NCBI GenBank assembly: GCA_032718865.1
Contig: JALUTQ010000004.1
Coordinates: 2,542,001-2,606,000, forward strand
Length of the DNA stretch: 64,000 bases
From: Tilletia caries
Taxonomy: Eukaryota > Basidiomycota > Exobasidiomycetes > Tilletiales > Tilletiaceae
Reading direction: 5' to 3'
A program made the position numbers and the translations under genes. This document shows, one piece after another, positions 1 to 64,000 of the stretch. Position 1 is the first letter of the stretch, and the number at the start of each line of letters is the position of its first letter. The notes beneath the pieces were generated by a model that did no database searches, was not told the origin of the DNA, and saw nothing but the letters and a program-made list of their open reading frames with translations.

Positions 1-3
1 GAC

Positions 4-45
4 GTGAAGCGTGAAGCGTGAAGCGTGAAGCGCGAAGCGCGAAGT
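4..45. repeat. Short tandem heptamer repeat at window start
   Basis: A heptamer (GTGAAGC and the variant GCGAAGC) is repeated about six times without a break at the left edge of the window. It lies about 570 bases upstream of the first Myb gene and may continue past the window edge. No function can be assigned. Confidence 0.75.
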
Positions 46-614
46 AGTGCTGAAGAAGCGATGAACGCACATACTTACTTGACGTGGCGCATGCACCTTT
101 CGCTACTCGTGCAGGAACATTCACAAACATCGGCGGAAAAGACGGTCTCTGCCAGGGGAAAGTCCCTCCTTCAGAGTCGCTGTTTTGGTTTCGGCTCCTT
201 GCACAGCTGCACTGGTTTCAACTTCTGGGCAGTGTAGGTGGAGCAGGTGAGTAGATGAGAAGCACCATCACCACCGCCACGGCCCAGAACGAAACACTCC
301 TTACTTTCTCGTTATCGCTTTCAGGTCGTAACTTGCCCTGGTATTCCGTGCCTGGTCTTGCCGAGGAGCCAGAGCTCAGAGGCGTCCTTTCCGGAGTTCC
401 AACTTGCTGCGCCTTCTCTATCAGCCCTTCCAGAATGTTGTTACTGAAGATATTGAGAACCTATATATACGGGGCCACCTATCTGAACTGGTTTCCCCCC
501 GTCTCTCCCTTGCTGACTCTTGCTGATTGCTCCCCTCCTCTGCCAGCTCTCGTATACCAGTCCACCTGACGACTGTCTACCCTTACGAAGTCAGCTTCTA
601 AATCTCAAGCAACC
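46..614. other. Upstream region of Myb gene copy 1
   Basis: I see no supported gene here. From about position 340 the sequence aligns by eye with the region upstream of Myb copy 2 (from about 7320), including the TATA box and the stretch after it. The left end of the segmental duplication therefore lies within this interval. Confidence 0.6.
462..469 (+). promoter_or_regulatory. TATA box of Myb gene copy 1
   Basis: TATATATA lies about 146 bases before the ATG at 615. The matching position upstream of copy 2 (7442-7448) carries TATAAAT in similar flanks, so the element is conserved between the duplicates. Confidence 0.55.
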
Positions 615-2307
615 ATGCCTCGTTCGGCATCACCAAGAAATCTTGCCTCGGGTACGGACATCCCAAGCTCGTCCACTATGACGCCAACCGAATCGTCTCC
701 CAGGCCCCCGGCTATCCGCCGCAAAGCCTGGACCCGGCAAGAAGATGACAAACTCTTCCAGGCCGTCGACCAAGAAACCCCTGGAGCGATCAACTGGCAC
801 CGCGTCGCCGCCCGGGTCGGGACCAAGCGTTCGAACAAAGACGTTCGCAAGCGCTGGCTTCGACGAATCGAGAGCTGCCGTATCGCCCGTGGACCCTGGC
901 TTCCGGAGGAAGATGACCGGCTCCGACAGGCCATCGCCGTCAGTGGCCCCAAGTGGGTTCATGTTGCGAACTCGGTAGGAACGCGCAACAGCGAGCGTGA
1001 GTACAACGTCCTCCCTGGAGAACTGGGCAACCATTGTCGAGGTGGTTGAAGCTGACGATCAATGTCAACTTCTGTAATCTTCAGAGTGCTCCAAGCGGTG
1101 GCACGACGTTCTGGACCCAAAGATCTGCCGCGATAGCTTCACTCCAGCCGACGACGAGCGGCTCCTGCAAGAGGTCAAGAAGCAGGGTCGTGCCTGGTCC
1201 AAGCTCGCAAGTCACACCTTCTCAGGCAGGACTGGTATCGGCCTCAAGAACCGGTACGAATACCTGATTCGTCAGCGCGCCCAGGAAGCTGTCAAGAAAG
1301 CAACGATTGCTGTTGCCGAAATCACACCGGCGGCTCAGGAAGTTCCTGTACAGCAACAACAAAATCAACAGCAACAAAAACAAGCCGTCTCGGAGCCAAT
1401 CGCCTCCCCTCCTTATTCGGCGCCATCTACGTCCGCATCGCCAGCTCTGAGCGACTCAGCCTTTACCTCTTTCGGCTCGGACTGGAATCGCTCGTCCTTC
1501 GCCTCCACCATCTCCTCTCTTTCGTCTAGTCCCGATTCGTTCGAGTCGAACCCTTCCTCGATGTCAACCAGCCCGACCTCCTTCCCTCCCCAGGCCCTGC
1601 TCAGCCCGGCCGAGCTCGAGATGTTTTTCGGGACGGTCCTGATGAACGATACGATGCCGTTCGACGCATCCTCATTTACGTTTGCGGCCTCTCAATCTCC
1701 TTCTATGCTCAACTTCCAATCTGCATCTCCTGGATCCCTGACATCGAACTCGGTGCCCAGTAGCACAACGCCCGCGACACCGACCACCACGATACCTTCG
1801 AGATCGATGGCAGGTCAAGTGCCGATGCTTCCGAATCAGTCTCGTTTCCTATTCCAGGAAAATTCCTTTCAGCACCAAGAACAACAACAGCAGCAACAAC
1901 AGCAGCAACAACAGCAACAGCATCAACAGCAGCAGAGTCAGCAACAACATCAATATCAGTACCAAAGTCTAACCCTACAACCACAGGTCCCAGCAGTAAG
2001 CTCCGCCCATCCTATCAACATCAGTGGCACGAGCTGTACTTCCTGCTCAGAACCGATGCCGATCCCAGCCGCCTTCTCATGTCGGACGCACACCTCCTCC
2101 TCTTCCGTGCCTATGACTACCGGCACGATGACATCGGCGCCGATGCCAACCGCACCAGTGGCGGCAACTGCAACGGCGGTAGCATCGGCACCACCCACTA
2201 CCTTGTCACAGCCTCTCGTACTGGCACCCACTGCGCCGGGTCAAGCATGGAGCTGCACGTTCGTCAACGGCTTGCCTGAGTTCCGGCTGGTTCCGTATGC
2301 AAGCTAG
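615..2307 (+). CDS. R1R2R3 Myb (SANT) DNA-binding regulator, copy 1
   Basis: Predicted nuclear transcription factor of 534 aa in two exons: 615-996 and 1085-2307, joined by an 88-nt GTGAGT..CAG intron inside repeat 2. Three Myb repeats are visible, at about residues 39-86 (AWTRQEDDKLFQAV), 91-139 (RGPWLPEEDDRLRQAI, ending KRWHDVLD) and 143-190 (FTPADDERLLQEV, ending LKNRYEYL). Each keeps the tryptophan/aromatic pattern of Myb helices. The rest is Ser/Thr/Pro-rich with a polyglutamine tract near residues 388-420, typical of an activation region. The ATG at 615 follows a conserved TATA box. The gene is a tandem duplicate of the one at 7643-9271; both lie beside an FMO gene or its relic, so regulation of the FMO or the wider cluster is plausible but inferred. 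The target sequence is unknown. Confidence 0.82.
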
Positions 2308-2894
2308 CTCGAGAGGCTTCTATTTAGAAGATTATCGCTCGCCCATAGAGATCGCCCTCCCTCCTCAAATCGATCACGGGTACCTTCTTCCTTTCGAGTC
2401 TCCTCATCCCCAGGCTCATCACGTTCCCGACTGTATTCTTCTTCCTTCACGGTTTGATGTTCCTCCGGCTTTGTCTCGTTGTATTATTTCCCTCCTCTGT
2501 CTTCTTTCCGATTGTATGTATCGAACGTCGCAAGGCCAGCAAACATACAGGCACATTATCTTCTGCATCACCTCTGCCTTCTCCAGTCTGTTTTAGACTT
2601 TGGGAGATTCTTCGTGGTTAGTGGTTGACTTGCCCTAGAGCGTGTTGACACAGTTCGAACTACGTCTAGCAAGCCCCGAGACTGAGTTTGGACGATACTT
2701 AGTCCCGGAGCGCTCTTCCTTCTTTCTACAGCTAGCCCCACTCTTAGGGTTCTTCTTTTGTTCACTTTTACACATTCTCACTACCACTTGGAATCCAGCA
2801 AACGAAACCAAGGCTGATGGTGCCGAAGAAGCGATCGAGGAGCGACAGATGTGGAAAGACGTCTGCAAGTGAGAGGGTGCTTGCTGGATGCGAG
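2308..2894. other. Spacer between Myb copy 1 and FMO relic
   Basis: No gene supported. By position this corresponds to the 3' flank of Myb copy 2 plus most of the last FMO exon (9272-10840). Copy 1 is much shorter here (about 590 against 1570 bases), so most of the FMO 3' exon has been deleted. Confidence 0.5.
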
Positions 2895-3165
2895 ACCACC
2901 GGCAGCAGTCTATGATTTCTGCATTGAGACCGGACGCTCTCAAGGCACCGTGCACATGGCTCTGACTGCAGATCGTCGGGCAAGAGTGGTCGCTCCGGAG
3001 CACATACCACGCATCTCCGGCAAGCAACACGCGGTTGTTATTGCCACTGAAGGCATCGGCAACCCTCTCATAAGTCTGCCACCCGAGGTGCCAGCTCCTA
3101 GGTCCGCTGAATCGAATAGTTGAAGCAGAGAAGACCAGAAGTAGCGAGGGTGCAGTGGACACGCA
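2895..3165 (-). pseudogene. Relic of flavin monooxygenase (duplicate of 9941-12204)
   Basis: The minus strand keeps readable pieces of the intact FMO: the stretch TIRFSGPRSWHLGWQ followed by ERVADAFSG and VLLAGDA, against TIRFSGPTSWHLGWQ and VFLAGDA in the intact gene, and then GLNAEIID against GLNAGIMD. The donor site after the GDA motif (TG then GTATGTG) is also conserved. The relic covers only the end of the intact gene's exon 3, the third intron and the first bases of exon 4. The FAD-binding N terminus and the C-terminal domain are absent, so it cannot encode a working enzyme. Its order and orientation relative to Myb copy 1 match the intact pair, which shows that a Myb-FMO unit was duplicated and one FMO decayed. 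Confidence 0.85.
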
Positions 3166-5324
3166 AGGGCGACGCGTAAGGTAAATATGACTGCTGCGCG
3201 AAGGCAAGAGCGGCACCATATGGAGAAATGTGGTTACTCACCGGAGAGTGCAGACGAACCGCAGCAAAGATGATGACACCGCACGAGAGAGATTCGTGAA
3301 AGGGGGAGAGGGGAGAGACTAATTGAATATGGAGAAGGCTGCAGAAGGCTGCAGAAGGCTGCAGAAGGCTGCAGAAGTGATATGGGGATATTCATCGGCG
3401 AAGGGATGAGCAAGAGACTGTCGGCGCGATGGGAAGCAGAGTGATATTTCTGTGTTCCGGGACTGGTGCTGCGGACAAGTTTAGAGCAGCATCGGTCAGC
3501 GGTCAGCCGACATCGGCTCGGTCACCAGCGCACAGGAACGTTTTCGGTTGAAAATGAGGAAAGGTTACCGATTCGGCTTATCCAGGTTTGATGCGCTGTG
3601 TGGTCGTGTGTGTGAGAGAGAAGATGGATTGACCTCCGCCACGCATATGCGGTCGTGTATGTGAGTGTGGGGTCGTGTTTGTGAGTCAGAACGTTGGTTC
3701 TTCGAAAAATTACGTTACGTCTGTTTCACACCTCATTACTAAGTACTCAGTCGCATCACCTCATTTTGGAGAGAACGATCCATTCACGACGTGGTGCACG
3801 CATTCACAGATCCCTACACGTACCTCAACACGCATACAGCAGGCCTAGACTACGCGATGCGTTCGTCCGATTGCCAAAAAGGATGCGAGTTGTGGCTGGA
3901 GCGTTCTCGGGAGGGCTGGCTGCCGAGTGTGAGTGCAGCAGCTGCGTTCGGTGTACGCAAAGTACCTGTAAATCTTTTGAAATCGAGCTTCATTGTTCCT
4001 CTTCTGTAGTACTCGCATGGGCCGATGCCCGACTGCAAGAATTTCACGAAAGCGTCATGAAGCACATGTGCCGCAACGCCCAAGAGATTTGCTACATTCC
4101 CCATGGTGGGGGCTGCTACCCATTCAACGCGAATACCAGCTGGTGGTGGAACGTTACACAGGTCAGTGAGAATGCGCAGAAGTTTCTGGATACTGTCGCT
4201 GGACACGTCCTGCTGCTGTACCATCAACCTCAAGCGGGCCAGACTCGACGAGCTGGTTTCTTCTTTTCTTCCTCGGCGTCACTGGAGCTGTCCGACACCT
4301 CCACCATTACGCCCAACACCAGCCCTCAATCAAATACGCTCATTCATCTCCCATTCGTCCTCTTAAGAATTAATCCTCGAGGCGGACGTGTCGAGGCAGG
4401 AGGAGGCGACCTCGAGAAAACGTTATACTCAATTAGGATGGCGTGGCCAAGACTGACGCCTTCATAACGCCCTCGTGCTTAGCCATTCCCTCATTTTCCC
4501 CTCTTCCACCTTCTCCATCTCATTCCCAGGGTTCTCCTTAGAGAGGTTCCGAGCAGAGCTAGCGGCGGCCAGGGTGACACATATTCAGGGACGCTAACCC
4601 CAGTCACAGCATCCGTTGCTGGTCATACATCTCATAAGAGTTTAAAGAGGGCTCCACAGGCCGCAGCGCGCAGCGCTCCATCCTCCTCCATCCGGCGAGT
4701 GTGTCTGGTGCGCCAACAAATTGCATGCTGAATGAGATAGGAGCAAGTCGCCTTCGGTCGCAAATTATGAATACGTGGAAGCCTCTCCTACATACTCCTC
4801 ACCGCCTCACGTATCAAGGAACAAAGTCTGAAAGCGTACTGTGAGGAACATCTTTCCCATGACAGATTGCGAAGACTAGCGTTAGCGATTCCTTTGCTTG
4901 CCAGTTGTCGCTCGAATACTCGTGCTTGGCGTGTGAGGTAGACAGCTCCGGATTACATAGTACCGCTCTTGTTCAGCGTACATATGAAGTGGACACTTTT
5001 TCTCCCTCTCTCCGACTGAAAGCTTCAAATGCCGCGGACTATGTACTCCGCTGGGCGCTGCTTCTTCATTTGCGAAACAGTCCGTCTGGACTCTGGCCAG
5101 CCTTTCCACCACCTCCACGTCATCTCTCATTATTCACTGTACCTTTTCTTCCTCATCATCATCAACTCTCCGGAAGTTATCACGCCCCGCTATGTACTTC
5201 TGACCCCTTCAAAAGGGATATGTAAAAGGCTGACAGATCGAACGCTGCTCACCTTTTTTCTCCTCACCAAAACAATTCCTCTCCTCCCACTCTTCTTCAC
5301 ACAAGCACAAACTTTTCACCTACC
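3166..5324. other. Gene-poor stretch, no convincing gene
   Basis: No protein family is recognisable. An open frame at 3694-4467 (+) contains one protein-like segment (4020-4200, with Cys residues and a WWW-containing stretch) preceded by a possible intron ending in CTGTAG at 4008, but the rest is low quality. It could be a small unknown gene or chance. A decamer repeat lies at 3333-3377. Confidence 0.35.
3333..3377. repeat. Decamer tandem repeat
   Basis: The ten-base unit GCAGAAGGCT is repeated perfectly about four and a half times. It is in noncoding DNA just beyond the FMO relic. It may mark replication slippage in a decaying region. Confidence 0.8.
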
Positions 5325-5751
5325 ATGAAGTTTTCCGTCATCGCTTCGCTCGCGGTCGCCGCCATCCTCAGCATCAGTATTGCTTCGGCCTCCCCCATGG
5401 TGAGTGTATCAACATTGTATTGTGTTTCCAAACGGTCGCGCAGATTAGTGGAATAGTCAGGGATTGACTCGGCTCTGCCCCGCCTCTGTCTTACATTTGC
5501 CTTCACCCCCAATCACTCTATCAGGCGCCTACCAACAATGAGGTATGCGTCCCTCGCCGTCCACACTACATTACGACAGTCACTGACCTCTGTTTTCTCA
5601 CTGTCCCTGTCTGTTTGGCTCGCAGTGCGCCATTCACTGCGGGAGTGACCCCAGCGTGGAGCTGTGCATGGTGTGCTGCCTGTACCCTAAGGACAAAAAG
5701 TGCAAGGACTACCACCCGCCGAAGTCGCTTCCGCCGTCGACTCGCGAATGA
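5325..5751 (+). CDS. Small cysteine-rich secreted peptide
   Basis: A 72-aa precursor from three exons: 5325-5399, 5525-5542 (only 18 nt) and 5626-5751; both introns are phase 0 with GTGAGT and GTATGC donors. Residues 1-23 form a clear signal peptide (charged start MKFS, then a hydrophobic Ala/Ile/Leu core and an SASA cleavage context). The mature part is about 48 aa and holds six cysteines, all in exon 3, spaced C-x3-C-x8-C-x2-C-C-x7-C, followed by a Lys/Pro-rich tail. Six cysteines fit three disulfides. The spacing does not match hydrophobins (eight Cys). I do not recognise the family; a secreted effector-like or antimicrobial-type peptide is possible, but function is unknown. It lies between the two Myb-FMO units. 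Confidence 0.72.
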
Positions 5752-7642
5752 ATCTGTATCAGATTCATCTCGACACCGAACCCTCTGTTCCCACGTCTTG
5801 ACTGTCGACCCCTCTCCGCCTAACGCTACTAGCACACTCCATCAATCCCTCAGCAATGTCAAGATTCTCTTTTCTTGACTTCCATGTGTTATGGGGCTTA
5901 ACCTAGTGCGCACGGGTTTTGGCTCATTGCTCGTCCCTTCTACTCACCGTGGCACTTTCATCCGCTCTCAAACCTCAAATCTCAAATCTGTTTTTCGGAT
6001 TGAGGTGAGTACGAAGCCTTCGCTCCAGCTTTTTCTTCTGCTCTCACAGACTGGGCAGTAAAACGGTGTCGTGTTCTCATACGTTACATTCGCAGACATC
6101 GAAACACAGCACTAGCTTTGAGCTCAGGCTCAAGTCATCCGCTGATCGGAACAACCGCGTCACATGTCTTTCAGCAACGTCGGTGGAGTATCAAGATGAC
6201 GGTGAGTGCATATCTGTCATCTACTCAATATTTTTGCTGATATCGCTGTGTCCATAGACCTCGAAGCCCTCAATACTGCCGTCGCTACTCCTTCCGCTCG
6301 TTACTCGTTAGGCATCCGCATCTTCTCCTTCTTCTCGGCACGCATCGCCATCGTCTTACGGCTCGTCTACGCCTTTGGCGTATTCAAACCTACCGACTTG
6401 AACTCGTCGTCCCCATTGCCAGCGGCTTCTTCCAGGGCGTTCCGTCGGCGGCGATACTTCCACTGTCGTTCTGCGGGAGGAAAGACAAGCGAAGCGTCGA
6501 GGGAGAGGGACATCGTCGTTCCCACGAACGCAGGACGGGGGGGAGTGCCACCGAAAGCAGCGGCCGAACATTCTCCTAAGCAGGATGACCTTAACCTGCT
6601 CAATCGGAACCCCATCAAAAGAAGCTTGCTACGGTGCTACGAGTGCCCATGCTTCAAGGCTGGATGCTACTAAGAGGTGCCGTTGTGTGGACGACGCAGC
6701 GCCAAGGAAAAGCTGAGTGCAGTTAATTACGTTCGCGGTTTGCTCGGGAAACCTCGAAGTCCGATGCACACCCGCTCGAGGTATCCTCCTCATCAACAGC
6801 AAAGAGCAGTATAACAACGGAATCTGCCCCAATCTAGGGCGGGACGCTAATTGTGAGCCAGGTTCAGCCTGTTATTGTCGCGCTCGGATGTGAGGCGTAA
6901 AAATTAAAGGTCCAAGCGCTCAAAGTAACGCCCGTCTTTGATCTGGAACGTTGAAGCTGGGTGACATGAACCTTCGGTCTTCGCGTAAGACGTCCACAAC
7001 AACGGCGGAAGTCGCGGTCTTGGCAGTTAATCCCTTTTCTGTAGTATCTCTGTTTCGGCGCCTTGGGTTGGGTCCTCAAGTTCTGCGTTCTGGGGCGGGA
7101 GGAGGTGTGCAGATGAGAAACCGATATTACGCCATGGGCCATTCACCGTAAATGATATGAGGGAAACGCAGAAAACAAGACACGTCTATCTTATTTCCTC
7201 GTAACCCGTTGTTCCTTCCCCCAGATCTCGTCGAGTCCATGCGCGTAGCCATGCAACCAGCGACAGCCGTATCGCGTTACGCGTAGCTCTGCATGCGGTG
7301 ATGATTATCGGCCTTTGTATTCCACCATACCTTCCGGTATGCCCAGAGGCTAGAGCTCAGAAGTCTTCTTTTGGGGGTTCGAGCTTGCTTCGTCTTCTGT
7401 CCCAGACTTGCCTTCCCCTGGTTTCAAAGATCTTGAGCACCTATAAATGGAGCCATCTTCCTGAACTGACTTCCGGCGGTCCGCTCCTTGCTAATTCTCT
7501 CTGCTCTGATTGCTCCTCCATTCTACCTCATCTCCAGTCTAACATCTTCCCGACATTTACCTACCCTTGCAAAGTCAACCCCCTCCCCCCAGCTCAACCA
7601 ACGATCCCTTCTTCGACATCACCCACGAATCTTGCATCAGGC
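5752..7642. other. Intergenic region before Myb copy 2
   Basis: No supported gene. An open frame at 6206-6673 (+) has no recognisable domain. From about 7320 the sequence aligns with the region before Myb copy 1, so the right-hand unit of the duplication begins near there. Confidence 0.5.
7442..7448 (+). promoter_or_regulatory. TATA box of Myb gene copy 2
   Basis: TATAAAT lies 200 bases before the chosen ATG at 7643. Transcription should start about 30 bases downstream (near 7475). This excludes the upstream in-frame ATG at 7298 as the translation start. Confidence 0.55.
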
Positions 7643-9271
7643 ATGACCATCGCAAGCTCGACCACTATGACGCCAACCGAATTGTCTCCCAGGCCCCCTG
7701 CTATCCGCCGCAAAGCCTGGACCCGGCACGAAGACGACAAACTCTTCCGGGCCGTCGACCAAGAAACCCCTGGAGCGATCAACTGGCACCGCGTCGCCGC
7801 CCGGGTCGGGACCAAGCGTTCGAACAAAGACGTTCGCAAGCGCTGGCTTCGACGAATCGAGAGCTGCCGTATCGCCCGTGGACCCTGGCTTCCGGAGGAA
7901 GATGACCGACTCCGACAGGCCATCGCCGTCAGTGGCCCCAAGTGGGTTCATGTTGCGAACTCGGTAGGAACGCGCAACAGCGAGCGTGAGTGCAACGTCC
8001 TCGTTGGGGAATTGGGCAACCTCATTGCCGAGGTGGTCGAGGCTGACGATGAATGTCAACTTCTGTAATCTTCAGAATGCTCCAAGCGCTGGCACGACGT
8101 TTTGGACCCAAAGATCTGCCGCGATAGCTTCACTCCAGCCGACGATGAGCGACTCCTGCAAGAGGTCAAGAAACAGGGTCGTTCCTGGTCCAAGCTCGCA
8201 AGTCACACCTTCTCAGGCAGGACTGGCATCAGCCTCAAAAACCGGTACGAATATCTGATTCGTCAGCGGGCCCAGGAAGCTGTCAAGCGAGGAGCGATTG
8301 CTGTTGCCGAAACCACACCGGCGGCTCAGGAGAGTCCCGCGCAGCAACAGACACAGCAACAGACACAGCAACAGACACAGCAACAGACACAGCAACAGAC
8401 ACAGGCCGTCTCGGAGCCAATCTCCCCCCCTCCTTATTCCGCGCCGTCTACGTCCGCATCTCCAGCCCTCAGCGACTCAGCCTTTACCTCTTTCGGCTCG
8501 GACTGGAATCGCTCATCATTCGCCTCCACAATCTCCTCCCTCTCGTCTAGTCCTGCTTCATTCGAGTTGAACACTTCCTCGATGTCAACCAGCCCGGCCT
8601 CCTTTCCTCCCCAGGCTCTGCTCAGCCCAGCTGAGCTCGATATGTTTTTCGGGACAGTCCTGATGGATGACACGATGCCGTTCGACGCATCCTCATTTAC
8701 GTTTGCGGCCTCTCAATCTCCTTCTATGCTCAACTTCCAATCTGCATCTCCTGGATCCCTGACATCGAACTCGGTGCCCGGTAGCACAACGCCCGCGACA
8801 CCGACCACCACGATGCCTTCGAGATCGATGGCAGGTCAAGTGCCGATGCTTCCGAATCAGTCTCGTTTCCTATTCCAGGAAAATTCCTTTCAGCACCAAG
8901 AACAACAACAGCAGCAACAACAGCAGCAACAACAGCAGCAACAACAGCAGCAACAGCATCAACAGCAGCAGCATCAGCAACAGCATCAATATCAGTACCA
9001 AACCCTTCTCCTACAACCGCCTTCATGTCCGATGCACACCTCCTCCCCCTCCTCCTCCTCCTCCTCCTCCGTGCCTATAAGCACCGGCACGATGACATCG
9101 GCGCCGATGTCAACTGCACCGGTGGTGGCAACTGCAACGGCGGTAGCATCGGCATCACCCACTATCTTGCCACAGTCTCTCGTACTGGCACCTACTGCGC
9201 CGGGTCAAGCATGGAGCTGCACGTTCGTCAACGGCTTGCCTGAGTTCCGGCTGGTTCCATACGCAAGCTAG
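7643..9271 (+). CDS. R1R2R3 Myb (SANT) DNA-binding regulator, copy 2
   Basis: Predicted nuclear transcription factor of 512 aa, exons 7643-7985 and 8076-9271 with the same intron position as copy 1. The three Myb repeats are nearly identical to copy 1. Copy 1's start codon corresponds here to ATC (7604-7606), so the start must move 13 codons downstream to 7643; this loses only residues outside the Myb repeats. The linker holds a five-fold 12-base repeat (8343-8402) encoding Gln-Gln-Thr-Gln units, the polyglutamine tract is longer than in copy 1, and a stretch of about 35 residues near 9020 is replaced by a serine run (TCC repeats). The C terminus (NGLPEFRLVPYAS) is identical to copy 1. It lies head-on to the intact FMO, the likeliest candidate target. 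Confidence 0.83.
8343..8402 (+). repeat. 12-base coding minisatellite in Myb copy 2
   Basis: The unit CAGCAACAGACA is repeated about five times and encodes Gln-Gln-Thr repeats. Copy 1 has an irregular Gln/Asn/Lys stretch at this place, so the array expanded after the duplication. Confidence 0.85.
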
Positions 9272-9940
9272 CTCGAGAACTTCCATTCGATCATGGCTGG
9301 CTCATACATATAACCCTCCTCCTCGCACTTACGTCGATACCTTCTTCTACCGAACAAAGTTCTCTATAGCCTTTCATTCTCGGCTGGTCCGACTGTATTT
9401 CTCTTCCTTCGTCTTTCGACACTCCTCTCAGGTTTGTTCCTTTGAATTTATGACATCTACTCCTTTTCACGTTTCACTATTGGCGGGCATGTGTCTCTTA
9501 ATGCTGCGCGCTCAGTGAAGTCAAGACAGGTTGCCAGCTGGGCGATCGGGGGCTACGAATGTGTCAAAGTTACGAACATAACTGAATCTACATACGAGCC
9601 AGCTGTGATTTGTTTTTTCACAATTGCTCACTAACTTTGCATTGTTTCACCAAGTGCTTACATACTGAAAACAGACTGAATCTTCGTATTGCCACACGTT
9701 AGAGGGGATACATAACACGTATCTGACACAACCTGAATTCTTTAGCGTCAATACCTCGCAGCTGGGAGCTGGAGGGGGTCGTATTGTGGATCTCATCGTG
9801 AGAAGCGGTCAGGAATGGACATCGGTCGAATAAGTACGAGAGATGATACAAAAAAAGCGTGTCGTCCGAACTGAGGGTCTCCCCGCGGTAGAAAGGAAAG
9901 GTACACAACCCCACTGGAGAGGAGCGGTGGAAGGAGCTGA
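9272..9940. other. Convergent spacer between Myb copy 2 and FMO
   Basis: The two genes point towards each other, so this holds the 3' regions of both. No other gene or clear signal is seen. Confidence 0.5.
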
Positions 9941-12204
9941 TCATGTCGATGCTGCAGGTAGCATGAATGTGGAGAAATACGCCTTCAGGGTGTCCGGACG
10001 GTCAATCGTAGTCGAGGTGCCGACCCAGCTATCCGGCCGGAGGACGACAACACCACCAGAGAGCGGGTCGACGCCGTAGGCGGTGTGCACATCCTCGGGT
10101 GAAAGCGAGTCATCGTAAATGACCTTGACGAGCTTGCTGAGGTGAGGGAATCGGCCCGAGCTTGTAAAGCGCTCCTTCGTCTCGGAGGGCAGACTTCGGA
10201 CGAGAATGACGGGGTTGATGAGAGAGCCATTCTCAGGGAAGACGGCGTTGGGTGTCTTCTCGTGCGAGTAGATCGAGTAGAATGAGTCGCCGCTGGCCAG
10301 ATGGGCCTCCAGCGTGTCCAACTTGCTGAGAATAGCAGGAGTCAGGTAGCCTGCGAACACCAGGGCGTGGAACGCGCCAGGATTTCCCTGGAGAGCGTGG
10401 TAGAGGTAGCCCGTCGTGGTCGGTGTGAGAGCGACGCGTGGGTTTGGCGCTCGAATGCCTGCACGGATGCTGGAGACCTTGGCCGACACGCCAGGAATGT
10501 CGGAGTTGATCTCGTTGGGAACGTAAGGGATGTCGAGACCGATCAGAAGACGGCTGTTGTTCTTGAGGAAGAAGAGAAGGAAGGCATAGTGCTTCTCGGC
10601 ATCGGTCATGTTCTCACGCGGGGGCACAAAGGCTTCGCCATGCTCTTCTTCGATGGTCGTCTTGAAGCCTGTTGTGCCGAACGGATCCATGGTGACGATG
10701 CGGAGGTAGCGCGCCGAGGTCCTGACGAGGCGGTTGGCAATTGTGCGGCGCTCTACATCGTAGGTGGGAAGAACAACATCAGGCTTTGCTGCGCCCCGCA
10801 AGCAGAGACCCAACTTGAAGGATAAGTTGGCGGAGTCCATGATGCCTGCATTGAGACCGAACGCTCCCATGGCACTGTGACAATGGCTGCAAGGGGAGCA
10901 TGTTTATCATGTCAGTGCAGATCTTCGCGCAAGAGTGGTTGTTCCAGAGCACATACCAGGCATCACCAGCAAGGAAAACCCGGTTGTTCTTGCCGCTGAA
11001 AGCATCGGCAACCCTCTCATTAATCTGCCACCCGAGGTGCCAACTTGTAGGTCCGCTGAATCGAATAGTGTAAGGCGAGAAGACCTTGTTGGCGACCTGG
11101 AGGATAAGCTCGGGAGTGATGGAAGCCTTGTCAAAGCCCTTGCCTTGCTCCGGGCGAATTTGGACGTAAAGACGCACGATACCGTTTTCCCGAGGGACGA
11201 CGATGACACCTCCGTGCTCAGAGTGCAGGACGACGCTGCAGATGAAGTGGGCTGATAAGTACAGGGGAATGAATATCTGCGGCGTCGAATGGAGTACTCA
11301 CCCGAACATCCACGCGTGAGGCCAGTCTGAGTCCAAAGGCGCATCAAGGACTCCCCAATATATATCGGCTGTGATACCTGGGAACTCGATGTTCATCTTG
11401 CGCCGAATGGACGAGTGGGCTCCATCGGCCCCGACCAGGTACTTAGCTCGTACTGTCTCCGTTTCGCCCGTCTGGACGTTTGAGAGCTGGCAGGTGACCG
11501 GGTACTCCTCTGAAGCGTCGTCCGACACTTCATAGCTGGTCATGATGACCGGTCGCTCGACCAAAATCCCGTGACGACGCAGGTCGCGGATCCAAATGCG
11601 CTCGATCTGAGGCTGGGTGACCAGGTGGAGGCCCTTGAAGGGAGACTCGGAGAGGTGACTGGACGTGTAAAGCTTGCATTTTCCGTCCATATAAATGGCT
11701 GTATGCTCGATGATGGGCCCGACCTCCGTAAACTCTGATTGCAGACCCCAAAGCTGAGCAATCTCGAGGAATCGAGGCTGCACACCGTTACCGCGCCCAG
11801 CAACAAGAGGCGTCGGCGCTTTGTCTGGAGAGAGACCCAATAAGTCAGCAACCAGCATGGCTTCTGAGTGAATATTTCATGGAGCTTGTTGTTCTCGTGT
11901 CCTACTCACCGATGACGCGTGAGCGGAACCCTTGCCGGGCGAGGCCAGCAGCGACCTCGAGGCCAGTGGGACCGGCGCCCACGACCACGACGTCGATCTT
12001 GCTTTCCTTCTTGTACGAAGATGCGTTCGCATCGCCATTGGTTCCATCGAGAAGTGCAGAGTAGTGGTCTGCGACGAAAGTGCCGAACTCGTTGGGGAGG
12101 GTTGGATGCGGAATGCGTTGCAGGACCATCTCTGCCGGAAGGGTGCTGACATCGCCATGCGTGGCGGGAGCATTATTGTTGTCAGATTGAGGGACAGGTG
12201 CCAT
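9941..12204 (-). CDS. FAD-dependent aromatic-ring monooxygenase (phenol hydroxylase type)
   Basis: Class A flavoprotein monooxygenase of 680 aa; such enzymes hydroxylate phenolic rings using NAD(P)H and O2. Exons (minus strand): 12204-11910, 11824-11302, 11235-10957 and 10886-9941. Seen: the FAD dinucleotide motif GAGPTG at about residues 76-81, the family DG motif GADGAHSS near 230, and the GD motif as GDACHCHS near 363 (assembled across the third intron), followed by GLNAG and a DSANLSFKL stretch. The last exon extends to VVLRPDSWVG near the C terminus, typical of the thioredoxin-like third domain of phenol 2-monooxygenase relatives; the length also fits that group. No signal peptide, so probably cytosolic. 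It is the intact member of a duplicated Myb-FMO pair and a likely tailoring enzyme for the polyketide product. The exact substrate and hydroxylation site are unknown. Confidence 0.88.
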
Positions 12205-13815
12205 TGTTGGGTACTTGGTGGCTCAGTTATGAAGGTCCTGTGTGCCAAAGTGAAGATCTTCTGCTTGGGGAAGCAAGTGTCAGGTAGAAGAGGGTACAGT
12301 GAGAGGCTGATGAGCGAAGAGCGATGAGCCATCAAACGGGTCGCGACTTTTGAAGCATTCGACGAGCCACGCTGATTTAAACAAAATGTATATGAAGCGC
12401 AAGAAGGAGCGTAGTAAGCTCAGAGCTTCCTCTCGGTCCTTACCTGCGTAGCATCAGATATTCCTCTGTTGGTTAGTGCAGAGAACTTCTCCTCGGCGAG
12501 GCGAGGGCGCCCCGCGCCAGCATTGGATAAGCTTGAGCGGATAAGTGAGTTCGAATGCTTGACATGGCGCATTAGTCAGACAGTATGAAGGCGGATAGTT
12601 AAGGGCAGGCTGGTTGCCGTGTAGCAGAAGGTCCTGGATGCTCAATGCGGTGTATGCATGTCCGAGGGCAGATGTCAGGGAATGTGAGTGTGAGTCGTAT
12701 ACTCGTATGGCCGGGCGGAATGAAGCACGGCAACGGACCCAACAGTCCGTCCTCGGTCTCAAGCGTGACCGCGTATGACGATTCAAAGCAGCCTGGGTAT
12801 GTGTGATCCGTACGATCAGTCACGTCTCGGGCGCCGGGTAGATCAGAGGGTCGACAGTAACAAGGCGCTCATCGGCTCATATGACCCGCAGAGTGTGCGC
12901 GGTCGGACCTGTAACCGTTCATTTTCCCCGAGCCGCGTTTCAGTAGGACCTTGACCTCTTGACGAAGAATGACTCAATACTGTATCGTTGGTAGTGTGAG
13001 GGTTCATGTTGAAGCTGAGAAGCGGTGTAGAGATTTCTCCGTCGAGGTCTCCACTCTCCAGTTGGACTGCCCGTTTTCCTGCCGTTCTATCGCTTACATA
13101 ATCGCCCGTTTCGCTTCTCATTTGCTTATCACCGAGCTTCCAGGCTGAACAGCGCTCAGAATTTGTTCAGCGAAGCGACGTCCACGCGTCCACGGTCCAG
13201 GACAAGTCGAGCGAGTCAGGCACTCAGGCTACTGTTAAGGACGAGGATCTGCACTGAATGTCTTTGGTGTCAAGGGATAAGGCTAACCCCAGACGAGCGC
13301 GAACAATTCGCTGATAGCCTGACACGCTGACACACGAGCTGCCGAGTGCTGAACGCTGACCTCGCTCATCCACGAAACCCTCTCAGCCCAGCTCATATTG
13401 ATTCTCTCCACCGAGTACAGGCAGGTTCGATGTTGGGCCGTACTGCGCCGCAGAATCAGCCTCGTTTACTGGTTTGCGCCACCTCAGAGCTCCTAAGCAC
13501 CGACCTCGAATCGTCGATAGGGAAGCTTCATTATAGTGCTGCCTGCTCGCGCTCAACGCTCAAACACAGAAAAGGGCAGACCCACCGAGATTCTGCGCAC
13601 TGATCGGCTTACTTCTCCCCTCCAGGCTTACCTCCGAACATCCTTCTCTCAATCACACAGCGATCGTATAAAAAGCCATGTCCATCTTCTGGTTTCTGCG
13701 CAGAAAGGACACCAAAGCCTCACCCGCTGCACCCGCTCAAACCTCTACGCCTCAGTCTTCAGCTACTACCAGCAACACTACGCCACCCACCTCTGCACCA
13801 ACTACATCTACCAGT
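12205..13815. other. Divergent promoter region between FMO and SDR
   Basis: About 1.6 kb between two genes transcribed away from each other. No supported gene. It should carry both promoters; the clear element is the TATA box at 13667-13673. Confidence 0.5.
13667..13673 (+). promoter_or_regulatory. TATA box of the short-chain dehydrogenase gene
   Basis: TATAAAA lies only about 11 bases before an in-frame ATG at 13678. Transcription should start near 13700, so that ATG is probably not in the mRNA and the next in-frame ATG, at 13816, is the likely start. Confidence 0.6.
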
Positions 13816-14858
13816 ATGATCTCCAGCAAGATTATTGTCATCACCGGCGCTGCCCGTGGCATCGGCTTCGAGCTTGCCCGTCAACTTGTGAGTGCTTTCC
13901 CTCCTCTCACACTTCCTCAAGGGAGCTCTTGCTGAGTGATGTAACATTCTGTTCCCGATTTACCAGTCCACCTCGAACACAGTTTTTGCTGTCGTTCGCA
14001 CACCTGCCAGCGCAGACAAGCTCAACTCACTGGCTCAGACCCAATCGAACCTCCAGGTCGTCGAAGGTGACATCACTGACCTCGCCTCCATCAAGAAGAG
14101 TGTCGAAGCGGTCAGCGCAAAGTCTGATGGCAAGATCGACATCCTCATTAACAACGCAGGCATTAACGTCGGCGAGCAGATGGGTCTGTGCGTATATTGA
14201 TACTGTTGTGCGATGAGAGACTCGTCTTCAGCAGCGACGAAGGCACTGACAGTTATTTTTTCTTCGACAGTGTTAACGTCGACCCCCAGGACCTCAACAC
14301 TCAGCTCACCGCAAACGTCACCGGCCCTGTCCAGACGACCACTGCTTTCCTTCCCCTGCTCAAAGCTGGCAGCACCAAGACCATTGCCTTCATCGGTTCT
14401 CGCCAAGGCTCTCTCTCTCTCGCCACGAAGACGGATGATCCAGCCGCTTTCATGGGTTCGTTCAGACATACAGTTCCTCGATGACAACGCCACAATGCTG
14501 ACCTTGTAATCTGTTGCACTTTTCGCAGGATCATACTCGGTTGCCAAGGCTGCTTTGAACATGGCCGTCCGCAAGCTCGCCAACGAGCTCAACTCAAATG
14601 AGAAAGCCTCCTTCTCCGTCCTTTCGCTTCACCCTGGCTGGTGAGTTTAAGTTTTGGGCATGACACCTCGTCCGTGACAGAATGCAGCTCTGACTTGTGG
14701 CATCTCTTTACAGGGTCGCGACCGACATGGGTGGTGCTCAGGCTCCTCTCACCGCCGAGGACTCCGCCAAGGGTCTCATCTCCGTCCTCGAGAAGCGCAG
14801 TGTTCCCGCCGAGACCGGCAAGTTTTACGGCTATGACGGCTCTGAGATTGCCTGGTGA
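13816..14858 (+). CDS. Short-chain dehydrogenase/reductase (sniffer-like)
   Basis: NAD(P)-dependent oxidoreductase of 244 aa in five exons: 13816-13887, 13967-14187, 14271-14455, 14529-14640 and 14714-14858. Seen: the cofactor motif TGAARGIG near the N terminus, NNAG near residue 98, a serine-containing FIGSRQGS strand, and the catalytic YSVAK with tyrosine and lysine spaced as in classical SDRs, followed by AALNM. The Tyr motif is assembled across intron 3. Overall shape resembles the C-factor/sniffer subgroup of carbonyl reductases. An in-frame ATG at 13678 would add 46 Ser/Thr/Pro-rich residues, but it lies too close to the TATA box. Neighbours are tailoring enzymes, so reduction or oxidation of a pathway intermediate is likely; the substrate is unknown. 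Confidence 0.87.
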
Positions 14859-15563
14859 ACATCAGGATCCATTCTGCGAATGTATATGTCTGCGTCTCGG
14901 AATTTACAATAATCTGAAGCCTGCTGTTTCTGGGGAGAACTTCATAAGACGATCTGGGCTTGCTCTCCTGACAGCTGACGCCTGACGACGCGAATCTGCG
15001 ACAAATGTACTCGGGCGCCGTACTAGGGCAGCATATTGTGGTGAAAAGGTGGATTGATGTTGGTGGTTATGAAGAAGTACAAACGGAAGACAAGAAGGGG
15101 GGACAAAAGGCTCAAATGAGGGACCTAGTATAGACGGAGCGCAAATGTCTCTGCTCTGGACAAGAAATAGCGTTGAACATTTGAACATGTAAGAGAAAGA
15201 GTGCATAACCCCGCGCCAGTACTTGAGCACCTCCGTGGTACACCTTCTCAATAGCTCATCGGTAGCTGAGGAAGCTAAGGAAGATGACTCCACGATCGAC
15301 TTACTGCGAACGGCGGCCGTACTGTTAAAAAGTAAGAGAGGGCCGACCTGTTGCGACGGTTCAGCTCGTGGACGCTTGGACTTTCAGATTTCAGATCCTA
15401 TCAAGAAACATGAGGCCAGGATCAAAAGCTATATTCTTGGATTTCATACATAGGAAAAAGGGAAGCGCTGAACAAATGGGAAAACATCCAATAAGACAGA
15501 GCCGGGGCTCCTGGCGTCATAATTGAGGAGGGCCTGAAAAAGCTTGAGCTCGTCCGGATGGCT
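14859..15563. other. Convergent spacer between SDR and O-methyltransferase
   Basis: Contains the 3' ends of two facing genes. No gene or RNA recognised. Confidence 0.5.
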
Positions 15564-17091
15564 TCACACGCAGCGAACCTCGACGAGACCAATCACACTG
15601 CGGCACAGCCAGAAGCGCTCGACCCTGAGACCCGCGGCCTCGACGAGCGCCTCGAACTCGGCAGGCGTGCGCTCTATGCCATTGAGCAAGGCGCACATGT
15701 TGATGTCGCGCTCGTGCGAGAATCGAGCCGGCGCTCCAAAGTTGGCGGGGAGTGGCTCGGGTGCGCGGGATTCCTTGGGGAGCAGGTCGGACCCGTATGC
15801 GGTGACCATGATCTGGTCGGCGATCAGAAGGCGCGCGTCAGGTCTGCCCTCGAGAGCGGGCTTGAGGTTCTTGAGAATGTCGATGCCTGTCCAAGAGAAG
15901 AAGAATTGGGATGAGCTTGAGTTCTCTTGCATGATGGAAAGGCGAAAGCTGTGTAAAGTACTCACAGAAACTGTCGGACCAGTCGTGGGCAATGTACCTG
16001 ATCCAGTAAACGTCAGCGTCCAGGATGGGTTGTGGCTTGAAGAAGTCGTGAGGCATGAACTGAATTCGGTTCTGCTCAACAAACTGAGGGTATTGTGCGG
16101 ACCAGATCTTCATGGCTTGTCCGATGACCTCAGGGCGATCTTGGAGGGTGAAGCTGAGATTAGGGAAGACGCTGGCAAGAGCCATGCACATGGCGCCGAC
16201 TCCGCCACCAACATCGACGACCTTGGCATTACCGAGCTCGGCCCAGGGGAAGTCGGCGAGTGTACCAGGCACAACGACGCGTCCAGCACCAAGCATGGCC
16301 AAGCCGAAGCGCTCGAGCTGCTCGCGAGGCTTGCCATTCTCGTCCTTCTCCTCGAGCCACTCCCAGCGGGGCTTGGGGCCGTATACGTCGGAGAAAGCCG
16401 CGTCGAGGATGTCGTAGGAGTGACCCTTGACGGGGTCGTCGAGGTTGAACATGAGGGCATCTGCCGCTCGGTATGGCTCCTCTCCGTAGTGGTAGAGGTA
16501 CGCGCGCAGAGGCTCGTTCTTGACGAGCGCTTGAGAGATCCGGTTGTTGGTCCATGTGTCGGGTCCGATCTCTTTGAAGCAGTGAATTGTAGCAAGGAGG
16601 CGCATGATGCGGGCCAACTTGCCCTTTTCGAGACCTGTAGCCTTTCCGAGCTCTTCCTTGGTCATGCCCTTGGGGCCAGCCGCGTCAAGGAGGTCCGAGA
16701 TACGGAGCTTGGCAGCGATGTGCAGTGCACGGGCCTCGAAGTACTACAGATGTTCAAGCAACGCGTCAATGAAGGATTTTTGACGCGCCTTCAGGCTTCA
16801 GGTGCGCACGAGCACACTCACCTCGCCAGCGAGCTCGAGAAGACGTTCTCCGGGATCCTGGACAAGCTCAGGAATCATTCCTGACGCGCCAAGGAGAGTG
16901 TTGATGGCGCGATGGGCGATGGGAGATGGTAGGGCGGCAAGACGCTGGACCTCGGGCAGGTTGCTGTGGGCAAGGCCCTTGTTCACCGGCTTCTTGCTGT
17001 CTGCGTCCCACTCTGCGAGAAGAGTTTGAGACGAGGTGTTGATGAGCTCAACGAGCTGGCGCAGCTGCTGGGAGCGATCTGTGGTAGTCAT
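15564..17091 (-). CDS. SAM-dependent O-methyltransferase
   Basis: Methylates a hydroxyl, probably phenolic, using S-adenosylmethionine. 456 aa in three exons (minus strand): 17091-16822, 16743-15966 and 15886-15564. The N-terminal half is a winged-helix dimerisation domain (helical stretch beginning YFEARALHIAAKL, then MTKEELGKATGLEKGKL). The catalytic half has the SAM motif VVDVGGGVGAM, a later DADVYWIRY strand and AHDWSD carrying the family catalytic histidine, then LLIADQIM. This is the fungal/plant-type multi-domain O-methyltransferase (pfam00891). An upstream in-frame ATG at 17265 lies before a TTAAAAG element (17228-17235) and would add a low-quality leader, so 17091 is preferred. It shares a roughly 1.1-kb divergent upstream region with the aldo/keto reductase, consistent with co-regulation. 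Confidence 0.9.
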
Positions 17092-18184
17092 ATTGCTTCC
17101 GGTGTGAGTGTAGAGGTTGCTAGAGTTGAGCTGAGGGTTGAGGTGAAGAAGCAGATCAGGAGGGCTGTGACGCGTGTACGGGGACGATCTGGGAAGCAGC
17201 AACTTCCGACAAGGCCAGGTCGCTCTGCCTTTTAAGGGCAAAAGACGCGTCGAGGGATTGTTCACACTTGCTGCGTATACCGCAACGGAATCCCCCGAAT
17301 CGAATCAAGATGCATGCGCAGGGTAAAGAAATAAAGACCGTGTAGCGCAGGTTGAGCGAGGGTCAGGGAGGACAGGTAAGGCCGAAGTTCATCTCTGTGC
17401 GACCATAGACACCGCTTCTTGGCTCATATCCTCGGTCCTCCATCCCAGAAGTTTTGGATCCCAATTTCGGGTCGCCTCTGCGTGCGCAGGCTCTGCCGGA
17501 ACAGGGTGAGTGAGAACCGGACTCGCGTTGTCCGTTGTCGCGTGTGCACCGGTGAGTCTCATTTCCGCCGACACCGCGGCGAGGCTAAGCTTGAGGCTCG
17601 AGAGGTCTTGAGAGCCCACCAAGGCACTCCTGCCTCGACGCAAGGTCAGGCTCCTCTGGACCCCACGTAGGAATCCGCTCGGATGAGTTGGTGGTCGCTC
17701 GTAGCCTCGTACCGTTCCGCAAGGTGCAACCTGCTTATGTAACACGTTCATTTAGATCTGAAACAGTGCTACAAACAAATGTTTTCGAAGGTTTATTTTC
17801 CATCTTAAACCCGTTACCCGACCCATCTTCTCTCCATCTCCTCCTCCTTATCATCGACACCCCGAGTGAAAGATCCAAGCACCGAACGGTCGATAGTACT
17901 GTGAGTCTGGTTTCCGCGGGACCTGCCCACACGGTGAGGTCAGCGACAACAGGTTGATCTCAAATGGGAGCTGTCCGCGAGATTAAGGGGGAAGCCGTCT
18001 CTTGTTGAAGTTCTCGATGGAACGTTTGTTCCTCGTATATCGACGCTGGGCAATCGGTTTCTTGTCTGTCTGTCCTGCTCATATAATAAGGCATGCAGTG
18101 AATGATCGCTGATCTTCCCCCCACTCATCCATTTTTCCCCTCATCCTTTCAACGCTCGCAATAGTTTGTCAACACATCTGCAAA
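17092..18184. other. Divergent promoter between O-methyltransferase and aldo/keto reductase
   Basis: No gene supported. A TTAAAAG-like element at 17228-17235 serves the minus-strand gene and TATAATAAG at 18082-18090 serves the plus-strand gene. Open frames inside show no recognisable protein. Confidence 0.5.
18082..18090 (+). promoter_or_regulatory. TATA box of aldo/keto reductase gene
   Basis: TATAATAAG lies about 100 bases before the ATG at 18185, a normal fungal spacing. Confidence 0.5.
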
Positions 18185-19573
18185 ATGGTCGTTATCGGTG
18201 CTTACAGCGTCGGTCCCATTGGCCTCGGTCTGATGGCGTTGACGTGGTGCGACCCCGAATCTCGCACCCCTGACGAGCAAGCCTTTGAAGTCATCAAGAC
18301 AGCCCTCGAGGCCAGCGGCGGCGAGCGGACCCTGCTGAACTCAGGCTCCTTTTACGGTCCGAGTGTGGACCCATACGCTAACCTCAAGCTACTCCGTCGC
18401 TTCTTCACCAAGTACCCCGAACTGATGGACAAGGTCGTCCTCTACGTCAAAGGCGGTGTTATCATCAGCGAATACATGGCAAAGGGGATGGCGGGATACA
18501 GGAATTCCTGCGCCTTCGAAGACCTCCGAACCGACGTCGTCGACATCCGCAAGCAGTTAGGAAGCGACGAAGGCGGCATTGAGCTTCATGTATACGAGCC
18601 CTCGCGCCGTGACACGAAGGTGGGTAGTGGAATATCCAAACCGAGATCTCCCTCCATTTATTTTGCTGAATGCTGTTGCTGCACAGTTCTCTATGGAGGA
18701 GATCGTCACGAGCCTGCACACGCTGCAGAAGGAAGGCCTCTTCAAGCACATCGCACTCTCAGAAATTGGCGCAGACAGTATCAACACTGCAATCAGCACA
18801 GCAAAGAAGCTGGGCACAGCAATCGTTTCGGTCGAGCTTGAATACTCACCCTTCGAGACCGAACTCGAGACCAATGGTGTTTTGGACGCGGTCAAGGCTC
18901 AGGGTGTTCCCATTCTCGCGTACAGCCCAGGTGAGTTTTCTACACGATAACAGCAGCGTAACATCTGTCGACTGACTCTCTTGGCCTTGACGCGTTCGTA
19001 GTCGGTAAGGGTTTCCTCACGGGTCAGATGAGAAGCCGCGCGGACATTCCTAAAGGAGACATTCGTCTCTCCCTCGATCGCTTCTCTGAAGAGGTACGCA
19101 TCCAGATTACCTCTACCTGAATATGAAAGGGAGTCCATTTCGAATCTTTGGCGTAACTTAATCACATTATCTGTCTCTCACATCCAGAACTTCCCGAAGA
19201 ACCTCGAGCTCGCGGACACCTTTGCCAAACTCGCCGCCGAGCACAAGCCGACGTGCACACCGGCTCAGCTCGCGCTCGCCTGGCTGATCAAGCAGGGCGC
19301 GGGCAAGACGAACATCATCCCTATCCCTGGAACAAGCAAGCCAGAGCGCGTCAAGGAAAATATGGCCGCGAAAGACATCGCTGTCAGCGATGAAGACAAC
19401 GAGAAGCTTAGAAAGATTCTGTGAGTAGCCCCTTCGCACTTGACTCTTCTGCGCGTGGTTATGGTAACAAGGGAGGCTGACTCATAATTCTTTCCTTGAT
19501 CAGGGCATCGATGAACGTTCATGGCGAACGCTACAACGCCCGGACTCGCTCGGCGGGCAACTTGTTCGGCTGA
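18185..19573 (+). CDS. Aldo/keto reductase (pyridoxal-reductase-like, AKR8 type)
   Basis: NADPH-dependent carbonyl reductase of 357 aa in five exons: 18185-18619, 18687-18930, 19002-19093, 19188-19420 and 19504-19573. Seen: the start GPIGLGLMALTW typical of pyridoxal-reductase-like AKRs, the catalytic tyrosine in LNSGSFYGP, the catalytic lysine in LYVKGGV, a histidine in ELHVYEPSRRD, then LSEIGAD, YSPVGKGFLTGQ and IIPIPGTSKPERVKEN, the last binding the NADPH phosphate. Length and motif order are complete. Fungal relatives reduce pyridoxal in vitamin B6 metabolism, but such AKRs also occur in polyketide clusters. Its place between the methyltransferase and the rest of the cluster favours reduction of a pathway aldehyde or ketone. 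A role in B6 metabolism cannot be excluded. Confidence 0.88.
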
Positions 19574-20153
19574 GCTCCCCCAGGTGACTTCAAGCTCGAC
19601 CGCAAACGCTATCGCCACACATAATAGACACTCGACTGCAGCACTTCGAACCGACATCGAAGGTTCATCTCTTCCCCCACTTGGTCATAGTGACCAACGG
19701 ACTCGTCATCTGAACCTTTCTCCACCACTTCCAGCAAGCAATTTCACGCCGACATTATCCTACCCTTTTGCCTCAAACACAAGTTGCCTCACCTTGGGTA
19801 TCAGACCCACGAGTCGGCTCACAAAGGCAGGCACGGGGTCACGGCTATCCATGATGTTCTCACCGAAGACGCTTACTTGTCATCCAATTTGCGCGAATTG
19901 CCAAACATTGTTTTCATCCTTTGCATTGCTGATCGCCATGATTGTTATCAAGAGTAAGTTCCTGGAGTACTCGTAGTTCTGTCGCCATTGCGTCCCGCGC
20001 TGGTGGTCTAGCAGGTCTGAGATGGCCAAGCGGAGTACAAATTACGCGCGAAAGCTGGACCAAGAATGGATGATACAAGGAGTCGAGAAAGGAAGGAGGA
20101 AGGAAAGAATCTCGACATAGCGTTGGGTCAAGGAAAGAAGGCGGGGCAGGACT
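19574..20153. other. Convergent spacer
   Basis: Lies between the 3' ends of the aldo/keto reductase and the PQQ-type dehydrogenase. No gene recognised. Confidence 0.5.
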
Positions 20154-21828
20154 TCAAGCGGTTCCATCGATCGACAACCGCCACACCTCACCACGGTTGT
20201 TCTCCGTGATGAAGAGACGTCCAAAGCGATCAAATTTGATCATCGTCGGTCTCCAGCAGTTCTGCCCGCTGAAGCTGACCGTACAGAGAGTCTGGTCCGT
20301 CTCGCCGTACAGCTCGTCGTAGTTGGCCGGAGGGGCGGCAAGAGGTCGGGAGGGAAGCTTCGTCTTTGAGCTGAACGGGAACGTCCCGAAGAAGTGCCCG
20401 ACAGACCTATCACGGTTATCGGCTGAGTGGCAAGGCGGGAAGAGAAAGAGGAAGAGGAGGAGGAGGTTAATGGACAGAAGCATGGACAAAATGCAATCAA
20501 TCGCGTCGAACTTACCTCCATGAGCGGTGAAGAAGAGCTGACCGGTGTAATTGCACGTGAACGGGTTGCGCTTACTGTTGCAGTTGGGCGTGTTGACACA
20601 GCCGGTGCCGTTGAAGAACTGGATACCGAGAGGTGCTGCGTGAGCTTGAACGAGGGCAAGCGGCTTGATGTTCTTCTTCGGGTCCTTGCAGTATGCGTCC
20701 GTGTAGTCGGACCGGTTAAGATACTGAGCCCACTGGTCGCCAGCCTTGTGAGGACCGACGGTACTACTGGCGTTCGTGATGTTTCCCTCGGTCCAGCAGT
20801 AAGGGAAGCCGAAATGATACGGCTTCTGCGCGTTTACTGTCTCCGGCTTGCTCCAGTTGTCCAGCAGGTTGAGCTCGTCTGGCGGGTTGTCGTTGTGAAT
20901 GTCGCCCCCAAGGTCCTCCCGGTACAAATCATCGATTCCTTGGTCCGTCTCCCAGAGCCAATTAGTGACAGGCTGGATGGCGAGACCGACTGCGTTGCGG
21001 AGGCCGAGCGCCCAGATGGGACGAGAGTACCAGTCCCACCCTCCGGCAGGGATTGGAGCGCTACGAACGGGGAAATAGCGGATGTCCGAGCGGTTGTCTG
21101 TGTAGTCGATGTTGAGGTCAAGACCGTCAGCGACGAAAAACTTGTCGTCCTGCGCGCGGTAGAGAAGAGTCCGAGTATGGCCAAGACCCTGTACCTTCCA
21201 GGGCATATCTGTAGCAGTTGAACGCGCGCCGCGTCAGTTCGCAAGCTACGAAAGCACAACAATACGCATCGGTACTTACTGCTAGTGAAGAGTTGCGCGG
21301 ATGAGGCGGAGACGGAGCGGCGTTGGCCTGCGCGGTACGGCCAGCGCCAGATGCTGGTTTCGTTGCTGAGATAGAGGTAGTTGTCGATGATTTCGATACC
21401 GTGATTGGGAATAAAGCCTTGCGGAAGCGATGTGTTCTGTACGATGGGGTACGTCTTGACGCGTGGGCTGTCGATCGTACCGAAGTCAACGAGGCCAACA
21501 ACGGCGGGGAAAAGGAGGCCTGATCCAGCAACACCGTCGAGCGCGTTGGTGGACGAGTTTGGGTCGGTCTGGATGACGAGAAGGTCGCCTACGGCGTCAA
21601 AGACGAGATTGCGGGCACCGGTGATGTTGGCAGCCCATAGCTAAAAGCAAGAATCAATTTATAGTCAGCTCCATGGAAATGGTAAGCCCGGCTTCAAATC
21701 ATGCGGGTGACACTCACATCAGCTGTGAACTTGACGTTGCCAAGGTTGCCGAGTTGGCGCGCGGCCAGGGCGCCAGTAGCAAAGGACAGCAAGCAAGAAG
21801 CTTGTGCCAAAAAAGTCGCGACGCGCAT
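20154..21828 (-). CDS. Secreted PQQ-type pyranose/L-sorbosone dehydrogenase-like protein
   Basis: 477 aa in four exons (minus strand): 21828-21718, 21640-21280, 21208-20516 and 20422-20154. The first 22 or so residues are a signal peptide (MRVATFLAQA, hydrophobic core, LAA cleavage context), so it is probably secreted. The body is a soluble-glucose-dehydrogenase/L-sorbosone-dehydrogenase beta-propeller: GARNLVFDAVGDLLVIQ, an NHGIEI stretch with the conserved His, then IWALGLRNAVGLA and FDRFGRLFITENNRGEVWRL. These match the fungal quinoprotein pyranose dehydrogenase group (carbohydrate-oxidising family AA12). Intron 3 is a multiple of three without a stop and could be read through if retained. 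Within a polyketide cluster it could oxidise a pathway product outside the cell, or be a bystander; PQQ binding is inferred from family only. Confidence 0.85.
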
Positions 21829-23554
21829 AACGAAGGATGCGTTTGACCTGTCCTGGGAAGATGGGTTCGAGGGTAGATAGAGAGTCAAGAGGAAATCCTG
21901 TTGAGAAGGTGAGACGAAAGACGAGTAGTGGTGAGAATTCCAGGCGCTGGACAACAACGAAGATGAGCGATGGGTGCGCCGGTGATGAAAGAGGCAAGAA
22001 GATCCTGGCTTAAGTAGCTCTCCCATCAGGCACCGGGTACCTAGGACAGCTACAGGAAGACGTGAGAGCATAAGATCTAAGGCCTGAGGCCTGAGGCACA
22101 GTGTCTGAGGTTTGGGATGATGGCGCCGATCCTGCTGCAGCAGACAGGAACCGTCAGGAACGCGTTTCCAAGGCCCAGAGAAGTGTTTTGATTATTGACG
22201 TGTGTGTTGACAGGTCCCGAGGAACCAGGACGGTGTGAGTATAAGGCTCACAAGATGCCTGTTGAGTAAACGACTGGTGAGACTGTCAGAGGGCGAGGCG
22301 GTGTCTTGCTAGGCCCTGGAATCATACGGAGGTGCGAAGGTTTGTGCGAGTGTAAGGACGCAACAGGCTCAGTGATCGACATCATGCACGGGGACATAGC
22401 CACCAGATGAGCGATGAAGAACGATATGACCGACAGTGATTTCCAAAAGGACGGAGCAAAGATAGTCCAGGTACCGACGTCGCCGCAGGCTTTCGGACCT
22501 AAAGCATCAGGCTTTCGAATGGAGCAGTCGGGTGGTTGTGGACCCCAGGTATCCGAGGCCCCATGTCGATGTTTCTGCACTCCGAACGCAGTACATACAA
22601 ATCTTGACACACATACGGTACGATCCTGAGAAACGTCTCGGTTGCGTGCGTGCGTGGACTTGGCTGCTGAATGAGAAGAGATGTCAAATATTAATGTCAA
22701 ATGTCAAGGCCGAGGAGTACTTGCGTGCGGTTTGGCTGAGACAAAGAGGGCAGGCGCGCGAACGGGAAGGCTGTGCACACGTGCTCGCTGTCCTACATCC
22801 TGCAGCCTGCTGCGTCCCAAGGAGGAAAAAGAAATGCATGGTGGTTGGGAGTTTGGGACCCGGAGTACAATGCGCCACCTTTGGCGTAATCTGGGCATTG
22901 TCGGCTCGACAGTGGACCTCGGCGTTAACATGCGGTTATGTAATGACGCAGAGAGGACCAGGAAATTCGCCTTCGGTCGGGAACACGGAAACCGGGACAC
23001 CTTCTCTATCATCCTTGCGAACGCCAGGACGAGAGATAGAAGCGCTTATTGCGGCCTGCGGTTCGTTGTTTAGCGCCTCACAGCGCCTCCAAAGACTATC
23101 TTTGTACTTTGCTGCGGCTCAGAGTAAGTGGCGAGGGGGTCGCTACCGAGTGCTGTGAGAGGTCTGCTCGAACATCATCCCGACTTCCATCTTCCCTACC
23201 ACCACCACCTCGGCACTCTGGTACACGACTGGTCACTCAGCATCGTCCGGCAGTATCCAGGTATCAGCACCCTCCGCACTGCTCAGCTTTCGACGGTGCT
23301 TCACTGTGTCCGGTTTAATCGCAAAACCGTCGAGAAGTCTCTCGCCAAGAAACTGCACAGTCGACCTGCGTCTGATAGTTGGACCCGTCCTCCGAAAGCA
23401 CCACCCATCGGCTCATCCCTCGTCAGGAAGCGTGCGTATCGGGTACGGGCCGGTCGTTTACCAGCAATCGATATCAGATCACGGCATCCACTGCGAAGTG
23501 ACCTTCTCAAGGCTTGACGGGTGAAATTGGTCCCCCTGACAAGAAGACAACGAA
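21829..23554. other. Divergent promoter region of the dehydrogenase and Zn2Cys6 genes
   Basis: 1.7 kb without a supported gene. Several open frames exist on both strands, none with a recognisable domain. It should carry the regulatory regions of both flanking genes. Confidence 0.45.
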
Positions 23555-26500
23555 ATGGGCGATCGAGGGTCCCTAGCGAATCGGAACGGGCCTGGAGAGG
23601 TCTCTGGCGCTCGTTCTCGACGCTACTCGCCGTTCAGTACCAACACCAGTAATTACACGACCCCATCATCATCAATGATGCCTGCCTCTTCAAGTACTGC
23701 CGAGTCGTCATCAGCTCAGACACTCACCGCAGCCTTCATGCATCCGGATCCAGCATGGTCAAGCAAAACGCCGCGCCGTCGTAACCGCGCCGTGCTGTCC
23801 TGTCTCAAGTGTCATCAGCGACGAGTCAAGTGCGACCGCAAACAGCCTTGCACAGCTTGCGTTCGCTATGGCGCCCCAGAAGACTGCAAAGTGCCCGACA
23901 ATCCCAAAGCTCAGCAGCAGCGGCAGCACCGCGTCAATAGCTTGGGTAGCAGCGGTTCCGATGACAATCCCATGGATGAGCAACAGTTTGGTAACGAAGA
24001 CAATGTCCACGGACCAAGTAGACTGCTTCATTACCATGGCGCAGCCGGTGCTGTTGCTGGCCCCGGTGTTGGTTCCACACTCCTCGGCCCACACCACAAC
24101 CATGCGGCCATGCATGGACAAGATGGACACGTCACCAGTATCAGCGGCGCGTGTGACTCAGCCTCTGGCGTAGTCTCACCAACAGTATCGCCTCCTATCC
24201 CTCATCAAAATCAATTGCCTCAGTCATCTTCTGCCCAGCTGAGCGCTGCGTTTCCCCGCGGAGCAACTTCAATAAACAGCGGAAGCTCGAGTAGCAGCGC
24301 TGGTCGGGCTTCTGCTGGCCCTGCCCACTCTTCTGCTGTGGGAGCATCACAGGCACTTGGCCGCTCGCCTAACTCCCAAGGTGCCACTCAGCCGAAGCGC
24401 TCATACACCACACACCGCTCAGCCGATGTTCTCACCCGCTTCATCAGCGAGTATGAGGGACATCTCGGCTCTGGACCGGCCAGTCGAAACGAGCGCATTC
24501 CCAAGTCCTACTCCCAAGAGCACGTCGAGGAGATTTGGTCTTTCTGCGAGAATCTGCCCTCCCGCAACCTTGACATTCTCGTAGGCTCGTACCTCAACGA
24601 TGTCGACTGGATGTACCAGATTGTCGACGCTGATGCGGTCAGCTATCGTCTCTTGCCCGACCTGATCTCTCGCATCTTGAACCCAAGAGTCGACTACGCA
24701 GCCCGTCCTCAGGAGTGGGCAAGTGCGCTCCGCTGGGGCGACATGACTCGCCTCTCGCTCCTGGGGGGAATGATTCTGGGCTCGGTGCAAGCAACTGGCG
24801 AGACTGTCTTGAAGCTCACTTTCAAACAGGCAGCGGGACCCATCTCGACAGCCGGATCCAGCGGCAACAACTCTTCCGCCTTTTCCACTGGCTCGAACCG
24901 TGACAGAGGATTGCTGGGTGAAGCGTCCAGTCACGACTCGTCCCTCTCCTCTGCGCAGAGTGCAATGACCGGGTCATCGAGTGCGTCTAATTCTCGCAGC
25001 TCTGCCCGGCTCACGCCACAACCTCGAACCGCCCCCTCTGTCAAAGCTGAAGTCCTCTCACCGTTGGAGGGCCAGGTCCAGCGTCTGGTGCATCTGGCTA
25101 CGATGGTGGAGGGTCCTTCGCCTGACTTGGTCAAGGCCCGCATGGTGCTGTTAAACTTCATCAAGAATGAAGCTCGACTGGCTGAGCCTGAAGCTCATCA
25201 ATTTCTTGAAGAGACGGTCGAGGTCACCATGGAAGCCGACATGCACAAGGACCCGGGTTCCTTGCAGATTAGCGATGACGACAAGGAAGATCACCGTCGC
25301 CTCTTTTACAATCTCTACGCCTTTGATAGGTATGTGTCATCTGGTCTGTGATAATTTCGTTCAGCAGGAAGGGCATCACTGACCATATTTTCTCTTCGTC
25401 ATGGCAGGTTTGCCGCCCTGTTCTTCGGCAAACGTCCATCCTTTCCTGAGGAGGAGATCACCACGGAGCTCCCTCAAGAGCGATGGGTCATCAACGGCAA
25501 GGAGTATCTCTACACTTTCCTTCTCCTCAAAGGACGACTGGCCAAGATTGTGACTGGCATCGCGCTGGCTGCCCTCGAAGTGCCGGTTGATGGTGATAAG
25601 ATATCTGACCTCGAGGTACAGCTCCAAGAATTCAGCAAGACGACGCAGGGGACACCATTCCACCCAAGCCTGCCTCAGATACCACCCGAGCTCAGCCGAT
25701 TCCATACGCTCGATCGGCAGCGCCATCTCTATCTGATCTGCTTCCATTCTGTCCGTGAGGCCCTGCATCGCCTGGCATTCTTTCAGGGTCCTATGATTTC
25801 CGCTCAGCACGCTGAGTACAGTCGCGAGGCCTGTGCTCAAGCGGCTGTGGTCCTGCTCGAAACTCAACGCAGTCTCCGCATCCGGATCTTCTCCACCGGC
25901 GATCTCTGCTGCTTCTACATCCCGTTCTTCAATCTTGAGCCGGCCGTGACCCTCGTCATATCCGCCATTCTCGTTCTACAATCCGAGCCTGCTCAGCACG
26001 AGGCGGACTACATGCGGAATCTACCCATGAAGAAGGCCAAGGTCGATTATTATATGCAGTGGGCCCAACATGCTCTCGACCTGCTGCGAAGTATGCCCAA
26101 GGACATTGCCGTCGCGACGCAGGGATCTTTCATGCTTAGCCGTGTCCTTCGCAAGGCTGCCATCATCGTCGAGCACGTCACCAGGCCTCCATCCCCGGGT
26201 GGCGGTCAACACAATCGTCCACCTATTGCTTCTTTGGAACGGACGTCGGCCTGGATGCAAGACCTTTTCTGCGACGAGCACGGTCAAAGGATGAAGATGC
26301 CCTATCTTACTGCTCCACCTCGTCCACCGCCTTTCGCCCGGACAGCCTCTCGTCCCGAGACGTTTCACGAGCTGCAGCGTTCTGACCAATCGTTCAGCGC
26401 CTTCGACCCAGAGTCGTCCAATGTCAGCTCGGCCAACTTGAGTTCCTTCCCGGGGTCAAGCATCGCCAATTCGTCCTCTACGTTCAACACTGCGGGACCA

Positions 26501-27112
26501 AGCTCCAGCCTGGAGTCTTTGAACTCCGCTTCTCAGGCGATGCAGCTCAGCTCCAACACATACATGGCTCTTGCCCCCATGGGACCCCCGACGTCAACAC
26601 TCCCGTCGCCCACAAACTCGGGGACTCACATTTCTGCCCCCATGAACTCCATGGCTCCTCTTTCTTCCATTCCAATGCCGGCCGGAGGATCGACGTATGC
26701 GCCGCCCATGTCGAACACCGTCATGACTGTCAACAACTTGATCAGCAGCGACGGTGTCGGAGGCAGCACGAACATCACCCATCCCAACATGGCGGCGGCC
26801 ACTTTTACTTCGGTACCTCTCAACCTGTCCAGCGCCGGTGGCAGCGGCGACGGTCCCTCGCTGGCTCAAATGGGCCTCGGCTTTTTTGATACGCTTTTCG
26901 ACGCCAGAAATCAATTTGCCCCGCTGGACCCGACGGCCTTGGCTCCGCAGGCGGACGGGACTGCAATGGCTGCTACTGTCCCGCTCCCTGCTAGCTCGGG
27001 CGGTAGCAGCGGTCCTATGCCCCCAGCTGAGGCTGTCGTGGCTAGCCTGGGTTTGGAGGCCTACATGAATTCCTGGCTGACAGCGATTCAAAACGATGGG
27101 CAAGCAGCTTAA
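23555..27112 (+). CDS. Zn2Cys6 transcription factor (probable cluster regulator)
   Basis: Nuclear regulator of 1159 aa in two exons, 23555-25329 and 25408-27112. The Zn2Cys6 binuclear cluster has cysteines at residues 83, 86, 93, 99, 102 and 111 (CLKCHQRRVKCDRKQPC then TAC), preceded by a basic KTPRRRNRAV stretch. A fungal-specific middle homology region follows from about residue 300 (DVLTRFISEYEGHLGSG, then LDILVGSYLNDVDWMYQ, and LSLLGGMILG) into exon 2 (FAALFFGKRPSFP, a typical MHR motif). Ser/Gly/Met-rich disordered segments lie between and after. It stands inside the set of biosynthetic genes, upstream of the P450 and synthase, so pathway-specific activation is the natural inference; CGG-type binding sites in the cluster promoters were not searched systematically. 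The repeat-rich region at 27.3-27.9 kb begins just after its stop codon. Confidence 0.9.
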
Positions 27113-27329
27113 AGCCGAGGGATGCCTCGGCGGAAGGGATTGGAGCCCTGTGCTAGTGGGGGTGTTATCAGGGCCGCTCGCTGCTCGGCCTTAGCTGCTA
27201 AGCGAAGCCTTCGACAAGAATTTATTGGTCTATCTTGTTCGCCTCTTCTCGCCTACCCTACACCGCCGTCGTACATTGAGGGTCGAGTGTTTCCCACAAA
27301 ATTGAACGTCACTTGTTTGTCCGAATTGT

Positions 27330-27885
27330 GGGTCACATGAGAAACAAAGCCGTGAGACTCACATGAAGGACAGGTTGTCGCTCAAGTGAACCTCAACTTG
27401 AGAATCAAGTGAGCAACAGACTGAACTTCACATGAGATTCAATTTAGAAACAGCAGCCTGAGGGACGAGAAGGGGGCTACGTCCCTCGCAAACAGTTGCA
27501 GACACCATATAGCGACGTCGTCTACAGGGTAGGAAGCTATGACAGCCCGTCACTCGTGTTTTGAAAGTTTACACAATGGTATATATAACACAGTTTTTCA
27601 GTTCTTTCATCATTGTGATGCGTGCGTCACAGTGGTAGCGTGCCCGTCTTGGGTTCGGACCTCGTGAGTTCGAGTCCACCGTCGGATAAATGTTTGTTTT
27701 TTTTTTTTTTGGCCTAATGCGGTTGAGAAACACTTGAGCCTCAAAGTTGAGAATCACATGAACCTCAACTTGACTCTCAAATGATCAACACGTATGAGGT
27801 TGCCTGTTCTCAATTGACTCTCAACTTTTTGAATTGCTTGAGGCTCATGTGAACTCAAGAGTTGATACTCGGTTGAGCCTCAAGA
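27330..27885. repeat. Dense CTCAA/TTGAG and CACATGA word array
   Basis: Two blocks (27330-27450 and 27720-27885) are packed with the pentamer CTCAA and its complement TTGAG (about fifteen copies) and with CACATGA or its complement (about five). They are arranged as many small inverted repeats, for example CTCAACTTGAG. The blocks flank a tRNA-like Pol III unit. I do not recognise a named element; it may be a degenerate short mobile element or a foldback repeat. Confidence 0.7.
27618..27712 (+). other. tRNA-like Pol III unit (possible SINE or degenerate tRNA)
   Basis: The sequence has an A-box-like stretch (TCACAGTGGTAGC), a near-perfect B box (GTTCGAGTCC, 27668-27677) and a run of fourteen T residues (27697-27710), a Pol III terminator. 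A Pro-like anticodon loop (CTTGGGT, anticodon TGG) can be drawn, but the anticodon, T-arm and acceptor stems contain mismatches, so a working tRNA is doubtful. Flanking repeats make a tRNA-derived short interspersed element the best guess. Confidence 0.45.
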
Positions 27886-28276
27886 TATTACGGCGGTGTA
27901 CATACATAGACTTTCGATCTCTTCCCTTACCGCCCACCATCACCACTCTTACCCAGGGTTTTCTTCGCCTCACTTTCTGTAAATGTGGTTCGTCCCTATC
28001 AGCATCTTCCGTCGCAACTTGTACTACTCTTGGCTTTCCGAATCGTTACACCCGAAATCATGCAGAAGTGAAGTCAGTAACGTAGGATGAGGGGACGTGT
28101 GCTGGCTCAAGGGACAATGAACGCACCGGTGCGCTTGCCTTCCTCAGTCTAGCTGAAGGTGCGGTAGATACGAGATGACAACTGAATTCTGGATGCCTTG
28201 TCATCCTACTGTACAGCGAGCGGAACGCAAAACAAGACGTGACATGGGTCAACGAGCGGATGAAGGGTCTTGACGC

Positions 28277-30325
28277 TCAAGATGTCGTCCAGTCAGCGTT
28301 TCGAACGTCGCCCTCGGTGCCAAGCGAGCTCCAGAACGTCTGAGCCTCTTCGAAGCCTGAGTCGAGCACCTTCGCCACCTTATCGTCACGGGGCACGAAA
28401 CGAGCATTGAAAGCCTTGGTCTGACTGACAAAGCCGTCCATGAAGGTCTCTTCGTCGTCGATGCTGTACACCTGCTCCTTCTTGATGGGCAGGATGTCGA
28501 AAGCCCACGCCAGACGAGCAAAGATGATGTGCAGGCTGCCGTCGGCGATGTGCATGCCTTGGCAGACACGGCGACCCCATCCGAATGCGAAGTGGTCCCG
28601 CCGCTCTGGATCGAGCGTCGCGGCTGATTCTGCGCTCGAGAGCTTATCCTCGGCGAAACGCTCTGGCATGAACTTCTCGGGCTCGGGGTATCGCTTTGGG
28701 TCGTTGTGGATCGCCCAAACGTTGCCTATGACGACAGTGTCCTTCTCGATGAAGTAGCCGTCGTAAACGTCGTCCTGGGTCACCTTGTGAGGAATGCCTG
28801 TGGTAACGAGTCGGGAAAAGTGTCAGCTCATGCACACCTCGATGTGATGGAACTACACGTCCGCCAAACTCACCCATAATCGTAGGCGGTCGGCGTCGCA
28901 AGACCTCTTTGACACAGCCATGCAGATATGGCAGGCCCTGGAGGTCGTCGAACACCGGCAAGCGGGTGCGGTCGACTCGGCTGTCGATCTCAGCTTGCAA
29001 TTTGCGCAAAACCTCTGGCTGGTTCAGGCACGCCAAGACGAAGAAGTAAACCGAGCTTGCCGTTGTGTCGCTTCCTGCCTCAAGAACCTGGTTCGAAAGC
29101 GAATGAGTGGTCATGATGTCAACAACTTAATATCATTGGCCAAAGTATGGTACCGTGGTACTCACAGTCGCGGCGGTGTCTGGTGGGTTGAAAAAAACGC
29201 GGAACGTCAATCATCAAGGACCATGGAAAATAGTATGATAACGCCATACTCACAAGCAAGCAGAATGTCGGACATGTTTCCGCCGCTGTCGAGTCCAAAG
29301 CCCTCTCCGTTGTAGTCTGGTGCCTTCGTTGCCCGGTTTTCCAGTGCATGCGAAGCGAAGCAGGGCGTTTCTCGAGATTCCTCCCGCTCGGCTTTGATCC
29401 GGTTCAAGAAGCCACCCCAAAGCTCCATCTCCCACTTGTGCAGATCAAGCCCTTTCTTGCGCCAAGGAGCCAGGAAGTTGGGGAGCATCCGCACGATGGG
29501 GAAGTCGTCACACAGCCAGCTACCGGGCTGGCCGACCTTGGTGAACGTGGCGAGTACGTCGTAAATCTTGTGGAGATCTTGGTTATTTTCTGCTGATTGG
29601 ATTCGGTGTCCGTAGGTGATGGACATGACGACCGATGTGGTGTAACGTCGGACCCAGGCCTCCCAGCTGCTCTCATGAGTTAGTGTATCTTGGTTGGGCC
29701 ACGAGGTCTTATCCTTCTGCCGAGTGTAGCAGAGCAAGTCGCGAATCAGGATGGCGGATTCTTGCTCCTGAACCGATCGATACTGAACGCTCTTGGTGCC
29801 CATTAAGTGAGGATGCAGGGCAGCTCGGCAGGCCTGCATTACATCGTCGTCAGCACTGCTTGATGTCTTGGAGGATACGAGCGCAACACTCACCTTCCAT
29901 TCCTTGCCATAGTCGAGAAAGACCATTCGTTGGCCTTGGCTCATCAGATCGTGGGCAAAATGAGGACCGGCACGAGAGCTATAGATCCCAGAGCGGCGGT
30001 CAAGGAGCTCGACCGTTGCCTTGGCGGAGTTCAGCACGACGAACTTGTTGTTCCCAAATCGCAGCTGAAAGATCTCGCCGTACTGCTTGGCCCACTGGAG
30101 AAATTGAGGATGCTGTCGGACCGGATTGACTTGTCCGATGTTACCGATGATGGGAAGTTGCGGCGGCCCCGGAATTGAGCGAAGCTGACGCCCACTTTGA
30201 TCGACTATGGCTTTCCGTCGCGCCTGCTTTGTGCTGTAATGCTTGAAGAGCATGGCCATCCAGACGACGACCAGGAAAACTGGCCACAGTGGAGCGTCCG
30301 CCTTCCAAGAAAGGATGTTACTCAT
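28277..30325 (-). CDS. Cytochrome P450 monooxygenase
   Basis: ER-anchored heme monooxygenase of 586 aa in five exons (minus strand): 30325-29894, 29833-29254, 29179-29166 (a 14-nt microexon), 29087-28874 and 28797-28277. Seen: an N-terminal membrane anchor (PLWPVFLVVVWMAMLF), the proline hinge IPGPPQLPIIGN, the I-helix oxygen-binding motif EAGSDTTAS, the K-helix KEVLRRRP, PERF near residue 457 and the heme loop FAFGWGRRVCQG with the cysteine ligand near 491. All canonical motifs are present, so it should be active. The microexon encodes the residues just before the EAGSDTT motif. The gene is divergent from the polyketide synthase (1.6-kb shared upstream region), which suggests co-regulation. 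Its family resembles CYPs acting on aromatic polyketides, but the reaction is unknown. Confidence 0.92.
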
Positions 30326-31949
30326 GTTTGAAGAGATTGTTGAAAGCCAAAAGCGGGAGTGCAGGGGAGAAGCGTTCGAGCTGTCGTGGGCGTTATGGTA
30401 AACGGAAGATGGCACGCTGCTAGGCTCGTCGTATTTGACCTTATAGAGGTCAGTGTGATGTGCATTTTTTGCGATGACATGAAGGCATCAACTTCTCGCC
30501 GAGACGTGTTCGGGCCCCAGCAGGGCGGATTCGCCTTCCATTCGAGGCAAAACACGCCGGACGCAGGCTTTCGGTATGTATCCACTCTCCTGGGACTGAC
30601 GCTGCGTAAATGATCTGGCCTCATCTCACTTCTGGGCGACCGATGAGATTCCTCCCTCCTTCTCGTCACCACTACACAAGGCAACACATAAGGCAACCTC
30701 AGCTGGGGTCTGGGATCTGGGAAGAATTATTGTAGCGGGTCAAACAGGACCCTCGGCGGGCAAGTTTTGCTGGAGGATGGGGGCGATGGGGCCTGCGTAT
30801 GTATAACTTATAAGGGGGTAAGGCGGTAAGGAATGTTCTGAGACCGATGTTCGAAACGAGCTAAGGTAATGAAACAACGACAAGATTACGTAACACGTGC
30901 ATTGTTTGTTTCATAACATTTCATATCACCGAGGAACGGGTGCAGGACGTTATTCTGGCGTGCGCAGGTCATCATAGACAGCCTGTACACTGATGTTGCT
31001 GGAAGTCGCATTCTCCGACCCAGCATAGCAAGGCATCATGTCGAAAGCACGGCGGGCTGGCGTGGACAGATTTGCCGACACCTGCTCAATCTGACTCCCA
31101 CAACCTCCAAGGCAAAACGCTGCGTATCGACGGGGCCCCAGCAATGGTCATGCCCGCGATGCACAATCTTACGCCTGGACTCCTTTCCAGCTTCGTGGCT
31201 ATCTCTGGGCGTAAACACGTCTGTCCGAGCGGCGAGATTTTTTCCGATGACATCCAGGTCCACAGGTCCCTGATTTGCTTCCATATCCGGTGTGGAAGGA
31301 GGCCCATTCGTCTTCCCCTTGGCTAGAGACTCGACCAAATACTACGCCCGCCACTCATCGGAGATCCTAGTACTCAGATTATCGGTAAAAGCAATGCCGA
31401 CATAGTCGACGATTGTTACGCAAGAGATTTCGGTACAGGTATGTTCTGTAAGAGCAGGCGAGCCGACGGACTCAAACAGGGCGCCCCTCCGGAGACATTG
31501 GAGTCGTCTTCCCACTGACCTTTGCAACGGCAAGATCACCGGCTTAGACAGAGTCTTGCAAGAGTAGGGATTTGGAGGGATTTGGGGCAATGATTCAGTG
31601 ATATATGTGTTGTCGGATAGGGACTCTCTGTAGCTCTGTAGATCCTCGGAAGTCGCATATTTCTGGGACCTGAGTGTGCGCCTCACCTCATTTGATGGGA
31701 GTAAGAGAGTACGTAATAGTATGCAGGCGTGCAGCGTGCAGGCTGGGTCCTCATAAGAAGACCGCCAGCAGGGACTGCTTCCTATCGATCTGTTACCTCA
31801 CGCAGAACGTTTTTATCTCTTCAGCTTTCCCTTCTCAGCTCTCTGCGTTTCCCATCTCTCACAGTAGAATCAGGTTCAACCCTTCCCAAGGTCCATCCAA
31901 TAACCCTCGCGACCTTCAACGTCTCTCTCCAAGACCAAATTCTGAAGCT
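30326..31949. other. Divergent promoter region of P450 and polyketide synthase
   Basis: 1.6 kb with no supported gene. A minus-strand TATAAG (30440-30445) lies about 115 bases before the P450 ATG. No clear TATA box was found for the synthase. Confidence 0.5.
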
Positions 31950-34900
31950 ATGACTGCGACCAAAACGAATTCAACAACAGGACAGCAGCAGCAACAGCCC
32001 ATCGATGCCGGCTTCCTGCCCATCTTCGCTGGTCAAGGTACATCCGGATTCGATGTCCCTCTCCACAAGCTTGCACCACCGTCAAGTCTGGCCGAGGTTT
32101 GCCTCAAAGAGCTCCACAGCACTGTTGTCGATTGCTTCAAGTCTCTCTCAGCTCAACAGCTCAACAAGCTTCAACTCGCTCGGGACCATTTTGACCGGCC
32201 CGAAACCCTTCTAGGAACGCAAGGTAGCCGAATTCTCTCTCCGTCTTCGGCCCTTGCTGCCAGTCTTCGGACTACGGCCTTCCAGCTCGTACTCTACCTT
32301 GCCAAGGTGGAGTCCGCACAAGTTTCGTTCGAGGATCATCTGGGACCCGCGACCAAAACAATCGGCGTCCTCGGATTCAGCTCTGGCTTGATCTCTGCCA
32401 CCGTCGTTGCCTCATCTCGAACAACGCTCGATTACCTTACTAACAGCGTTGCAGCCATCAAAGTAGCCTTCTGGCTTGGTCTTCGTGCCGACCTGTTCAA
32501 GCGTGACGCTGTTGCAGCTATCGGTGACAAGACCGATCAGCAGTATGCCGAGGCGTCGTGGTCGACCGTCGTTCTCAACGCGGATGAGGTTGCGTTGCAG
32601 CATGAGCTTGACCATTTCGCTGTATGTTACACCTAACTTTCCACGCTATAGTTTCCCGGGAATAGTTTATTGACGCTAACTTCCCTTTGTCCTTTTGGCG
32701 CCGTCTGTAGCAGGCTCAGCACGGTTCCCTTGCACCTCGTATCACCGCCAACCTAGGACCGGATAGCTTCACTGTCTCGGGTCGACCAGATCTCCTCGCC
32801 AAGTTCTCGAAGAGCGTCTCAAGTCATGGCTGGAGCTGTTTCACCCCAACGGTCTTGAGTCTCTACCATGGTGGCGAGGATACGAAGTCAGTACACGACG
32901 CCATCCTGCAAGACCTCAAGGACAACGGTGTCGTATTTCCTGCTCTCAACACCCTAAAGTTGCCAATCTGCTCAACCAAGGAAGTGAAGCCGATTCAGAC
33001 CGGCAGTCAAGACTCGGAGTTCCTTCATGATCTGATTTCTCTCATCGTTACCGACCCTACCGACTGGGCTGGCATCTCAGCTCGTCTCGCCAACCTCGAT
33101 GAAGTTCGCATGCTCAACATCGGTCCCGGTGCAGGCCTCTTCCGGCCCCTCACCAGCAGCGTCCCAGGCGATCACGTCGACGGTTTATCGTACATCCAAG
33201 ACAACTTCGTTCGTGCATCCGTGCACGATCGGCCTTCGCCTTGTGACATCGCCATCACCGGCATGAACTTCAAGTTGCCCGGTGCTGGAGATATGGAGAC
33301 GTTCTGGGCCAATCTCACAGCCGGCCTTAACATGTGCTCCCCTATCCCAGGATCCCGCTTCAACGTTCAAGAGTTCCCGTGCAAGACGAACAATTCAAAC
33401 ATGCACGCTTCGACCGGCAACTTCATTGACGCGCCCGATTCTTTCGACAACGCCTTCTTCAACATCTCCAGCCGTGAGGCCAAATCGATGGATCCCCAGC
33501 AGCGACTGCTGCTACAGGCTGCCTGGCTTGCACTTGAAGATGCCGGCTACGTTCCCAATGTCACGCCTTCTTTCAACCCAGCGAAGATGGGCGTATACGT
33601 TGGTGTGGCGACCAACGATTATGAGCGCAATTTGTCAGACAGTATTGACGTTTATTACTCCACTGGTGAGTATATCAGATCTACGATACTAAAACATTCC
33701 CGCGGCTGATCAATACTTCGGTCGTATGTTCTGTTATCAGGCACTCTTAGAGCTTTCCTCAGCGGCCGTATCAGTCACGCACTGAAGCTCAGTGGACCCT
33801 CAATCGTACTCGACACTGCCTGCTCCGGCTCACTAACGGCCTTTCACCTGGCGTGCCAGGCAATCACGACGGGTGAATGCACTTCCGTCATTGCCGGTGG
33901 TGTCAACGTCATCTCCAGCCCAGAGATGTTTGTCGGCCTTGATCGTGCTCACTTTCTGAGCCCGACCGGACAGGTGTGTACAATTTAACCTGTTCTTGTC
34001 CAAGCCAACAGCACTGACTAAACAATCTATGCGAAATCGTTTCCTTCAACCCATAGTGCAAACCGTGGGATGCCGACGCCGATGGCTACAGCCGTGCCGA
34101 AGGTGTGGCATGCTTCGTCCTCAAGCCTCTCCACGCCGCTATTCGTGAAAATGACAGCATCTACGGTGTGATCCGGGCGACTGGACTCAACCAGAACGGC
34201 AATTCGAAGAGCATCACTCAGCCGCATGCTGATACACAGGCGGTCTTGCTCCGCTCACTGCTTGTCAAGTCTGGCATCGATAAGGAGCAGATCAGCTACG
34301 TCGAAGCCCATGGAACGGGAACACAGACGGGCGATCCCATGGAGATGACTTCCATCCGTAGTGTCGTTGGCAGGAACGACTCGGCCAACAAATTCCACGT
34401 CGGTTCTGTGAAGGCAGTCGTCGGTCACGCAGAGGCCGCCTCTGGCAGTGCAGGTCTGGCCAAGATCCTTGCCATGCTGCATCACAGAACGATCCCGAAG
34501 CAGCCGCTGCTGAACAAGCTCAACCCCAAGGTTGATCCGCTCGAGGTCGATGGATGCAACATCGCTCTCGACAATATCGCTTGGGAGCTTGGTCCCGGAC
34601 AGCCCACTCGAGTTGCACTGCTGAACAACTTTGGTGCAGCAGGTGCCAACGGTGCCCTCATCATCTCCGAAGCGCCCACTCCTAGTCGCACCATACTGCA
34701 ATCTAGGGCCTCGAAGCGCAACTCTTGGATGCTTGCGGTCAGTGGCAAGACCGAGTCCGCTCTCGAAGCTGCTCGTCAGGGACTGGTTCAGGCCCTCAAG
34801 AAGCGTGACGATATCACCCTCGGCGATCTCAGCTACACCTTGATGGCCCGGCGTCCTCACTATAGCCACCGGCTGGCTGTCATTGCGGACAACAAAGAGG

Positions 34901-37900
34901 ACGCAATTGTCAAACTCGGCGGTGCCCGTGTCTCCAAGGCAACGCAGTCCGACATGCGCTGCCTTGCGCTCTTCTCCGGACAAGGATCGCAGCATCAAGG
35001 GATGGGCCGAGAACTGCTTTATATCCCTGCGTTCGCAGCGACTGTGCAGCGTTGCAAAACGATCCTCAAAGCAAACGGGGCGAAGGCCACTCTGTCCTGG
35101 CTATCTTCCGAGCAAAGCGAGAACGAGTTCGGAGAGAACCTCGTCGATGCTATCGTTGATATGCAGTGCAGCATCTTCGTCCTCGACTTGGCCTTGTACT
35201 GGCTTTTCCGCCAGTGGGGCGTTGAGGCACACGTTCTCGGCGGACATAGTCTCGGCGAGTACGTGGCCCTCACCGTTGCCGGTGTGCTCTCTCTTGAGGA
35301 CGCCCTCTTCCTGGTCGTAGAGCGCGCCCGTCTCATGGCCACCTTGTGCCCTCGCGACACCACGGGCATGATTGCTGTCAGCCTCGGAGTCGACGAGGTC
35401 GAGGAAGTGCTGAGCCGCAACCCCGCCTGGGATCTCTCACCAGCGTGCATCAACAGTCACAGCGATACTGTCCTCTCCGGGCCAATCGAGAACCTTCATG
35501 AACTCAAGTCCTTCCTCGATCAGAATACGAAGGTCAGGTCAACTGTCCTCAGTGTTCCCTTTGGCTATCACTCGAAGGCCATGGCTCCGATCAAGGATGA
35601 CTTCTTGCAGGCCGGCGCAAAGGTCCAATTCAACGCTCCGTCAATTCCAATCATCTCCAACGTCCATGGCCGGGTCGTCCAACCTGGGGAGTCGGGTGTG
35701 TTTGATATCAAATACCTCTACCGCCACATCGAAGAGCCGGTCAAGTTCTGCCCAGGTCTGGAAGATGCCTTTGCCAGCTTCGCTCCTACGATTTGCCTCG
35801 ACTTTGGTGCTCATCCAGCATGCTTGCCCATGGCCACTGCCGTGTGGTCCAGCAGCAACAGTGACGGTTCCAAGACTTCGATACCTTCCCTGAAGCCGGC
35901 CTTCTTGTCCACGTTGAAGAAGAAGCTCAGCTCATGGGCTGCTTTGCTGCCGACGCTGGAGACGCTCTACGCCTCGGATGTTGACCTCAACTGGAATAAC
36001 TTCTTTGCCGGCGAGCAAGTTCGCTGCCTCAACCGTCTGCCATCCTATGCTTTCGCGGACACGCGGTACTGGGTCGACTACACCTCCAAGGGGCCGACTG
36101 CAGCCGGAAAGGAAACGGCTCTTCAATCTGATGCTGCATCGAGTGGAACTGGCTACATCATGCTTGACGAGTGTGTGGAGCTTCCAACGACCCGCGACGG
36201 CGGACAGGCCATCTTCACGACTCCCGTCGAGCAGCTCGAAGTCTTCATCTCCGGTCACGCTGTCGGTGGCCAGCCTCTTTGCCCTGCCTCCGTCTACCAC
36301 GAGCTTGCCCTCGCTGCCATCCAGTACACCACCGAGAACGCCGACTGCGCGAAGGTTCTAGGCGATAAGGTCTTCAGGCTCGGTCAAGTCGAGTATCAAC
36401 GCCCATTTGTGCTGACAGATGCTACTCGTGGTAACACGTTCAAGACCATCTTGACCTTGTCTGCCAAGGGCGACCAGGACGCAGTCTTCGAAGTCCACTC
36501 GCAAGGCGCTAAGGAATCAACATGCCACTGCCGAGGTACTATCGGGGAAAAGGACGCTACTGAAATGGCATCTCGCCTTCAGCGTAGCAGCCGCTTTATG
36601 CTGGAACAGCTTCGCCGTCTGCGCAATGGAAGCGGCGAGAGCGAAACCTTCAAGACGAAGACGATCTACGAACGCATTTTCCCTCGAGTAGTCCGATACT
36701 CCAGTCCATACTGGTCGATTCAGTCGATGAGCATGAGCCTATCAGGCAAGGAGGCTGTGGCGCGCGTCAAGCTACCTGCGAAAGACAATGCAGCAAAGGG
36801 CAAGTTCGTTGTCGAGCCTCGCTTCATGGATACCATCCTCCATGCGACGGGGTTCCTGATCAATTCTCAAGCACCGGACGACATCGCTTACATCTGCTCC
36901 AAGACCGACAAGGTCAAGATCCTTTACCGCGATAGCATCGACGGTAAGACGCAGACTCTCCAGGAGCTCGAGGAATGTGACATCTTCTGTGTCATAGAAT
37001 CACTGAAGGAGGAAGGTGTCGAGCTTGGCACCGCCTACGTCGAGCAAAACGGTCGGATCGTGGCAACCCTTACCGGCATGCACTTCAAGGCGATCCCTCT
37101 TCCCCGGCTTCACATGCTTCTCGGCGCTGCCAACGTTTCTCGAGCAGCTTTGCCCAGTCAGCAGACCTCCGCGGCAGTCCCCCCTAGTGCTGGTGCTACC
37201 AAGATGCCAACGAAGACGACGTGCCTGAAGAAGCCTAATGACCCGTTGGCCGACAGTACCTCCGAGGTCGCTGATCGCTTGCGCCAGCTTATCTCAGACA
37301 CCTGCGGAACCCCAATGGCCGAGGTGCAAGATTCCGTGGAGACTGCCTCGCTCGGCATCGACTCTCTGATGGTCATCGAGCTCGTAGCCAAGGTCAGCCA
37401 GGAATGGCCCTCGGTCCGTCTGGAGTTCAGCGACTTCCTCGACGCGAAGGTGTCTGACATTACTCGGTTGATCACCGGTCAGCTCCCTGAGGTTGAGGAG
37501 GAACCTCCTTCTCGCCCACGAATGGACAGCGTATCTCGCACGGTATCGTTCAAGCAGGCTTTGGACGCCTTCGCCATCGAGACGGTTGGCGTCGAGGATC
37601 GCCTGCGCACGCTGATTTCAGAGACCTGCGGAGCGCCAGTCTCGCAGATTCAGAACAGCACCGAGACAGCTGCTCTCGGTATTGACTCGCTCATGGTCAT
37701 TGAGCTGGTCACCAAGATTTCGCAGGAGTGGCCATCGGTGATACTCGAATTCACGGACTTCCTCGACGCTCACGTTGGAGACATCATCGACCTCGTGAAG
37801 AATCAGCTCTCCCCGGAAGTCGACACCGCCTCCGAAAGCCAACCGGATGATGTCTTCTCGGAGAGCTCCCAAGATTACCTCGACACTCCTCTGGAGACGC

Positions 37901-38759
37901 CGTGCTATACACCTCGCCAAAGCGTCTCGTCGACAAATCTGGAGAAGATCAACGAAGAAGCGTCCAAGCACAACGTCGTCGCTGATCCGGCACTGATCCA
38001 GCGAGCCCCGGCCGGCCGGTCGGTCGAAGCGCCTCTTTTCCTGATTCACGATGGATCTGGGTGCTGGGCACCTTACACCCGGCTTGGGTCCCTCCAGCGT
38101 GAAGTCTGGGCCTTCTCCAACCCTCGCGACGACCCTTGGCCCCACGGACTGCCCGAGATGGCCGCTTGCTACGCATCTCAGATCCTCAAGCTGGGCAATG
38201 GCAAGCCTGTGGTCGTCGGTGGTTGGTCCTTCGGAGGTGTGGTTGCCTTCGAGGTTGCTCGACAGCTCATGAAAAATGGTCAAGAGGTGAAGGCGTGCAT
38301 CATGATCGACTCTCCGTACCCGATTGGTCATCAAGGCCTCAGCAACTCGGTCATCGAGTCGATTGCGCCGGCGCCGTCGAAGGGCAGGATGAACATCCAG
38401 AGGCAGTTCGAGATGAACACCCGCGCCTTAGTCGCCTACGGCCAGACCTTGGACGACAAGTTGCCTCAAGCTCCTGGTCTCCAGATCATTTACCTCAGGT
38501 CAAGCATGGGCTTTGACTGCAACCTCTCTTGGCTCCGGGATCGTGACGAACCCTCGGTCGCCAACGTCGAGGACTGGCGACCGCTCGTCGGACCCGATGC
38601 GAAGCTCAGCCAATACGCCATCCCGGGCAATCATTTTGAAGCGCTGGACAGCACACATGTAAGCTCTTCGCCTTTTGCACTGCTCAAGTCCAACAGTTGC
38701 TGACCTCTTCCTTTGCGTCACAGGCTGCTATTGTTACTGAACAGCTCCGCCAGGCATAG
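31950..38759 (+). CDS. Non-reducing polyketide synthase (SAT-KS-AT-PT-ACP-ACP-TE)
   Basis: Iterative type I synthase of 2165 aa making an aromatic polyketide from malonyl-CoA. Exons: 31950-32621, 32711-33665, 33741-33973, 34057-38658 and 38724-38759. Starter-unit acyltransferase (SAT) at about 20-300, with GFSSG at 142-146 where cysteine is usual in the middle. Ketosynthase (KS) at about 400-815: Cys570 in DTACSGS, His705 in EAHGTGT, His744 in VGHAEA. Malonyl transferase (AT): GHSLGE with Ser1018. Product template (PT): His1354 (SGHAVGG) and Asp1545 ([11 protein letters not shown]). Two carrier domains (ACP) with GIDSLM serines 1723 and 1831. Thioesterase (TE) with GGWSFGG, Ser2011. No reducing or C-methylation domain. 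Architecture and size match basidiomycete orsellinic-acid-type synthases, but ring size is not provable here. Intron 1 ends in a TAGCAG tandem acceptor; using 32714 would drop one Gln. Confidence 0.95.
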
Positions 38760-39115
38760 AATTTAAGTGGAAACGAATCATCTCCTCAAATCCCTCCGGC
38801 TCGGCATGATCATTTCTCTATCCCCTCTACGAACGAAGCGTCTCTTCTCTCTGTGTGTCTGTATTCTTCCTGTGACTCGACAAATATAAGAACGTTTGTC
38901 TCCGCACATATATACAACATCTACAGGGTCAGTAAGGTGTGCATGGCTGTCGCAGTAAAGAAAGTAGTTACAACGAAAGCTGGAAACGCCTCCTTCACAC
39001 TCGACCGCTCGACCAGGAGAGTACACATTGAGAATCAACGGGCGAAGAGACTGCGAGACTGGGTGAACGGAAAAAAAAAAGAAAAAAAAAGAAAAGAAAA
39101 AAACGCCAAAAAGAT
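38760..39115. other. 3' flank of the polyketide synthase
   Basis: No gene recognised. The A-rich stretch at 39071-39104 reads as T runs on the minus strand and lies directly after the tRNA-His 3' end, so it acts as that gene's Pol III terminator region. Confidence 0.55.
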
Positions 39116-39198
39116 TGCCGGTGGGCGGAATCGAACCGCCGTTTCATCGGTACATTGCAATCCACAACGATACGTACTAACCACTATACGACACCGAC
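39116..39198 (-). tRNA. tRNA-His(GTG) with an 11-nt intron
   Basis: The minus strand folds as a full cloverleaf. The acceptor strands GTCGGTG and CACCGGC pair (one G-U), with discriminator A. The D arm is GTATAGTGGTTAGTAC, and the anticodon stem TATCG/CGATG closes a TTGTGGC loop with anticodon GTG. The T arm has GGCGG TTCGATT CCGCC. An 11-nt intron (ATTGCAATGTA) sits at the canonical position one base after the anticodon. Minus-strand T runs follow immediately. The mature form is 72 nt before the His-specific extra G. Confidence 0.9.
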
Positions 39199-39971
39199 TT
39201 GACGGAAGGACTTTCTCCATTGTAGTATATATTGATCAATTTACGTCCCGCACGAAAGCGCCTGAGCGCCTGAGCAGCTGAGCTTCATCATCAGGCATCA
39301 GGATGGTGGATGGCGACGCCGACAAAGGAGGAAAGCTGTTGTCGAAGATTGTCCTGCGGCCCTGCGCCCTCGGTGGCCCCGCAGCTCGCCCGTCTACAAG
39401 CTTCAAGGTAAGGGACCTGCGTCAAACGGAACCCGGCGGACGCTACGTAAAGGCTCGTTCGAACCTTAAAAAGTGAGACAACACATCGAAAGTACGCAAC
39501 TTCCCACGCTCGGGCCTTCGCTTGGACGCTTTTGAACCTCCAACGCATCAACTTGGTACCCACAAAACATGGACTTGGATGACCATCCAAAGCTGCACAT
39601 GCTTCTTCTCGCTGACTTGAGGGCAAATGCGAACACTCCGTCTCGTCGCCGAGACAGAGGAAGACTTCGGACTTTACAACTGCGACCGATCAAGGCTCGG
39701 AAGTGGGAACCCGCGATACGGAGCGTTCTTGCTGCCGCCCTAAGCCAAGGGGAGTGCGCGCAGGTCCATCCAAATGAGGCTGCAGCGGAAATGTCGGCGT
39801 CGTCCCTGCGCTTTGACCTGGATTCCCTCTCTGAATTGCCTGAAAAGAGCGATGTTGAACCACTGATGTGCCGCTGACCTCTCCCCTTCCTCAGACGCGT
39901 TGACACATCTCTTTCCTCATTCCTCTTCCTCCTACGCCAGCTGTTCCAAGAGCCACTTCCTTACAGAAAAA
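39199..39971. other. Upstream region of the NRPS-like reductase
   Basis: No supported gene. An open frame at 39569-39877 (+) has no recognisable domain. The region should hold the promoter of the reductase gene. Confidence 0.5.
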
Positions 39972-42900
39972 ATGCCGACCGCCAACGTCAACTTCATCCG
40001 ACCGGAATTCGAGCTGCCCCCCGGTCGTGGATCCTACACCCACCAAGGCGGTATCCGAACGCTATACGACCTCCTCCAGACCAGCGCAGTCAAGAACCCG
40101 GATCACATCTTCTGCCACCAGTTCCTGCCCGGCCCGCAGACGAAACGGAAGGTGAGCCACTCGCAGCTGCTGGGTGCGGTCGATGGATGTGTTGCGGATC
40201 TTGTGCGGCGGGGCCTCGCTAGGCGGTCGGAGAAGATCTCGGACTCGGAGGTCGTGAGGGGTTCACCGGTCGCTCTGCTCTTGGGGAGTGACATATCGAT
40301 CTTCATCTACATCCTCGCCTTGACCAAGATCGGTAACCCGGTGAGTAATTGGTATTGAGAGGCGCGAGGACTCCCTCTGCTGACAGGCTATATTTTGATA
40401 CATATTTCAGTTCATCTTGGTCTCCACTCGTCTCTCACCCGAAGCCGTCCGTCACTTGCTCAAGGCAACCAACGCGCGGATAGTTCTCACCACGGAGAAC
40501 CTGTGGCAAACCCTTGTCGTCGGTGACGACGGAGAGCCAACATCGACAGAGTACGCCGCATCCCAGTCGATCGTCGAGCTCCTCGACGCGGCCTCTGAGA
40601 ACCCCGCTCCAGCAGTGGAAAAGGGAGACGATATCGACCACAACGACTGCTCGGTGGCCATCTTCCACTCGTCAGGAAGTACCGGTCTCCCCAAGCCGAT
40701 CTACCACTGCCACCGATACCTCCTCGGATACGCTGCCAATCACCGGCTCCCCGCGACGGTATGTGGTATGACGAACGTCTCCACCTTACCGCTCTATCAC
40801 GGTTTTGGCCTTCTTGCGCCCTGTCTCTCGCTCTCGATAGGGCTGGCCTTTGCGCTGCCTCACGCGGCGCAGGTTCCTACGGCATCAAGCACCCTGGCTA
40901 TGTTGGACGCCGTACCCGCGAAGATCATCTTCACGGTTCCCTCCATCCTGGAAGACATCCTTGTGCAGTATGGCGAAGTCGGGCTGAAGCGGCTTGCTGC
41001 CTTGGAAATTGTCGTCTCCGGTGGCGCTCCCCTGAAGGACGGTCCCGGTCAACGTCTGATCGACGCAGGAGTCAACGTCTTAAACCACTTCGGCGCGACT
41101 GAATTTGGCGCTTTTGCTCCCATATGCTACGCGCCCGACGGATACGACTGGAAGTTCCTCCTCCTCCGGATCGACGTCCCGCTCCGCATCGAGGGGACGC
41201 AGCTTAAACAGCTCGCCATGCGGCCGTTCGGATGGGAGAGGGACTTCGTTGTGCAGGACGAGCTCGAGGTTGCGAGCACGAGGGATGGACAGGTCCAAGT
41301 TCGCATCAAGGGACGCGTGGACGACGTCGTTGTGCTGGCGACAGGCGAGAAGGTGAACCCAATCGTCCTCGAGAACGACCTCCGACAGCATCCGCTCGTC
41401 AACGAGGCGCTGGTATACGGAGCCGGTCGATTCCAAGCTGGCGTCATCATCGAGGTCATCGACACCGTTGAGGTGGACGAGATCCCCAAGTTCGAGGACG
41501 AGCTCTGGCTCGCTGTGGATGCGGCGAATCAGAAGATGGACTCGCATGCCCGGGTGGAAAGACCGCTGGTCATCGTGACCAGCCGCAAAATCAAGCCGCT
41601 CCCTCGTACCGTCAAGGGCAACCCCCAGCGCCGCGAGAGCCAGGACGTCTTCGCCGACGAGATCTCAGCCGCCTTCGAGCGTCTCGAGAAGGAACAGGCT
41701 ACATCCTTTCCGGAATTATCCCATGCCGATCCTGCCAAACTGAAGGATGAGCTCCGATCGCTTGTGCGCACGTACCTGCCCCGAATCAAAAAGACGGTCC
41801 GGAGTTTTGCGGACACGGAGGACTTCTTTGAGCTTGGGATGGACTCGTTCCGGGCGTTACGGCTGACGCGGGCTCTGACGCCTACTCATCTCGCTGCGAA
41901 AGGCTCGGCGCCACGGCCTGAACTGATCTATGCCAACCCGACGTTGGACAGTCTCACCGCGGCCCTTTCTTCAAATGCGGACGTCGTCCGTTCAGCTGCG
42001 TCCGCGATGCGTCCTGCTGAATTCGCCCAGCAGGCCATTGACGAGCTTCGGCTGCGCTTGAAAGAACGACCAGCGCCATCCGTACGTTCGACGATCCCGA
42101 ATGGCAACGGTAACAGCAGCAACGGCATCACCGTCTTGCTGACAGGATCGACGGGAAGCCTGGGTGCCCATCTCGTCCATGCCCTCCTGACGGACAAGCA
42201 TCAGCCGCCGATCGCGCGTGTGGTTTGCCTGAACCGGCCCAGCGGGACGGGCACGAGCAGTAAAGAGCGCCAACAGGCAGCCTTCAGCCAGCACAGCCTC
42301 GTCCTAGATGACCCAGCCTGGTCACGAATTCTCTTCTTCGAGCCATCCACCTCTACGTCGTCGGACCGATTGGGTCTGGGTCAGGACGCGTACGACGAGC
42401 TCGTCTCCTCTGTCGATTTGATCATCCATAACGCCTGGCCGATGGACTTCCACCGTCCGTTGTCCTCCTTTAAGACGCACCTCGATACCACGGCCCGACT
42501 GATTGAGCTCAGCGTGGACCATTGGCGCGCGACGTCCAGAGCGATGAAAGTCGTCTTCTGCTCGTCCATCGCCGTCGTCGCTCGTCGGCGCGGGCAGATC
42601 CTTGAAGAGGTCATGTCCACGGACGACTGTATGGCTCCCATGGGGTATGCGGAGGCGAAGTGGTGCTGCGAGACGATGTTGTTGCGTGCGCGTGATGAGG
42701 TTTGCCCGGGGGCTTTGGTGCCGGCTGTTGTGAGGATTGGACAGTTGACGGGGGCGGAGGGGAGTGGGACGTGGTCTGCGCAGGAGCATATTGCTGCTAT
42801 TGTGCGGTCGTCGGTGGTGATTGGGCGGTTGCCTGAGCTTTCGGGGGTGAGTTCCCTCACCATCTTTGTTTTGATGGGCAGTGAGTTGCTGACCTCTCCT

Positions 42901-43315
42901 CCCCCTCTCCCGCTCCTCCTCGCAGACCCTCTCCTGGATCCCAGTAAACCGAGCCGCCAAAGCCCTAATCGAACTCGCCCTGCACTCCAACCCCTCCACC
43001 CCCATCCTCCACCTCGAGAACCCAACCCGGCAGTCCTGGGCCGAGATGATATCAATCCTAACCTCCAAGCTCGGCTTGGATCCACCGACGTCTTGGACGG
43101 AGTGGCTCGCGTCTGTCAAGAGCAATGGGGAACTTCCGGCGAGCAAGGTCGTTGGGTTTTTGGAGAAAGATTTTGAGGCGTTGGGGACGGGGGAGGTGGT
43201 GCTCGATACGGGGGTTGCGCGTGGGTTGTCGGTGACGTTGAATGGGTCTGGTGCTGTGGGTGAGGGGCATGTGAGGGAGTATCTGGGGTATTGGCGGAGG
43301 GTGGGTGCTCTTTGA
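39972..43315 (+). CDS. NRPS-like carboxylic acid reductase (A-T-R)
   Basis: Activates a carboxylic acid with ATP, loads it on a phosphopantetheine arm and reduces it to an aldehyde with NADPH. 1064 aa in three exons: 39972-40340, 40411-42846 and 42926-43315, the usual length for fungal A-T-R enzymes. The adenylation domain has the ATP-binding loop FHSSGSTGLPKP at 208-219, then LYHGFGLLA, NHFGATEFG and a KGRVDDVVV stretch. The carrier domain has FELGMDSFRAL with Ser602. The reductase domain has the NADPH-binding TGSTGSLG at 701-708 and the catalytic tyrosine and lysine in YAEAK (869-873). No condensation domain. Directly downstream of the synthase on the same strand, it is well placed to reduce the aryl acid released by the thioesterase; that substrate is inference. 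The last exon is very G-rich, unlike the earlier exons. Confidence 0.93.
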
Positions 43316-45520
43316 GCGGGTGTTCCGATCTGGGCGTTGGGATGTGAGATGTGGGATGTGTCTGTGACTGAGTCGGACGGGGGGAGGATGGCTTGAGGTC
43401 AGTACCTAGACATCGAGCTTGACAGGCCCCTGCATTGGAATGGACTCCGGCGTGTCAACCTGAATGATAGATCATTTTCATGAGCTTACGCGGGAATCGA
43501 TTCGAGCGCTGTGGGCAGTCTGAGTTGTCAGAGGGAGAGAGAGAGGACGAGGTGGAAGGTAGAACAAGTATAGGATTGCGCGCGCGGAAGAAGGAAGAGC
43601 TAAAGGAGTTCGCGACCTTGCCAAAGGTCCAATGTCTGGTCTTCGACCTCCGAGCCATTCCCTGATAAACAGGGGGAGGATACGATTGTGCAAAGGGACG
43701 AGCTGCCACTCCCGTCCCTGCATTGGCAGTGGGGGCCACGTACCCACAGCGCGCCCATCAGGCGCCTCTAGTTGCTGTGAATGTGGCAGTCGATACGTGT
43801 AGGGAGAGACATGGCAGAGCGAGGAAAGTCACGGTCCACGAAAACCTAACGACGAACGCTCGCGGGTGAATGCCCTCGGGCTCGATGCCAGGTGGTGGCG
43901 AGGGGCGGGGAGGGAAGAAGCCTGTCGGTCACCTGGACATCCTTGAGCTCTGCATGATATGCACCGAAAGGGAGGAGTAGGTCGGAGATGATGATGAGAG
44001 TGTGTGTGAAGCATGTGCGAGTGGGAAGGCCTGCGGGAGAAAGTGAGGAACACGCAGCTGCTTGAGTGAAGGGGGAAGAATCTGGTCAGGTCGAAGGTGG
44101 TTGGAGGGCCTGGTTATATACCTTCGACCCTCCCTGGAAAAGCAGATCCATTTTGCCCTCTTTTCGCCTGTTTCTGAGGTCGCCTTCGAGAGATCCAGCG
44201 GATGGAGAGTGTCCACCTTCTCTGAAGTTGAGCACCGTCCTGCGTCCCAGCCTGCCATCCACAGACGTGGTGCCAGCAACGGTAGTGACCCTGCCTGTTT
44301 GGACTTCGCCAAGAAACACGCCCTCGACCCATGTTATGCATGTCGAGCTGCGGCATGCAGAAGGAACGAGGCTGGCAAGGAGTTGGGGCTGAGAAAAAAG
44401 GTCAGAGCCGTGTCCATAACGAGGTGTGTCTTGAATCTGCATGAATGCACCCTGAGGCACGCGGCTCGTGACGGACAGGCAGGCGTGGACGAGGCCTTCC
44501 GTGGAGCCTGATTGAAAGGAACCACCGGTCTGGGATACCTTCTGGCTCGCTGCAAGCATATGGGTAAGGCCTCGAGACTGTGCGTCAGGCGCGTGCTGTT
44601 CATGCTGTTGGGGTGCGACCACTTCAGAGAGAGGTCGTGTGCCAGCGAGGCTCTTCATCATGCGAACTCCTCGTGAAGTCGGCTGGACGCTGGGAGCGCA
44701 TTGAGCGCGCAGACATGCAGGCGTGCAGGCCTGCTGCTGGCTACATGATCGCTGTTATGGAGAATGGAGATCGGTATGAGTGTAGACCCCGGGGGTTTCT
44801 CCTCGACACCACTCACCATGCACACCTCCTGATTCTTGAGGATCGTCAACAAAGGAGGCCCCGGGAGGAAGCGGGACGACGCCGTCGTGTTTGTCAGCCC
44901 TGGGGATGCCGTAGGAATCCGAGGCACGAGAACGAAGGGAGCGGGAGGAGACGGAAGGGCAAAGAGGAAGAAGAAGAGAGAGATCGAGGCAGAGAGACAG
45001 CTGGAAGGAAAGAGCGTACGTGAGTTCATTCCACTCTCGAACGTGCCAAGATGATGGAAAGAACGGCGGCGAGACCTGGGGGGGGCAAGGTCTTGCATCG
45101 TATTCCAACGAGGCGGATCTTGGTGTAGGAGGAGTGTAGGGCGAACAGCAGAGACAATTGCAAGCGAATCTATGCTATGCACTTCCGCAGTTTCACATGC
45201 TCGCTTTAAAGGAAGGAAGGAAGTCGTCAACGTCAACGATACCTTCCCGCTGCCTACGTCCCTGTCCAATTCCAGAACGCAGAACATGAAACGACGCGAT
45301 GGATTCATCCACGATGCTATGGAACCAATACGCGGGAGCGTGGCAATCGTAGTAAATGAAGAACAGGAGGCGAGAGTGGATCGAAAGAGAGAGCTGGGAA
45401 GGAAGTCGGCACGTATGAAGGCCGTCGCAATGCTGGTTTGGAGGAGCGAGTTCGACCGCAAGGCAGAGCTAGGGCGTCGTGAGCACGACCAAGGCCGTCG
45501 CGATGGCTGTTTGCGAGTAT
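43316..45520. other. Gene-poor stretch at the likely right border of the cluster
   Basis: 2.2 kb with many open frames on both strands (for example 44086-44661 minus, 44062-44511 plus) but no recognisable domain, splice-supported model or RNA. A small unknown gene cannot be excluded. Confidence 0.45.
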
Positions 45521-46227
45521 TCAGTGGGCAATGCTGAAGTAGGCAGCAAGAAGCGGCTTGTTCGCCTGATGCATCACCTCGGGGAAGCGGGAATCGTTGA
45601 ATTTGGTCGTCGCGTACATCAACTCTCCATGATTCTGGATGAGCTTGTCGAAGGCGTCGGCAATACGCTTGCGCGACATAACACCCTTGTCCTTCTCGAC
45701 CTGCTCAATGTCCCGTGGTTGACAGAGTGATTCAGCGAACGAACCAAAAAGCGATGGTACGTCAACAGAGGAGGATCAGACTGACCTCGAGCCGTTTGGC
45801 AAACACCGGAAGCTTCTTGCAGACTTTGTCTGCGTTTCCACCAGGCCGGTACGTCTCCTGAAGCACCTTCCAGATTTCGTCCAGCGCTTTGCCCTGGGGA
45901 ATGACCTCAACAGCATATTTGGTCGATCTAAGCTCGCCGAGGGGCAAGAAGGGAAAATGACTTCAGTCAATTTTGTCTCTTACAAGCAGGACGAAAGGAC
46001 ACATGTACGTACATGTTCAGCCGCCAGGCGTTGTTTTTAATGCTGTCGACGACATCTGTAACAGTTCCTTGGAGACCATCGAAATCAGGGTCATCCTGCT
46101 CATTAAGCATGTCACGGATCTGGTTGAAACCGATTTGAACCTTTCGTGAATACTCGAGAAGGTCGGCCGTCGTGAACGCAACCAGCGAGGAGAGGAAGAT
46201 GATGGTGAGCGTGCGGAGGTGGACCAT
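45521..46227 (-). CDS. Secreted protein of unknown function
   Basis: 178 aa in three exons (minus strand): 46227-46013, 45927-45786 and 45700-45521, with two 85-nt introns. The first 21 residues are a signal peptide (MVHLRTLTIIFLSSLVAFTTA). The mature protein is rich in charged amphipathic stretches (VQIGFNQIRDMLNEQDDPDF, then GKALDEIWKVLQETYRPGG, and IADAFDKLIQNHGELMYATT) that look all-helical, with only one cysteine (in VCKKLP). No transmembrane segment follows. I do not recognise a family. The reading frame is preserved across both introns and sequence quality is even, so it is probably a real gene. It is a candidate secreted effector-like protein or a lineage-specific orphan. Confidence 0.72.
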
Positions 46228-47890
46228 GTTGGTAAGACTTGTGTGAAAGAAAGAGGGATGGTTGGGTCTGCACAGTCGAGAAGGGAGATGACTTGTGCTT
46301 GGATGACGAGGAAGGGGAAAGTAGGAGAGACCGAGCTTCTTTATATATACGTTTGTACGTGCGGGCGAGCTGCGGCGAGATTGGCAAAAGATGAGGGAGA
46401 CAAGTGAGTGTTCAGCCCTCGAGCTCTGCGATGAGGCGGGTGTTGGGGACTTGGGGTCGTTGAGTCGTTTCTTGACTCTGCCTCTCAATACAGGCCCTGG
46501 ACATTGGGACGGTGTATCCGCCCAGGGCCAGACACCCTATACTGTATAACTCACCAGGCTCGGTCGCATGCCTTGTTCCTTGCTGTCCCACCCTCGTTCC
46601 TAGCGCCGCTATAGTGAGTCCGCCGGACCGCACGCAGCGGTGGAACACGGCGTTCGAGGCTCGCGCTCAACCCCAATCGATTGAGAAGGGTTGATTCGCC
46701 GTTTCATTCCATTTTTCCGAACACGGGTGCGAGGACGGCCGGGCTGAAGCAGCTCTTTTTGATTCATACGCTGACCCAGGCCGTGGAGGCCTATGCAGGG
46801 AAGAGAGAAGAAGCAGCCCTATGGGAGCTGGAAAACACGGAAGAGCAGAAGAAGTGGTAGGGAGCTGGGGGGGGGGCAAGGGGGGGCAAGGGGCCAAAGG
46901 GCGAGGATGAGACTGGGAAGAGATCAGTTAGTCAATGGTAAGACGGGAAAGGGGGAGGATCAGGACGAGGGACCCCATTGGCTAACGCTCATGAGAGGTG
47001 GGTATAGCTCTTATTGGTCTGGGGTGGCAAGGGCGGCCCGGTCGCTGCTGAAGGGGAGTGAGGTCGAGGGCGGAGGCGGGCGGGTGAATACGAGCTCGAG
47101 CTCCATCGGTTCCAGCTCACATCTGTTCCCGAGGGCCTTAGCGAAGACACTTGGGCACCGACAGGCCGGGTCACCAGGGCGCAGCCCGACACCGCTTGGT
47201 TCTGGCTGGGCGATGGAAAGCGACGGAAGGCGAGGGGTGCCAGGATCGTCGGCTCGCTGAAAGCACGCCAACGCATCGGACTCGCGGATCCTTGTATTCC
47301 AGGCAGCCGTCGCGTATGTCGAGAATGAATGGCGGTCCACCCCTCAGGAGCAGGTCTCGTCCCACGTCGCACCAGGACTGAGATACCCGCATCAGAGCTG
47401 GGGAGAGGCAGGAAGGGAGTGAAAAATGCTGGGAATGGATCAATGTGCGACGTTCGGAGCAGTGTATGGGCACAGTGTGTTCGCGGCGTCGATCTTTCGA
47501 AGATGGCCAAGGGGTGGGACCATCGATGGGGCCGTTGATCGAAGGCCATCGTCCTAGGTTCGCGCGATGGGTGGCGATGTATGATGAGGCCGGGGTGAAC
47601 CCCGTTTCAAGTATGATACTGGGAACGCGGAAGAAGGGATGGAAGTGATGGAAAAGGCGAAGGAGTAGCCTGCAGAAGGAGAAAAGATGGTTAGCCCATA
47701 GTCATAAGTGAACGCTGAGGTTGATGTGAATATATGCGCTGCGCGTTTCTCGAGCTCAATCCAGCCGACGACGCTATCCGCCCCCTTACGGCTGGAAAGA
47801 AGAATGCGGGTCCCTGGGTGAAAATTTGGCAGAATGTATGGAGGCAGGTATATGGGTACACAGAGGAGAGAGGCGAGCGAGGGGGGATGC
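46228..47890. other. Intergenic region upstream of the secreted protein
   Basis: No supported gene. It includes a G-tract region (about 46864-46895) and several long open frames without domains, probably a consequence of high GC content. Confidence 0.45.
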
Positions 47891-48418
47891 TCAGTAGCCA
47901 TCGTCGACCTGATCGAAGAAGCCGGAATATGTGAGGACTGGAGATGGAATGGAAGGAGGTCAGCAGATGGTAGTTGATGCTGGTGAGGGAAGAGGGGATA
48001 CGCACTGGTTCCGTATACGAGTGCGCCTCCGCTGATGCTCATGATGCAAGCCATAGGAGCGATGATACCCGCATGAGCCCAGGTGAGGGGCATGGCAAAG
48101 CCGGTGACGACGATGATGGCAGTGATGAAGTTACCAAAGTCGATGTATACGCTGTTGTAGTCGGCGGAGAAGTCATCCTGCCCTGCGCAGCGTGAGCAGA
48201 GGCTGTTCGGTAATGGTGCGAGGACGTAGGTGAGTGCGACGAGGAGGGGGAGCCAGTTGGACCAGAGGGCGCAGGAGAGGATGATGAGCAGGAAGCCGAC
48301 GGCCAGCACGAACGACAGTCCTATGATCGCTGTTGGGTTGGCAGGAGAGGATCAGGATCAGCATTGATGCAGTCGCTCAGCCATGGCAGCGCATACACTC
48401 ACTCTTCAGGCCCGCCAT
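47891..48418 (-). CDS. VPS55: Vacuolar protein sorting protein Vps55
   Basis: Small membrane protein of 128 aa acting in endosome-to-vacuole trafficking; the yeast protein works with Vps68. Exons (minus strand): 48418-48403 (16 nt), 48329-48006 and 47937-47891. Four hydrophobic segments are visible: IIGLSFVLAVGFLLIILSCA, LPLLVALTYVLAPLP, FITAIIVVTGFAMPL and IIAPMACIMSISGGALVYGT. The cytosolic loop CSRCAGQDDFSAD and the C-terminal YSGFFDQVDDGY match the Vps55/LEPROT family. The tiny first exon (MAGLKT begins it) is supported by frame and by the family's usual N terminus. It is divergent from NOT4, with 426 bases between start codons. It is a conserved housekeeping gene, so it lies outside the metabolite cluster. 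Confidence 0.95.
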
Positions 48419-48844
48419 CGTGAGTTCAATGCGTTGATGTCAAGTTCACTGCTGAGCTCGCCATCCATCAGGCAGCATCAGGGCAGCGAGCGATGGGTGA
48501 TGGGTGATGGTGATGAGGCGAGCGACAATGTATTTTCGAAAGCGCTTCTGCTTCATCAATGTCTTGTGGGATGCTCACAGCACCCGATCAGTGTGCGCGT
48601 TGAGAATACTCCACTGTCTATTTTTGCAGAAGCGCTTTTGTGTGTAATCGCCTTTTGGCGCTGTGAAGCGGGTGGGGCCCATTCACTCACTGACTCGGTC
48701 TTCCCTCATCGGCATCGCGATCTTCATCGTTCCTCACTCCCTCGCTCGCTCGCTCGCTCCCTGCCTCACTCACCTCGCAGGATAGAGACAGACACCGAGC
48801 GCAGACCGCACACCGCCGAGTGCGAGCCATCGACCGACCGACCG
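48419..48844. promoter_or_regulatory. Divergent VPS55/NOT4 promoter region
   Basis: Spacer between two start codons pointing apart. It holds two near-identical words, GAAAGCGCTTCTG (48538) and GAAGCGCTTTTG (48630), and a CTCGCT repeat at 48743-48758. No conventional TATA box is obvious. Confidence 0.45.
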
Positions 48845-48948
48845 ATGACGAAGCGAACGTCGGCGCCGCACTCGCCTGCCGTCGGTCCCGGGGGAAACCC
48901 CTTCCCCCCATTAGGCATGGCCATCGCACAGCAGCACCAGCAGCAGCA

Positions 48949-48982
<34 letters not shown>

Positions 48983-51900
48983 CACGCACACGCACACGCA
49001 CACGCAGCATCAGCAGCAGCGACAACAGTCATGTCCGCAGCAGCAGCACAGCAGCACGCCGCAGACCACCGCGCAAAGACCCCTACCAGGGACGGCCTGC
49101 CCCCCGCCCCTGTCAAGTTCGACGCGTCCCAGGCCCAGGCATGTCGCCTTCAGGACGCGTACTGGTCCGAGGAGGAGGAGGACATGGACTGTCCCCTCTG
49201 TCTCGAGGAAATCGACCTCTCCGACGCAAACTTCAAGCCCTGTCCATGTGGCTACCAGGTGCGCTCCACTCTTTCGCCACTTCTGCTCTCGAGACCCGCT
49301 TCTGCTAACACACCTTCCTCATATCACAGATCTGCCGCTTCTGCTGGCATCACATCAAGCAGAACCTCAACGGCAGATGCCCAGCATGTCGTCGCAAGTA
49401 CTCCGACCAGACCATCGAATTCAAACCCATGACCTCAGAAGAGTGCGTTCTTCACCACTCTCCACCAGTTCGCATGCACTCAGACTGACTAACACACATG
49501 TACTCTTTCTCTGCACAGGATCAAACGGCTCACCCAGGCCAAAAAGCAAAAGGAGCGCGAACGAAAAGAGCTCGAACAGATGAACCGAAAACATCTCGCA
49601 AACATGCGCGTCGTACAGAAGAACCTCGTCTACGTCGTCGGCCTCAACAGCAAGCTTGCAAAGGAAGAGCTCATACCCACCTTGCGCAGCTCAGAGTACT
49701 TCGGACAGTACGGCCGGATCTCCAAAATCCTCATCTCTAAACGCACCTCGCCTTCCAAACTCATCATGGGCACCCAGGACACCTCCATCGGCGTATATGT
49801 CACCTACGTACGCAAGGAGGACGCCGCAAGGGCCATTGTCGCCATCGACGGTACCAAGGGCAGCGATGGCAAGATCATCAGGGCAAGTTATGGCACGACC
49901 AAGTACTGCACTACCTACCTCAGGAATCTGCCCTGTACCAATCCGGCCTGCACTTATCTCCATGAGCCCGGCGAGGAGGCGGATAGCTTTACCAAGGAGG
50001 ACTTGAGTACCTTGTCAGTTGTCTCTTCTCTCTCCCTTAACCATTTATCATCACGGCGTTTACTGACATCATTACAAAAACTAGACGACACGCAGCAAAA
50101 GATACCGAGCACCGAGGCCCCAAACCTCTTGGACAAGGCGTAGCCTTCGCCCCACAACAACGATCCACCTCCCACAACCACCACCACGGCCAGAACAACA
50201 ACCAGCCAGGAACGACGAACCAAGCCGGAGACCCCGCAGCCGTCGCCGCCGCCAATGCCGCCGCCAACGCAGCTGCGAACGCAGGTTCAGGCGGGTCCGG
50301 GTCCATCTCTGCTTCCTCCGCAGCGAGTGCGGCTGCAGCTGCGGCTGCCGCGGCAGCTTCGTCAGCGGCGGCGTCTGCGGCTGCAGCTACGGCCGCGGCA
50401 GCAGCCGCCTCCGCCATGGTCTCCGCCCCGATCTCTAGTTCCTTCTCCGACTCTACGGGTCCCGCATTACCCAAGACGGCCACCTGGGCCTCCGGGAAGG
50501 GGGGCGCGCCGTTCAATACGCCCCCCGTGGGCGTGACGCCGTTGCCGGGGAGCGGGAGCGACATGCCGCCGTTGAGCGCTTCGGTTGCGTTGGCTGTGGC
50601 GCAGCATGCGCAGCATGTTGTGGCGCGGAAGGGCAGTCAGCAGAAGATTAAGGGTGCTTCTTCTTCGTCCTCGACTTCTTCGGCGGGGAGTCCGGCGGCA
50701 GTGGGTAGTCCGAGTAAAGCGGCGTCGGCGAGGGCGATCGCTATGCCTGGCGGTGGACCTGTTCGCACGGCTTCGTCCGGCGGCAGCGGAGGGAATTCGT
50801 CGGCGGTATATAGCAGTTCACCATTGGCTGCTTCGAGTCCGCTTGCGCAGCGCGCGGCTCATTCGGCGGTGCTGGACGCTTCTTCGGCTTCGGCTGCTTC
50901 CTCGCCTACGGTTGGCAAGGCGAAGGCGGGAGGACTTTCTGCTGGGGAGAAAGCGGAGAAGGCGAAAGTATCGACCACGACGACGGAGCCTCCACCGGGT
51001 CTGGGCGGTCCTGTCCGCTCAGCGGCGGGTCCACCACCTGGTATCGCCCTTCCCGCTCCCCCTTCCTCCTCCTCTTCCTCTACTTCAGGAACGATCTCGG
51101 GTCCTCCGCCCGGACTTGGCGGTCCGATCCCCGCCGGTGTCGCAAGGGAAAGCGCGAACGCGGGCTCGTCGACGCCCAACTCGGGCGCTGCTACGCCGTT
51201 GGCGGTTAGTACGGCCGACTTGCATCTGCACCTTCTTAACAACAGTGGGAACTCGCAATCGGGCGAGCTCACTCCGACTCCGAGTGCAACGGCGACGGCT
51301 ACGTCTACGCCGACCCCGCACTCCGCTGCGCTGGCGCCTAAGAGCTCGTACAGGCCCTCCTCACGCGCGCAGGCGTTACTGGACGATCTGCGACGTCGTC
51401 GGGCGCCTGAGCTTCTTGGCGACGATGAGAATGGAGGTGGGGCGGGATCGCCGAAACCGAGTCCTTTCCCTGACTTTATTGAGGCTACCATCGAGAGTTG
51501 GACTTCGGGTGGGGAGTTTTGTTTTGTGATGCATGGGGGCGAGGAGGGCCTGGAGAGAGGGGAGGAGAGGGAAGGAAATCAGCATGGGGAGGATGGTGGG
51601 AGTGGGGTGGAGGAGGCGGAGGGTGTCGTTCCGAATGGGATGACCGGCGGTCAAGGTCAGAGTCAAGGACAAGGACAGAGTCAGGGACAGGATTTCCACT
51701 CGTTCGCGTCGGCTGGGTCTGCGCCTGCGCTCCCGCCTGGTCTGGTCAAGTTTAACATGGCGGGCACGCCGCCGCCGCCGGGTATACCGCTTCCTGCGGG
51801 TATGTTTGGCGGGATGGGGATGGGTGGAATGGGTATGGGTGGGATTGGGATGGGCGGAATGGGTGGGATGGGCGGTATGGGGATGGGCATGGGTATGGGT

Positions 51901-54025
51901 ATGGGCGGGATGTACCAACCCTCCCCACTACACGCCGGCGCGCTACCCCCGAACCGGAGCGGGACCACCTCCCCCTCCACGATTAGCGGGTACAGCGGTT
52001 CCTTCGACCCCTTCTCCACCGCCGCCGCCGGTGGGAACAGCAACAACGGGGGCAACTCGGAGATCGAGTATGGACCGGGTAGCAGTGTTACTACGCTTTC
52101 GAGCGGGGAGGCCGCGCCTGCTGCGCCGTTTGTTGCGATTGATGAGATGCGGCGGACGTTGTCGGATGAGCGGGAGCGGGAGCGGAGTTCGCAGAATGGG
52201 CTGGTGCTCGCTGGTGGCGGTGGCGGCGGTGGTGATTCTGGGATAGGAGGGTTGGATGGGGACGATGCTGAGGCTGCTGATAAGCGGGCGAGTCGGTTTG
52301 GGTTTGCGGCGGAGAGGAGGAAGGAGAGTTTGGCACAGTTGCAGTTGCAGCAGGCCCAACAGCAGGCCCAGCAGCAGCAACAACAGCAGCAGCAGCAACA
52401 TCAACAGCAACAGCAGCAGCAACAGGCGGCTTCGAGTCTGGGAGGGATCATGCTCTCTGGTTCGTCGCCCTTCTTCAAGTCTCGGCTTGAGTTGCTTGGC
52501 GGGAACGGACTTGATGGTGGCCATGGACATGGACACAATGGGCATCATGACGCTTCTGTCGGTGGTGCTGGACAACAGCAACATCTGACGTCGGCGCAGG
52601 ACTTGTTGGGGTTCTCGTCGACGAAGGATGTAATTGGTCACGTCTTCGATGGGGAGGGATCTGGTGTGGGTGGGATGCACCAGGGTGGAGGACATCATTT
52701 GAGTAATGGTGGGTATGCGGACGGCGGGTTGCGTGGTGCGGCCGGTTCAGCGTCCGGGGCGAGTCCGCTCTCGCACTTCCATCAGTATGGGGGTGGGGGC
52801 AATGTTCCTGGGTTGGCGTCGACGCCTCCTCCTGGGTTTGGACCGCGTGGGGGGCAGCATCAGCAGCAGCAGCAGCAGCAACAGCAACATTTGCAGCAGC
52901 ATCAGCAGCAGCAGCAGTCGTTGCAGCAACACCAGCAGCACCAGCCACAACAGCAGCAGCAACAGGCGCAAGGGCAACACCATCAGCATCACCACCAGGC
53001 TTCTATGGGTGGAGGTGGAGGACAACAACAGCAGCAGCAGCAGCATGGACAGGTAAACGGGACGACGTCGTGGCTTGCCAAGTTTGCGCAGCAGCAGCAG
53101 GCAGCTGCTAATCAAGCGCAGGGATATTCTGCTTTGGATCATCAGCCTTCACAACAGCAGCAGCAGCAGCAGCAACAACAACAACAACACCAGCACCATG
53201 CCCAGCAGCAGCAACAGCATGTTCTTGCTCATCAACAGCAACAACAGCAGCAGCATCACCTGCACGCTGCTCATTCGCCACTCCATCAGCACTCGCATTT
53301 GCACCATTCGCATGCGCATCCTCACCTGCAGCAGCAGCAGCAGCAGCATCACCAGGCACAAGGAAGTGGGAATGGGAATGGGTTCATGGGGCAGCAGCAG
53401 CATGGGATGCACCTGGGCGGTCAAGGACAGCAACAGGGTGTATCTCCCTTCGGCGGTGTTGGGAATGGGTCCCAACAATCGCAGGGCGGCTTTGGTACGC
53501 CGTTGGGCACTGCCCGTGGTGGTGGACCGCTACAGCAGCACTCTTCTGGAGGACCTGTGGTTGGGGGGAGGCCGAATGGGAGCGCATCGGCTGCTGCTGC
53601 TGCGGCGGCGGCGGCGGCGGCGGCGGCAGCGGCGGAACCGTTGTTGGCTCAGTTGATGGCGGGCGTGTCTGTAGGCCAGGGCCGGCGTGGGCTGGGAGGT
53701 GCCGGCTCCTCGGGCGGGGGCGGGCGGTATGACATGTACGGCGGCGTGGGGGAGATGAGCGGGAATGGTGGTGGAGGTGAGTTGAAACCTGAACCGCTGA
53801 CCCTTGGGGGGTTTTCTCCTTCTGCCTTTAAACCTAAACGTCGCACGATCCCTGACTGACCCATTTTCTTTATCTATCTACACACCAGCCGACCTGTCGT
53901 TCATGGACCCGGCCATTATGAGCTTGACGCGGAACCGGGTGCAACAGCAACAGCAGCAGCAGCAGCAGCACCAGGATGCCACGTCTTCGCTCAAGACTGG
54001 CAGTCCGTTCTCGCCTTTCGGTTGA
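48845..54025 (+). CDS. NOT4: NOT4/CNOT4-type RING E3 ubiquitin ligase, CCR4-NOT subunit
   Basis: Subunit of the CCR4-NOT complex linking mRNA decay and ribosome quality control to ubiquitination. 1616 aa in five exons: 48845-49258, 49330-49442, 49519-50013, 50085-53776 and 53889-54025. The C4C4 RING lies at about residues 116-163 (DCPLCLEEIDLSD, CPCGYQICRFCWHHI, CPACRRKY), followed by a basic coiled-coil linker, an RNA-recognition motif (NLVYVVGLNSKLAKEE, then YGRISKILI) and a C3H zinc finger ending PACTYLHEPG. After that come more than 1200 residues of Ala, Gly, Gln and His runs, far longer than in yeast. The last exon encodes ADLSFMDPAIM, a short conserved segment. If the 112-nt last intron is retained, translation stops at 53859 and this segment is lost. 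Start chosen at the first ATG after the divergent promoter. Confidence 0.93.
52350..53400 (+). repeat. CAG/CAA and CAT triplet arrays inside NOT4
   Basis: Several long runs of CAG/CAA and CAT codons encode polyglutamine and histidine tracts, notably near 52350-52430, 52858-52970, 53150-53260 and 53320-53350. Interruptions between CAG and CAA suggest selection for the amino-acid run, not simple repeat slippage. Confidence 0.85.
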
Positions 54026-54371
54026 AGGCCCGGATCGATCCCTCTTTACCTTTACTCTTCTCCTCTCTCATCTCTCCTTCTCTTCTCGCGGCACAGGCTC
54101 TCTCTCTCTCTCTTTTTTTCTCACTCTTTCTCTGCGCCTGGCTTCTCCCTCTCTCTCTCTCTCTTCTCTTACTCTCTCTCTCTCTCTCTCTCTAAGTCTC
54201 CCGCGCTCCTGAATTCGAATGAACCTGACTTGACTTTTCTCCAACTGACTCCTTGGTGACCTGATCTCCTCCTCGGAAAGACCGAACATACGGGGCCGAA
54301 AAGGATACTTTGATATTCCCGCTCGTGTGTAAAATAATGTAAGATAGCGAAGGTAGGTCCCTAGGTTCCTC
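54026..54371. other. NOT4 3' flank with a CT-rich microsatellite
   Basis: Convergent spacer between NOT4 and the histidine phosphatase. A (CT)n tract lies at about 54149-54193. No gene. Confidence 0.7.
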
Positions 54372-55581
54372 TCAGGTGGAAGTCGCAGGCACAGCCTTGA
54401 GCACCATCGGCACCAGCGCGCCCGTCTTGGGCGTGAAGAACCGGTGGCCTGTGAGTCGGAAGAGGGCCTGCATGACGCCTGAGTGGCATGAGATCGCGAT
54501 GACTGAATGCAAGGTAGAGAAAGAAGGTGAGTCGTGGGAGACTAAGGTGGGGGTAATGCGGATGACGGGACGTACCTTGTGCGCCGTCGGAGGAGGCTAC
54601 GTCGGTGCCTGTTGCGGGCGAGAAGATCCGACTGAGAGTCTCCTGCAAGCGCTCGACGAGCTCTTCCTCCGACTCTCTCGCGATAGGCTGGGGAAGTGCG
54701 AGAGTGGGGAAGATCAGCGGGCAAACGCAAGGATTCGAACGAGGAAGGCACTCACGTTGAACAACATGTCACCCTCCGCGAAGCCCGGCTCGAACTCGAA
54801 CGCGGGCGCGGGGAACCGCTTCGCGATCACACTCTTCGGCGAGCGCATATCGCACGTATGTCCACCGATCGTCTCCCTCAGACCCTCGAGGATCAACTGC
54901 TCCTTCCCCTCCGAGCCGTAGACGCCCATGTAGGTCCTTTTGGCCGTCTCGAGCGCGCGGGTGAAGGGCGAGCTGTACAGACGTTGCGGCAGCGGGGGTT
55001 TCTGGGAGGGAGTGCTGTTGGGGTTGTGCAGGCGCAGTCGCCATTCTTCGTTTACGTCCTCTGCTTGTTGTTCGCCGAGGGAGGTCAGGAGTGGGTCGGG
55101 CCCCCAGACGAGCTCGCCGTCGCCGTTTCGGTGGGACCAATCGTCGTCCCATGCTTCGGTGCCGTATCTAAAAAAAGGGGGAAATTGAGCGATTAGAGCA
55201 GGGCCCTGAGGGGCAGCATGCACAGAGTTAAACGAAGGAGACTACTCACTTCGCCTCAGCAAGATTGTGCACGCCCTGTCCATGCCGTCCTACATAAACA
55301 AGCTTATACACCCCACCGCCCACCTCGTTCAACCTGCGGACCTCCTGCACAACATCCCCCCATTCCACGCCTTCCTTCAGCCCAAAGTTGGGTACGACCG
55401 CGGGTAAGGCGGCCACGTCTGTTGAGGGATTGTCGTAGATGAAGAACGAGGGCTGGAGGGTTGTGAAGGCGTAGAGCTGGGCGGGTGCGGGCGCTGGACC
55501 GGGACCGGGACTGGGACCGGGGGCGAAGGCGGCCGGGGCCTGGGCCGGGGCTGGGGCTGGGGCTGTCATTGCTGCCTGCAT
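54372..55581 (-). CDS. Histidine phosphatase, PMU1/phosphoglycerate-mutase-like
   Basis: Phosphatase of the histidine phosphatase superfamily, 328 aa as modelled in four exons (minus strand): 55581-55250, 55167-54756, 54687-54576 and 54502-54372. The phosphohistidine motif is VGRHGQGVHNLAEAKYGTEA, assembled over intron 1 and very like yeast PMU1. A catalytic arginine is in YSSPFTRALETA, a second in GLRETIGGHTC, and the second catalytic histidine in ISCHSGVMQAL. All catalytic residues are present. The N-terminal region has an Ala-Pro/Gly-Pro repeat of about 40 residues. Start is uncertain: the open frame continues about 45 codons upstream with protein-like sequence but no ATG, so a 5' exon may be missing. 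The substrate is not predictable from these motifs. Confidence 0.85.
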
Positions 55582-56481
55582 GTATTGTCTGCGTTGTTTC
55601 CGGATCTTGTCCAAGTCGTGGGTGGTAGCGGGAAAGTTTTGGACCGTCGTGGGCACGGACTTCGCCCCGGTCACCGTCACGGAACGTGGGAATCCCCCTC
55701 CTCCCGTCAGAGCATCAACGCATCAACGCTGACCTCGACCCTTTCCGATACCAAACACGGCACACCAAGCGGCACGATCGTATTCCCTGTAATTTTCCCA
55801 TCCTCCAGATGCCCCTTGCACCCCCGTACCCGTCACTCCTGACCAAGTTCATGTTCAGGTACCCCATAGTTCCCCGAAACCTGGCGGACAAACGGGTACA
55901 CCGCGCAAAAACCAGGAGCCGCGAGCAAACTTCCCCATTCCTACTTATCGACACCCAGCCTGGGTACAAGCAGGTGGTCAGGAATAAATCGCAGAAGCCC
56001 GTTCCGGGTGTTTTGAGGCTGTTGTGTCTATCCTCTTGGGCTGTGGGTTCAAACGGGTCTCTCGCGAGCCGGGTGCTCTGATCTTTTTTGCAGCTCACCA
56101 TGCCATCATAACCCAGACAAGACACACACACAGTAAACACCTCTACACAAACACATGATCCACCAGCAAGCCGCCCAGATCTATCTTGCAGCAGAAGCAA
56201 GCAGAGTAAAGCAAAAGCGGGAATATAGCATATGGTACTGTAAGATTTGCGGGAACTGCAAGAGACGAATTCGAAAAAAGGCGGGAAGCGGGAAGCGGGA
56301 AGGCGGTAAGGAAAAAACAGAATATAAAAAAAAAGCGAGAGCGCGACAGGCATCCGGGGCGGTGGTCCTCCTTCCAAGTCCGCGAGGCCACGGGGGGCGA
56401 GAGACAGAGGGAGAGAGAGAGAGGGAGGCGCATCCGGTCCCGGCCTTTTTCGCGTGAACGTCGCCCCCGTCCGAACCCCAT
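55582..56481. other. Spacer between histidine phosphatase and Zn2Cys6 gene
   Basis: Likely contains the 5' region (and possibly a first exon) of the phosphatase and the 3' untranslated region of the Zn2Cys6 gene. No separate gene recognised. Confidence 0.45.
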
Positions 56482-58114
56482 TCAACAAATCCCGTTCGAG
56501 AATAACAAAGCTCCTCCTCCTCCTCCTCCACCGCCAAACGACCCCGACGAGCTCGCCCCGACCCCGACCCCGTTCCCGTTCTCAAAACTCATCCCACCAC
56601 TCCCATTCATGCCAGCATCCAAGCTGTTCCCCTCCGCACTACTACTCCGCCCCACACCCTCATACCCATCCAAACTACCATCGCCCATCCCCCCGCCCAT
56701 ACTCCCCCCCGAATGATGCCCCTCCCCCGAACCAGGAACGACCATACTCCCCGTCCGACTCCGACTCCGCCTCTTACTCTTCCCCGGATTCGCCTCATAG
56801 TAACACTCCCGCTTCCCAATCCGGCACTGCTTGCACGGCGTCCCGTCCTGGGAGCACTTCACTTTACGCTTGCGACAGACCATGCAGCCTGTACGGCTCC
56901 GTTTGAATTTCGCACGGCGGGTCGTTCCCGCGCCGGAGGAGCCCGGGCCGCGCATTACGCCTGTGGAGGTCATGCTGTGCCCGGGCGGCAGGCTGCCGGG
57001 TCCGCCGGGGCCGGTGCCGAAGGGGAGGAGCATGTGGTGATGCTGTTGGGCATGCTGCTGTTGCTGATGCTGTTGGGCATGCTGCTGTTGCTGATGCTGG
57101 TGGTGGTGGTGCTGGTGGTGCGGATGGACCTGATGCGGGCCAAGTGGGTGATGATGGCCACCATGCTGATGGTGCGGATAGTGACCCTGACCCTGACTCT
57201 GAGGATGGGAGTGCGCATGATGATGCGGCGGGAACACCACCCCGCCCGACGACGAGCTCGAATTCCCCCCTCCCCCACCTCCACCGCCCCCACCACCAGC
57301 AGTAGAAGCATAATCCGACCCCGCCGTAGTATCAAAACTAGAACGCGTCGAAAAAGCCAACGCCGACGCAGCGTCCACATGCGGATGCACATGTGGATGA
57401 TGCGATGAAGACGCATTCGAGAACCAAGAAAGCGGATGGGCGGAGCGGCCCGAGGCCGCGCTCGAACTCATGGACCGATACCGGATCGGCGCGTTGAGAT
57501 CGTCCGCCGCTGAGGAGCCCAGTCCGCCGGCTGCCATCCCGCCTGCTCCAGCTGCGTTCCCTGCATGACTTGCCCCCCCTCCGTTTCCTCCTCCACTGCC
57601 TACTCCTCCTCCTCCTCCTCCTCCTCCTCCTCCTCCGGCACCAAGACCATTAGGTCCATTCGAAGGCGGCATCCCACCGCCCGCCGCTCCGTTACTCCCA
57701 CCACCGCTTCCACCATTACCCGCATACAAGCTCGAGAACGGTCCCGAGCTCGGGAACGCCGCGAACGAGTTCCGAGCCTGGGCGTACGGATGGAGCGGGG
57801 TCGAATGCGGCTGCATCCCGGACTGCGGTGGTAATGGCACCTGCTGCTGCTGCCCCAGATCCTGAGACGCAACACTGATAGGCGAGAGCGAGCTCACGGA
57901 TGCGTTGTGGCTGTTGTTGTTGGTGGCCGACGCGGTTGCTGCTGCTGCTGCTGCCGCCGTTGCGGCTGCGGCGGGGAAGAAGTCGTTGGAGACGGATGTG
58001 GACATGGAGACGGGTGCAGCAGACACACTTGCGTGTCTACCATGCAACGCATTGGATCCCCAAGGCCAGTGCCTTCCCGATGCAGACTGAGGTATCGCCT
58101 GTTGCTGTTGCTGA

Positions 58115-58146
<32 letters not shown>

Positions 58147-58914
58147 ATGTTGCAATTGCTGCTGTTGCTGTTGAAGTTGCTGATGCTGCTGGTGCGAGTG
58201 ATGCGGGGCCACCAGAGCGGAGGAGGAGGACGTAGGATCCTGAGGCTGGGTAGGCGACTGCAGCTGATGCGCGCCAAAGTCAAAGCTGGGATTGAATGCG
58301 TTCGGGAAGGTGGTCGAAGACGAGCGCTGCATGGCGGCAGTAGCAGCTGCCGCCGCAGCCGCTGCGGCGGTGTTGTAGCCCATGCTTCCGGAACTGGTCA
58401 TGCGTTCGTCGAGCGAGAACCTGCGGCCGTCCTGGAGGTTGCTGTTTGCGAAGGGGTTATGGAAAGCAGGCGGGCCATCGACGGGACCTGCTGTGGTGAC
58501 GCTTCCGACACCGACAGTGGCTCCGTTGGGACTGCTGCTCGTGTCGACTGCACCACCGAAGGGATCATGCTGGCCTTGCGGGCTGACGTGCTGGGTGAAC
58601 TGGCGGAGATGAGGCGCGAGGGGCGAGTCCATTGCGGGTGAGGATGTGGTAGAGGACGCTGGTGCAGCGGCTGGACCTGATACGAAGAACCCTGCCGCTG
58701 CTGAATTGGAAGTTCTTGTTGGTGTGGCTGATACGAAGGGCGGAGGGGGAGCGATGCCGACACCTTCGAACTGGCTGTTGAGTGCGCAGATGGAGTTTTG
58801 GCGGGATGTGGGCTGGGAAGAGAGCGTGTTCGGATACGCGTTGTTCTGGTTGGCAGCGAGACCGGCGAGTAGCTGGTGCTGTTGCGGGAGGGAGGTGATG
58901 GATGTGTCTGCCAT
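56482..58914 (-). CDS. Transcription factor with C-terminal Zn2Cys6 domain
   Basis: Nuclear regulator of 810 aa in one exon. The zinc cluster is near the C terminus, with cysteines at about residues 677, 680, 687, 694, 697 and 704 (CMVCRKRKVKCSQDG, then CKQC). It is preceded by a basic RRAKFKRSRTG stretch and followed by KSKRRSRSRTG; most fungal members carry the cluster near the N terminus. No middle homology region is visible. The rest is Gln, His, Ser, Ala and Gly runs, including polyglutamine at 58085-58180 and a long Gly run encoded by CTC repeats (57604-57636). The frame is open upstream to 59799, but that part is repeat-derived and looks like 5' leader; the ATG at 58914 begins the protein-like sequence. 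Its linkage to the metabolite cluster is remote (13 kb). Confidence 0.85.
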
Positions 58915-59173
58915 TGTTGCTGATTGCGTGCTTTCCTTGGGGGAATGATGTCCGGGTGGGAGGGAAGGAGACCGGCGGATGGACCCCTTTTTGTGGTCTT
59001 GTCGAGCGTGTGGCTGTCCCCTGCTGATGAGGGGAACAGCGACGTCTTGCGGGAATGAGCTCAACACAGAGAAGGACAGAAGTGGATCGCAGAGCGGGAG
59101 GCTGAGGCTGAGGCTGGCTGAGAGAGAGCGAGGCGAGATGAGAGATACGGAGTTGGGGCACGGATCGCGAGCA

Positions 59174-59249
59174 GGTGCGGGTGCGGGTGCGGGTGCGGGT
59201 GCGGGTGCGGGTGCGGGTGCGGGTGCGGGTGCGGGTGCGGGTGCGGGTG
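59174..59249. repeat. GGTGCG hexamer microsatellite
   Basis: About twelve and a half perfect tandem copies of GGTGCG, in the upstream leader of the Zn2Cys6 gene. The plus strand has GGG triplets every six bases and could form a G-quadruplex; on the minus strand it reads as Ala-Pro repeats in the open frame. Confidence 0.95.
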
Positions 59250-60877
59250 TGTTGTTGTGAGTTGCGCCTTCGACGTTCGACCGGTCCGAAGCCGAGGGCA
59301 GAAAGAGCGAGCGAGCGAGAGAGTTACGACGCGTTGCTATGTATCTTAATCGGACCTTGAGCTGAGAGCAGACGGAAGGCGCGCGACGGCGGAGAGATGA
59401 AGATCGGGAAGCTGTCGTCCGGGTTGCCGTAATGAAGTAATGAAGTAATGAGTAATGAGATGGGGGTGATAGCGATGATGATAGCGACCGCAGGCAGGAA
59501 CGAGGAATCAGGAAGTCGACCGCGAGCACGAGGGCGCGAAGGGAAGGGGAGCGATCGATCGATCGATGACCGATGAGCGGCTGATTCTGATTCTGACGTT
59601 CTGACGTTCGGACGTTCGGACTGCTTCTGACTGCGACGCCGCTGCCCTTGCTTCCCTCTCTCGCCTCTCGGTCTGGCCGTCCCCGCTCTGGCCAAGTCAG
59701 CCCAGCCCAGCCGGAGCCGCAGAAATCAGAATCTTGTTCCTGACCATGCAAGCCACTCTCTGTTCCAGACTCGATGACGCGACCAAGCAGCGAGCCCATC
59801 TATCTCCAACACCGACCGCCTTTCCCCTGGTTAAATCACAGAACCTTCGTTGCCCGACTGTCGAGCGTGTCAGCGTGGAGAACACCTTCACGCCGGCGAC
59901 CATATACTCTCCAACGCCACCAACCCCAAATAAAGCACGAACAGCTTCACCTTCACCAGTTCACCTTTCACCTTTCACCACCCAGCAGGAAGACTCCAGC
60001 TGACAGCGACGATGACGATGACGATGACGATGCCTTCGACCCAAAAGCGTACACGGTCACTAGAACAGCACGCCACAACCTTCTTCTCTTCCCTCTCCGC
60101 TCTCCCGTCCACCCCAAGGAAAACTCACACTCCGACTAAAGTCTCACATCTCGTCCATGCATGTTCCATCTTCCATCGCCCAGCCGCAGCTAGGCGCTGC
60201 CGTCAAGGGCAGCGAAGCGAGTCAAGCGCGTCGCGTCGCGTCCTCTCAAACCAGCGCGTCTCATCGTAGTGAAAAGGTCCAAGAGAGAAAGGAAATGGGT
60301 CTCTCATTCTTATTCGAGGAAGAGATGAGCAAAAGAGCGAGAGATGATATAAAGAGGAAGGAGAGAGAAAGGAGAGAGAGAGAAAGAGCGTGAGAACGAG
60401 CGTGTGAGGTTGGGTGGTATGAACGAGGGGGGTTGGGGGTGAAGAGATAAGGGGGAGTGGTCGGAGTAACGGAATATGTAGATAGCAGAAGTCGAAGGGG
60501 AAGGTCCCAGCACGCGCCTGTTGGATGTGTGTCCCAGATCGCTGGATGGACGACGGTCGAAAGAAAAGGAGGGAGAGAGAGAGAGAGAGAGAGAGGGAAA
60601 GAGGAAGCACGAAGGTAAGAGCAAGGAGGGAATGAAGATAGGAAAGGAAAAAAAATCCAGGAAGAGTGTAAAAAGAGAGCGAAGAAGGAGAAGGAAGGAG
60701 GCCCCCGAAGGAAGGAAACCGGGGCGGCCACCGGAAAAAAATGTGACGGGATATAGAAGGGCGGAGAGACGCCCGCGAAAGGGCCGTATAAGCAGAGGGA
60801 AGGGTACGATCTTGTAGTCCGAAGGGGTCGGGCAGAGGGGCTACGGAGGCATCCTGGAATGGCCGGGCGAAGCGTGT

Positions 60878-60908
60878 ATGGATGGATGGATGGATGGATG
60901 GATGGATG
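60878..60908. repeat. GATG tetranucleotide microsatellite
   Basis: About seven copies of GATG, followed by a short GT-rich stretch, immediately beyond the 3' end of the last gene in the window. Confidence 0.9.
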
Positions 60909-60934
60909 TCCGATGTGTGTGTGTATGTGTATGT

Positions 60935-63900
60935 TCAATGAACGTTACTCCCGCTAATCACCGACTCCGTCTCCTCCGTCACGTTGTCCAGCGGCATCCC
61001 CGGCTGGTACGGTTCCCGGAACACATAACTCGGCATCGGCATCGACTCATCCTCGTCCTCGCTCCGGCCCGCGTCTCCAGGGAACGTGCTCGCCAGCGCT
61101 CCACCATCAGTGCTGCTGCTGCTGCTGATGCCCGCGGCACCAACACCAGAAGCAATACCAGCAGCAGCGGCAGCATTCTGCTTCTTCAGCGCAGCCGTGA
61201 AGTTCCAGTTCCGCTGTTGCTCACGAAGAGACTGCGCATCGTCATCAGTCGCAGACGTCTCCCGCGAGAAGTTAGACGCAGCGTCGTCAGGGTAGATCGA
61301 GTCGTTATCCGTATAGTGACCGTTCTCCAAGCTCGAGCGCGACGGCGCCTCGCTCTCGGCCGACGAGCTCAGCTTCGAGGGAACTGTCGGTGGCGCACCG
61401 GAAGAAGCGGCGGCGGCGGCGGCACTCCCACCCGCAGCACCGATCACCCCGCCATAGCCGTACTCGCTGCCCCCCGTGCCCTGAGGCGACAACGGCGACA
61501 TAGGCGACCGAGCCGACTCGCTCCCCGAAGCCGACCGACCAGGTGTCCCTCCAGCTGCACCGCCGGCCCGACTCGGCCCTCCGAACCGACTGGCAATGTC
61601 CGCAACCCGTCCAGCGGTCCGGTTCTTCGCAAAAGGATCGATCACAGGCCGAGTCGGCGTCGTCGCAAGTCCCGCAGCACCCGTCGAGCTGCTGGGCGAC
61701 ATCGACGTTCCACCACCGTTCGCATTGGTAACCGCCGACGTCCCCGTACCGGACGAGGAAGGGGTCATCGCAGGAGCAGTAGCAGCGGCGGCAGCAGCAG
61801 CAGCACCCACCCCGCCCGTCACAATCCTCAACGAATCCGTATCCGTGGACTTCCCAGCACTCCCACTCCCACCAGCAGCAGAAGCAGAAGACGACGACCC
61901 CCCACCACCCCTCAACTCCCTCGCCTCAACAGTCCTCAACTTATCCCTCAAACTCCGCGCAAGCCTCAAACTCTCCTGAATCCGCTCCTGCTCCAACCGC
62001 TTCCGCTGCGCCTCCACCTCCCAGGGCGACAAAATGCCGGACGAACCAGCCGTACGACCCTGCGCGGCCGCAGCGGCTTCCTGCGCAATGCGCGAGTTCA
62101 GGTCCGTCTCCGAGGTCGAGAAGGACGAGACCGAGGAGACGTCGGAGCTGCGCTTCGAGTTCATGTTCGGGCTTGGCGGGGCGAGCCCGCCTCCTCCGAA
62201 GCCGCCGCCGCCATTGGTGTCCACACTCGCAGAGGGGGACGACGGGGACACAGGCAGACCGTTCCGCGCAGGCGAAGTAGGCGAGTGTGTCAATTCCTCC
62301 CGACCCGACGCCGACGAACCCTCTACGCCCAGCAAGACCCTCGAGCCCGAGGCCGAGCCGCTGCCGACGAACGACGACGGCTCAGGCTCGTCAATCACCG
62401 GGAAACCCAGACCGACGCCCGAATCCGCAGGCAGCCCACCACGCGCACGAGAAGGTGTCGAGCTCGAGGGGGCCAGTCCCTCCAGCGCAGCAGGAACAGC
62501 CGAGGACGAGGACGAGGAACCTCCTCCACCTCCTGCCCGGCGCAGCTGTGCATCAAACGTCTGCGTAGGCGTCGTCGCCCCGCCCGCGCGGTCGTACTCC
62601 TCAGGCGACCGCCGCTTGGCTGCAGTAGGAGTCCGTCGACCCGCGTCCGCGTCCGCGTCCGCAAGGTCGTCGTCGTCGTCCTCCTCTTCTTCTTCGTCCT
62701 CTTCCGCCTCCATCGATACTTCAGGGGACGCACGGACCGTCGGCGAAATTACAAAAGGCTCCTCGCGCAGCCCAAGCCCGACGGACGCAGCCAACGCAGC
62801 CGCAGGCGTAGGCGCCGCCGCCCCCGCTGAACCCGAAGCACCGTTGCCGGAAGAAGAAGAAGAAGAGGGGTCCTTCATCATGATATCCACCCACGCATCA
62901 TCCTTACTCTTCTTATAATGATGCCGACTCAGCGGATTCCGTCTCCAAAGCGCGCCACCCACAGCATTCTTCAGCCCAGCACCGGACCACGAGCCACCCC
63001 CACCATGTTCCAACTCGGCGTCCGGGTCTAAGAAGCTGCGCGTCTCGATATCGGCCGAGTTGAGCGAGTCGGCCCGTTGGCGCGCTTGTAAGAAGCCGGC
63101 GCCGCCGACGTTCGGACTGGCCGAGCGGCGTCGGCCGCCGCCGCCGTCGCCAGGCGTCGGAGTCGTCAACCCGTCCCGACTGTCTTTGGGAGGCGGTGGT
63201 GGAGGGGTTGAGTTACTATCCCGTCTGACACCACCGCCAAGAGCAGCAGCGGCCGTCCGACGGCTCCGTGCCCCTCGCAACGTCGACAAGATCCGACTTC
63301 CCGCCGACGTATCTCCCGCGGAGGACATGTTGAACGCCGCAAGCCCGCTGTCCTCCGACGTCCGGTTCGTCGAGCTGGATCCGATCGTGGAGTACGTGTA
63401 GTCGCCCGTCGCGCTTCCAGCTCCTGCATACCCACCCGCGGGGTCATTCAGCCGAAGCACGCGCGTCGACCCACCAGGCCCAGGCCGGAAGACGTCGTCC
63501 CCATCATAATACCCACCGACACCCGCCCCCGCCCCCGCTCCGAACGCAGGCCCAGCCGAACCCGCAGAAGAAGAAGAAAAAACAGGCGCAGGTGGGGACG
63601 ACACCTTATCGCGCCGTTCCCGCGCCACCGCCGCGAGCTTCTTGAACAGGTTCAGTTTCCGAATCATCGGCTTGCTCGACCCTTTCCGGCGGCCGACAGC
63701 CTCGAGCTCGGCGCGGTACTGCGCGGGCACGACCTCCTCCACCACGAACCAGGCCGCATCCGTACGGTCGTCGGCCCCGCTCTCCGAAGAAGAAGAAGAA
63801 GAAGAAGTCGAGCCCGCGTTGGTGCCGTTCTTGGCGTGCCCATTGGTGCTATTTGGACTCAGCAGACTCAGCAGACTCCGCTGCGCAGCAGCCTGGACGC

Positions 63901-64000
63901 CCACGGCGGACTCGATCGGCCGACTCTTATACTGCACCACAGCAAAGTTCGCATTCCGATGCGTCAGCTCGTCCCGGTTGCTCCATCCACACCCAACAAG
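60935..64000 (-). CDS. Ser/Gly/Ala-rich protein of unknown function, 5' partial
   Basis: 1021 residues are visible; the frame stays open to the window edge, so the start lies outside. The N-terminal part is the most protein-like: GWSNRDELTHRNANFAVVQY, then a conserved-looking EEVVPAQYRAELEAVGRRKG and a basic MIRKLNLFKKLAAVARERRD. The middle is disordered (Ser, Gly, Pro runs, acidic EEDEEEEEDDDDD stretch). A possible helical segment WEVEAQRKRLEQERIQESLR is followed by LARSLRDKLRTVEAREL, which looks coiled-coil. The end (YVFREPYQPGMPLDNVTEET) also appears conserved. No catalytic domain is recognisable. An intracellular scaffold or signalling-related protein is possible; I do not assign a function. 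Confidence 0.75.
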   Translation of the reverse strand, partial: LVGCGWSNRDELTHRNANFAVVQYKSRPIESAVGVQAAAQRSLLSLLSPNSTNGHAKNGTNAGSTSSSSSSSESGADDRTDAAWFVVEEVVPAQYRAELEAVGRRKGSSKPMIRKLNLFKKLAAVARERRDKVSSPPAPVFSSSSAGSAGPAFGAGAGAGVGGYYDGDDVFRPGPGGSTRVLRLNDPAGGYAGAGSATGDYTYSTIGSSSTNRTSEDSGLAAFNMSSAGDTSAGSRILSTLRGARSRRTAAAALGGGVRRDSNSTPPPPPPKDSRDGLTTPTPGDGGGGRRRSASPNVGGAGFLQARQRADSLNSADIETRSFLDPDAELEHGGGGSWSGAGLKNAVGGALWRRNPLSRHHYKKSKDDAWVDIMMKDPSSSSSSGNGASGSAGAAAPTPAAALAASVGLGLREEPFVISPTVRASPEVSMEAEEDEEEEEDDDDDLADADADAGRRTPTAAKRRSPEEYDRAGGATTPTQTFDAQLRRAGGGGGSSSSSSAVPAALEGLAPSSSTPSRARGGLPADSGVGLGFPVIDEPEPSSFVGSGSASGSRVLLGVEGSSASGREELTHSPTSPARNGLPVSPSSPSASVDTNGGGGFGGGGLAPPSPNMNSKRSSDVSSVSSFSTSETDLNSRIAQEAAAAAQGRTAGSSGILSPWEVEAQRKRLEQERIQESLRLARSLRDKLRTVEARELRGGGGSSSSASAAGGSGSAGKSTDTDSLRIVTGGVGAAAAAAAATAPAMTPSSSGTGTSAVTNANGGGTSMSPSSSTGAAGLATTPTRPVIDPFAKNRTAGRVADIASRFGGPSRAGGAAGGTPGRSASGSESARSPMSPLSPQGTGGSEYGYGGVIGAAGGSAAAAAASSGAPPTVPSKLSSSAESEAPSRSSLENGHYTDNDSIYPDDAASNFSRETSATDDDAQSLREQQRNWNFTAALKKQNAAAAAGIASGVGAAGISSSSSTDGGALASTFPGDAGRSEDEDESMPMPSYVFREPYQPGMPLDNVTEETESVISGSNVH

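What the first reader, a model, noticed from the sequence alone, without database searches (positions are those of the whole stretch)
7643..43315. A probably uncharacterised aromatic polyketide gene cluster
A non-reducing synthase, an A-T-R carboxylic acid reductase, an FMO, a P450, an O-methyltransferase, an SDR, an aldo/keto reductase and two regulator types lie together over about 36 kb with no recognisable housekeeping protein gene between them. All enzymes keep their catalytic motifs. I do not recognise this exact gene set as a described pathway. The product should be an oxygenated, O-methylated aromatic, probably passing through an aryl aldehyde.
Basis: partly seen in the sequence, partly recalled or inferred. 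Interest (0 to 1): 0.85.

Follow-up and report, generated by a model that had tools for sequence, protein, structure and literature searches.

The report
Wheat-bunt aryl-aldehyde polyketide gene cluster
A stretch of a wheat-bunt fungus genome holds a conserved set of genes that probably makes a small oxygenated, methylated aromatic aldehyde, built much like the set that a corn-smut fungus uses to make an unusual dark pigment.

Summary
The cluster is real. The genome is a wheat-bunt Tilletia (PKS and FMO 100%, CAR 99% identical to T. laevis/T. controversa proteins). In T. maclaganii FMO, PKS and CAR bear tags 003549, 003557 and 003558 on one contig. A 2022 paper had already predicted a T1PKS/NRPS-like cluster in these species, without a product. 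The set has a parallel: the Ustilago maydis orsellinaldehyde melanin cluster (NR-PKSs, A-T-R reductase, P450, omt1, pmo1, Myb regulator); the second PKS and a GMC enzyme are missing here. 'All enzymes keep their catalytic motifs' is wrong: the FMO, closest among solved structures to ring-expanding VibO, has Asn where 34 of 35 fungal relatives compared have the catalytic Asp. A second intact Myb gene and an FMO fragment lie just outside (604-3136). Most likely: orsellinic acid to orsellinaldehyde, then hydroxylation and O-methylation, perhaps a spore-pigment precursor. New variant of a known kind.

The parts
678..2307 (+).
   Evidence: blastn 604-1982 vs 7593-9018 90.5% and 2093-2324 vs 9057-9287 92.2%; open frame; Pfam Myb, three stretches (first 201 aa); dN/dS to MYB 0.26 over 489 codons (own script)
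2967..3136 (-). Fragment of a duplicated FMO gene (relic; described only)
   Evidence: 86.5% identical to 10916-11085; protein-level match 80% over FMO residues 324-367
7643..9271 (+). MYB: three-repeat Myb transcription factor (exons 7643-7985, 8076-9271; 512 aa)
   Evidence: Pfam Myb_DNA-binding 3.6e-29, three stretches
9941..12204 (-). FMO: phenol-hydroxylase-type FAD monooxygenase, VibO clade (4 exons, 680 aa), Asn111 in place of the catalytic Asp
   Evidence: FAD_binding_3, Phe_hydrox_dim; VibO 7YJ0 E 2e-169; 46.6% to VibO; residue table; T. maclaganii V8E36_003549 84%
13678..14858 (+). SDR: short-chain dehydrogenase (5 exons, 290 aa; start codon and first 46 residues read by eye)
   Evidence: Pfam adh_short 5.3e-32; exons; YSVAK motif read directly
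15564..17091 (-). OMT: O-methyltransferase (3 exons, 456 aa), nearest solved relative GedA
   Evidence: Methyltransf_2 1.3e-24; 7WH9 GedA E 9e-118; SAM motif, HDWSD
18185..19573 (+). AKR: aldo/keto reductase (5 exons, 357 aa)
   Evidence: (6.3e-49)
20154..21828 (-). TrAA12/soluble-quinoprotein-like protein with a signal-peptide-like start (4 exons, 477 aa); membership in the pathway uncertain
   Evidence: TrAA12 8.5e-22; 6I1Q E 2.6e-22
23555..27112 (+). Zn2Cys6 transcription factor (2 exons, 1159 aa)
   Evidence: Zn_clus 1.7e-6, Fungal_trans 2.3e-7
28277..30325 (-). P450 (5 exons, 586 aa) with heme, ExxR and I-helix motifs
   Evidence: (2.4e-79)
31950..38759 (+). NR-PKS SAT-KS-AT-PT-ACP-ACP-TE (5 exons, 2165 aa), no methyltransferase domain found
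   Evidence: catalytic columns; P0001 100%, T. maclaganii V8E36_003557 76%
39116..39198 (-). tRNA-Thr gene inside the cluster (not a pathway part)
39972..43315 (+). CAR: A-T-R carboxylic acid reductase (exons 39972-40340, 40411-42846, 42926-43315; 1064 aa)
   Evidence: catalytic columns; T. controversa 99%, T. maclaganii V8E36_003558 68%

Best explanation
A conserved, probably functional biosynthetic cluster of wheat-bunt Tilletia. The NR-PKS makes a one-ring acid, most likely orsellinic acid, released by its TE. The neighbouring A-T-R enzyme activates it with ATP and reduces it with NADPH to orsellinaldehyde. The VibO-clade flavoenzyme and the P450 add oxygen, the GedA-like enzyme O-methylates a phenol, and SDR/AKR adjust the oxidation level. 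One or two Myb regulators and a Zn2Cys6 regulator switch the set on. By analogy with U. maydis, where a Myb-type regulator (Mtf1) drives an orsellinic-acid and orsellinaldehyde pigment cluster, the product may be a dark-pigment precursor of the teliospore. Shown here: gene classes, domain order, intact PKS/CAR catalytic residues, synteny tags in T. maclaganii. Inferred: substrate, reaction order, regulation, biological role.
For: Domain order and catalytic columns of PKS and CAR. Beyond Tilletia the best-scoring PKS relatives are Agaricomycete NR-PKSs at 35-38%; PMC5635595 (passages) places basidiomycete and Fusarium orsellinic-acid synthases in one ancestral clade. NR-PKS and CAR recur together: 8 of the 17 other species present in both typed lists have the two on contigs of equal length, with no cross-species coincidence. 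CARs paired with NR-PKSs, including U. maydis Pks5, reduce orsellinic-type acids (PMC9605436, parts 1-3 of 5; PMC10064546 passages). U. maydis Mtf1 is Myb-related and its targets include pks3, pks4, pks5, omt1, pmo1, cyp4 and vbs1 (PMC10532341 passages). A three-repeat Myb domain also follows the TE in the Westerdykella PKS model P0040, which shares a contig length with a CAR. Tags 003549/003557/003558 in T. maclaganii.
Against: No expression, product or mutant data. PMC5635595 puts Ustilago/Sporisorium NR-PKSs in a different clade (gamma), so the PKS is probably not the same gene. The second PKS and a GMC enzyme (Vbs1) are missing from the window. FMO Asn111 could mean weak or altered activity. 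No shared promoter motif stood out. In 9 of 17 shared species no PKS hit and CAR hit share a contig length, and in Amanita inopinata, which does, the tags are 80 apart. No PKS row named T. indica, T. walkeri or T. horrida is among the 120 listed, although those species also make dark spores (recalled).
Confidence: 0.6

Rival explanations
1. Same chemistry, different role: the product is a diffusible aryl aldehyde or quinone-type metabolite (as in the azasperpyranone half-cluster: NR-PKS, CAR, FMO, P450) acting on microbes or host, not a pigment.
For: Azasperpyranone BGC A has the same four enzyme classes in the same logic (PMC8948627 passages). Relatives of the FMO sit on a contig of the same length as a CAR relative in 6 of the 7 named non-Tilletia species found in both typed lists, all ascomycetes.
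Against: ATEG_03629 with 03630 gives a C-methylated aldehyde; no MT domain was found in the Tilletia PKS. No transporter family was found among the ten genes.
Confidence: 0.27
2. The FMO ring-expands the aryl ring to an oxepinone, as VibO does in vibralactone biosynthesis, so the product is not a simple aromatic.
For: VibO is the closest solved relative (46.6% over 618 columns), and VibO residues R97, L155, F265, R287, Y289 and A366 are kept. Vibralactone biosynthesis also uses a CAR (PMC10257657 passages).
Against: Asp99, needed for the oxepinone in VibO (D99N lost it and kept 10% activity for the hydroxylated product; section 8), is Asn in all three Tilletia FMOs; A157, I279 and V459 also differ. 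No prenyltransferase family was found among the ten genes.
Confidence: 0.1
3. The PKS makes a longer chain (naphthopyrone or tetrahydroxynaphthalene type, as for DHN melanin).
For: The ACP-ACP-TE order also occurs in such synthases (recalled).
Against: The best-scoring relatives are in an Agaricomycete group, and a published tree ties basidiomycete members of its oldest clade to orsellinic acid (passages); an adjacent CAR needs a free acid, which a Claisen-type release would not give (established knowledge).
Confidence: 0.12
4. Two neighbouring sets: P450-PKS-CAR is the pathway, and the left genes (FMO to TrAA12) are unrelated.
For: TrAA12 and AKR are generic enzymes; the typed FMO list shared only two species with the PKS list, and in Mycena maculata the two are not on a contig of equal length.
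Against: FMO and CAR recur together in ascomycetes; in T. maclaganii seven tags lie between FMO and PKS against six genes here.
Confidence: 0.1

Closest known systems
Ustilago maydis chromosome-12 melanin cluster (pks3, pks4, pks5, cyp4, vbs1, omt1, pmo1, mtf1, mtf2, aox1, deh1, orfs)
   Same: NR-PKS plus A-T-R reductase giving orsellinaldehyde, P450, genes named omt1 and pmo1, Myb-type main regulator
   Different: One PKS instead of two; no GMC enzyme in the window; two Myb genes and a Zn2Cys6 regulator; PKS relatives are Agaricomycete, while a published tree puts Ustilago PKSs in another clade
Azasperpyranone BGC A of Aspergillus terreus (ATEG_03629, 03630, 03631, 03635)
   Same: NR-PKS, CAR, FMO and P450 acting on an orsellinic-type aldehyde
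   Different: C-methylated product there; no MT domain found in the Tilletia PKS; O-methyltransferase and Myb regulators here
VibO and BvCAR of the vibralactone pathway
   Same: FMO 46.6% identical to VibO with most pocket residues; a CAR acts in the same pathway
   Different: Asp99 is Asn; no prenyltransferase found; substrate there is a 4-hydroxybenzoate derivative
Basidiomycete orsellinic-acid synthases (ArmB, HerA, Coprinus pks1)
   Same: SAT-KS-AT-PT-ACP-TE architecture, as stated for ArmB
   Different: Long separate branch in a tree of listed hits (1.21 changes per column); sequences of the characterised enzymes were not available to compare

Membership tests
Fungal NR-PKS (aromatic) | SAT, KS, AT, PT, ACP domains with catalytic residues, no reductive domains | tested here: met
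   (PT is seen through the dehydratase-like Pfam models and its His and Asp columns); SAT nucleophile is Ser, as in 45 of 59 rows
Orsellinic-acid synthase clade | Groups with characterised orsellinic-acid synthases | tested here: inconclusive
   Beside 37 Agaricomycete rows in a midpoint-rooted tree, but no characterised sequence could be included
Fungal carboxylic acid reductase (A-T-R) | A, T and R domains with A3 motif, T Ser and R Tyr/Lys | tested here: met
CAR clade VI (orsellinic-acid reductases) | Phylogenetic place with AtCAR, StbB, Pks5 | not testable with these tools
   Reference sequences not held; P0196 (A. terreus) did not match the published AtCAR residue numbers
U. maydis orsellinaldehyde melanin cluster | Myb-type cluster regulator | tested here: met
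   (family level; orthology to Mtf1 not tested)
U. maydis orsellinaldehyde melanin cluster | NR-PKS and A-T-R reductase in one cluster | tested here: met
U. maydis orsellinaldehyde melanin cluster | Two cooperating PKSs (Pks3 and Pks4) | tested here: not met
   One NR-PKS found in the genome
U. maydis orsellinaldehyde melanin cluster | Vbs1, a versicolorin B synthase (GMC family, recalled) | tested here: not met
   0 of 27 listed GMC_oxred_C matches fall in the window (counts are lower bounds)
U. maydis orsellinaldehyde melanin cluster | Orthology of P450, OMT and FMO to Cyp4, Omt1 and Pmo1 | not testable with these tools
   No protein named U. maydis among the rows listed for the FMO; P450 and OMT were not searched in the large database
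VibO-type oxepinone-forming FMO | Phenol-hydroxylase-type protein with VibO pocket residues | tested here: inconclusive
   R97, L155, F265, R287, Y289, A366 kept; A157, I279 and V459 changed
VibO-type oxepinone-forming FMO | Catalytic Asp99 | tested here: not met
   Asn in 3 of 3 Tilletia proteins; Asp in 16 of 16 close and 18 of 19 distant fungal relatives used
Azasperpyranone-type cluster | C-methylating NR-PKS | tested here: not met
   No methyltransferase domain found in the PKS

The most novel reading that the evidence does not exclude
A Myb-regulated module of NR-PKS, CAR and VibO-clade flavoenzyme recurs across Ascomycota and Basidiomycota. In Tilletia the flavoenzyme's catalytic Asp has been fixed as Asn, which redirects an ancestral ring-opening or hydroxylating enzyme to new chemistry, and the module makes a teliospore pigment that arose independently of the U. 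maydis pathway.
Probability: 0.2. Interest if true: 0.7.

Novelty: new variant of a known kind. Interest (0 to 1): 0.45.

Why it matters
What colours the spores of wheat bunt, and what its single detected NR-PKS makes, was not described in the papers I searched. A named gene set with a clear predicted first product (orsellinaldehyde) and a Myb switch makes that testable. The fixed Asp-to-Asn change in a VibO-clade flavoenzyme is a natural version of a mutation already studied in VibO, and so a lead on how this family chooses between hydroxylation and ring expansion.

Tried and rejected
Rejected: transfer of the FMO gene from ascomycetes. The homolog list alone suggested it, but VibO, a mushroom enzyme not named in the 120 rows listed, is closer (46.6%), and with it in the tree the Tilletia rows, VibO and a 16-row ascomycete group meet in an open fork. 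Rejected: SAT Ser as decay; relatives share it. Inconclusive: shared promoter motifs; k-mer and dyad scans of six promoter regions gave nothing convincing. Inconclusive: the CAR specificity residue; published AtCAR numbering did not fit P0196. Set aside: a DHN-type longer chain as main reading (no direct test). Literature searches that led nowhere: flavipin with NRPS-like (0 papers), phenol 2-monooxygenase with CAR (2 papers listed, nothing on this set in the listing), Pks5/Pmo1/Omt1/Cyp4 (only papers already seen). The original U. maydis paper is not held, so its content is taken from PMC10098057 (section 14 and passages), PMC10532341 (passages), PMC9605436 (parts 1-3) and PMC10064546 (passages). 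PMC13208730 and PMC8951962 (passages) gave background only; PMC13208730 reports that cluster as found only in U. maydis 521 among 16 Ustilaginaceae. Gene-finder settings that were too loose gave false introns and were replaced by hand curation.
Full report
Source and observation. The window is C4:2542001-2606000 of a 38.1-Mb genome in 40 contigs. The PKS is 100% identical over its whole length to a protein deposited for Tilletia laevis (P0001), the FMO 100% to one of T. controversa (P0241), and the CAR 99% to one of T. controversa (P0121), so the genome belongs to the wheat-bunt group. I built gene models with a home-made finder, then curated splice sites by hand. Pfam confirmed all classes. 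One gene in it was overlooked: a TrAA12-like protein with a signal-peptide-like start at 20154-21828.

Order. MYB (+), FMO (-), SDR (+), OMT (-), AKR (+), TrAA12-like (-), Zn2Cys6 (+), P450 (-), NR-PKS (+), CAR (+). FMO/SDR, OMT/AKR, TrAA12/Zn2Cys6 and P450/PKS are divergent pairs. A tRNA-Thr lies between PKS and CAR. On the left, the next gene assigned to a conserved family is Yju2; on the right, Vps55 and a Not4-like RING gene. GC is 52-57% from 1 to 40 kb and 57-66% from 46 to 64 kb; the two left flanking stretches have 58-59%.

Synteny. In T. maclaganii the FMO, PKS and CAR are V8E36_003549, 003557 and 003558, on a contig of 1987825 bases (84%, 76% and 68% identity). Seven tags lie between FMO and PKS where my window has six genes. 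I did not see those seven proteins, and I take the tags to follow gene order. No PKS row named T. indica, T. walkeri or T. horrida is among the 120 listed of 2129 hits; a member at 90% identity or more inside cluster P0001 cannot be excluded, since only one or two names per cluster are shown. The CAR rows listed for T. indica and T. walkeri are a distant form (37%) on its own long branch. PMC6194002 (passages) reports three PKS clusters in T. horrida, so absence there is not shown.

Wider linkage. The homology tables give the contig length of each hit. Leaving out Tilletia and unnamed rows, PKS and CAR lie on contigs of equal length in 8 of 17 shared species, FMO and CAR in 6 of 7; no two different species share a length. 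T. controversa CAR and FMO lie on short, different contigs (4803 and 62530 bases) and were not counted. Equal length very probably means the same contig, not neighbouring genes: numbers are 5 apart in Xylaria acuta and 8 apart in Thermocarpiscus (database ids that need not follow gene order), but 80 apart in Amanita inopinata. PKS and FMO shared only two species: T. maclaganii (linked) and Mycena maculata (not linked).

PKS. The catalytic positions checked in KS, AT, PT, both ACPs and TE are present. The SAT motif is GFSSG; Ser stands there in 45 of 59 rows and Cys in 12. No C-methyltransferase domain was found. The two ACPs are 72% identical to each other here and 69% in T. maclaganii, against a median of 33% in the 43 rows that could be measured. 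In the tree of 60 rows the Tilletia proteins form a long branch (1.21) beside 37 Agaricomycete rows (midpoint root, quick method). PMC5635595 (passages) puts basidiomycete and Fusarium orsellinic-acid synthases in one ancestral clade and Ustilago/Sporisorium synthases in another. Orsellinic acid is therefore the best guess, not a demonstrated product. Only one NR-PKS was found in the genome: KS, SAT and AT families all match here and at a locus on C35 that I take for fatty acid synthase; other matches are partial KS hits on C5 and AT hits on C33 and elsewhere on C4.

CAR. The A3 motif, T-domain Ser and R-domain Tyr and Lys are kept. CARs next to NR-PKSs reduce orsellinic-type acids to aldehydes; U. 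maydis Pks5 is one of them (PMC9605436 parts 1-3; PMC10064546 passages). Whether the Tilletia CAR belongs to that clade could not be tested. In the CAR tree it groups with Acaromyces, one unnamed row and the T. indica/T. walkeri form (7 rows, SH-aLRT 100).

FMO. The closest solved structure is VibO (7YJ0, E 2e-169), ahead of phenol hydroxylases. Identity to VibO is 46.6% over 618 columns; to the 16 closest listed ascomycete relatives 38-43%. VibO R97, L155, F265, R287, Y289 and A366 are kept; A157, I279 and V459 are changed; and D99 is Asn111 in the window, in T. controversa and in T. maclaganii. Asp is present in 16 of 16 close and 18 of 19 distant fungal relatives used; bacterial and unnamed rows were left out. 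In VibO, D99N abolished the oxepinone and kept 10% activity for the hydroxylated product, and D54N of phenol hydroxylase lowered hydroxylation about five-fold (PMC10257657 section 8). The conservation of the protein (84% to T. maclaganii, above PKS and CAR) argues against decay.

Other enzymes. The OMT is closest to GedA among solved structures (7WH9, E 9e-118). The P450 keeps its motifs and has no informative solved relative. The AKR matches perakine reductase (E 2e-26) and has Asn at the Asp position of that alignment. The SDR matches short-chain dehydrogenases that include carbonyl reductases.

Regulators. MYB and MYB2 both have three Myb repeats and open frames; between them dN/dS is 0.26 over 489 codons, which suggests that constraint continued after duplication. 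The duplicated block also carries an FMO fragment at 2967-3136. The U. maydis melanin-cluster regulator Mtf1 is described as Myb-related, with pks3, pks4, pks5, vbs1, orf4, omt1, pmo1 and cyp4 as targets (PMC10532341 passages). In Westerdykella ornata the predicted PKS P0040, on a contig of the same length as a CAR, ends in a three-repeat Myb domain 40.5% identical over 158 residues, probably two neighbouring genes annotated as one. That identity is no higher than to another Myb gene of this genome (41%), so it shows linkage, not special kinship.

What is known. PMC9172201 (passages and section 22) predicted nine clusters in T. caries, T. controversa and T. laevis, one of them a T1PKS/NRPS-like hybrid found only partly in most isolates. 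It is very probably this one, since I found one NR-PKS. The parts I read assign it no product. U. maydis makes orsellinic acid with Pks3/Pks4, reduces it with Pks5, and turns it with a pyranone into an unusual melanin (PMC10098057 section 14). The cluster here works like that one in its first steps on present evidence; it is not shown to be the same cluster, and two of that cluster's features (second PKS, Vbs1-type enzyme) were tested and not met. A metabolomics review that mentions Tilletia and orsellinic acid does so in separate passages (PMC9654507).

Conclusion. A real, conserved, previously predicted but apparently uncharacterised cluster.

Noticed in passing
window 604-3136 against 7593-11085: Degraded tandem duplication: a second Myb gene with an open frame and a fragment of the FMO gene.
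   Followed up: yes
window 27300-27905: Repetitive element (about 0.6 kb) between the Zn2Cys6 and P450 genes, with a stretch that looks by eye like part of a tRNA; ten further matches in the genome, nine of them at 92-99% identity. Possibly SINE-like.
   Followed up: partly
G000:C25:1079045-1080750: Fragments of a second CAR gene, 59-69% identical to a T. walkeri CAR (P0153) with most of the protein unmatched: it looks like a remnant here of the CAR form listed for T. indica and T. walkeri.
   Followed up: partly
window about 45524-46240, minus strand: Small protein with a signal-peptide-like start between CAR and Vps55; its first 74 residues have no Pfam match.
   Followed up: no
PKS, the two ACP domains (about residues 1690-1870): The two ACPs are 72% identical to each other (69% in T. 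maclaganii; median 33% of 43 rows), suggesting recent duplication or conversion in Tilletia.
   Followed up: partly
P0040 (Westerdykella ornata): Predicted NR-PKS with a C-terminal three-repeat Myb domain; probably a PKS gene and a neighbouring regulator gene annotated as one.
   Followed up: partly
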